Shown piece after piece: positions 1 through 32,270 of a DNA stretch of 32,270 nucleotides; position 1 is the stretch's first letter; the number at the start of each line of letters is the position of its first letter. Below the pieces are notes generated by a model that ran no database searches, was not told the origin of the DNA, and was given only the letters and a program-made list of their open reading frames with translations. Location: assembly GCA_029959365.1 (NCBI GenBank), contig JASCOA010000029.1:1-32270 (forward strand), written 5' to 3'. The position numbers and the translations under genes were made by a program. The stretch is from Microbacteriaceae bacterium PS02343. Its GTDB lineage: Bacteria > Actinomycetota > Actinomycetes > Actinomycetales > Microbacteriaceae.

Positions 1-80
1 CGGGGGGGGGGGGGGGGGGTTGTTCCCCCCATGCCGCCCCGGGGGGGGGGGGGGGCCCCCCCCCCCCCCCCCCCCTCGCC
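1..80. other. Homopolymer G/C contig-end artefact
   Basis: The first 80 bases contain a run of 18 G (2-19), a run of 15 G (41-55) and directly after it a run of 20 C (56-75). The G15-C20 pair is a perfect foldback. Nothing here reads as coding, and the SDR gene stop codon sits just inside it at 85-87. Long poly-G is a known failure mode of two-colour Illumina chemistry, so I infer contig-end artefact rather than biology. Confidence 0.8.
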
Positions 81-84
81 GCGA

Positions 85-855
85 TCAGCGCGCGCCGACG
101 CCGCCGTCGACGCGCCACTGCGCGCCCGTGACGAACTCGGCCTCGTCGCTGCCGAGGAAGACCACGACGTTGGCGATGTCGCGCGGCTTCGCCAGGCGAC
201 CGGCGGGGATCGCCGCGGCGAAGTCGAACGAATCCGGGTCGCCGTCGGGACCGGCGAAGCCCTCCGCGATGCGCTTCACCATCGCCGTGTTGACGCCGGA
301 GGGGTGCACCGAGTTGATGCGCACGCCGGTGCCCGCCACCTCGAGCGCCGCCGCCTTCGTGATGCCGGTCACCGCGTGCTTCGAGCCGATGTAGGCGAGC
401 ACGTTCGGGCTGCCGTCGAGCCCGGCCTCGCTGGAGGTGTTGATGATCGAGCCGCCGCCGGCCTGCTGCATCACGGGCACGACGTGCTTGAGGCCCAGGA
501 ACACGCCCTTCGCGTTGATCGCGAAGGTGCGGTCGAAGTCCTCGACGCTGAGGCTCGTGAACGGGCCCATCCGCCCCTCGATGCCGGCGTTGTTGAAGAA
601 CACGTCGATGCGGCCGAAAGCGGTCACGGTCTCCGCGACGTAGCGCTGCACATCCGCCTCATCGGTGACGTTCGCCGCGATCGTGATCACCTCGCCGAGG
701 GCGTCGAGCTCGGCCTTGGCAGTGGCCAGCGCCTGCTCGGAGATGTCGACGAGCGCGACCTTGGCGCCCTGCTCGAGGAACGCCCGCGCCGTCTCGGCGC
801 CGATGCCTCCTGCGCCTCCGGTGATGAGCACGCCGCGTCCGGTGAAATCGGTCAT
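85..855 (-). CDS. SDR family NAD(P)-dependent oxidoreductase
   Basis: Classical short-chain dehydrogenase of 256 residues, the usual family length. The glycine-rich nucleotide loop GGAGGIG is at residues 13-19, the NNAG motif at 88-91, and the catalytic Ser142, Tyr155 and Lys159 are present (YIGSK). Asp37 at the end of the second strand suggests NAD(H) preference. The start at 855 is preferred over an in-frame upstream start because GGAGA lies seven to eight bases before the ATG and the conserved fold begins immediately after it. The substrate cannot be told; related enzymes act on 3-oxoacyl, sugar or secondary alcohol groups. The upstream region carries two copies of a 15-bp direct repeat that may be an operator. 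The last few codons approach the damaged contig end but read normally. Confidence 0.93.
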   Translation of the reverse strand: MTDFTGRGVLITGGAGGIGAETARAFLEQGAKVALVDISEQALATAKAELDALGEVITIAANVTDEADVQRYVAETVTAFGRIDVFFNNAGIEGRMGPFTSLSVEDFDRTFAINAKGVFLGLKHVVPVMQQAGGGSIINTSSEAGLDGSPNVLAYIGSKHAVTGITKAAALEVAGTGVRINSVHPSGVNTAMVKRIAEGFAGPDGDPDSFDFAAAIPAGRLAKPRDIANVVVFLGSDEAEFVTGAQWRVDGGVGAR

Positions 856-944
856 TGCAGTTCTCCTTCGAACCTCTCGGGTCGCCTCGGGAATCGGCGA
901 CACCTGTCGTGACGACTGTAGAAGAAGGAGCTAGTGGTCGTCTG

Positions 945-990
945 AGCGCGGGCGTTACCACCGGGGCCGATTCCAAGCGCGGGCGTTCCC
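945..990 (-). promoter_or_regulatory. Two direct repeats upstream of the SDR gene
   Basis: AGCGCGGGCGTT occurs at 945-956 and 976-987; with the following bases the match is 14 of 15 (945-959 and 976-990). The start-to-start distance is 31 bp, about three helical turns, and the pair lies about 90-135 bp upstream of the SDR start. This looks like a tandem operator; the regulator is not identifiable here. Confidence 0.4.
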
Positions 991-1079
991 GCCGAACCGG
1001 GCCCGCAGAACGACCGTGCGTGGATGCGACGACCGCGCTAATGCATCACGGATCAGGGAACCCGTGCGACCCGCGACGG

Positions 1080-2825
1080 TCAGACGCCGCCGCCCCCGCC
1101 CCCGCCACCGCCGCCACCCGCGACCGCGCCGCCGGAGGCTCCCGGCGAGGCGGCGCTGTAGCTGCTCACCGCCGACGTCGAGAACGAGCCGATGCCCGCG
1201 CCGAGCAGCACCGGGTTGAAGGGCGTCGAGCCGACGTACCAGCCGGGCTCGGTGCTGAGCCCCTCGTAGGCGCGACCGAGCACCTCGCCCCACTGCCGCT
1301 CGATGCCGAAGAGCACCGCGTAGGGCAGCAGTCGCTCGTAGACGCGCACGACCGCGGTGCCGTCGCCGGCGTCGATGCGCTCCGCGCCATCGACCGACTG
1401 CAGCATGCGCAATCGGTCGGCCTCGGCGAGCTGCAGGTACTCCTTGAGCCCGGCGAGGTGGTCCTCGATCTCGGCGCCGGCCTCGGTGAGCGGGGTGTGC
1501 GCGACGAGGACGAGCGCCGCGACGGCGGCGAGCAGGCCGACGACCAGCGTCGCCACGGGCCAGAGCCCGCCGATCGACTGCGCGAGCGCGACGAGGCCGC
1601 CGACGGCCGCGATGAGCCCCGCAAGGATCGCGACGAGCGCGATCATGCCCTGCAGACCGCCGAGCCCGCTCACCCGGTAGCCGCGCTCCTGCAGCTGGCG
1701 GGTGACCTTGCCGGTGAGCCGCTCCAGCGCCTCGCCCGCCTTCGTATCGGGCGTCGCGAGATCGCGGTGCTCCCCCGGCGTGAGCGTGCGGCCGAAGAGC
1801 GCGTGCAGGAAGTCGCGCTCGTGCTCGTCGACGTCGCGGTCGTGCACGTACTCCAGCCGGTACTGCGGCTTGCGGGTGCCCTCGAGCTGCACGATGCGGA
1901 TGTGGCCGGTGACCGCGAGGTCGATGATCTGCGCGGCCGTGCTCTTCGCACCGCGGTGCAGCAGGTGCGCGGCGGTGGGGATGGAGACGCCCTTCGGCGG
2001 CAGGTACTCGGCGATGATCGTGGGCCGCCCCGGAGCGTCGCGCAGCCGGGTGCGCCGCGCGACCACGGCGCCGGCGAGCACGAGCAGCGCGAGGACCGCG
2101 CCGATCGCCGAGACGGTCGGCCACGGCGAGGCGCCGAAGCTGCCGTCGAAGGGCTCGACCGAGCCCTCCTCGAGGCCGATCGCGAAGCTCAGCGTCTGCT
2201 CGGGCGCGAGGTCGGTCGCACGGAAGGAGAAGACGCCGTCCGCTCCGGGCACGATGTCGGCCGGGCGGGAGGAGCCCTGCTCGCCCTGCACCGCGGTGAC
2301 CTGCCCGGTGAGCCGCTCGGCGAGCCCGTCGTCGAAGCGCACGGTGGCGCGCACGTCGCCCATCGCCTGCGCCCAGTCGGTGCCGTTGACATCCCAGTAG
2401 AACTCGACCGCGCCGTCGTCGACGCGCACCACGTCGTGCTGGCGGTACTCGATCACGTACACCTGCTCGCCGTGCACGTACTCGTCGCCGGCGATCGTGA
2501 GGGTCTCGCCATCCTGCTCGTACTCGCGCGCCTGCCCCGACGCATCGGTCACCGAGCGCACCTCGAGCCGGGTCGTGTGGCCCTGGTAGTCGTCGACGAG
2601 CTCGCGGCGCAGACCGCGGTTCTGGTCGGTCTCGGGGAACACCGCCGTGATCGTCTCGGTGACGTCGAGCACCGAGCGGCCGTCGTCGTCGAGGCTCAGC
2701 CGGTAGCTCGCGTCGAAGCTCGGGATCTCGAAGTCGTCCGTATCGGCGACGGCGGGCGTCGCGGGCAGCACGGCCAGGGCGAGTACCGCCGCGGGCAGCA
2801 GGAGCAGGGAGCGCAGTGACCTCAC
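1080..2825 (-). CDS. DUF2207 domain-containing membrane protein
   Basis: 581 residues. An N-terminal signal peptide (about 1-27, ending ATPAVA) is followed by the DUF2207 extracellular beta-rich domain (about 30-230, beginning FEIPSFDASYRLSLDDDGRS). A membrane segment lies near 235-257, a cytoplasmic part with the typical LPPKGVSIPTAAHLLHRG stretch follows, then two more membrane segments near 393-415 and 420-442. The C-terminus is glycine rich and ends in eleven Gly and a Val, a common ending in this family, so the run is not an artefact. Function is unknown for the family, which is widespread in Firmicutes and Actinobacteria. The GTG start at 2825 has a TAGGGT hexamer exactly six bases upstream, suggesting a leaderless transcript. 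It diverges from the small membrane protein at 2962. Confidence 0.93.
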   Translation of the reverse strand: MRSLRSLLLLPAAVLALAVLPATPAVADTDDFEIPSFDASYRLSLDDDGRSVLDVTETITAVFPETDQNRGLRRELVDDYQGHTTRLEVRSVTDASGQAREYEQDGETLTIAGDEYVHGEQVYVIEYRQHDVVRVDDGAVEFYWDVNGTDWAQAMGDVRATVRFDDGLAERLTGQVTAVQGEQGSSRPADIVPGADGVFSFRATDLAPEQTLSFAIGLEEGSVEPFDGSFGASPWPTVSAIGAVLALLVLAGAVVARRTRLRDAPGRPTIIAEYLPPKGVSIPTAAHLLHRGAKSTAAQIIDLAVTGHIRIVQLEGTRKPQYRLEYVHDRDVDEHERDFLHALFGRTLTPGEHRDLATPDTKAGEALERLTGKVTRQLQERGYRVSGLGGLQGMIALVAILAGLIAAVGGLVALAQSIGGLWPVATLVVGLLAAVAALVLVAHTPLTEAGAEIEDHLAGLKEYLQLAEADRLRMLQSVDGAERIDAGDGTAVVRVYERLLPYAVLFGIERQWGEVLGRAYEGLSTEPGWYVGSTPFNPVLLGAGIGSFSTSAVSSYSAASPGASGGAVAGGGGGGGGGGGV

Positions 2826-2831
2826 GCGACC

Positions 2832-2837
2832 ACCCTA
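2832..2837 (-). promoter_or_regulatory. -10 element TAGGGT, leaderless start of DUF2207 gene
   Basis: TAGGGT on the minus strand is followed by exactly six bases and then the GTG at 2825. This places the probable transcription start on the start codon. Confidence 0.5.
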
Positions 2838-2885
2838 ATGAGGGGCGCTCGGCTCCATCGCGGCCGGAGGCTGAGCGCAGTCTGT

Positions 2886-2901
2886 GTCACGATCGCGTGA
2901 C
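2886..2901. promoter_or_regulatory. Inverted repeat in divergent promoter region
   Basis: GTCACG and CGTGAC arms (6 bp, perfect) flank ATCG, between the divergent starts at 2825 and 2962. Possible operator; no regulator assigned. Confidence 0.35.
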
Positions 2902-2929
2902 CATCCGCGGGCGCCCAGGCTGGGCTTGC

Positions 2930-2941
2930 CAGACTGGTCTG
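2930..2941. promoter_or_regulatory. Palindrome CAGACTGGTCTG, operator-like
   Basis: Five-base perfect arms CAGAC/GTCTG around TG, centred about 26 bp before the ATG at 2962. The form resembles dimer-binding operators such as those of TetR-family repressors. The family assignment is a guess. Confidence 0.35.
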
Positions 2942-2961
2942 ACGAGCGAGCGGAGGAGCGG

Positions 2962-3366
2962 ATGAGCGGGCAGGACGCGATGATCGCCGGCGGTGCGGGC
3001 GCACCGCGAGCGGATGCCGTGCTCCCCCGCCCCCACAACGCCGTCATCGGCTGGTCGCTCGCCGCCGGCATCGCCGCACTGCTCCTCCTGATCGGCGCGC
3101 TGCTCATCGGGCTCGTCGAGTTCGCCACCGGGCCCACCGACGACCCGGCGCTGCGCTACGCGCCGCTCGCCCGCCTCGCGGGGGCCAACCTGCTCGCCAC
3201 GCCGCTGCTGCTCGCGGCGGCCGTGCTCGCGCTGCTCGGGGTCATCCGGTCGCGGCGCCGCACCTGGGCGACGGTGCTGCTCGCGCTCGCTGCGATCGCG
3301 CTGCTCGTGACGGCGCCGTTCTTCGTCGAGGAGTCGCTGCAGCTGCTCGGCGTGCTGCCGCGCTGA
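2962..3366 (+). CDS. Small three-helix membrane protein, unknown function
   Basis: 134 residues starting MSGQDAM. I chose this ATG rather than one at 2884 because GGAGGAG lies just upstream (2952-2958) and the upstream extension is charged and unconserved-looking. Three hydrophobic segments can be seen at about 28-53, 74-95 and 102-120. The second and third are separated by a basic loop (RSRRR) that probably faces the cytoplasm. There is no recognised domain. It is transcribed away from the DUF2207 gene and has two palindromes in the shared upstream region. It could be a membrane accessory or stress protein; I assign no function. Confidence 0.75.
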   Translation: MSGQDAMIAGGAGAPRADAVLPRPHNAVIGWSLAAGIAALLLLIGALLIGLVEFATGPTDDPALRYAPLARLAGANLLATPLLLAAAVLALLGVIRSRRRTWATVLLALAAIALLVTAPFFVEESLQLLGVLPR

Positions 3367-3375
3367 CCAGCTGCA

Positions 3376-3455
3376 GCGCATCCGCTCGTCGCGCCTGAGC
3401 GCGCAGCGCATCCGCTCGCAGCGGACGGCGGGGCCAGCCGCCGCGCATCCGCTCG
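3376..3455. repeat. Three copies of GCGCATCCGCTCG
   Basis: The 13-mer occurs at 3376-3388, 3406-3418 and 3443-3455 in the 105-bp gap before the peptidase gene. The core CATCCGCTC / GAGCGGATG is an over-represented word across the whole window, but this is its only cluster. Confidence 0.7.
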
Positions 3456-3459
3456 CCGA

Positions 3460-3465
3460 TAGCCT
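3460..3465 (+). promoter_or_regulatory. -10 element TAGCCT, leaderless start of S9 peptidase
   Basis: TAGCCT followed by six bases and the ATG at 3472; no Shine-Dalgarno sequence is visible, which fits a leaderless mRNA. Confidence 0.55.
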
Positions 3466-3471
3466 GACGGC

Positions 3472-5583
3472 ATGACGGATGCACCGATCGCCGCCCGCCG
3501 CCCGACCGTGCGCGAGCACCACGGGCACCGCTTCGAGGACCCCTACGAGTGGCTGCGCGAGAAGGAGGCGCCGGAGGTGATCGCGCACCTCGAGGCCGAG
3601 AACGCGCACAGCGACGCGGCTACCGCGCACCTGGCGCCGCTGCGCGAGCGCATCTTCCAGGAGATCAAGGGGCGCACCCTCGAGACCGATCTCAGCGTGC
3701 CGGTGCGCGAGGGCGGGTGGTGGTACTTCGGCCGCTCGATCGCGGGCGCCGAGTACGGCGAGCACTGCCGGGTGCCGGTGATCGGCCCCGACGACTGGAC
3801 GCCCCCGCAGGTGCCCGAGGCCGACGGCGACGCGGTCGTGCGGCTGCCGGGCGAGGAGGTGCTGCTCGACGAGAACGCCGAGGCGGAGGGCCACGACTTC
3901 TTCGCGCTGGGCAGCTTCGACGTCTCGCAGGACGGCCGGCTGCTGCTCTGGGCCGTCGACACCGAGGGCGACGAGCGCTACACGCTGCGCATCCGCGACC
4001 TGAGCACCGGTGAGACCCTGCCCGATCTGCTCGAGGAGACTGCCGGCGGGTCGTTCTTCGACCCCTCCGGACGCTACGTCTTCTCCACCACCGTGGACGA
4101 GGCCTGGCGGCCCGACACGGTCTGGCGCCACGAGGTCGGCACCGACTCGGCCGACGACGTGCGCGTCTTCCACGAGCCGGACGAGCGCTACTGGGTGGGC
4201 GCGGGGCTCACCCGCTCCAACCGCTTCCTGCTCATCGAGCTCGGCTCGAAGATCACCAGCGAGACGCTGTTGCTCGACGCGGGCGACCCGACCGGCGCCT
4301 TCGCGCCGGTCTGGCCGCGCGAGGAGGGCGTCGAGTACGACGTGGAGCACGCCGTGATCGACGGCGAGGACCGGCTGCTCATCGTGCACAACCGGCAGGC
4401 ACTGGACTTCGAGCTCGTGAGCGTGCCGGCCGCGGACCCGCTGGCCGAGCCGCTCGTGCTGGTGCCGCACCGCGAGGGCGTGCGCCTCGAGTCGGTCGAC
4501 GCCTTCGCCGGGCAGCTGGCGCTCGAGTACCGCCGCGAGGCGCTGCCCCGCGTCGCGGTCGCCCGACTCGACGGCGCACCGCTCGCCTTCGACGAGCTGG
4601 CCACCGAGGGCGCGCTCGACGCGCTCTGGCTCAGCGGCAACCCCGAGTGGTCGCAGCCGGCGCTGCGGCTCTCCTCCGGCGGCTTCATCACCCCGCGCAC
4701 GGTGCTCGACCTCGACGTCGCGAGCGGCGAGCGCACGGTGCTCAAGCGGCAGCCGGTGCTCGGCGGCTACGACCCGGCCGAGTACGCCGAGGCCCGCGAC
4801 TGGGCCGTCGCCGAGGACGGCACCCGCGTGCCGGTCTCGCTCGTCTGGCGGAGAGACGTCGTTGGCGACGGGCCCGCGCCGACGCTGCTCTACGGCTACG
4901 GCTCCTACGAGCACTCGATCGATCCGGGCTTCTCGATCCCCCGGCTATCGCTGCTCGACCGCGGCGTGGTCTTCGCGATCGCGCACGTGCGCGGCGGCGG
5001 CGAGCTGGGCCGGGCCTGGTACGAGCACGGCAAGACGCTCACCAAGGTCAACACCTTCACCGACTTCGTCGCGGTCGCCCGGCACCTCGTGGCGAGCGGG
5101 CGCACCACGCCCGAGCAGCTCGTCGCCGAGGGCGGCAGCGCCGGTGGACTGCTGATGGGGGCCGTGGCGAACCTGGCGCCCGAGGCCTTCGCGGGCATCC
5201 TCGCGGCGGTGCCGTTCGTGGATCCGCTCACCAGCATCCTCGATCCGAGCCTGCCGCTCACCGTCATCGAGTGGGACGAGTGGGGCGATCCGCTGCACGA
5301 TCCCGCCGTCTACGAGTACATGGCCGCGTACTCGCCCTACGAGAACGTGCGAGCGGATGCGGAGTACCCCCGCATCCTCGCCGTCACGAGCCTCAACGAC
5401 ACCCGCGTGCTCTACGTCGAACCGGCGAAGTGGACCGCGCGGTTGCGCGAGGTCGGCGCGCCGGTGCTGCTCAAGACGGAGATGAGCGCAGGTCACGGCG
5501 GCGTGAGCGGCCGCTACGAGTCCTGGAGGGAGCGGGCCTTCGAGCTCGCCTGGATGCTCGAGGTGCTCGGCCGCGCCGACTGA
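3472..5583 (+). CDS. S9 family peptidase (prolyl oligopeptidase / oligopeptidase B type)
   Basis: 703 residues, matching cytoplasmic oligopeptidase B-like serine peptidases. The N-terminal segment (RRPTVREHHGHRFEDPYEWL) is typical, followed by a beta-propeller region to about residue 400 and an alpha/beta hydrolase domain. The catalytic triad can be placed: Ser556 in EGGSAGGLLMG, Asp643 in SLNDTRV and His675 in AGHGG. It probably cleaves short peptides after basic residues or proline; specificity cannot be read from the sequence. There is no signal peptide, so it acts in the cytoplasm. It appears to be a single-gene unit with a leaderless-type promoter, and it converges with the exopolysaccharide operon across a hairpin repeat at 5585-5673. 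Confidence 0.95.
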   Translation: MTDAPIAARRPTVREHHGHRFEDPYEWLREKEAPEVIAHLEAENAHSDAATAHLAPLRERIFQEIKGRTLETDLSVPVREGGWWYFGRSIAGAEYGEHCRVPVIGPDDWTPPQVPEADGDAVVRLPGEEVLLDENAEAEGHDFFALGSFDVSQDGRLLLWAVDTEGDERYTLRIRDLSTGETLPDLLEETAGGSFFDPSGRYVFSTTVDEAWRPDTVWRHEVGTDSADDVRVFHEPDERYWVGAGLTRSNRFLLIELGSKITSETLLLDAGDPTGAFAPVWPREEGVEYDVEHAVIDGEDRLLIVHNRQALDFELVSVPAADPLAEPLVLVPHREGVRLESVDAFAGQLALEYRREALPRVAVARLDGAPLAFDELATEGALDALWLSGNPEWSQPALRLSSGGFITPRTVLDLDVASGERTVLKRQPVLGGYDPAEYAEARDWAVAEDGTRVPVSLVWRRDVVGDGPAPTLLYGYGSYEHSIDPGFSIPRLSLLDRGVVFAIAHVRGGGELGRAWYEHGKTLTKVNTFTDFVAVARHLVASGRTTPEQLVAEGGSAGGLLMGAVANLAPEAFAGILAAVPFVDPLTSILDPSLPLTVIEWDEWGDPLHDPAVYEYMAAYSPYENVRADAEYPRILAVTSLNDTRVLYVEPAKWTARLREVGAPVLLKTEMSAGHGGVSGRYESWRERAFELAWMLEVLGRAD

Positions 5584-5584
5584 C

Positions 5585-5673
5585 CACCCCGCCGCCGGCG
5601 CGCCATTGCGCCGTGCGACGGGGTGCAGGGCGGGGCCCGCTGAATCTGGCCGTTCAGCGGACCCCGCTCGTGG
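5585..5673. repeat. Dispersed hairpin repeat, copy 1 (also terminator-like)
   Basis: An 89-bp stretch closely resembles 18248-18337. Shared blocks include CACCCCGCCG, GCGCGCCATTGC, CTGGCCG and CCCGCTCGTGG. It contains a stem with arms at 5632-5644 and 5653-5665 (12 of 13 pairs) and an 8-base loop. It sits between two converging genes and includes the stop codon of the minus-strand gene, so it may serve as a bidirectional terminator. Confidence 0.75.
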
Positions 5674-6445
5674 TGACGATCCGCGTCCACGGGCCGTCGG
5701 GCACCTCGTCGTCCTCGACGAAGCGCCAGTCGATGCGGTCGTCCTCCCCGTCGAGATCCGAGAAGCCCAGGCACCCGTTGACGGCGGGCGAGACGTCCAT
5801 GCCCGCGCCGTTGTAGCGCTCGTTCGCGGGGCGGGCGTCGCCGCGGCCGAAGACGTACTCGGCGTCGGCGTACTCCCCCGGGCCCGCATCCTCGATCTGG
5901 GCGTAGCAGACGGCGCCGGCCCGATGCAGCATGATCCACCGGTTCTTGAGCAGGCTCGAGCGCGGGTCGTCGACGAGATGGGCGTACCCCGGCTCGTCGG
6001 CCCACGGCACGTGCTCGCCGCGCTCCGCGAAGCCCACCGGGTCGTTGACGTCGTCATAGGGCACGTCCACGTAGAAGGGGTTCTCGAGCGGCGTCATGGC
6101 CGTCGGGAAGTAGTCGGAGCGCTCGTCGCGCGGTTCGGTCTCGCAGCCGCCGTCGACGACCACCCCGTCGCAGCCGCCGTAGCTCTCCATCCAGAGGCTG
6201 TCGTAGGTCGAGAGCACCTGCGACCCGTCCGCGGCATCGGGGTCGAAGACCTCGCCGACCCAGAAGGTCGTGGCCACGATGCCCGTGTGCCAGGGGTGGT
6301 CGGAGGGCGGGCCCTCCGGCGGCGGCACCGGTCGCGCGGCGGTCACCGCGACGACCGCGACCACGATCGCGGCGGCGCCCAGCGCGGCGAGCGCCAGCAC
6401 CGGGCCGGGGCGGCGGGAGCGGTCATCCGCCCGTCTGCCCGACAC
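5654..6445 (-). CDS. Secreted DPBB-like conserved protein, last gene of polysaccharide operon
   Basis: 263 residues with one N-terminal hydrophobic segment (about 14-35), then an exported domain. Stretches such as ENPFYVDVPYDD, NRWIMLHRAGAVCYAQIEDAGPG and NGAGMDVSPAVNGCLGF resemble a family of exported actinobacterial and cyanobacterial proteins whose C-terminal part looks like a double-psi beta-barrel (RlpA/expansin-like). That recollection is of moderate certainty. Several cysteines suggest disulfides. The start is GTG at 6445 with GGAGG six bases upstream. It overlaps the preceding deacetylase by 23 bp, so translation is probably coupled. In context it may bind or remodel the exported polysaccharide or the cell wall. 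The stop codon lies inside the 3' arm of the hairpin repeat. Confidence 0.8.
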   Translation of the reverse strand: MSGRRADDRSRRPGPVLALAALGAAAIVVAVVAVTAARPVPPPEGPPSDHPWHTGIVATTFWVGEVFDPDAADGSQVLSTYDSLWMESYGGCDGVVVDGGCETEPRDERSDYFPTAMTPLENPFYVDVPYDDVNDPVGFAERGEHVPWADEPGYAHLVDDPRSSLLKNRWIMLHRAGAVCYAQIEDAGPGEYADAEYVFGRGDARPANERYNGAGMDVSPAVNGCLGFSDLDGEDDRIDWRFVEDDEVPDGPWTRIVTTSGVR

Positions 6446-7880
6446 GATCCGCCTCCGTCTCGTTAACGACCTCGACGGGTCCGGACGGCGGTGCGCTCGG
6501 CGCCTGCCTCGCGGCCGCGCTCGGCGCGACGAGCAGCATGGACGCGTCGTCGGTCACCAGCGTACCGTTGGAGAACAGGTTGAGGCCGAAGCTCATGCCG
6601 GTGTACCCGGCCGGGATCGGCGGGGTCTGCCAGGCGGCCTCGGCGTACGCGGTGGTCGCACCGAACCAGGGGCTCGAGGTCCAGTACTGCCAGGCCCCGC
6701 CGGAGGTGCGCAGGTACACCGCGAACTGCGTCACCGTCGTGGAGGTGTACCAGGTGCTGAGCGCATAGCTGCTGCCGGCGGCCACCGCCGGCGAGCAGGA
6801 GCCGAGGTCGAACTGCGGCAGCCACTTGGCGTCGCCGTCGGCGTAGCCCGACATCCGGACCCGGGCCGCCGTCGCGCCGGTGCGACCGGGGCTGACCGTG
6901 TCGAGCACCGCGGTGTTCGACCCGTAGCCGCCCTGCATCCAGCAGCTGGGTGCGCCGCCGGCCAGGGTCTCGAAACCGGGGTTCTGCACCGCGTTCACGC
7001 CCGCGGCGGGAGGCTGTTCGCCCGGGGCGACCACGATCGGCCGGGTCGCTCCCCCGACGACGTCGCCGACGGTGCGCACGACGGTGTTGCGGGTGCTCTC
7101 CCGGGCATCGAGCCACGTGGCGAACTGATTGAAGACCGTCGGGGTCACCGAGATGTCGCAGCCCGAGGCGCAGACGTTGTGGAAGGTGAACTGCACCCAG
7201 CCGCCGGTGACCTCGGCGCGGGTGACCGCGGCCTTGAGCTGCGCGAGGGTCCAGCTCGTCTCGACCTGGGCGAGCGCGCGGGTCGCGTAGGGATCGAGCG
7301 GCGGGATCGACTCGACCGCCGGGCACCCGCTGCAGCCGGAGGGCGAACGGAGGTCGCCGAGCAGCCGGGCGCTGTTGTACCCGCAGTCCTCGGCCTGCTG
7401 CTCGACGGCGGCGTTGCTGCTCGCGAAGGGGTAGGCGAAGCTCCGCACGTCGAAGCCCCAGGCCGCGAGCTGGGCGCGGTCGCCGCAGATCTGCCGCGCG
7501 GCCTCGGCGGCCGGCACGGAGGGCAGGTCGGGGTGGCTGACCGTGTGCCCGCCGATCTCGTGGCCGGACGCGGCCATCGCCTGCAGCTGCGGCAGGGTCA
7601 GGTAGCCGGCGGCGCCCACGAAGCCCGAGGGGATGTAGAAGGTGCCGGGCAGGTCGAGCGCGTCGAGCGCCGAGACGGCGGCGAGCTGGTTGGCGTTGCC
7701 GTCGTCGAAGGTGAGGCTCACGACGGTCTGCGGGCGCGTGGCCGCGGAGGCGGGCTGCGCGCTGCCGACGAAGCCGGTCGCGGCGAGCAGGCCCGCGAGC
7801 AGCAGCACGACCGCTCGTCGGCTGCGGTCGGGGATGACTCGGGTCTCGGGCACGGGGTTCCTCCTGCTGTGGGTGGTCAT
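6423..7880 (-). CDS. Secreted polysaccharide deacetylase with C-terminal carbohydrate-binding-like module (second copy)
   Basis: 485 residues. A signal peptide (about 21-47, ending SAQPASAA) is followed by a NodB homology domain: VVSLTFDDG with Asp59/Asp60, and HEIGGHTVSH with metal-binding His112 and His116. A conserved FAYPF and an FTFHNV segment follow. This family removes acetyl groups from N-acetylated glycans such as chitin-like polymers, poly-N-acetylglucosamine or peptidoglycan, using a divalent metal. After about residue 300 comes a second module (NPGFE, CWMQGGYG, AWQYWTSSPWF, SFGLN) that looks like a carbohydrate-binding jelly-roll. Its start is four bases after the stop of the upstream paralogue, indicating coupled translation. 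Strong similarity to that neighbour indicates a tandem duplication. Confidence 0.92.
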   Translation of the reverse strand: MTTHSRRNPVPETRVIPDRSRRAVVLLLAGLLAATGFVGSAQPASAATRPQTVVSLTFDDGNANQLAAVSALDALDLPGTFYIPSGFVGAAGYLTLPQLQAMAASGHEIGGHTVSHPDLPSVPAAEAARQICGDRAQLAAWGFDVRSFAYPFASSNAAVEQQAEDCGYNSARLLGDLRSPSGCSGCPAVESIPPLDPYATRALAQVETSWTLAQLKAAVTRAEVTGGWVQFTFHNVCASGCDISVTPTVFNQFATWLDARESTRNTVVRTVGDVVGGATRPIVVAPGEQPPAAGVNAVQNPGFETLAGGAPSCWMQGGYGSNTAVLDTVSPGRTGATAARVRMSGYADGDAKWLPQFDLGSCSPAVAAGSSYALSTWYTSTTVTQFAVYLRTSGGAWQYWTSSPWFGATTAYAEAAWQTPPIPAGYTGMSFGLNLFSNGTLVTDDASMLLVAPSAAARQAPSAPPSGPVEVVNETEADRVGQTGG

Positions 7881-7884
7881 GCGC

Positions 7885-9435
7885 TCATCCGCCGGCCCGG
7901 CGGGCTCGGTCGGCCTCGGTCTCGCCGTGCACCTCGACACCGCCCGCGACGTCGACCCGCTCGTCGGCGGCGTCGGCGTCGGAGCCCTCGGCGTCCGCCC
8001 GCAACCGCAGCGAGACGTCGTCGACGACGAGCTCGCCGTCGTGGAACACGTTCAGGCCGAAGCTGATCGCGTCGTAGCCGTCGGGGACCGGCGGCGTGGT
8101 CCAGGTGGCGAGCCGGTAGCTCGAAGACCTCGGGAACCACGAGCTGGAGGTCCAGTACTGCCACGCTCCGCGGTCGTTGCGCAGGTAGACGGAGAACTGC
8201 GTCGCACCCGTCGCGGTGTACCAGCTGCCGAGGTCGTACCTGGCGCCCGGCTCGACCGACGGCGAGCACTCGCCGAGATCGAAGCGCTGCAGCCACTTCG
8301 CATCGCCGTCCTCGTAGTCGCTCACCCGCACCCGCGCGGCGACGCCGCCGGTGCGACCGGGGCTCACGAAGTCGTGCACGGCCGCGTTGCCGCCGTAGCC
8401 GCCGAGCATCCAGCAGGACGGCAGTCCCCCGGTGTCCTCCTCGAAGCCCGGGTTCCGCACGGCGTTGGCGTCGGCGGTCGTCGGCGGATCGGCCGGGCCG
8501 ATGACGGCGGGCCCGGTGGGAGCGCCGATCACGTCGCCGACCGTGAGCACGGCCGTGCCGTGCGTGGCATGGCGGGCGGCCAGCCAGGTCGTGAACTGCT
8601 CGAACACCGCAGGGGTGACGCCGATCTCGCATCCGCTCGCGCAGACGTTGTGGAAGGTGATCTGGGTCCAGCCGCCGGTCTGCTCGGCGCGCAGCACCGC
8701 CGCCTGGAAGTCCTCGAGCGTCCAGGACGTCTCCACCTGGGCGAGGGCTCGGAGCGCGAAGGGCGCCGCCGGCACCAGGTCCTCCACCGGCGGGCAGTCG
8801 AGGCAGGTGGTGGGGCTCTGCAGCGCGCCGAGGAGGCGACCGCTGCTGTAGCCGCAGTCGCGCACCGCGTCCTGCACGGCCGGCGTGCTGCGGGCGAACG
8901 GATACGCGAAGCTGCGGGCGTCGAAGCCCCAGTCGAGCAGGCGGCTGCGATCGTCGCAGATCTGGCGGACCGCCTCGTCGGGCGTCGCCGCGACGAGGTC
9001 GGCGTGGTTCACCGTGTGACCGCCGATCTCGTGCCCCGCGGCCTCCATCGCGCGCAGCTGCCCGAGCGTCAGGGCGTCCGGGCCGTCGACGTGGCCGGAG
9101 GGCACGTAGAAGGTGGCGGGCATCGCGAGCCGGTTCAGCGTCTCGACGGCCGTCCACTGGTTGGCCGTGCCGTCGTCGAAGGTGAGGCTGACGACGGTGA
9201 GCGGCCGGCCGAGCGCCTCGGCGTCCTCCCGGGCCTGCTCGAGCGTGAGCTTGGGCTTCCGCATCACCGGCACGGCGATCGGCGCATCCTCGCTCGCCGC
9301 CGAGTCGGCGGTGGGCGGCGGGGCGGTCTCGGTGCCGACGCCGGCGCTGATGGCGACACCGGCGATGCTGAGCGCGGCGACCGCCGCGAGGGCCAGCAGC
9401 GGCCAGCGCCGGCCCTCGGTGCGGTGCCCGTTCAC
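7885..9435 (-). CDS. Secreted or anchored polysaccharide deacetylase with C-terminal carbohydrate-binding-like module (first copy)
   Basis: 516 residues. One N-terminal hydrophobic segment (about 11-33) is followed by a Ser/Ala/Pro linker, and no clear cleavage site is visible, so it may stay membrane anchored. The NodB domain has TFDDG with Asp87/Asp88 and HEIGGHTVNH with His140 and His144. The later part repeats the module seen in the next gene (NPGFE, CWMLGGYG, DGDAKWL, AWQYWTSSSWF). Expected role: N-deacetylation of an extracellular aminosugar polymer. The GTG start at 9435 overlaps the glmS stop as GTGA, which fixes the start and implies translational coupling. Confidence 0.92.
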   Translation of the reverse strand: MNGHRTEGRRWPLLALAAVAALSIAGVAISAGVGTETAPPPTADSAASEDAPIAVPVMRKPKLTLEQAREDAEALGRPLTVVSLTFDDGTANQWTAVETLNRLAMPATFYVPSGHVDGPDALTLGQLRAMEAAGHEIGGHTVNHADLVAATPDEAVRQICDDRSRLLDWGFDARSFAYPFARSTPAVQDAVRDCGYSSGRLLGALQSPTTCLDCPPVEDLVPAAPFALRALAQVETSWTLEDFQAAVLRAEQTGGWTQITFHNVCASGCEIGVTPAVFEQFTTWLAARHATHGTAVLTVGDVIGAPTGPAVIGPADPPTTADANAVRNPGFEEDTGGLPSCWMLGGYGGNAAVHDFVSPGRTGGVAARVRVSDYEDGDAKWLQRFDLGECSPSVEPGARYDLGSWYTATGATQFSVYLRNDRGAWQYWTSSSWFPRSSSYRLATWTTPPVPDGYDAISFGLNVFHDGELVVDDVSLRLRADAEGSDADAADERVDVAGGVEVHGETEADRARRAGG

Positions 9436-11240
9436 TCGACCGTCACCGACTTGGCGAGGTTGCGCGGCTTGTCCACGTCGTGACCGAGTCCGAGCGCGAT
9501 CTCCCGCGCCAGCACCTGCAGCGGCACGACCGACTCGAGCGGGCCGAGCCAGTCCACCGCGTCGATCGGGGCGGGCGAGCCGCCCAGCGCCGGGATGTCC
9601 GCGCCCAGGCCGCCGATGCGGATCACGCGGCCGCCGCGGGCGCCGACCTCGGCGATGTTGCCGGCCAGGCGCGCATCCGCCCCGTCCAGCACGATCACCG
9701 GGGTCTGCGCCTCGACGAGCGCCAGCGGGCCGTGCTTGAGCTCGCCCGCCGGGTAGGACTCGGCCCAGCGGTAGCTGAGCTCCTTGAGCTTCAGAGCGCC
9801 CTCCGCCGCGTAGACGACGCCCGCGCCGCGCGCGAGGAAGAGGAAGCCGTGCGCGTCGAGCAGGCCCCCGGCGATGCCGGGCACGAAGCGGTCGGCAACC
9901 CTCAGCGACTGCGCGAGCAGCTCGGGTACGCGGCGCAGGTCCTCGACCGCGGCCAGCACGCGCTCGCGGGGCATCCGACCGGTCGCACCCAGTGCGGCGA
10001 GCGCCAGACCGGTGCCGGTGAGCACCTGGGCGGTGAAGGTCTTCGTGGCCGCGACGCCGATCTCGGGGCCAGCGTGGCATGGCAGCACCGCGTCGGCTGT
10101 GCGAGCCAGGGTCGAGTGCGGTGCGTTGGTGATCGCGAGCACCGGGTTGCCCGGCGTGCGCAGCATCTCCACGGCGCGCAGCACGTCGGCGGTCTCGCCG
10201 GACTGGCTGAACGCCATGACGAGCGTCTGCTCCTCGAGGTAGGTGCTCGCCGCCTCGCTCGCCACCACGGCGGTGCTCGGGATGCCGGCCAGCCGGCCGA
10301 ACACCTCGGCGATCGCGATGCCGGCGTGCAGCGACGTGCCGCAGGCCACGACGGCGATGCGACGGAAGTCCGGCAGCGCCAGCGAGCGCCACGGCTCGCC
10401 CTGGGCGATGCCCGGCAGCAGCTCGGCGAGCACGCGCTCGGCGACGGCCGGCTGCTCGTCGATCTCCTTGGCCATGTGGTCGGGGTAGTCGCCCCGGTCG
10501 AGCTGCTCGTTCGAGACCGTGCACGGCATGGCGAGCGGAGCGGCGACCGCGCGGCCGCCCTGGGTCCATCGCGGCTCCGATCCCAGCGGATCGAGTTCGA
10601 CGACGTCGCCGCTGCGCAGGGCGCGGAAGCTCTCGACGCGGCCGGCGATGGCGCCGATGTCGCTGGCGAGCAGGTCGCCGTCGATCGAGCGGCCGAGCAC
10701 GAGCGGCGAGCGGTGCGCCGTCGCGACCACACGACCGTCCTCGGCGTCGAGCACGACGACGGCCCAGGCGCCCTCGAGGCGGCTCGCGGCGGCGCCGACG
10801 GCGTCGGCCAGACCGAGACCGTGCTGGCGCGCCTCCTCGATGAGGTGCGGGATCACCTCGCTGTCGACCTCCGAGGCGAAGCGGTGCCCCCGCTCCTCGA
10901 GCTCGGCTCGCAGCGCGGCGGCGTTCTCGACGATGCCGTTGTGCACCACCGCGAGCTCGCCGCTGCAGTCGCGATGCGGATGCGCGTTGCGCTCCGTCAC
11001 GCCGCCGTGCGTGGCCCAGCGGGTATGACCGATGCCGGTCGTCGCCAGGGTGTCGTCGTCGCGGAGCAGGCGTTCGAGCTGGGCGACGCGCTCGATGGTG
11101 CGCACGACGCGCAGGCCGCCGGCCCCGGTGCGCAGCGCGACGCCGGCCGAGTCGTAGCCGCGGTACTCCAGGCGCGCCAGCCCCTCGACGAGGGCGGGTG
11201 CGGCAGCACCGCTGAGGCGCGCCGCGATGATGCCGCACAT
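9432..11240 (-). CDS. glmS: Glutamine--fructose-6-phosphate aminotransferase (isomerizing)
   Basis: 602 residues, full length. After Met comes Cys2, the N-terminal nucleophile that releases ammonia from glutamine (MCGIIA). The class II amidotransferase domain (LEYRGYDSAG, HTRWATHG, HNGIVEN) is followed by two SIS sugar-isomerase domains (ACGTSLHAG, SQSGETADVLRA) and the conserved end DKPRNLAKSVTVE. It makes glucosamine-6-phosphate, the entry point to UDP-GlcNAc. Placement between an epimerase and two deacetylases suggests this copy supplies a polysaccharide rather than peptidoglycan, and a housekeeping glmS would be expected elsewhere. The start lies three bases after the epimerase stop, with GGAG overlapping the end of that gene. 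Confidence 0.96.
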   Translation of the reverse strand: MCGIIAARLSGAAAPALVEGLARLEYRGYDSAGVALRTGAGGLRVVRTIERVAQLERLLRDDDTLATTGIGHTRWATHGGVTERNAHPHRDCSGELAVVHNGIVENAAALRAELEERGHRFASEVDSEVIPHLIEEARQHGLGLADAVGAAASRLEGAWAVVVLDAEDGRVVATAHRSPLVLGRSIDGDLLASDIGAIAGRVESFRALRSGDVVELDPLGSEPRWTQGGRAVAAPLAMPCTVSNEQLDRGDYPDHMAKEIDEQPAVAERVLAELLPGIAQGEPWRSLALPDFRRIAVVACGTSLHAGIAIAEVFGRLAGIPSTAVVASEAASTYLEEQTLVMAFSQSGETADVLRAVEMLRTPGNPVLAITNAPHSTLARTADAVLPCHAGPEIGVAATKTFTAQVLTGTGLALAALGATGRMPRERVLAAVEDLRRVPELLAQSLRVADRFVPGIAGGLLDAHGFLFLARGAGVVYAAEGALKLKELSYRWAESYPAGELKHGPLALVEAQTPVIVLDGADARLAGNIAEVGARGGRVIRIGGLGADIPALGGSPAPIDAVDWLGPLESVVPLQVLAREIALGLGHDVDKPRNLAKSVTVE

Positions 11241-11243
11241 GTC

Positions 11244-12269
11244 CTACTCCGTTCCGGCGGCGACCAGGCTGGCCTCCGCATCCGCTGCGCCGTCGTCGAT
11301 GCCGCTGCGCGAGCGGATGTCCGCCGCGATCGCGCGGATCATCTCGTCGAGCGGGGTGCGCGGCACGAAGCCCACGAGCTCGCCCGCGGCGGTGTTGTCG
11401 GGCACCCGACGGCGCATGTCCTCGAAGCCCTCGCCGGCGTAGGCCTCCTCGTAGGGCACGAGGCGGATGCCGCTGGAGCTGCCGGTCGCCGCGATGACGC
11501 GCTCGGCGAGCGCGCCGATGCTGATCTCCTCGGCGCCGCCGAGGTTGAAGGCGCGCCCGAGGGCACGGTCGTCCTCGGCGACGGCGACCAGCGCCGGCAC
11601 CACGTCGCGCACGTACGAGAAGCAGCGGGTCTGCTGCCCGTCGCCGAACACCGTGAGCTCGTCACCGCGCAGCGCCTGGCCGACCAGGTTCGGCACGACC
11701 ATGCCGTAGCGGCCGGACTGCCGCGGGCCGACGGTGTTGAACAGCCGCACGATGGCGACCTCCAGGCCCAGCTGCGTGAAGTACGCATGGGCGAAGGCCT
11801 CGTCGATGCCCTTGGCGGCGGCGTAGGTCCAGCGCGACTTCAGCGCCGAGCCCAGGATGCGGTCGGAGTCCTCGTGCAGGGCGTCGGCGGTGTTCTTGCC
11901 GTAGACCTCGCTCGTCGAGACGAGCAGCACCCGGGCACCGACCTCGTGTGCGGCCTCGAGCACGCGCTCGGTGCCGTGGATGTTCGTGCGCAGGCTCTTG
12001 AGCGGCTCGTCGATGATGAGGCGCACGCCCACGGCCGCGGCCAGGTGGAACACCCGGTCGGCCCCGGTGAGGGTGGCGCGCACGAGCTCGCCGTCGAGGA
12101 TGGTGCCCTCGACGATGCGCAACTGCGGGTCGCCGAGCAGGTGGGAGAGGTTCTGCAGGCTGCCGGTCGACAGGTCGTCGAGCACGACGACCTCGTCCCC
12201 GGCTGCGAGCAGGTGCTCGACGAGGTGGGAGCCGACGAAGCCGGCGCCGCCGGTGATGACGCTCCTCAC
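11244..12269 (-). CDS. NAD-dependent epimerase/dehydratase (nucleotide-sugar, extended SDR)
   Basis: 341 residues. The Rossmann motif GGAGFVG is at 7-13, the catalytic region VSTSEVYG at about 117-124, and Tyr149/Lys153 in TYAAAKG. The body (NTVGPRQSGRYGMVVP, FGDGQQTRCFSYVRDV, FNLGG) matches extended SDRs such as UDP-glucose 4-epimerase, UDP-GlcNAc 4-epimerase and UDP-glucuronate decarboxylase; these cannot be separated by eye. It probably interconverts or modifies the UDP-sugar made by its neighbour. The GTG start at 12269 overlaps the dehydrogenase stop as GTGA, indicating coupling. The order dehydrogenase-epimerase-GlmS points to a UDP-aminosugar or uronate precursor pathway. Confidence 0.93.
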   Translation of the reverse strand: MRSVITGGAGFVGSHLVEHLLAAGDEVVVLDDLSTGSLQNLSHLLGDPQLRIVEGTILDGELVRATLTGADRVFHLAAAVGVRLIIDEPLKSLRTNIHGTERVLEAAHEVGARVLLVSTSEVYGKNTADALHEDSDRILGSALKSRWTYAAAKGIDEAFAHAYFTQLGLEVAIVRLFNTVGPRQSGRYGMVVPNLVGQALRGDELTVFGDGQQTRCFSYVRDVVPALVAVAEDDRALGRAFNLGGAEEISIGALAERVIAATGSSSGIRLVPYEEAYAGEGFEDMRRRVPDNTAAGELVGFVPRTPLDEMIRAIAADIRSRSGIDDGAADAEASLVAAGTE

Positions 12270-13633
12270 GACCGCGCCCCCATCCGCTCGAAGCCGGCGT
12301 GATCGTGCTGGTCGACCGTGGGCGCCAGCGCACCGGTGGCATCGACGACGATGCGGTCGGCGCCGATCCACGAGGTGTCGAGAGCGGCGTGCCGTGTGTG
12401 CACGAAGATCAGCGTCGGGTCGAAGGCCTCGGGCTCCGCCAGCGCCTCGAGCACGGTGCCGTCGGGCAGCGCCACGAGCGGCACGTGCGGGTCGACGTAG
12501 GCGACCTCGACGCCGCCGTCGCGCAGCTGCTGCAGGATCTCGAGGGCCGGCGATTCGCGCACGTCCGCCACGTCGGGCTTGTAGGCGACGCCGAGCAGCA
12601 GCACGCGCGGGGCGGTGCCGGCCTGCTGGACGAGGGACTCGCGGATGCGGTGCACGATGCGGCCCGGTCGCGCGGCGATCTGCGTCATCGCCTCGGAGAT
12701 GACGGGCGCCTCGATGCGCGCGGCGCGCAGCTGCCAGAGCAGGTAGTGGGGGTCGCAGGGGATGCAGTGCCCGCCCACGCCCGGACCGGGCTGGAACGCC
12801 ATGAAGCCGTAGGGCTTCGTCGCGGCGGCGCCGATCACGGTGTGGACGTCGATGTCGAGGGACTGGCAGACGTCGGCGAACTCGTTGGCGAGCGCGATGT
12901 TGACGGCGCGAAACGTGTTCTCCAGGAGCTTGGTCATCTCGGCGGCCGCGAGCGACGGCACGCGGTGCACCTCGTCGACGGCGCGACCGAGGAGGGCGGC
13001 GGCCTCCTCCTCGCACTCGGGCGTGGCGGCGCCGATGACGCGCGGCACGGCCTCCTGGGCGACCCGGTCGTTGCCCGGGTCGATGCGCTCGGCGCTGAAG
13101 GCGACGAAGACGTCGCGACCGACCGTGAAGCCGGCCTCGGTCAGCGGCTCGACGAGCAGGTCCTGCGTGCAGCCGACGTAGGTGGTGGAGGTCAGCACGA
13201 TCACCTGGCCGCGCACGACGTGACGCAGCACGGTCGCGCAGGCCGCCCGCAGCATCGCGAGGTCGGGCACGAGGTACCGGTCGACGGGCGTGGGCACGCA
13301 GACGATGACCGCGGCGGCGCGGGCGATGCTCGCCACGTCGTCGCTGAAGGTCAGTCCCTCGTCGCCGAGCGCGCCGACCAGGCGGTCGCGGTCGCCCTGC
13401 ACCAGGTCGACGGCGCCGGAGCGGATGGCGTCGAGGCGGCGCGACGAGACGTCGACGCCGAGCACGCGCTGGCCGGCGTGGTGGTAGGCGAGCGCGGTCG
13501 GCAGACCCACGTAGCCGAGGCCGACGATGGCCACGTCGTAGGCGAAGCCCTCCTTCGCCGGGGCCTCGGGCGGCTGGTGCCTCGCGATCGTCGTGTCGAT
13601 GGTGGTGGGCCGTGCAGCGGCAGTCAGTGTCAT
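12266..13633 (-). CDS. Nucleotide sugar (UDP-sugar) 6-dehydrogenase, WecC/WbpA-like
   Basis: 455 residues. The NAD-binding motif GLGYVG is at 38-43, the central domain contains the KLLENTFRAVNIALANE helix, and the catalytic Cys290 lies in GGHCIPCDPHY. The C-terminal UDP-binding domain begins near RVLLLGVAYKPDVADVRESPA. This pattern fits the UDP-N-acetylmannosamine/UDP-N-acetylglucosamine dehydrogenase branch rather than UDP-glucose dehydrogenase, though the distinction is by eye. It oxidises C6 of a UDP-sugar to a uronic acid in two NAD+-dependent steps. It is the first gene of the operon. AAGGAA precedes the ATG at 13633, and longer in-frame upstream sequence is GC-rich intergenic material, so this start is preferred. 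Confidence 0.94.
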   Translation of the reverse strand: MTLTAAARPTTIDTTIARHQPPEAPAKEGFAYDVAIVGLGYVGLPTALAYHHAGQRVLGVDVSSRRLDAIRSGAVDLVQGDRDRLVGALGDEGLTFSDDVASIARAAAVIVCVPTPVDRYLVPDLAMLRAACATVLRHVVRGQVIVLTSTTYVGCTQDLLVEPLTEAGFTVGRDVFVAFSAERIDPGNDRVAQEAVPRVIGAATPECEEEAAALLGRAVDEVHRVPSLAAAEMTKLLENTFRAVNIALANEFADVCQSLDIDVHTVIGAAATKPYGFMAFQPGPGVGGHCIPCDPHYLLWQLRAARIEAPVISEAMTQIAARPGRIVHRIRESLVQQAGTAPRVLLLGVAYKPDVADVRESPALEILQQLRDGGVEVAYVDPHVPLVALPDGTVLEALAEPEAFDPTLIFVHTRHAALDTSWIGADRIVVDATGALAPTVDQHDHAGFERMGARS

Positions 13634-13688
13634 CGTCGTTCCTTCCCCTTGGCAGCGCGCCGTAGCTCCCCGGGGCTCGACGTCCCGC

Positions 13689-13775
13689 GGTGGGGGGGGG
13701 CGGGGGCGGGGGGCGGGCGGTCGCCCCCGGGGGCGGCCGGGCCGGGGGGCGGGGCGCGGGGGGCCGGGCGGCGCG
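13689..13775. other. Near-pure G/C block, possible low-quality consensus or G-quadruplex
   Basis: Apart from T at 13691 and 13721 there is no A or T over about 85 bases, with runs up to ten G. It may be a sequencing or assembly artefact like the contig start, or a real G-rich tract able to form quadruplexes upstream of the operon. Confidence 0.6.
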
Positions 13776-13897
13776 ACCTCACTTGGGACGTCCGTCATCG
13801 GGGTCCTGCGCAGCTGGCAGGGACGGCGTCGAGGACGACTCTCCGGGGGCGCCCGGCACCCGGTCAACGCCATCGCGACAGATCCGCGGGCACCGCC

Positions 13898-13929
13898 AAC
13901 GGGGTACACGGAACCCGCAACGGGGGTAC
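13898..13929 (+). promoter_or_regulatory. Two CGGGGTAC-like boxes upstream of GT2 synthase
   Basis: AACGGGGTAC at 13898-13907 and AACGGGGGTAC at 13919-13929 are in the same orientation with cores 22 bp apart (two helical turns). They are centred near -85 and -63 relative to the predicted start near 13989, a normal position for a class I activator. Similar boxes precede both LuxR genes. Confidence 0.45.
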
Positions 13930-13976
13930 AGCGGATTCCCGCAGATCGCTGCGGATCGTTGCGGTCGCGCGGCTCG

Positions 13977-13982
13977 TAGCGT
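13977..13982 (+). promoter_or_regulatory. -10 element TAGCGT of GT2 synthase
   Basis: Same hexamer type as the leaderless promoters, but about 39 bases upstream of the ATG, predicting a leader of about 33 bases with GAGGAG at 14012-14017. No good -35 is visible, consistent with activator dependence. Confidence 0.45.
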
Positions 13983-14021
13983 GGCGGGGTCCCCGATAAC
14001 GCCCACACGGCGAGGAGCCCC

Positions 14022-15311
14022 ATGCTGTCCACGGTGATCACCGTCGCCCTCGTGCTGGGAGTCAGCACCCTCGCCTGGTCGCTGGTCGGCCTCCTCCGCT
14101 GGTCGCGCCCCCGGGGCGCGCTCGCCGGCGATGCGCCAGGAGCGGATGCGGTGCGCATCGTCATCGCCGCCCGCAACGAGGAGCTCGTGCTCGGCGCGAC
14201 GCTGGACGCCGCGCTGGCGCTCGTGCCCGCAGAGCAGATCCACGTGATCTCGGACGGTTCGTCGGACGCGACCGCGGCCATCGCGAACGCGGCCGGGGTG
14301 CGACTGCTCGAGCGGCCGGTCAACGGCGGCAAGGCCGTCGCGCTAGCCCACGGCATCCGGCACTTCGAGCTCGATCGGCCCGGGCTCATCGTCCTCCTGC
14401 TCGACGCCGACACGCGGCTCGCGGAGGACTACCTGCGCACCGGCCTGCCGCTCTTCGCGGACGACGGCGTCGCCGCGGTCGCCGGCTACGCCTCGAGCGC
14501 GCGCGACGGCGCCGGCGGGGCGCTGCTCGGGCGGCTGCTGCTCGGCTACCGCCAGCGCACGTACTCGGCGATGCAGCTGCTGCACAAGTACGGACAGGCC
14601 GCACGGCACGCCAACGCGGTGAGCATCGTGCCCGGCTTCGCGAGCATGTACCGCGGCGACGTCGTCGCGCAGATCGACATCGACGCCCCCGGGCTGTCGA
14701 TCGAGGACTTCAACATGACCTTCGAGGTGCACGCGAAGCGGCTCGGGCGGATCGCCTTCGTGCCCGGGGCAGCGCACGCGGTGACGCAGGACCCCGACAC
14801 GCTGCGCGGCTACGCCAAGCAGGTGTTCCGGTGGGGGCTCGGCTACTGGCAGACCCTCCGTCGGCACCGGCCGTCCTTCACGCTGTTCTGGGCGGCGATC
14901 GGGCTCGCCTCCTTCGAGCTGATCGTCACGAACCTGCTGATCGTCGTGCTGACGCCGCTCACGGTCGTGGCGGGCGCCGCCACCGGGCTCGCCGCGCTCG
15001 GCGTCGATCCGGGAGGCTGGACGAGCGCGATCGCCGGCCTGCTGCCGTTCGGCGCGCTGCTGCTCGGCGTGCTCGCCGCCGACCTCGCGCTCTCCGTCTT
15101 CGCGGCGATCGTGAGCCGTCGGGGCGAGCTGCTCCTGCTCGCCCCCTTCTTCCCCGTCGTCCGGCTGGTCGATGCGGCGATGGGGCTGCGGGCCATGGTC
15201 GCCGCGCTGCGCCGGCCGTCCGACGGCGCGTGGCGCAGCCCCGAGCGCCGCGCCGCCGCTCAGGCGCCGATGCCCCGCATCGCCGTGCTCGCGAGCGCCG
15301 ATCCGAGCTGA
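14022..15311 (+). CDS. Processive family 2 glycosyltransferase (PgaC/NodC/hyaluronan-synthase-like)
   Basis: 429 residues. One N-terminal membrane segment (about 4-25) precedes a GT-A domain. SDGSSD contains Asp78, Lys104 lies in NGGK, the DXD is Asp128-Ala-Asp130, the acceptor-site acidic pair is Glu228-Asp229 (SIEDFNMTFEVH), and the processivity motif QVFRW is at 267-271. Further membrane segments follow at about 286-320, 333-360 and 370-390. These features define inverting, membrane-embedded synthases that polymerise and extrude beta-linked polymers such as poly-GlcNAc, chitin oligomers or hyaluronan. The product here is unknown, but GlmS and deacetylases in the facing operon favour an N-acetylhexosamine polymer. 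Its last 52 bases overlap the 3' end of the convergent LuxR gene. Confidence 0.93.
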   Translation: MLSTVITVALVLGVSTLAWSLVGLLRWSRPRGALAGDAPGADAVRIVIAARNEELVLGATLDAALALVPAEQIHVISDGSSDATAAIANAAGVRLLERPVNGGKAVALAHGIRHFELDRPGLIVLLLDADTRLAEDYLRTGLPLFADDGVAAVAGYASSARDGAGGALLGRLLLGYRQRTYSAMQLLHKYGQAARHANAVSIVPGFASMYRGDVVAQIDIDAPGLSIEDFNMTFEVHAKRLGRIAFVPGAAHAVTQDPDTLRGYAKQVFRWGLGYWQTLRRHRPSFTLFWAAIGLASFELIVTNLLIVVLTPLTVVAGAATGLAALGVDPGGWTSAIAGLLPFGALLLGVLAADLALSVFAAIVSRRGELLLLAPFFPVVRLVDAAMGLRAMVAALRRPSDGAWRSPERRAAAQAPMPRIAVLASADPS

Positions 15312-17917
15312 GCGCGCGAGGCGATGCCCAGGGTGCGGTAGATGCGGGTCAGCCGCTGCTCGACCGTGCGCACCGACAGGAAGAGCGCCTCCGCGATCTC
15401 GCGGTTGCGGGCGCCGCGCTGCACCAGGCGCACGATCTCGAGCTCCTCCCCGGAGAGCTGCGCCTCGCCCGGAACCCCCGTCGGCTCGGATGCGCAGCCC
15501 ACGGCGCGCGCGGACCAGGCCACCGCACCGGCGCCGTCGAACGCCGCGACGGCGGCTGCGCGCACCATCCGCTCGTCGTCCGTCATGCCGAGCTGCCCGA
15601 GCCGTTCGGCGAAGGCGAGCTGAGTGCGACCGAGCTCGTAGGGCGAGTCACCGGGTTCGAACGCCTCGACGGCGCTCTGGAACAGGGGCACGGATGCGGC
15701 GCCGGAGCTGGTCTGAGCCCGCAACCGCAGCAGCAGCTGCCGCCCCCACCGGGACGGACGCCGCGCGTGACGCTGCCGGAAGGCCGCGATCTCCTCGTTC
15801 GCGCGGGTGGTGAGCCCGAGCTGCAGCGCCGCCTCGATGGAGTCCCCGACGTGGCGCAGCTGATGCTCCGGGCCGCCCAGGCGGCGCAGACGCCCGAGCA
15901 CGAGGCCCTGGCGCAGGGTCTCCTCCGGGTCGTCCTGCAGCAGCGCGAAGCTGGCGTGCAGTGCCGCCGTGCGGGCCTGCAGCGACGGGTTGCTCTCGTG
16001 CAGGGCCCGGCGCATCGACTCCTCGATCAGCGGCGCGGCCGCTTCCGCATCGCCGAGGCTCACCCGATGCCACGCGGCGAGCAGGGTCTGCAGGGCGCTT
16101 CCGGGGTCCGCGCGCACGGCGAACGGCGCCTCGATCAGCAGCCGCGCCGATCGGTGATCGCCCGCTGCGATCTCGTTGTCGATGCTGAGCATGCGGGCGG
16201 CGTCGCCCCACAGCGGCTCCGCCGGACGCGGGAACGCCATGAGGCTCGCGAGCAGGAGCCGAGCGGCCGCGTGCTCCTCGCCCCAGATGAGGCTTCGAGC
16301 CCGCAGCAGCCCGAGGGGCGGCTGCTGCAGCAGTGCGCGGTCCAGGACCCCGGCGGCGCCGGGCGAGCGGCCGTCGTGCGCATCGACCATCGCCTCGACG
16401 GCGAGCAGGAGGCCGCGAGTCTCCGGTGCGAGTTCCTCGGCGAGCTCGCCGGCCTGGGCGAGCAGCGATCGACTCGCTGCGAGCTCCCACTGCTCGGCGC
16501 GCAGCGCGGCGGCGGCGGCGAGCAGCGCGACCGCTCCGTCCGGGGCCTCGGCGCCGTGCACCATGGCGATGGCGGCGACCTCGCCGTCGCCCAGCGGCGC
16601 ACCCGCGAGCGCGCCGGCACCCACTCGCACCATCGCGGCGCGGGTGATCTCCGCGGAGCTCGCCTCGTCCAGCCGGGCGAAGCCGAGGTACCGATTGGCC
16701 GCATCGACGTCGCCGTGCAGCACGAGGCGCTCGGCGAGGGAGACGAGCAGCGGATCGGAGCGGCCGTGCGGCACCGCGAGGCGCACGGCGCGCTCGGCGA
16801 ACTCCATCGCGACGTCGCCGTCGCCCTCTTCGGCGAAGGCGACCGCGGCCCGCAGCAGCTCCTCCCCGGCTGCGGGGTCCGCCTGCTCCTGGCTGCGGTG
16901 CCATGCTGCGAGGCGGTCGTCGAGGGGCTCGTGCAGCACCGCGAGCGCGTGATGCCGCTGCCGTCGGGTGCGCCCGCTCATCGACCAGTAGACGTGGGCG
17001 CGCAGGCGGGGATCGCGGATCCTGACCGTGCCGGCGCGCACCAGCAGCAGTCCTTCGCTCATCAGGTCGTCGAGCACGTCGGGCGACGACCCGCTCTCCC
17101 CGCCCGGCGCAGCGCCGAGCACGCCGAGGTGCAGCTGCGGCGCCAGGGCGATGTCGTCGAGCGCACGGCGCTCGTCGGGCTGCAGTCGAGCGAGGCTCCG
17201 CTGCGCGGCGATGGCGAGCCCGGTCTTCGGCTGCAGCGGCAGCTGCAGGCCGGTGCGCCCGGCGAGCTCGTCGCGATCCGCGCCGAGCAGCTGCTCCCGG
17301 AGCTCGGTCGGGTTGCCGGCGCTCAGCTGCACCAGCAGCCGCAGGGCGCCCTCGTCGACCTCGGTCGTGACCCGGCCGCGCTCCAGTGCCGCTTCGGGGT
17401 CGAGCGGGGCCAGCTCGATGACCTCGGTGCCGCCGAAGGGGCTGCGCGGGGTGACCTCCTCGGCGGCGAGCACGAACCGCAGGCCCGTGCCCGAGAGGCG
17501 CTCGGCCATGAGCCCGAGCAGCTGACGGCTGTCGTCATCGAGACCGTCGGCGTCGTCGACGAGGACGACCGTCGACGGCAGCTGCAGTCCGCGCAGCATG
17601 CCGAGCACGTCGTGCGCGGCCGCGAAGAGCCTCCCCTGCTCGCCGGGGCGCAGCGCGAACCGGCCGCCGAACTCGACGGCGCGCCGGTCGTCGACCGCCG
17701 CGGCGATCGCGGAGAACCCGGAGAGCGGGAAGGTCCGCTCCGCGGGGTTGGCGCGCACGAGCACCACCGAGCCCTCGAGGGCCTGCGCGGCCTCCTCGAG
17801 GAGTTGCGTCTTGCCGATCCCGGGTTCGCCGACCACGACGAGCGCTCCCTCTCGGGGCGCCTCGGCGAGGTCGACGATCCTGGCGAGAGCGGCTCTGCGA
17901 TCGAGCCGGTGCCGCAT
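15260..17917 (-). CDS. LuxR family transcriptional regulator with AAA ATPase domain (LAL type), copy 1
   Basis: 885 residues, the size of large ATP-binding LuxR regulators. Walker A GEPGIGKT is at 30-37, and a Walker B-like VVLVDDAD lies at about 115-123. A long helical-repeat middle part follows, then a C-terminal LuxR helix-turn-helix at about 821-875 (NREIAEALFLSVRTVEQRLTRIYRTLGI). This class (MalT-like) uses NTP-dependent oligomerisation to activate promoters. It is a paralogue of the next gene upstream. No strong ribosome site precedes the ATG at 17917; a -35/-10 pair lies about 140-170 bp upstream. It converges with, and overlaps by 52 bp, the polysaccharide synthase, which suggests local control of that locus. 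Confidence 0.93.
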   Translation of the reverse strand: MRHRLDRRAALARIVDLAEAPREGALVVVGEPGIGKTQLLEEAAQALEGSVVLVRANPAERTFPLSGFSAIAAAVDDRRAVEFGGRFALRPGEQGRLFAAAHDVLGMLRGLQLPSTVVLVDDADGLDDDSRQLLGLMAERLSGTGLRFVLAAEEVTPRSPFGGTEVIELAPLDPEAALERGRVTTEVDEGALRLLVQLSAGNPTELREQLLGADRDELAGRTGLQLPLQPKTGLAIAAQRSLARLQPDERRALDDIALAPQLHLGVLGAAPGGESGSSPDVLDDLMSEGLLLVRAGTVRIRDPRLRAHVYWSMSGRTRRQRHHALAVLHEPLDDRLAAWHRSQEQADPAAGEELLRAAVAFAEEGDGDVAMEFAERAVRLAVPHGRSDPLLVSLAERLVLHGDVDAANRYLGFARLDEASSAEITRAAMVRVGAGALAGAPLGDGEVAAIAMVHGAEAPDGAVALLAAAAALRAEQWELAASRSLLAQAGELAEELAPETRGLLLAVEAMVDAHDGRSPGAAGVLDRALLQQPPLGLLRARSLIWGEEHAAARLLLASLMAFPRPAEPLWGDAARMLSIDNEIAAGDHRSARLLIEAPFAVRADPGSALQTLLAAWHRVSLGDAEAAAPLIEESMRRALHESNPSLQARTAALHASFALLQDDPEETLRQGLVLGRLRRLGGPEHQLRHVGDSIEAALQLGLTTRANEEIAAFRQRHARRPSRWGRQLLLRLRAQTSSGAASVPLFQSAVEAFEPGDSPYELGRTQLAFAERLGQLGMTDDERMVRAAAVAAFDGAGAVAWSARAVGCASEPTGVPGEAQLSGEELEIVRLVQRGARNREIAEALFLSVRTVEQRLTRIYRTLGIASRAQLGSALASTAMRGIGA

Positions 17918-18057
17918 GAGCGTCGCTCAGGCGTTCTCGGCGGTCGACCGTCGTGCGTGGGTCTGGGTCATGGCGGGCAGCGATTCGGGTTCGGGAGACT
18001 GCGCCTCGGGTCTTCGGGTGCCCGCGGTGCGTCGCCTCGGCGCGAGGCGGCACCTGA

Positions 18058-18087
18058 ACGTTAAACACAACTCCGCGCCCCGAACAA
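18058..18087 (-). promoter_or_regulatory. Sigma70-like promoter of LuxR copy 1
   Basis: TTGTTC (18087-18082) and TAACGT (18063-18058) are separated by 18 bp on the minus strand, in the most AT-rich stretch of the area. It would give a leader of about 135 bases. Confidence 0.4.
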
Positions 18088-18149
18088 GGGTGCTCTCCGG
18101 ACGTTCGGCGGGCGGTCAGCCGCCTGCGTGCACCGCTTGACGCGCGTCC

Positions 18150-18213
18150 GTACCCCGTTCGCGCAGACCGCATCCCGGACTGCTGGACGCTCGGGTCGTC
18201 GCCGTACCCCGAA
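18150..18213 (-). promoter_or_regulatory. Two CGGGGTAC boxes upstream of LuxR copy 1
   Basis: On the minus strand AACGGGGTAC (18159-18150) is identical over ten bases to a box before the GT2 synthase, and TTCGGGGTAC is at 18213-18204. The cores are 54 bp apart. Candidate binding sites for one of the two LuxR proteins. Confidence 0.4.
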
Positions 18214-18247
18214 CCGGAGCACCGCCGCCTGCTCCTGGGATTCCGAT

Positions 18248-18337
18248 CACCCCGCCGTGCTGCGCGCCATTGCACAGCTCGGCGGGGTGGGGGTGGGGAT
18301 CCGCAGGACCTGGCCGTCCGACGGATCCCGCTCGTGG
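18248..18337. repeat. Dispersed hairpin repeat, copy 2
   Basis: A 90-bp relative of 5585-5673. Its stem arms are 18296-18308 and 18317-18329 (11 of 13 pairs), and the 8-base loop CCTGGCCG differs from copy 1 at one base. At two stem positions both partners changed together relative to copy 1, so the pairing is preserved. It lies between the tandem LuxR genes. Confidence 0.75.
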
Positions 18338-18567
18338 GGCCGCTGGGGCCGGATGGGGTTCGCAGACGACGGCACCGCCATCGGGACGGCAGCGGCGCCG
18401 TCGCCTGCGTGGGACGACCGCTTGGGGGGATGGTCCTGCTCAGCTGCAGGAGCGGCGTCTGGGGCCACTCTGGTCGACCCCGTGCACCGGGTCAACGGAT
18501 GCGGGCGAGGTGCGCGGTCGCCCGCAATCACTCCCGCGGTGGGTGACGGACCCCGCAGCGGGCGCTC

Positions 18568-21198
18568 CTATCGAGCGGAGCGCGAGAGCAGCGCGGCGAG
18601 CTGCGACCGCGACTCGATGCCGAGCGAACGGTAGATGCGGGTCAGTCGCAGCTCGACCGTGCGCAGCGAGACGAAGAGCGCGTCGGCGATCTCCTGATTG
18701 CGCTGCCCGAGCAGCACGCGACGGACGATCTCGCGTTCGTCGTCGCTGAGCAGCGAGGTCGCCAGCACCTCGCTCATCTGCACGCCGGTGCCGCCGGCGC
18801 GCGCCGACCAGCCAGCGGAGCCAGCGGCTTCGAAGGCGCTCTGCGCGGCGAAGCGCTGCTCCCGCGCCGAGTCCGCCTCGCCCAGCGCACCGAGACGATC
18901 CGAGAAGGCCAGGAGGGTGCGGCCGAGCTCGAAGGGCGAATCGAGCGGCGTGAAGGCGTCGCGCGCCGCTTCGAACGGCGCGATCGCCGCTGCGCCCGGT
19001 TGCAGCAGCGCCTGCACGCGCTGCAGCACCATCGAACCCCGCCGCGACGGACGCTTCTTGAGCTGCGTGCGCAGCCGGGCCGCCGCCACCGTGCCCTCCG
19101 CGTTCCGCCCGACCGCGACGCACGCCTCGACGTGATCGCCGATCGAGGCCAGGTATCCGATGCTCCGGTACTGCGCCGGCTGCCGCTCGATGCGCTCGTG
19201 CTCGCGGAGGGACGTCTCCGGATCGCCGCGCAGCAGCGCCGACTCCGCGAGCTGCGCCGCGGCGGCGATGACGATCGACGGCTGGCCCTCCGAGCCGGCG
19301 CGCTCGGCGGCCTCGCGCAGCAGGGGCTCGGCGCCGTCGGATCGATCGAGCGACGCAGCGAACCACCCCTGCAGCAGCAGGTTGCGCGAGCTCGACGCCG
19401 GAACCCACGGCGACGCGGTGCCCCACTCGGCGATCGCGGCTCGCGCCGCCCGGTGATCACCCGCCGAGATCTCGTTGCGCGCCAGGTGGTAGTGCGCGAT
19501 ATCGGCCCAGACCGGCTCGTCCGGCGTCGGCGAGATGATCAGCGAGGAGAGCACCGCTCGTGCCTCGCCGTAGCGCTCGGCCCAGGTGAGCCCGTGCGCT
19601 CGGATGAGCATGCGGAAGGGGTCCCGCTCCTCCGCTTCGCCCGTCTCCGGTTCGTAGCGGCCGGTCTCCAGAGCGGCGACCGAGCTGCGCACGGCGGCCA
19701 CCAGCGACGCAGCCCGCGGCTCGAGCGGCGGGAGGGCCGCCGCCTGCGCGAGCAGCGCGCGGCTCTCCTTCAGATTCCATCGCTCGGCGTGGGCGATGGC
19801 CGCGACGGCGAGCAGCGATCCCGCGCCGTCGGGGTCGGAGCGGCTGTGCAGTCCTGCGACGACCCCGATGCGCCCGTCCTGGACGTGCTCCGAGCGCGAC
19901 AGTCCGAGCCTCAGCGACATGATCGTCAGCCGTATCGCGTCGGCGTGCGATCCGGAGAGCCCCTCCGCGGTGCGCACGTACCGTGCCGCCGCACCGAGCT
20001 CCCCGCGGTGCAGCAGGGCATCGGCGAGCTCGAGGAGCGGGGAGAGCAGTGCGTCGCGATCCGGCGCGAGCAGCAGCGCGCGCTCGGCGAACTCGATGGC
20101 CGTGTCGCTCTCGGCGATGGCCGCGAGCTCGATGGCGCACCGCAGCAGCAGTTCACCGGATCGGTCGTCGCTGTCGACGAAGCTGTCGTGCCAACGGGCG
20201 CTGCGCTCGTCGAACGGTCGCGTCCGCGTGGCGAGCTCCCGGTGCCGTTCGCGCACGATGCGGCTGCTGCGCATCCAGAAGAGGTGCGCGCGCAGCCGGG
20301 GATCCCGCACCGACACCGACAGCCCTCGCGAGGCCAGCACGCCCTCCGCGATCAGGTCGAGCGCTGCGCCGCGACTGGATTCCTCGAGGTCCTCGTGGTC
20401 GAGCGCCCGCAACGGCGTCATCGGCGCGAGCGCGACGTCCTGCAGCAGGCGCAGCTCCTCGTCGCTCCGCTGCCCGAGCAGATGCTGCACCAGATCGCCG
20501 AGCGCGGTCGACGGTCGCGGTGGCAGCACGAGCGGCTCTATGCCGCGCAGCGCCGCGGGCTCGGCGGAGCGCACGTGCTCGCGCAGCACGAGCGGGTTGC
20601 CCGCGCTGCGCCGTGCCAGCAGCTCGACGACCGCGGGGTCCGCCCCCGGTGCGAGGACGGCGCCGATGGCGGCGAGGTCCTCGCAGCTCAGCGGCAGCAT
20701 CCGCAGCACCGTCGTGCCGAGCAGCGGACTCGTGGAGGGCAGCCTCGTCGCCGTCATGATCAACCGCAGTCCGGTCCCACCGAGCCGATTCGCCATGAGG
20801 CCGACGAGCAGCAGGCTCTCGGTGTCGAGCTGGTCGACGTCGTCGATGAGCACCGTGGCGGGGGCGAGCCGCAGGCCCCGCAGCATCACCAGCACGTCGT
20901 GCGCCGCCGCGAGCATCTGCGAGGGCTCAGCGCTGCGCAGCGTGAACCGCCCGCCGAACTCGATGGCTCGCGGATCGTCGATCGCGGCGAAGACCGCCGA
21001 GAACCCGGCGAGGGGGTAGTCCGACTCCCCCGCGTTGATCCGCACCAGCGAGCCGTGCTCCAGTGCCGCGGTCACCTCGGCGATCAGGTGGCTCTTGCCG
21101 ATCCCAGGCTCGCCGAGCAGCAGGATCGAACCCTCCCGATCGCCTTCCGCGACCGCGATGAGCGCTGCCGCGGCCTCAGCACGGTCGACCGGACGCAT
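18568..21198 (-). CDS. LuxR family transcriptional regulator with AAA ATPase domain (LAL type), copy 2
   Basis: 876 residues with the same architecture as its neighbour: Walker A GEPGIGKS at 29-36, Walker B-like VLIDDVDQLD near 115-124, a long helical middle, and a C-terminal LuxR helix-turn-helix at about 816-870 (NQEIADALFVSLRTVELRLTRIYRSLGI). The ATPase parts share long matches (EFGGRF, AAAHDVL, MLRGL, GTGLR), so the pair arose by duplication. No Shine-Dalgarno is obvious before the ATG at 21198. A CGGGGTAC box lies about 85 bp upstream. Likely a transcription activator, with target inferred from location to be the polysaccharide genes and perhaps itself. Confidence 0.93.
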   Translation of the reverse strand: MRPVDRAEAAAALIAVAEGDREGSILLLGEPGIGKSHLIAEVTAALEHGSLVRINAGESDYPLAGFSAVFAAIDDPRAIEFGGRFTLRSAEPSQMLAAAHDVLVMLRGLRLAPATVLIDDVDQLDTESLLLVGLMANRLGGTGLRLIMTATRLPSTSPLLGTTVLRMLPLSCEDLAAIGAVLAPGADPAVVELLARRSAGNPLVLREHVRSAEPAALRGIEPLVLPPRPSTALGDLVQHLLGQRSDEELRLLQDVALAPMTPLRALDHEDLEESSRGAALDLIAEGVLASRGLSVSVRDPRLRAHLFWMRSSRIVRERHRELATRTRPFDERSARWHDSFVDSDDRSGELLLRCAIELAAIAESDTAIEFAERALLLAPDRDALLSPLLELADALLHRGELGAAARYVRTAEGLSGSHADAIRLTIMSLRLGLSRSEHVQDGRIGVVAGLHSRSDPDGAGSLLAVAAIAHAERWNLKESRALLAQAAALPPLEPRAASLVAAVRSSVAALETGRYEPETGEAEERDPFRMLIRAHGLTWAERYGEARAVLSSLIISPTPDEPVWADIAHYHLARNEISAGDHRAARAAIAEWGTASPWVPASSSRNLLLQGWFAASLDRSDGAEPLLREAAERAGSEGQPSIVIAAAAQLAESALLRGDPETSLREHERIERQPAQYRSIGYLASIGDHVEACVAVGRNAEGTVAAARLRTQLKKRPSRRGSMVLQRVQALLQPGAAAIAPFEAARDAFTPLDSPFELGRTLLAFSDRLGALGEADSAREQRFAAQSAFEAAGSAGWSARAGGTGVQMSEVLATSLLSDDEREIVRRVLLGQRNQEIADALFVSLRTVELRLTRIYRSLGIESRSQLAALLSRSAR

Positions 21199-21274
21199 GC
21201 GAGATCACCACGCGCGGCGGATGGACGGATATGGATCGGCTCGGGTAAGCGACGTCGATCGATGGGTTCATTTC

Positions 21275-21286
21275 GGGTACCCCGCA
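21275..21286 (-). promoter_or_regulatory. CGGGGTAC box upstream of LuxR copy 2
   Basis: Minus strand TGCGGGGTAC at 21286-21277, embedded in the palindrome GGGTACCC (21275-21282). It is about 50 bp upstream of a weak TATCCG/CATATC -10 candidate (21226-21233), similar to the spacing seen before the GT2 synthase. Confidence 0.35.
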
Positions 21287-21365
21287 TCGTTGACCGGGCA
21301 CGACCTTGCGCCCCGTGCTCACGGTCTACCCGATGCGTCGCCGAGTTGCAAGGAATCCTCGGAAC

Positions 21366-22337
21366 TCACTCCACGAAGCGCACGACCTCCTGCAACCGGG
21401 TGCGCACCTCGAACAGCTCCTGCCCGCCGATGGCCGGAGCGCCCAGCACGCCGATGCGCAGCAGGTGGGGCAGTCTGGGGCGCTGCACGAGCGCGGCGAC
21501 CATGCCCTTGTGCTTGCCCGCGTCGAGCACGCCCTCCGGGCTCGCGCCGTCGGGCACGACGATGAGCAGGCCGCTCACCCTCACCCTCGCGGCGCGGCCG
21601 AGCGCCTTCGCCCGCTGCGCCAGCGTCGCGAACGGCGTCTCGTCGTGGGCGAGACCCTCGCCGACGAGCTCGCCGCGCTTGAGCTTCACCGGCGCCCCCC
21701 AGTCCTGCGAGGCGATCGCGAAGAGGCCGCTCGGGCCGAGCACGACGTGGTCGATCTTCGCGGCGCTCGCCGGACCCAGCCCGTCGCCGCCGGCGGCGAA
21801 GCCCCCGGTGAAGCCGCGCTGCTCCACGACGACGTCGTGCCAGGCCGTGTAGGCGATGCCGAGGTCGGCGATCTGGGCGGCCGTGGCCTCTTCGGCCAGC
21901 GCATCCGCCAGCAGCAGCCGCAGCTCGCGCGGAGCGGCCTGCACGACCTTCGCGGCGAAGGGGTCGTCGAGCTCGTTGCCGCGACCGGCCCACTCGCGGA
22001 TCAGCTCGAGGTAGCGCAGCCGCATCCATCCCCCGGGGTGACCGTGGCTGCGCGCCTGCGGTCGGGTCTCGCGGCGCTCGTGGGTGCGCGGCGCGTAGCT
22101 CGTCGGCTCGTCGTCGTACGACGGCCGCCGCCCGCGGTCGTAGCGGGCGCGGTCCTCGGGGGTGCCGACGAGGTCCCACGCCGCCTGCACGGCGTGGAAC
22201 TCGTCCGCCCGACCGCCCGTGTCGGGGTGCGTCTCGCGCAGCCGTCGGCGGTAGGCACGCCGCAGCGCGTCGTCGTCCGCGTCGACGGGGACTCCGAGCA
22301 CCTCGTAGGGCGATGCGGAGAGCGGGCTGTCGGGCAT
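21366..22337 (-). CDS. DnaJ domain protein with NERD-like nuclease-related domain
   Basis: 323 residues. The first 70 residues are a J domain (SPYEVLGVPVDADDDALRRAYR) with the HPD motif at 37-39, which stimulates Hsp70 ATPase activity. A charged linker follows. From about residue 165, IDHVVLGPSGLFAIASQDWG and the following lysine-rich strand resemble a NERD domain, found in proteins linked to DNA processing. There are no zinc fingers or Gly/Phe region, so this is not a general DnaJ chaperone. Role unknown; perhaps it recruits DnaK to a nucleic-acid-related client. A TATCCT hexamer exactly six bases before the ATG predicts a leaderless message, divergent from the next gene. Confidence 0.88.
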   Translation of the reverse strand: MPDSPLSASPYEVLGVPVDADDDALRRAYRRRLRETHPDTGGRADEFHAVQAAWDLVGTPEDRARYDRGRRPSYDDEPTSYAPRTHERRETRPQARSHGHPGGWMRLRYLELIREWAGRGNELDDPFAAKVVQAAPRELRLLLADALAEEATAAQIADLGIAYTAWHDVVVEQRGFTGGFAAGGDGLGPASAAKIDHVVLGPSGLFAIASQDWGAPVKLKRGELVGEGLAHDETPFATLAQRAKALGRAARVRVSGLLIVVPDGASPEGVLDAGKHKGMVAALVQRPRLPHLLRIGVLGAPAIGGQELFEVRTRLQEVVRFVE

Positions 22338-22343
22338 CCGCCC

Positions 22344-22349
22344 AGGATA
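22344..22349 (-). promoter_or_regulatory. -10 element TATCCT, leaderless start of DnaJ-NERD gene
   Basis: TATCCT, six bases, then the ATG at 22337 on the minus strand. It is the closest of the set to the TATAAT consensus. Confidence 0.55.
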
Positions 22350-22385
22350 GCCAGTGGCCCGCCGGGAGAACCCTCACCGCCGGGC

Positions 22386-22391
22386 TAGCCT
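22386..22391 (+). promoter_or_regulatory. -10 element TAGCCT, leaderless start of LysR-domain gene
   Basis: TAGCCT, six bases, then the ATG at 22398. It lies only about 40 bp from the divergent -10 at 22344-22349, so the -35 regions of the two promoters must overlap. Confidence 0.55.
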
Positions 22392-22397
22392 GGGGGC

Positions 22398-23117
22398 ATG
22401 GTGGAACAGGTCGTCGTGCGCTTCGTCCCCGGCGTCACCCCCGCCAAATGGCAGCGCGCCTGGGCGGAGCGGATGCCCGACAACCCCCTCGAGATCCGAC
22501 TCGCCGAGCAGACCGAGGCGATCGAGGCCGTGTGCGGCGGCGACGCCCTGCTCGCCCTCGTGCGCCTGCCGGTCGAGAACACGGACGAGCGGATGCACGT
22601 GGTGCCGCTCTACGAGGAGCGCGCGGTGGTCGTCGCCCCGGCCGAGCACGTCTTCGAGGCCGCCGAGTCGGTGACCCTCGCCGAGGTCGAGGCCGAGACG
22701 GTGCTGCCGGTCGGCACCCGCGACCGCATCGAGGAGGACGTGCCCGACCCCGTCAAGGGCGCCGTCGAGCTGGTGGCCGCGAACGTCGGCGTCGTCGTGC
22801 TGCCCATGTCGGTCGCCCGGCTGCACGCCCGCAAGGACGTCGTGGCGCGGCCGATCGACGACGCGCCGACCACGGGGGTCGGCCTCGTCTGGCTGCGCGA
22901 GTCCGACGGTCCGCTCGCCCAGGAGTTCATGGGGGTCGTGCGCGGCCGCACGGCCCGCAGCTCGCGGGGCGCGAGCGAGCCGGAGCCGGAGACCGAGGCC
23001 AAGCGCAAGCCGGCCGCCCCCCGCACCCGCAAGCCGCCGAAGCCGGCGGCCAAGGACCAGCGCGGCGCGACGCCGAAGGCGAGCCACCGCACGAAGGGTC
23101 GCGGCAAGCGCCGCTGA
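22398..23117 (+). CDS. LysR-type substrate-binding domain protein lacking HTH, with basic tail
   Basis: 239 residues. Residues about 4-180 resemble a LysR effector-binding domain: VVRFVPGVTPAKW, an ALVRLPV strand, then VPLYEERAVVVAPAEHVF. The usual N-terminal winged helix is absent, and the start is well supported by the promoter position, so this is not a truncated call. From about residue 185 comes a Lys/Arg/Pro/Ala-rich tail ending GRGKRR that could bind nucleic acid non-specifically. Similar stand-alone proteins are annotated in Actinobacteria as LysR substrate-binding domain proteins. Role unknown; possibly a ligand sensor or DNA-associated protein. Confidence 0.85.
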   Translation: MVEQVVVRFVPGVTPAKWQRAWAERMPDNPLEIRLAEQTEAIEAVCGGDALLALVRLPVENTDERMHVVPLYEERAVVVAPAEHVFEAAESVTLAEVEAETVLPVGTRDRIEEDVPDPVKGAVELVAANVGVVVLPMSVARLHARKDVVARPIDDAPTTGVGLVWLRESDGPLAQEFMGVVRGRTARSSRGASEPEPETEAKRKPAAPRTRKPPKPAAKDQRGATPKASHRTKGRGKRR

Positions 23118-23146
23118 GCCTGAGCGGGCCTCCGATCCCGCGGGCG

Positions 23147-23152
23147 TAGCCT
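23147..23152 (+). promoter_or_regulatory. -10 element TAGCCT of aldehyde dehydrogenase gene
   Basis: Same hexamer as the leaderless promoters but 27 bases before the ATG, giving a short leader of about 21 bases that carries GGAG. Confidence 0.45.
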
Positions 23153-23179
23153 GGCGGCCCCGAGCGTCTGGAGAGCCCC

Positions 23180-24634
23180 ATGCCACGAACCCTCGATACC
23201 GCCGACGTGCTCGACGCGGTGCCCCGAGGCCTGCTGATCGGCGGCGCCTGGCGCGCTGCGGCGAGCACCTTCGACGTGCGCGACCCCTTCGACGGCGCCG
23301 TGCTGGCGGCGGTCGCGGACGGCACCGGGGCGGATGCGCTGGACGCCCTGGAGGCGGCTCACGAGGCCTTCCCCGCCTGGCGGGACACCGCGCCCCGCGA
23401 GCGCGGCGAGGTGCTGCGCCGCGCCTTCGAGCTGCTGCAGGAGCGCGCCGAGCAGGCCGCGCTGCTCATCTCGCTCGAGATGGGCAAGAGCCTCGAGGAG
23501 GCCCGCGGCGAGGTGCGCTACGGCGGCGAGTTCCTGCGCTGGTTCGCCGAGGAGGCGGTGCGCATCGGCGGCCGCACGTCGCGCCTGCCGGAGGGCGGTG
23601 GCACGGTGCTCGTCGAGCGCCGCGCGGTCGGCCCGTGCTACCTGGTCACCCCGTGGAACTTCCCGCTCGCCATGGCCACCCGCAAGATCGCCCCGGCGCT
23701 GGCCGCCGGCTGCACGGTCGTGCTGAAGCCCGCCGACGCGACGCCGCTCACGAGCCTCTGGTTCGCCGAGCTGCTGCGCGAGGCGGGCCTGCCCGACGGC
23801 GTCGTCAACGTGGTCACGACGAGCCGAGCGGATGCGGTCAGCGACGCCCTGCTGCCCGACCCGCGCCTCGCGAAGCTCAGCTTCACCGGCTCCACGCCCG
23901 TCGGCCGCCGGCTGCTCGCGCAGTCGGCCGAGCAGCTGCTGCGCACCTCGATGGAGCTCGGCGGCAACGCGCCGTTCCTCGTCTTCGAGGACGCCGACCT
24001 CGAGGCCGCCGTCGAGGGCGCGATGGCGGCGAAGTTCCGCAACATCGGCCAGGCCTGCACGGCGGCCAACCGCTTCCTCGTGCACGAGTCGGTGGCCGAG
24101 GCCTTCACCGCTCGGCTCGCCGAGCGCGCCGGCGCCCTGCGGCTCGGCCGCGGCACGGACGAGGGCACCGACCTCGGCCCGCTCATCCGCGAGTCCGCCG
24201 CCGAGCGCTGCGCCGAGCTGGTCGCCGACGCGGTCGATCGCGGCGCGACGGTGCGCACCGGCGGCGCGCGCGGCGAAGGCTCCTTCTTCGAGCCGACCGT
24301 GCTGAGCGGCGTGGTGGCGGGCTCGCGGGTGCTCGAGGAGGAGGTCTTCGGCCCGATCGCGCCCGTGCAGACCTTCGCCGACGAGGACGAGGCGGTCGCG
24401 CTCGCCAACGGCACCCCCTTCGGGCTGGTCGCCTACGCCTACACGAGCGACGTCGCCCGAGCGCACCGGCTGCTGCGCCGCATCCGCTCGGGCATGCTCG
24501 GCGTCAACGCCGGCGTCGTCTCGAACGCGGCGGCGCCCTTCGGCGGCGTCGGGCACTCGGGCTTCGGCCGCGAGGGCGGCGAGGAGGGCATCGAGGAGTA
24601 CCTCGAGGTCGTCTACGGGCTCATCGCGGACTGA
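23180..24634 (+). CDS. NAD(P)-dependent succinate-semialdehyde dehydrogenase family protein
   Basis: 484 residues, full-length aldehyde dehydrogenase. PWNFP and the KPADATPLTSL strand bind the cofactor; the general base is Glu259 in MELGGNAPF and the nucleophile is Cys293 in GQACTAANR; EEVFGPIAPV follows. The sequence fits the GabD group (oxidation of succinate semialdehyde to succinate, 4-aminobutyrate breakdown), but no aminotransferase of the GABA pathway is next to it, so the substrate is uncertain. A GGAG ribosome site precedes the ATG. It ends 20 bp from the convergent aminotransferase gene. Confidence 0.93.
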   Translation: MPRTLDTADVLDAVPRGLLIGGAWRAAASTFDVRDPFDGAVLAAVADGTGADALDALEAAHEAFPAWRDTAPRERGEVLRRAFELLQERAEQAALLISLEMGKSLEEARGEVRYGGEFLRWFAEEAVRIGGRTSRLPEGGGTVLVERRAVGPCYLVTPWNFPLAMATRKIAPALAAGCTVVLKPADATPLTSLWFAELLREAGLPDGVVNVVTTSRADAVSDALLPDPRLAKLSFTGSTPVGRRLLAQSAEQLLRTSMELGGNAPFLVFEDADLEAAVEGAMAAKFRNIGQACTAANRFLVHESVAEAFTARLAERAGALRLGRGTDEGTDLGPLIRESAAERCAELVADAVDRGATVRTGGARGEGSFFEPTVLSGVVAGSRVLEEEVFGPIAPVQTFADEDEAVALANGTPFGLVAYAYTSDVARAHRLLRRIRSGMLGVNAGVVSNAAAPFGGVGHSGFGREGGEEGIEEYLEVVYGLIAD

Positions 24635-24654
24635 CCAGCCGGCGGGGCGGGCGC

Positions 24655-25827
24655 TCAGCGCGCCAGGGCGCCCATCCGCTCGACGATCTCCGCGACCACG
24701 CCGCGGCCGGTCGCGAGGTTGATGCGCACGTGACCGGCGCCGGCGAGCCCGAAGGAGGGGCCCGCGTTGACCGCGACACCGGACTCGAGCAGCCGATCGG
24801 CCGGCTCGCCCGGGGCCGCGTAGGCGGAGAGGTCGACCCAGGCGAGGTAGGTGCCCTCGAGCGGGGCGAGCCGCGCCTCGGGCAGCGCTGCCGCGAGGCC
24901 GTCGCGCAGCAGCCGCTCGTTGCCCTCGAGGTAGTTCGTGACCTCGTTCAGCCAGGGCTCCCCCGCCGCGTAGGCGGCGATGTTCGCGTGCAGACCCGGA
25001 GTCGAGGCGCCGTGACTGGCCATGAAGCCGATCGAGGCCCAGCGGGCCCGGTCGCGCGCGTTCGTCAGCACGAGCTGCGCGGTCTTGAGACCGGGCAGGT
25101 TCCACGCCTTCGAGGCGCTCATCGCCGTCACCGCGGTGCGCGCGGCCTCCGGCGAGACCGAGGCGTAGGGCACGTGCCGGCGGCCGTGCAGCGTGAGCGG
25201 TGCGTGGATCTCGTCGGCGAAGACCCGGGCGTCGTGGCGCGCGGCGACCTCGGCGATCGCGACGAGCTCCTCGCGGCGGAAGACCTTGCCGGTCGGGTTG
25301 CCCGGGTTCGCCAGCACGAGCACGTCCGCGCCGGCGGCGAACGCCGCATCGAGCGCATCGAGGTCCATGGCGAAGTCGCCGTCGGCGTCGCGCAGGAAGG
25401 GCAGCTGCAGCACCTGACGGCCGAGCGAGGGCGGCACGTCGAGGAACGGCATGTAGGCGGGCGTCGGCACGATCACCGGCGCGCCCGGGCGCGAGAACTC
25501 GGTGATCGCCAGCACCATGCCCTGGATCACGTCGGCGAGCGGATGCACGTGCGCCGGCTCCGGCCGCCATCCGTAGCGGTGCGCCATCCAGTCCGCGGCG
25601 GCCTCGCCCATCCGCTCGTGCAGGGCCTCGGAGGCGTAGCCGAAGTCGCCGCGCTCCGTGACCTCGCGCAGCGCCCCGAGCACCGCGGGGGCGGTACCGA
25701 AGTCCATCTCGGCGACCCAGGCGCCGAGGGCGGGGCGGCCGCGCGCATCCTTCAGGGTCCACTTCAGGCCGCCGCGCTCGACGAGCTCCTCGGTGGTCAG
25801 GGCGTCCCACTGCTCGTGCAGGCTCAT
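24655..25827 (-). CDS. PLP-dependent aminotransferase, MalY/PatB family (cystathionine beta-lyase type)
   Basis: 390 residues, fold type I. The N-terminal region (LKWTLKDARGRPALGAWVAEMDF) and the Lys240 Schiff-base motif SASKAWNLPG are characteristic of the MalY/PatB group, whose members act as carbon-sulfur beta-lyases or as regulators. ANPGNPTGKVFRREEL and FADEIHAPLTL supply the PLP-ring Asn and Asp contacts. Probable cytoplasmic C-S lyase on cystathionine or cysteine conjugates; an aminotransferase role is possible. AGAGGAA precedes the ATG. It is the third gene of an operon, ten bases after the DUF1345 stop. Confidence 0.92.
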   Translation of the reverse strand: MSLHEQWDALTTEELVERGGLKWTLKDARGRPALGAWVAEMDFGTAPAVLGALREVTERGDFGYASEALHERMGEAAADWMAHRYGWRPEPAHVHPLADVIQGMVLAITEFSRPGAPVIVPTPAYMPFLDVPPSLGRQVLQLPFLRDADGDFAMDLDALDAAFAAGADVLVLANPGNPTGKVFRREELVAIAEVAARHDARVFADEIHAPLTLHGRRHVPYASVSPEAARTAVTAMSASKAWNLPGLKTAQLVLTNARDRARWASIGFMASHGASTPGLHANIAAYAAGEPWLNEVTNYLEGNERLLRDGLAAALPEARLAPLEGTYLAWVDLSAYAAPGEPADRLLESGVAVNAGPSFGLAGAGHVRINLATGRGVVAEIVERMGALAR

Positions 25828-25837
25828 GCGGTTCCTC

Positions 25838-26572
25838 TCAGGTGACGGCGCTGATCAGCGTGGAGACCAGCAGCGCGACGATGACGGTGTTGAAGGCGAA
25901 GGCGATGACGCTGTTGACCGCGACGACCTTGCGCATCGACCGGGTCGTCACCTGCACGTCGCTGCTGGCGAAGGTCGTCGCCACCTGCACCGCGACGTAG
26001 ACGAAATCGGAGAAGCGCGGCGCATCGTCGCCGCCGAAGACGAGTCCTCCGCCGCGCACCCATTCGCGGGCGTAGCGCACGGCGTAGGCGAGCATGATCA
26101 GCCCCCACGACGTGATCACCACGGCGACCCCGAGCACGACGAACACGGGGCTCTCCGAGAGCGCGCGCTGCGAGACGAGCAGCACGACCGAGATGATGGC
26201 CACCGCCGATCCGGAGAGCGCCCACGAGACCGCGCCGCCGCCGTTGGCCACCCAGATCACCGTGCGCCAGCCGGGCTCCGGCGTCGTCGCCGCGATGAGG
26301 TCGGCGAAGCGCTCGGCGTCGGCGCGGGCGAACACGATGACCGTCTGCGCCGCGTAGACGACCGCGAAGAGCACCCAGGAACCGAAGAGGATCGCGGCGA
26401 GCCGAGTGATCTCGACGTCGCCGATGCCGGCCGCGTCGAGCACCGGGTTCGCGATCACGAGCCCCGCGAACACCACCGCGAGGGAGGTGAAGGAGCGCGT
26501 CAGATCCGACGCCAGCCACGGGGCCCGGCGGCGGCGGCGCTGCCGCGGTGCGCGGCTCCGTCCCTCGACCAC
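25838..26572 (-). CDS. DUF1345 domain-containing membrane protein
   Basis: 244 residues with four or five hydrophobic segments. The C-terminal part (RFSDFVYVAVQVATTFASSDVQVTTR followed by an FNTVIVALLVS helix) is characteristic of DUF1345, an uncharacterised integral membrane family. The amino end is Arg-rich and probably cytoplasmic. The GTG start at 26572 lies seven bases after the stop of the preceding gene and lacks a good ribosome site, so it is likely translated by coupling; an ATG or GTG further in is possible but would remove only the basic leader. Confidence 0.9.
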   Translation of the reverse strand: MVEGRSRAPRQRRRRRAPWLASDLTRSFTSLAVVFAGLVIANPVLDAAGIGDVEITRLAAILFGSWVLFAVVYAAQTVIVFARADAERFADLIAATTPEPGWRTVIWVANGGGAVSWALSGSAVAIISVVLLVSQRALSESPVFVVLGVAVVITSWGLIMLAYAVRYAREWVRGGGLVFGGDDAPRFSDFVYVAVQVATTFASSDVQVTTRSMRKVVAVNSVIAFAFNTVIVALLVSTLISAVT

Positions 26573-26579
26573 GACGGGG

Positions 26580-26933
26580 TCAGCCGCGCCGCGGGGCGTT
26601 CTCGTCGGGCACCTTCACCAGCACGGCGGCGAGGATGAAGACGGCAGCCGCCAGGTACTGCGCCATCACCCAGAACTGCCCCGAGAAGTCGAAGGGGTAG
26701 ATCGGGTTCCAGAGCACGGCCACGGCGGCGAGCGGAGCGATCCAGCCGAAGCGCTTGACCTGCACCAGCAGCACGATCGTGATGAGCGCGAGGATCGCGG
26801 CGGCGTAGCGGATGTACAGGAACGCATCCGTGCCCACGAGGAAGGTGCCGGCCAGCAGCACGATCGCGCCCAGGATGCCCGCGGCGATCGCGGGACGGCG
26901 GACGGGCGGCTTCGCTGGAGTGGTTCGGCTCAC
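26580..26933 (-). CDS. Small DUF6804-like membrane protein
   Basis: 117 residues with about four hydrophobic helices and short termini. The central AVLWNPIYPFDFSGQFWVMAQYLAAAVF pattern resembles the DUF6804 family of small bacterial membrane proteins; this match is from memory. The GTG start is supported by a TAGGCT hexamer exactly six bases upstream. It is the first gene of an operon with DUF1345 and the MalY-like enzyme. Function unknown. Confidence 0.8.
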   Translation of the reverse strand: MSRTTPAKPPVRRPAIAAGILGAIVLLAGTFLVGTDAFLYIRYAAAILALITIVLLVQVKRFGWIAPLAAVAVLWNPIYPFDFSGQFWVMAQYLAAAVFILAAVLVKVPDENAPRRG

Positions 26934-26939
26934 CCCAGG

Positions 26940-26945
26940 AGCCTA
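26940..26945 (-). promoter_or_regulatory. -10 element TAGGCT, leaderless start of three-gene operon
   Basis: TAGGCT, six bases, then the GTG at 26933 on the minus strand. Confidence 0.5.
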
Positions 26946-26999
26946 CCGACCGCGGCCGACGCGATCGCGCGACCGGGGCACGACGCCCCCGAGCGCGGA

Positions 27000-27029
27000 C
27001 GAGGGCCCCGGGTCGCCCCGAGGCCCTCG
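27000..27029 (-). terminator. Hairpin after baeRF gene
   Basis: Arms CGAGGGCC (27000-27007) and GGCCCTCG (27022-27029), perfect over 8 bp, with further GGG/CCC pairing inside. It begins ten bases past the baeRF stop. There is no T-tract, as is common in GC-rich Actinobacteria. Confidence 0.55.
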
Positions 27030-27038
27030 CGTCGTGCG

Positions 27039-28139
27039 TCAGACCGCGTAGCGCAGCAGGGCGGCGACGGGCCCGCCGTTGGGCAGGTCCTCCGCGCGCA
27101 CCGCGCGCACCGCGCCGCCGTGGCGCAGCACCCGCGCGGCGATCTCGTCGACGATGCGGTAGCCCTCGGCGCTCGGCGCATCGAGCTCGCTCACCACGCC
27201 GGCCTCGTCGATCGAGCCCTCCACGCCCCAGTCGATGTCGAGCAGCAGCTCCTCGACCTGACCGAGCGTCGCGGCGTGCGCGACCTGCGCGAGGTCGCCC
27301 GCCGAGCGGCCCGAGGTCAGTCGCTCCTCGAAGCGCTCGCGCCAGTCGGCGAGCTCGGCGGCACCGTGCCGGTCGAGCACGCCGCGGGCCAGCTCGCCGA
27401 TGCGCGCCGGGTCGAGGGAGCCGGGATGCTGCTCGATGCCCTCCGCGAGCAGATGGTCGTAGCGGTTGATCGCGCGGTACGCGGGGGCGAGGTCGTTCGA
27501 GGCGGCGAGGATGAGCGGACGCCCCGTGCTGCGCAGGTGCGGCAGCACCGCGTCCTGCACCGCGCTCGCGAAGCGGCGGCGCTCCGGCGTCTCGCCCGTG
27601 GCGCCCTTGGCGCGCGGCAGGTCGGCCTGGCCGCCCTGGTCGGTGATCTCGAGGATCGAGTGCAGGTCGTCGGGCAGATCGAGCGGCTGCTCCTCGGGCG
27701 AGCCCTCGGCGCTCACGGCGAAGAGGCGGGCGGCCTGCTCGTGCAGCAGCAGCACCCAGCCCTCCTGCGAGATGGCGAGGGAGCGCAGCAGGGGGCCGAT
27801 GTCGAAGCGGTCGCCGACGGCGACGAGCGGCTCGAGCCGGTTCGGCAGGGTGAAGGCGTGCAGGGTGCCGGGCGCGGCGAACACGGCGATGGTTCGCGCC
27901 TGGCGCCGCCAGAACTCGTCGTCGTCGACCAGCTCCTCGATCACGGCGCGCAGCTGGGCAGCGGGCTCGGCGTCGAGCTGGGCCAGCGCCTCCTGCGCAG
28001 CGCTGCGCAGCGCGAGCCGGGCGGCGTCCGCCTCGGCCGGTCGGTTCGACGAGGGAACGACGAGCGACACGCTGGCGGGGTCGCGCTGGTCGATGAGCTC
28101 GGCGAGGTCTTCAGGGGTCGGGAGCGTCACATGCAACAT
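27039..28139 (-). CDS. baeRF family (eRF1/Vms1-like) protein
   Basis: 366 residues, no signal peptide. The overall pattern fits the bacterial archaeo-eukaryotic release-factor (baeRF) group, structurally related to eRF1, Pelota and Vms1. The N-terminal segment contains SLVVPSSNRP and IAVFAAPGTLHAFTLPNRLEP, the middle has WVLLLHEQAARLFAV, and the C-terminal domain has RPLILAASNDLAPAYRAINRYDHLL. Such proteins are proposed to act on stalled ribosomes or peptidyl-tRNA, but bacterial members are little studied. The ATG at 28139 has TAGCGT exactly six bases upstream, predicting a leaderless message. A terminator-like hairpin follows the gene, so it is probably monocistronic. Confidence 0.82.
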   Translation of the reverse strand: MLHVTLPTPEDLAELIDQRDPASVSLVVPSSNRPAEADAARLALRSAAQEALAQLDAEPAAQLRAVIEELVDDDEFWRRQARTIAVFAAPGTLHAFTLPNRLEPLVAVGDRFDIGPLLRSLAISQEGWVLLLHEQAARLFAVSAEGSPEEQPLDLPDDLHSILEITDQGGQADLPRAKGATGETPERRRFASAVQDAVLPHLRSTGRPLILAASNDLAPAYRAINRYDHLLAEGIEQHPGSLDPARIGELARGVLDRHGAAELADWRERFEERLTSGRSAGDLAQVAHAATLGQVEELLLDIDWGVEGSIDEAGVVSELDAPSAEGYRIVDEIAARVLRHGGAVRAVRAEDLPNGGPVAALLRYAV

Positions 28140-28145
28140 GACCCG

Positions 28146-28151
28146 ACGCTA
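28146..28151 (-). promoter_or_regulatory. -10 element TAGCGT, leaderless start of baeRF gene
   Basis: TAGCGT, six bases, then the ATG at 28139 on the minus strand. Confidence 0.5.
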
Positions 28152-28232
28152 AGCACCGAGCACCTGCCGGAACCGGATGCGCACCGTCTGCGGAGACGAC
28201 GCCCAGCGGCTACGCCGCTGGGCGCGCCCGCC

Positions 28233-28619
28233 TCAACCCCCCAGCACGCCCAGCCAGCCGCCCTTCTTGCGGCGGTAGGGCTGCTGCCCGTAAGGCTGCT
28301 GGCCGTAGCCGTAGCCGCCGCGGGGGTAGCTGCCCGGGCTCGAGTTGTAGTGGCCGCGGGGCGGCATGGCGCCCGGGTACGGCTGCATGGGCGGCTGCTG
28401 CGGCGGGTAGACCGGGGCGGCCGTCGGCTGCGGCGGCTGCTGCGGGGCGACGGCCGGCGCGACCGGGGCCGCGGCCTGGATCTGCGCTTCGGCGCGCTCG
28501 AGGATCTTGTCGAGCTCTCCGCGGTCGAGCCAGACGCCCCGGCACTCGGGGCAGTAGTCGATCTCGACGCCGGAGCGCTCGCTCATGACGAGGGTGGCGT
28601 TGTCCTGGGGGCACTTCAT
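28233..28619 (-). CDS. zf-TFIIB domain protein with Gln/Pro/Tyr-rich tail
   Basis: 128 residues. The N-terminal 45 residues are a TFIIB-type zinc ribbon: CPQDNATL (Cys3, with Asp6 where a second Cys often sits) and YCPECRGVWLDRGELDKI (Cys23, Cys26). The variant with Asp at the second position is common in this subfamily. The remainder is low complexity, rich in Ala, Pro and Gln, then Gly-Tyr-Gln repeats (GYGQQPYGQQPYRRKK), and looks disordered. Possible nucleic-acid or protein binding; no function is established. GGATGAG precedes the ATG. Confidence 0.9.
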   Translation of the reverse strand: MKCPQDNATLVMSERSGVEIDYCPECRGVWLDRGELDKILERAEAQIQAAAPVAPAVAPQQPPQPTAAPVYPPQQPPMQPYPGAMPPRGHYNSSPGSYPRGGYGYGQQPYGQQPYRRKKGGWLGVLGG

Positions 28620-28686
28620 GGGCTCATCCTGCTGCGGCTGGGTATCGACGGGCTGTGAAGCTGCACTGACTGCAGCATCCCTCTCC

Positions 28687-28692
28687 TACGCT
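28687..28692 (+). promoter_or_regulatory. -10 element TACGCT, leaderless start of acylphosphatase
   Basis: TACGCT, six bases, then the ATG at 28699. Confidence 0.5.
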
Positions 28693-28698
28693 GCCGCC

Positions 28699-28971
28699 AT
28701 GACCGCGCAGCGCTTCCTCGTCACCGGCCGTGTCCAGGGCGTCGGATTCCGCTGGTCCGCCGTGCAGGCCGCCGAGCGGATCGGCGTGACCGGCTGGGTG
28801 CGCAACCTGCCGAGCGGCGAGGTGGAGGCCCTCGTGGCGGGCGACGACGACGCGGTCGAGCGGATGGCGGACTGGCTTCGGCAGGGCCCGCCCGGCGCCC
28901 GGGTCGACGCGGTCTCCGCGACCCTGGTCGACCTCGCCGACGCGCCGCGGGGCTTCGCACTGCGGCGCTGA
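28699..28971 (+). CDS. acyP: Acylphosphatase
   Basis: 90 residues, the normal size of this small enzyme. The phosphate-binding loop VQGVGFRW contains catalytic Arg18, and GWVRNLPSGEVE carries catalytic Asn36. It hydrolyses acyl phosphates such as carbamoyl phosphate or 1,3-bisphosphoglycerate in the cytoplasm. The start at 28699 is set by the conserved N-terminus and by the promoter hexamer six bases upstream; longer upstream frames would run into the neighbouring gene on the other strand. Two hairpins follow before the acyltransferase gene. Confidence 0.95.
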   Translation: MTAQRFLVTGRVQGVGFRWSAVQAAERIGVTGWVRNLPSGEVEALVAGDDDAVERMADWLRQGPPGARVDAVSATLVDLADAPRGFALRR

Positions 28972-28978
28972 GCGCACC

Positions 28979-28994
28979 GCGGCACAGCTGCCGC
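28979..28994 (+). terminator. Short hairpin after acylphosphatase
   Basis: GCGGCA and TGCCGC, perfect 6-bp arms with a 4-base loop, seven bases past the stop codon. A second stem, CTGCCCG/CGGGCAG (29000-29026), follows. Confidence 0.45.
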
Positions 28995-29030
28995 ACAGGC
29001 TGCCCGAGGCTCGAGCGCCCGGGCAGGCAG

Positions 29031-29036
29031 TACCGT
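29031..29036 (+). promoter_or_regulatory. -10 element TACCGT, leaderless start of acyltransferase
   Basis: TACCGT, six bases, then the GTG at 29043. Confidence 0.5.
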
Positions 29037-29042
29037 CGCGAG

Positions 29043-30245
29043 GTGACGAGTCCAGCACCCGCGCGCGTGAGCAGCCGAATCCCCAGCCTCGACGGACTGC
29101 GCGGCGTCGCGGCCGTGGTCGTGGTGCTGTACCACTGCAGCCTCGTGGCCCGGCCGATCGTCGAGGGCACGGACGCTTGGGCCTGGGTCACCCAGTCCCC
29201 CGTCAAGGCGGTGTTCGCCGGCACCGAGGCCGTGCTCGTCTTCTTCGTGCTCTCGGGGCTCGTCGTGACGATCCCCGCGCTCAAGGCGCGGTTCGACTGG
29301 CCGGCGTTCATGGCCTCGCGGCTGGTGCGCCTCTACCTGCCGGTCCTCGCGTCGCTGCTCTTCGCCGCGGCGCTCGTGCTGCTCGTGCCGCGCGACATCT
29401 CGCGCGTCGTCGAGGGCTCGTGGAGCGACGCCGCCCAGGCGCGGGAGGTGAGCCTCGCGCTGGTGCTGGGCGAGGCGAGTCTCGCGCCGGCCACGTACGA
29501 CCTCAACAACGTGCTCTGGTCCCTGCGCTGGGAGCTCATCTTCTCGGTGGCCCTGCCGGCCTTCGTGGGCGCGGCGCTGCTGCTGCGCCGACGGGCGCTG
29601 CTCGCCGCCGTCGTGGCGATCGCCGCGAGCCTCATCGGGCGCATCGCCGGCCTCGAGGCCCTCGTCTACCTCCCCGTGTTCCTCGTCGGCGCGCTCATCG
29701 CGGTGCGTCTCGACGACGTCCGCACCTGGGCCGAGCGCCCGCGCCGCCGCGGCTACTGGCCCACCTTCGCGCTGCTCTCCGTGCTGCTGCTCATCGGCAG
29801 CTGGCTCACCCGACCCGTGCTGCCCGCCGGCTCGCTCGCGAGCTCCGCGGTGTGGGGGCTCTCGGCGGCCGGCGCCGTCGGCGTGCTGCTCGTGGCGCTG
29901 GGCTGGGCGCGGGTGCGCCGCGCCCTCGAGAGGCCGGTCGCCCAGTGGCTCGGGCGCACGTCGTTCAGCCTCTACCTCGTGCACGCGCCGATCCTCGGCA
30001 CCCTGGCCTACGTGCTGCGCGACGAGCGGTGGTGGGCCGTCGCCCTGGTCGGGGTCCCGGTGTCGCTGCTCGTCGGCTGGGCCTTCACCGTCTGGATCGA
30101 GGCGCCCTCGCACCGCCTGGCGAAGCACCTGGGCAAGCGGGTCAAGAAGGCCGAGCGCGGCTTCCGCGCACAGGCCGTCGAGTCCGCTGCGCAGGACCGG
30201 GCCGACGAAGCGGGCCCGGCCGCGGATGGTGCGCGGCGGGACTGA
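29043..30245 (+). CDS. Acyltransferase family 3 membrane protein (OafA/YrhL-like)
   Basis: 400 residues with about ten hydrophobic helices. The N-terminal signature PSLDGLRGVAAVVVVLYH places the proposed catalytic His31 at the membrane face; FVLSGLVV and a basic RLVRLYLPVL stretch follow, and FSLYLVHAPIL lies late in the protein, all as in this family. Members transfer acetyl or other acyl groups to sugars of exported polysaccharides, peptidoglycan or lipids. The acceptor here is unknown; the convergent neighbour is a glycosyltransferase, but no operon links them. The C-terminal 45 residues are charged and probably cytoplasmic. Confidence 0.93.
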   Translation: MTSPAPARVSSRIPSLDGLRGVAAVVVVLYHCSLVARPIVEGTDAWAWVTQSPVKAVFAGTEAVLVFFVLSGLVVTIPALKARFDWPAFMASRLVRLYLPVLASLLFAAALVLLVPRDISRVVEGSWSDAAQAREVSLALVLGEASLAPATYDLNNVLWSLRWELIFSVALPAFVGAALLLRRRALLAAVVAIAASLIGRIAGLEALVYLPVFLVGALIAVRLDDVRTWAERPRRRGYWPTFALLSVLLLIGSWLTRPVLPAGSLASSAVWGLSAAGAVGVLLVALGWARVRRALERPVAQWLGRTSFSLYLVHAPILGTLAYVLRDERWWAVALVGVPVSLLVGWAFTVWIEAPSHRLAKHLGKRVKKAERGFRAQAVESAAQDRADEAGPAADGARRD

Positions 30246-30283
30246 GGCCGGCTCCCGGCGCGCCGCCCTCCGGGGCGATCGCC

Positions 30284-30298
30284 GCGGCCGACGGCCGC
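30284..30298. terminator. Hairpin between convergent acyltransferase and GT4 genes
   Basis: GCGGC and GCCGC arms (with two more complementary bases inside) form a compact perfect palindrome in the 66-bp gap between the two converging stop codons. Possible bidirectional terminator. Confidence 0.4.
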
Positions 30299-30311
30299 CG
30301 CTGCAGGGCGG

Positions 30312-31763
30312 TCAGCGACCGCGCAGCGCCCGCAGGGCACGACGGGCGAGGCCCGGCGTCCCCGCCGGCCAGCCCTTGCTCCCCGCGACGCCGGCGAGCA
30401 CCGCGGCCCAGCGCTCGGTGACGGCCGCATCGGTGTAGCCGAGCGACGCCTCGCGGGCCCGCTGGCGCATGGCGAGGACCTGCTCGTCGGTGAGCCGCTG
30501 CAGCCGGTCGATCCGCTCGCTCAGCGCCGCGATGTCGCCGGCGGGCACCACGTAGCCGTCCACGCCGTCGCGGATCATGTCGCTCGGCCCGTACTCGATG
30601 TCGTAGGCGATGGGGATGCATCCGGCCGCCATCGACTCCACGAGCACGAGCGGAGCGCCCTCCGCCGTCGAGGTGAGCAGGCTGAAGTCGCCGCGCGCGA
30701 AGGCTGCGGCGGCGCCCGCGCGGTGCCCCAGCAGTGCGACCCGGCCCTCGGCGCGCTCGTCCGCGACCGCCTGCTCGACCTCCTCGCGCCGGTCGCCGTC
30801 GCCGTAGAGGTCCAGACGCACCGCCGTCGCGGCTCGGGCCACGGCGCGGACCGCGTGCGGCACGCGCTTGCGCCCGGTCAGCGAAGCCAGCATCACGCCG
30901 CTGCCGCGGGGGCGGTCGAGCGGTGCCGCGATGAGCGCGTCGAGATCGCGGGCGTTCGGCACGACGTCGACGCGCGCGGGCACGGTCAGGTCGTGCTCGA
31001 GATCGCGCCGCTGGCGATCGGTCAGCACGACGAGGCCGTCGAAGTCGTCGGCGTGCTCGAGCACCTCCCGCCGGCTGGCCTTGAAGACGCCGTCGCTGCC
31101 GCGGTGCGAGCTGTGCACGACGTGCACCGTCGCCACGTTCGGCCGCCGATAACCGCGGACGAAGCGCGCGGAGGTCTTCGAGTCGACCACCAGGACCGCG
31201 CGGCGCTCGCCGATCAGGGCGTCGAACCAGTGCCGGTAGAGCGCCCAGACGCTGCCCCAGCCGCGCACGGGACGGCCCTCGCCGTCGCAGACCACGACGG
31301 CTCGCCCGCCGGGCACGCCTCGCTCGAGCACGTCGCGGCGGTCGCTCGCGAGCAGGCTGCCGTCGGCGCGGTAGCGATCGACCTGCAGCACCGCCCCGTC
31401 GTCGGCGCGACGGGTGCGGCGGCGCACGACGCCGTCGTGACGGTCCTCCTCGCCCTCCGTCAGCGGCGTGAAGACGCGGTCGGCACCGGCGCCGGCTTCG
31501 AGCGGATGCGCGCCCAGCCAGTCCCACAGGTGCTCGATGCTCACGCCCTCGGCGAGCTGGCCGCTCGCCCGCATCCGCTCGCTCAGCGCGGCGGTGTCCA
31601 GGCGGTCGTCGAAGGTCAGCACCCGGACGGGTCGGCCAGCCGCGGCGAACGCCGCGGAGCGCTGCAGGAGCGCGCTCGTCATGCCGCCGAAGTCGTCCGG
31701 CACACCCCAGGTCACCGCCAGCTGCTCGGCATCGGGCAGGACATGGCGGGCGGTGCGGGGCAT
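30312..31763 (-). CDS. Family 4 glycosyltransferase, TagE/poly(glycerol-phosphate) glucosyltransferase-like
   Basis: 483 residues, GT-B fold, no signal peptide. The donor-binding EX7E motif is Glu368 to Glu376 in AEGAPLVLVESMAAGCIPIAYD, followed by IEYGPSDMI, a continuation typical of TagE/GtfA-type enzymes that glucosylate teichoic-acid-like polymers or serine-rich proteins. TVHVVHSSHRG and LTGRKRVPHAVRA also fit. The likely donor is UDP-glucose or another UDP-sugar; the acceptor is unknown. The ATG at 31763 has TAGCGT exactly six bases upstream. It is separate from the large polysaccharide locus by over 9 kb. Confidence 0.9.
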   Translation of the reverse strand: MPRTARHVLPDAEQLAVTWGVPDDFGGMTSALLQRSAAFAAAGRPVRVLTFDDRLDTAALSERMRASGQLAEGVSIEHLWDWLGAHPLEAGAGADRVFTPLTEGEEDRHDGVVRRRTRRADDGAVLQVDRYRADGSLLASDRRDVLERGVPGGRAVVVCDGEGRPVRGWGSVWALYRHWFDALIGERRAVLVVDSKTSARFVRGYRRPNVATVHVVHSSHRGSDGVFKASRREVLEHADDFDGLVVLTDRQRRDLEHDLTVPARVDVVPNARDLDALIAAPLDRPRGSGVMLASLTGRKRVPHAVRAVARAATAVRLDLYGDGDRREEVEQAVADERAEGRVALLGHRAGAAAAFARGDFSLLTSTAEGAPLVLVESMAAGCIPIAYDIEYGPSDMIRDGVDGYVVPAGDIAALSERIDRLQRLTDEQVLAMRQRAREASLGYTDAAVTERWAAVLAGVAGSKGWPAGTPGLARRALRALRGR

Positions 31764-31769
31764 CAGGCC

Positions 31770-31775
31770 ACGCTA
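31770..31775 (-). promoter_or_regulatory. -10 element TAGCGT, leaderless start of GT4 gene
   Basis: TAGCGT, six bases, then the ATG at 31763 on the minus strand. Confidence 0.5.
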
Positions 31776-31843
31776 GACCCGGTCGCCTGGGCGCGGCGAC
31801 GCTCCCAGTCCGAGCGCAGTCCCCGGCAGGGCCCGCAGGCCGC

Positions 31844-32237
31844 TCAGCCGAGGAGATCGAGCAGCGCGCTCGGCCCGACGGCGCTGGCGCCGACGGCGAC
31901 GAGCCGCTCGCGCAGGCCCCGATCGGCCGTCACGGTCACGACCCGCCGCCCCTCGGCGATGCGCTCGCGGGCGAGCTCGACGAGGGCGCCGTCGCCGTCC
32001 GCCGGGGCCGCGTGCTGCACGACGCCCGGCACCTCGCGCTCGGCGGCCGGGCGAGCCGCGCCCTCGAGCACGAGCTCGATGTCGGGCCAGGCGTGCGCGC
32101 CCCCGACGCCGAGGACCGCGGCAGGCAGTCCGTCTCCGGCCAGCGCGCCGAGCGCCGCCGCCAACCGCGCGGCGGCGCCGGCGCGCTCGCGCCCCCCGCC
32201 GTCCGGGCGCGCGCCGCCGCCGGTCGCGCCGGCGGCG
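31844..32237 (-). CDS. PIN/NYN-like conserved protein, 5' truncated at contig end
   Basis: About 130 residues remain; the start codon is missing. The readable part, RPDGGGRERAGAAARL, DIELVLEGAA, PADGDGALVELA, GRRVVTVTADRGLRERL and a final LLDLLG, resembles a family in Microbacteriaceae often annotated as NTP pyrophosphohydrolase but with PIN/NYN-like acidic motifs. From memory the family reads RPDGWWRDR where this contig reads RPDGGGRER, and the upstream residues turn into a Gly/Ala string, so the last ~60 bases before the adapter are probably miscalled. A TTG at 32164 is sometimes taken as the start, but conserved sequence continues upstream of it. Confidence 0.7.
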
Positions 32238-32270
32238 CGGTCTCTTTTTCACATCTGACGCTGGCGCCGA
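32238..32270 (+). other. Degenerate Nextera transposase adapter at contig end
   Basis: The last 33 bases match the Illumina Nextera read-through sequence (reverse complement of mosaic end plus read-1 adapter) at 28 of 33 positions by my alignment. 16 of 19 match in the mosaic end and 12 of 14 in the adapter, including an uninterrupted CACATCTGACGCTG. This is library-derived and not part of the genome. Confidence 0.92.

Follow-up and report, generated by a model that had tools for sequence, protein, structure and literature searches.

A candidate actinobacterial cassette for a synthase-dependent aminosugar polysaccharide, with a predicted route through UDP-N-acetyl-xylosamine

The PNAG operons pgaABCD and icaADBC, like the Streptomyces matAB genes, pair a family-2 glycosyltransferase (GT2) synthase with an exported CE4 deacetylase. 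Class I hyaluronan operons (HasABC) are not known to include a UDP-HexNAc-type dehydrogenase, a decarboxylase-type SDR, CE4 deacetylases or a DPBB protein, and the Vi antigen employs TviB and TviC as a dehydrogenase and SDR pair. A pathway to UDP-2-acetamido-2-deoxyxylose (UDP-XylNAc) was reportedly described in Bacillus cereus subsp. cytotoxis by Gu and co-workers in 2010. According to an excerpt of PMC5122149, chitin synthase clusters of chloroviruses, phaeoviruses and fungi carry a UDP-GlcNAc 6-dehydrogenase, and the chlorovirus class adds a polysaccharide deacetylase. The chlorovirus PBCV-1 has a hyaluronan synthase, a UDP-glucose dehydrogenase and GFAT together, the three genes not working as an operon (PMC5408694, excerpt). 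In Bordetella, the dehydrogenase and SDR encoded by BB2925/BB2924 make UDP-GlcNAcA and then UDP-GalNAcA (PMC12407052, excerpt).

We analysed a 32,270-nucleotide stretch of DNA from Microbacteriaceae bacterium PS02343 (contig JASCOA010000029.1), referred to throughout as the window. The features of the locus are as follows, with the basis of each assignment in brackets.

5654..6445, minus strand: DPBB protein, exported, predicted to be membrane-anchored and DPBB/expansin-like (hydrophobic N-terminal segment, predicted structure)
6423..7880, minus strand: DAC2, secreted CE4 polysaccharide deacetylase 2, with C-terminal extension (Pfam Polysacc_deac_1)
7885..9435, minus strand: DAC1, secreted CE4 polysaccharide deacetylase 1, with C-terminal extension (Pfam Polysacc_deac_1)
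9432..11240, minus strand: GlmS, second copy, cassette-borne (Pfam SIS and GATase; TIGR01135)
11244..12269, minus strand: SDR, extended, of predicted UDP-uronate decarboxylase type (Pfam Epimerase/SDR; T-S-E, YxxxK, RRxP)
12266..13633, minus strand: UGDH, probable UDP-HexNAc 6-dehydrogenase (TIGR03026; three UDPG_MGDP_dh domains, Pfam)
13634..14021, no strand: divergent GT2/UGDH promoter region (contains the G-rich segment 13689-13775)
13930..13943, plus strand: putative LAL operator AGCGGATTCCCGCA (one mismatch to TGCGG-N4-CCGCA; in the divergent promoter)
14022..15311, plus strand: GT2, processive family-2 polysaccharide synthase (Pfam Glyco_tranf_2_3, QxxRW, AlphaFold2 model)
15260..17917, minus strand: LAL1, LAL-type LuxR regulator 1 (Pfam AAA_16 and GerE)
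18568..21198, minus strand: LAL2, LAL-type LuxR regulator 2 (Pfam AAA_16 and GerE; BLASTP)

The locus shares with hyaluronan synthase systems a membrane-integrated GT2, for which theirs is the closest predicted fold, and with both hyaluronan and chlorovirus systems a nucleotide-sugar dehydrogenase and GlmS/GFAT as precursor enzymes (PMC5408694, excerpt). It differs from hyaluronan systems in having a UGDH probably of UDP-HexNAc type, a decarboxylase-type SDR, CE4 deacetylases and the DPBB protein. The PNAG operons and matAB likewise combine a GT2 synthase and a CE4 deacetylase that is exported, and GH18-type genes lie near some of the cassette loci; unlike the PNAG operons, the cassette has a dehydrogenase and SDR, and with the PgaC/IcaA model TIGR03937 its GT2 reaches 60.9 bits, well below the equivalog cut-off of 422.3. 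The statement of the first-pass annotation that the locus matches neither hyaluronan nor poly-GlcNAc operons is supported. As in chlorovirus clusters, synthase, UDP-GlcNAc 6-dehydrogenase and deacetylase are adjacent, but the viral and fungal synthase is a chitin synthase, and the excerpt of PMC5122149 does not mention an SDR decarboxylase, DPBB protein or LAL. A UDP-GlcNAc 6-dehydrogenase with an SDR recalls both Vi antigen TviB/TviC and Bordetella BB2925/BB2924, whose SDR is a 4-epimerase (PMC12407052, excerpt) whereas that of the cassette has a decarboxylase signature. UDP-XylNAc as a bacterial nucleotide sugar would be common to the cassette and B. cereus subsp. cytotoxis, going by the title of that report. 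A search of titles and abstract openings found no paper describing the gene set.

Re-calling placed all nine genes where the first-pass annotation had put them. The six genes proposed to form an overlapping operon, from UGDH to the DPBB protein, overlap or are separated by gaps of no more than 4 nt, and Pfam agrees with the earlier family assignments of the dehydrogenase, GlmS, deacetylases, GT2 and LALs. A Pfam scan of 20 proteins of the window, all but four small ORFs lying outside the locus, detected no Wzx/Wzy domain, in line with the earlier report that these are missing. The window gave no match in Rfam, and PADLOC returned just weak matches in the LuxR-HTH region of the LALs.

A potential concern, raised by the first-pass annotation, was misassembly of the divergent join at 13689-13775. 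This intergenic segment holds a run of nine G, the only G/C run of at least 7 in the window outside positions 2-75, where the contig start has G/C runs of 18, 15 and 20. The segment may reflect poor base calling, and its letters are doubtful. As to gene order, misassembly was rejected: the same divergent order recurs in 84 other stretches (64 once dereplicated).

Conservation of the gene set was examined in two partly overlapping sets. The first comprised 38 stretches from 37 other Microbacteriaceae genomes, chosen by GT2 alone; these contain UGDH (38/38), the SDR (37/38), a CE4 deacetylase (37/38), the DPBB protein (36/38) and a LAL (31/38, absent from the other 7). The second comprised 80 named loci from actinobacteria, picked by their DPBB protein, and 72 of them have the five-gene core. 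GlmS was a full cluster member in 22/38 and 38/80, respectively, and in both sets the SDR adjoins UGDH in most loci. Most of the gene set is therefore strongly co-conserved, more than by chance, and is common to many soil actinobacteria; the possibility that GT2 and the operon are not conserved together, which would have told against a joint system, finds no support in these counts. The cassette extends beyond Microbacteriaceae, as other actinobacteria carry it. Chitinase-type genes occur near it in a minority of the named loci (cluster c19 in 12/80, c16 in 17/80), the family assignment coming from one or two members of each cluster; for one c16 member the Pfam scan gave no family.

Distribution of the system is sporadic, because the DPBB protein was matched in 3/59 relatives and in 2/396 genomes of an even phylum sample, own genome counted in each case; the second positive genome of the phylum sample has three copies at 37-41% identity. 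GT2 was found in 18/85 sampled genera, own genus counted; the genus has one further genome, which lacks it. A plasmid-borne cassette was considered and rejected, as the DPBB protein had no match in 72,556 plasmid records.

UGDH exceeds the subfamily-level cut-off of TIGR03026 and reaches no equivalog cut-off; the top equivalog model is UDP-ManNAc dehydrogenase (WecC, 214 bits), followed by TviB (160), AglM (123), TuaD (116) and Ugd (37), and the best PDB matches are Cap5O and an archaeal UDP-ManNAcA dehydrogenase. It is probably a UDP-HexNAc 6-dehydrogenase that converts UDP-GlcNAc to UDP-GlcNAcA. We considered a ManNAcA polymer in view of the resemblance to UDP-ManNAc dehydrogenases and rejected it for the cassette in general, as a PF02350 match is lacking in 35 of 38 carrier genomes; for the window genome, which has a PF02350 gene on another contig, such a polymer is possible. 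PF02350 is the family of UDP-GlcNAc 2-epimerase, the enzyme needed for UDP-ManNAc. The cassette GlmS scores 575 bits against TIGR01135, compared with 762 for a separate copy in the genome.

The SDR had been labelled an epimerase, a label that probably needs correcting. T-S-E, YxxxK and RRxP are present in 37/37 and 76/76 copies scoring at least 150 bits (overlapping sets), so that T-S-E and YxxxK are joined by a conserved C-terminal Arg as in UXS/ArnA-type decarboxylases. The SDR aligns with human UXS1, a UDP-glucuronate decarboxylase, which was the only PDB entry matched by the SDR profile below 1e-60 (235 bits). Among the 25 NCBIfam models listed, there is none whose cut-off the SDR reaches. 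In the excerpts consulted, the TSE triad is found in most UDP-GlcA decarboxylases (PMC10338323), and Glu takes the place of the carboxylate-binding 4-epimerase Ser in UXS, UAXS and ArnA (PMC7984243). The SDR thus looks like a UDP-uronate decarboxylase, and from its TSE signature the likely end product is N-acetyl-xylosamine, not an aminouronate or its C4 epimer. The most likely pathway runs from UDP-GlcNAc through UDP-GlcNAcA to UDP-N-acetyl-xylosamine, and the cassette enzymes suggest this sugar as an unusual building block.

Three other assignments of these enzymes were weighed. If the SDR were a UDP-GlcNAcA 4-epimerase, the polymer would hold GalNAcA or GlcNAcA as in Vi antigen; this fits the Bordetella pair (PMC12407052, excerpt) and weak matches to the TviB and TviC models, but the TviC model (NF011728, UDP-GlcNAcA 4-epimerase) gives 68.3 bits against an equivalog cut-off of 760, and the TSE Glu in every copy scored marks decarboxylases rather than UDP-GlcA 4-epimerases (PMC7984243, PMC10338323; excerpts), so that we regard it as unlikely. 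Somewhat less probable again is that UGDH uses UDP-glucose and the SDR makes UDP-xylose, for a polymer alternating GlcNAc with GlcA or xylose: the gene combination of PBCV-1 (PMC5408694, excerpt), the GT2 fold nearest hyaluronan synthase and the UXS1 match are in its favour, whereas the UGDH scores favour the UDP-HexNAc models WecC and TviB over AglM, TuaD and Ugd. We consider it improbable that the SDR is a 4,6-dehydratase acting on UDP-GlcNAc in parallel with UGDH, giving a polymer of 6-deoxy aminosugar and aminouronate. The 4,6-dehydratase LegB (TIGR04180) is the best of the 25 NCBIfam models listed, yet its 174.1 bits are far under the cut-off of 475; 4,6-dehydratases usually carry TDE, not the TSE seen here, and the adjacency of SDR and UGDH in most loci fits successive steps.

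The GT2 has the features of a processive membrane synthase, as the first-pass annotation had proposed: a GT2 domain, hydrophobic segments flanking it on both sides, and QxxRW in 39/39 and 43/43 aligned rows (82 in all, the window GT2 being in both alignments). Its AlphaFold2 model (pLDDT 90.9) best matches Chlorella virus hyaluronan synthase (Z 28.4, 3.1 A over 364 residues), and on this model the enzyme is a membrane synthase similar to hyaluronan synthase. The scores for hyaluronan synthase, cellulose synthase and an archaeal mannosyltransferase are spread over about 2 Z units, and therefore the fold does not name the sugar. The sole match in a PDB sequence search was glucosyl-3-phosphoglycerate synthase (E 0.007). 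Of the modelling comparison proposed earlier, with HasA, PgaC and NodC, the closest match was a hyaluronan synthase; PgaC and NodC were not among the fold matches listed, which is not evidence against them. That GT2 adds one or a few sugars to a short glycan decorating the cell wall or a lipid carrier is very improbable, its support being the archaeal mannosyltransferase PcManGT (Z 27.4), which we do not know as a polysaccharide synthase, set against QxxRW in every row, the flanking hydrophobic segments, the secreted deacetylases and the chitinase-type neighbours.

Both deacetylases have an N-terminal hydrophobic segment and, within Polysacc_deac_1, the metal-binding Asp and His motifs of CE4 enzymes (TFDD, HTVNH and RSFAYPF in DAC1; TFDD, HTVSH and RSFAYPF in DAC2); weak PDB matches of DAC2 include chitin deacetylases. 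The DPBB protein has an N-terminal hydrophobic segment, many invariant columns in its alignments and no match in Pfam or NCBIfam. In keeping with the earlier guess, its predicted structure resembles a double-psi beta-barrel of DPBB/expansin type, the top rows being kiwellin (Z 8.2; Foldseek E 7e-4) and expansins (Z 7.9) over about 100 residues, moderate scores in a range where Z below 8 can reflect a common arrangement. The viral chitosanase V-Csn, which we take to be a GH75 enzyme, follows below these at Z 5.8.

LAL1 and LAL2 have the LAL architecture of N-terminal AAA and C-terminal LuxR HTH in about 900 aa. At 43% identity (BLASTP) they are probably a local duplication; the two regulators noted earlier are both present, and of the 68 stretches in which a LAL of this type was called from an ORF, none has two within the DNA fetched. 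A recognition helix with the consensus RTVELRLT is shared among the LALs. The palindrome TGCGG-N4-CCGCA occurs exactly in 40/65 dereplicated homologous regions of the shared promoter, the same regions from which it was derived, LAL labels having played no part in finding it. It is exact in 39/56 regions with this LAL type and 0/8 without, where L104, whose stretch ends before a possible LAL, was left out and L063 was moved to the LAL-positive group on tblastn. Within one mismatch, the site was present in 51/55 regions with a LAL and 3/10 without by the first split, and in 41/44 versus 12/20 (Fisher p 0.0025) by a stricter split (tblastn at least 150 bits, window row excluded), a threshold judged too harsh because several BLASTP-called LALs score below it. 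The window copy departs from the palindrome at one position and does not reach significance by itself; the window contains 2 sites within one mismatch where 5 are expected by chance, and the whole genome 450 (about 20 of them exact) versus 345 for a reversed control. In 31 non-divergent loci with UGDH the palindrome is exact in none and within one mismatch in 2, and therefore not every cassette has it. TGCGG-N4-CCGCA is a probable, putative LAL operator of the shared promoter.

A surface polymer akin to chitin or hyaluronan appears to be made, exported and deacetylated by the products of the cassette. We give even chances to the reading that this actinobacterial cassette is self-contained and directs a synthase-dependent aminosugar polysaccharide of the cell surface, made via UDP-XylNAc. 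The extra GlmS would raise flux toward UDP-GlcNAc, which UGDH would oxidise at C6 to UDP-GlcNAcA and the SDR decarboxylate to UDP-XylNAc or its 4-keto form. GT2 would polymerise N-acetyl-xylosamine, alone or with GlcNAc, and extrude the chain via its own membrane channel, so that no flippase would be needed; the secreted CE4 enzymes would strip N-acetyl groups to leave a partly cationic polymer, which the surface-anchored DPBB/expansin-like protein may bind, loosen or cut. A LAL regulator would bind TGCGG-N4-CCGCA in the shared promoter and control both arms. The sequences themselves show families, motifs and co-conservation, as well as the palindrome and, in relatives, its association with the LAL; all enzyme activities, the sugar, the linkage, and the roles of the DPBB protein and LAL are what we infer. 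Of the partly deacetylated aminosugar polymer, perhaps with aminouronate, suggested by the first-pass annotation, aminosugar and deacetylation are supported, whereas the TSE of the SDR argues against aminouronate. More tentative, and rather to be doubted than relied upon, is the specific picture in which the product is an N-acetyl-xylosamine polymer, a chitin analogue without C6 ("aminoxylan") that loses part of its acetyl groups at the surface, and in which a LAL family governs the cassette in many actinobacterial genera through a conserved operator of its own, TGCGG-N4-CCGCA.

The locus is real, and is a variant, seemingly new, of synthase-dependent polysaccharide systems, with a predicted polymer chemistry. 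To our knowledge, little is known of the surface glycans of soil and plant-associated actinobacteria, and the binding sites of LAL regulators are mostly unknown. The conserved palindrome is a directly testable target for these regulators, and because the locus brings its own genes for precursor supply, synthesis, modification and regulation, it is testable in a laboratory host. If the proposal is true, it would add one more polymer class to the few synthase-dependent bacterial polysaccharides.

The nine-gene locus spans 5654-21198 of the window, which belongs to a genome of 3.42 Mb in 239 contigs. Re-calling of the genes confirmed both the nine genes and the overlapping six-gene operon proposed in the first-pass annotation. 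The operon lies on the minus strand and consists of a UDP-sugar 6-dehydrogenase (UGDH), an SDR protein, GlmS, the CE4 deacetylases DAC1 and DAC2, and a DPBB protein, with overlaps or gaps of no more than 4 nt. The GT2 synthase is positioned opposite the operon at a distance of 388 bp, and two LAL regulators lie past its 3' end, the first of these overlapping GT2. The gene names proposed earlier agree with the Pfam and NCBIfam matches, but finer assignments differ, the 'epimerase' more probably being an SDR of decarboxylase type. A G-rich stretch at 13689-13775 holds a 9-G run, and the start of the contig (2-75) contains homopolymers of 18, 15, and 20 Gs or Cs, whereas the longest run in other divergent regions was 7 among the 60 of 84 listed. 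Both features are likely to represent poor base calls or a sequencing artefact, and neither touches a gene of the locus. Elsewhere in the window, the composition profile shows strong and opposite AT skews of 0.32 at 26001-27000 and -0.35 at 29001-30000, with no tandem repeat in the former and one short repeat in the latter. An Acyltransferase-3 family membrane protein gene is found convergent with a GT1-type glycosyltransferase gene at 28659-31772, possibly a second surface-glycan locus.

We used GT2 as the sole query against 398 genomes of the family (cut-off E <= 1e-30), which yielded 38 matching genomes, counting the window's own, spread over 18 of 85 genera. From the 37 other genomes, a stretch of at most about 20 kb was cut around each of their 38 GT2 matches. 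The association of GT2 with the operon proposed earlier holds across these stretches, UGDH being present in 38/38, SDR and a CE4 deacetylase each in 37/38, and the DPBB protein in 36/38. The only stretch lacking SDR (L075) starts at the start of its contig. LAL was found in 31/38 stretches and a full GlmS in 22/38, with one additional partial match. Outside of the cassette, the neighbouring genes differ from genus to genus. No GT2 match was found in the only other genome of the genus, which fits with gain or loss of the cassette.

The DPBB protein matches no Pfam family, and its alignment served as a second query against the species-genome collection, the best 80 of 157 relatives being kept; this set overlaps that chosen by GT2. 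The five-gene core of GT2, UGDH, SDR, deacetylase, and DPBB protein, each counted as present at >=80 bits, was complete in 72 of these best 80 loci. Among the eight incomplete loci, four have a stretch without a deacetylase (L103, L117, L121, and L145), two have the DPBB protein as their sole core gene (L150 and L152), and two have shorter stretches (L086 and L153). Carriers of the cassette include Microbacterium, Arthrobacter, Pseudarthrobacter, Cryobacterium, Curtobacterium, Herbiconiux, Nakamurella, and Aeromicrobium, as well as Lentzea, Amycolatopsis, Pseudonocardia, Prescottella, Modestobacter, Quadrisphaera, and Arsenicicoccus. In the Nakamurella leprariae stretch L083 (10851-14872), Hen1-like and Pnkp-like RNA repair genes directly follow the cassette. 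Across 87 dereplicated loci, pairwise identities of GT2, UGDH, and SDR correlated with each other at 0.85-0.87 and with those of the DPBB protein at 0.44-0.56; because no outside gene served as a control, these correlations may in part reflect species ancestry.

The AlphaFold2 model of GT2 (pLDDT 90.9) matched most closely the Chlorella virus hyaluronan synthase (Z 28.4, 3.1 A over 364 residues, 17% identity), followed by an archaeal mannosyltransferase (Z 27.4) and E. coli cellulose synthase (Z 26.6). Since these scores are nearly equal, the predicted fold supports a membrane synthase of the hyaluronan/cellulose synthase kind and does not indicate a particular sugar. Every row of the two alignments (39/39 and 43/43) carries the QxxRW motif; IED[FYL]N occurs in 39/39 and 41/43. 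By analogy with hyaluronan and cellulose synthases, we infer that the chain would be exported through the synthase's own channel.

UGDH scored 214 bits against WecC (UDP-ManNAc dehydrogenase), 160 against TviB, 116 against TuaD, and 37 against Ugd, exceeding the cut-off solely for the general NDP-sugar dehydrogenase model. Formation of UDP-ManNAc requires a 2-epimerase, and PF02350 has no match in 35 of the 38 carrier genomes, the window's genome being among the three with a match; this argues for UDP-GlcNAc as the likely substrate of UGDH. The GlmS of the cassette is a second one, additional to a separate copy in the genome, which points to a demand for UDP-GlcNAc, yet a full GlmS is missing from 16/38 stretches. 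All SDR copies of at least 150 bits in the two overlapping sets (37/37 and 76/76) carry the motifs S-T-S-E-[VI]-Y-G, YxxxK, and RRxP. The TSE triad occurs in most UDP-GlcA decarboxylases, and mutation of the Glu in one TDE-bearing enzyme caused little change, according to a portion of one study (PMC10338323); a portion of another describes the carboxylate-binding Ser of the 4-epimerase as replaced by Glu in UXS, UAXS, and ArnA (PMC7984243). When the SDR family profile was compared with the PDB, human UXS1 was the sole match below E 1e-60 (235 bits). Counting against a decarboxylase is the best NCBIfam model, LegB, although its 174 bits fall short of the 475 required. The signature and the PDB profile thus favour a UDP-uronate decarboxylase type over the 'epimerase' of the first-pass annotation. 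Our best reading of the sequences is a pathway in which UGDH would convert UDP-GlcNAc to UDP-GlcNAcA and SDR would convert UDP-GlcNAcA to UDP-XylNAc. UDP-XylNAc reportedly exists as a nucleotide sugar, being named in the title of a paper.

In the window, DAC1 and DAC2 each combine CE4 motifs with an N-terminal hydrophobic segment. When every deacetylase ORF in either set is counted, cut or fused ones among them, TFDD is present in 37/39 and TFDD or SFDD in 71/90, and the H-xxx-H motif in 31/39 and 70/90. The cassette deacetylases of three stretches (L051, L063, and L078) lie within ORFs of 1100-1800 aa, that of L063 having cell-wall-binding CWB2 repeats and that of L051 weak Ig-like matches. 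The predicted model of the DPBB protein (pLDDT 83) matched kiwellin (Z 8.2), expansins (7.9), Cel45 (6.1), and a viral chitosanase (5.8). Numerous residues are invariant in the family. A lipobox-like Cys follows the hydrophobic segment in most homologues but not in the window protein. G572, a distant genome of the phylum, contains three homologues, each on a contig of its own and 37-41% identical, that may form a separate family. Chitinase-type genes of two clusters lie close to the cassette in other genera. Among the best 80 of 157 loci, c19 is present in 12/80 (two members tested, both GH18, at 95 and 99 bits) and c16 in 17/80 (one member tested, with no Pfam family and a PDB match to Exochitinase 1 at 166 bits). 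These neighbours hint at a chitin-like backbone.

The divergent regions between GT2 and UGDH (85 including the window, 65 after dereplication) contain a palindrome, TGCGG-N4-CCGCA, resolved from enriched words. Exact copies occur in 40/65 regions, whereas 100 dinucleotide-resampled sets averaged 0.08; with at most one mismatch, the figures are 54/65 and 2.3. At the latter stringency its density is 4.33 per kb in divergent regions versus 0.134 per kb elsewhere in the loci. With one locus (L104) left out, the exact palindrome is present in 39/56 regions with this LAL type versus 0/8 without (Fisher p 2.4e-4), and with one mismatch allowed in 52/56 versus 1/8; alternative calls of LAL presence gave 51/55 versus 3/10 and 41/44 versus 12/20. 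No exact palindrome was found in the 31 non-divergent loci. Loci lacking LAL are few and partly related, which makes shared ancestry a confounder of the association between palindrome and LAL. Across 68 LALs, the recognition helix is conserved, with the consensus RTVELRLT. The window's copy of the putative operator is located as follows:

13930-13943, putative operator copy with one mismatch, ending 78 bp upstream of the GT2 start

This copy is not significant alone, 2 sites being found in the window versus 5 expected by chance, and the pattern is common across the GC-rich genome. Upstream of GT2, at 13893-13943, are two similar 22-nt units of the CCGCCAACGGGGTACA type, perhaps tandem binding sites, of which the second extends into the putative operator. 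The Arthrobacter-type cassette (L092, L096, L106, and other Arthrobacter loci) is non-divergent. Its UGDH is preceded by a tandem pair of LALs that belong to a different type and have a different recognition helix (consensus like LRTVEGHLYRMFAKL).

Our literature search found no paper describing the present gene set, and in a 2020 survey of synthase-dependent operons a term search returned no mention of dehydrogenases or epimerases (PMC7112194). The nearest parallels, as far as the consulted portions of these papers describe them, are the chlorovirus hyaluronan genes (PMC5408694) and viral and fungal chitin synthase clusters with a UDP-GlcNAc 6-dehydrogenase, one class of which also has a deacetylase (PMC5122149). 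On a bolder reading, the cassette may make a polymer of N-acetyl-xylosamine.
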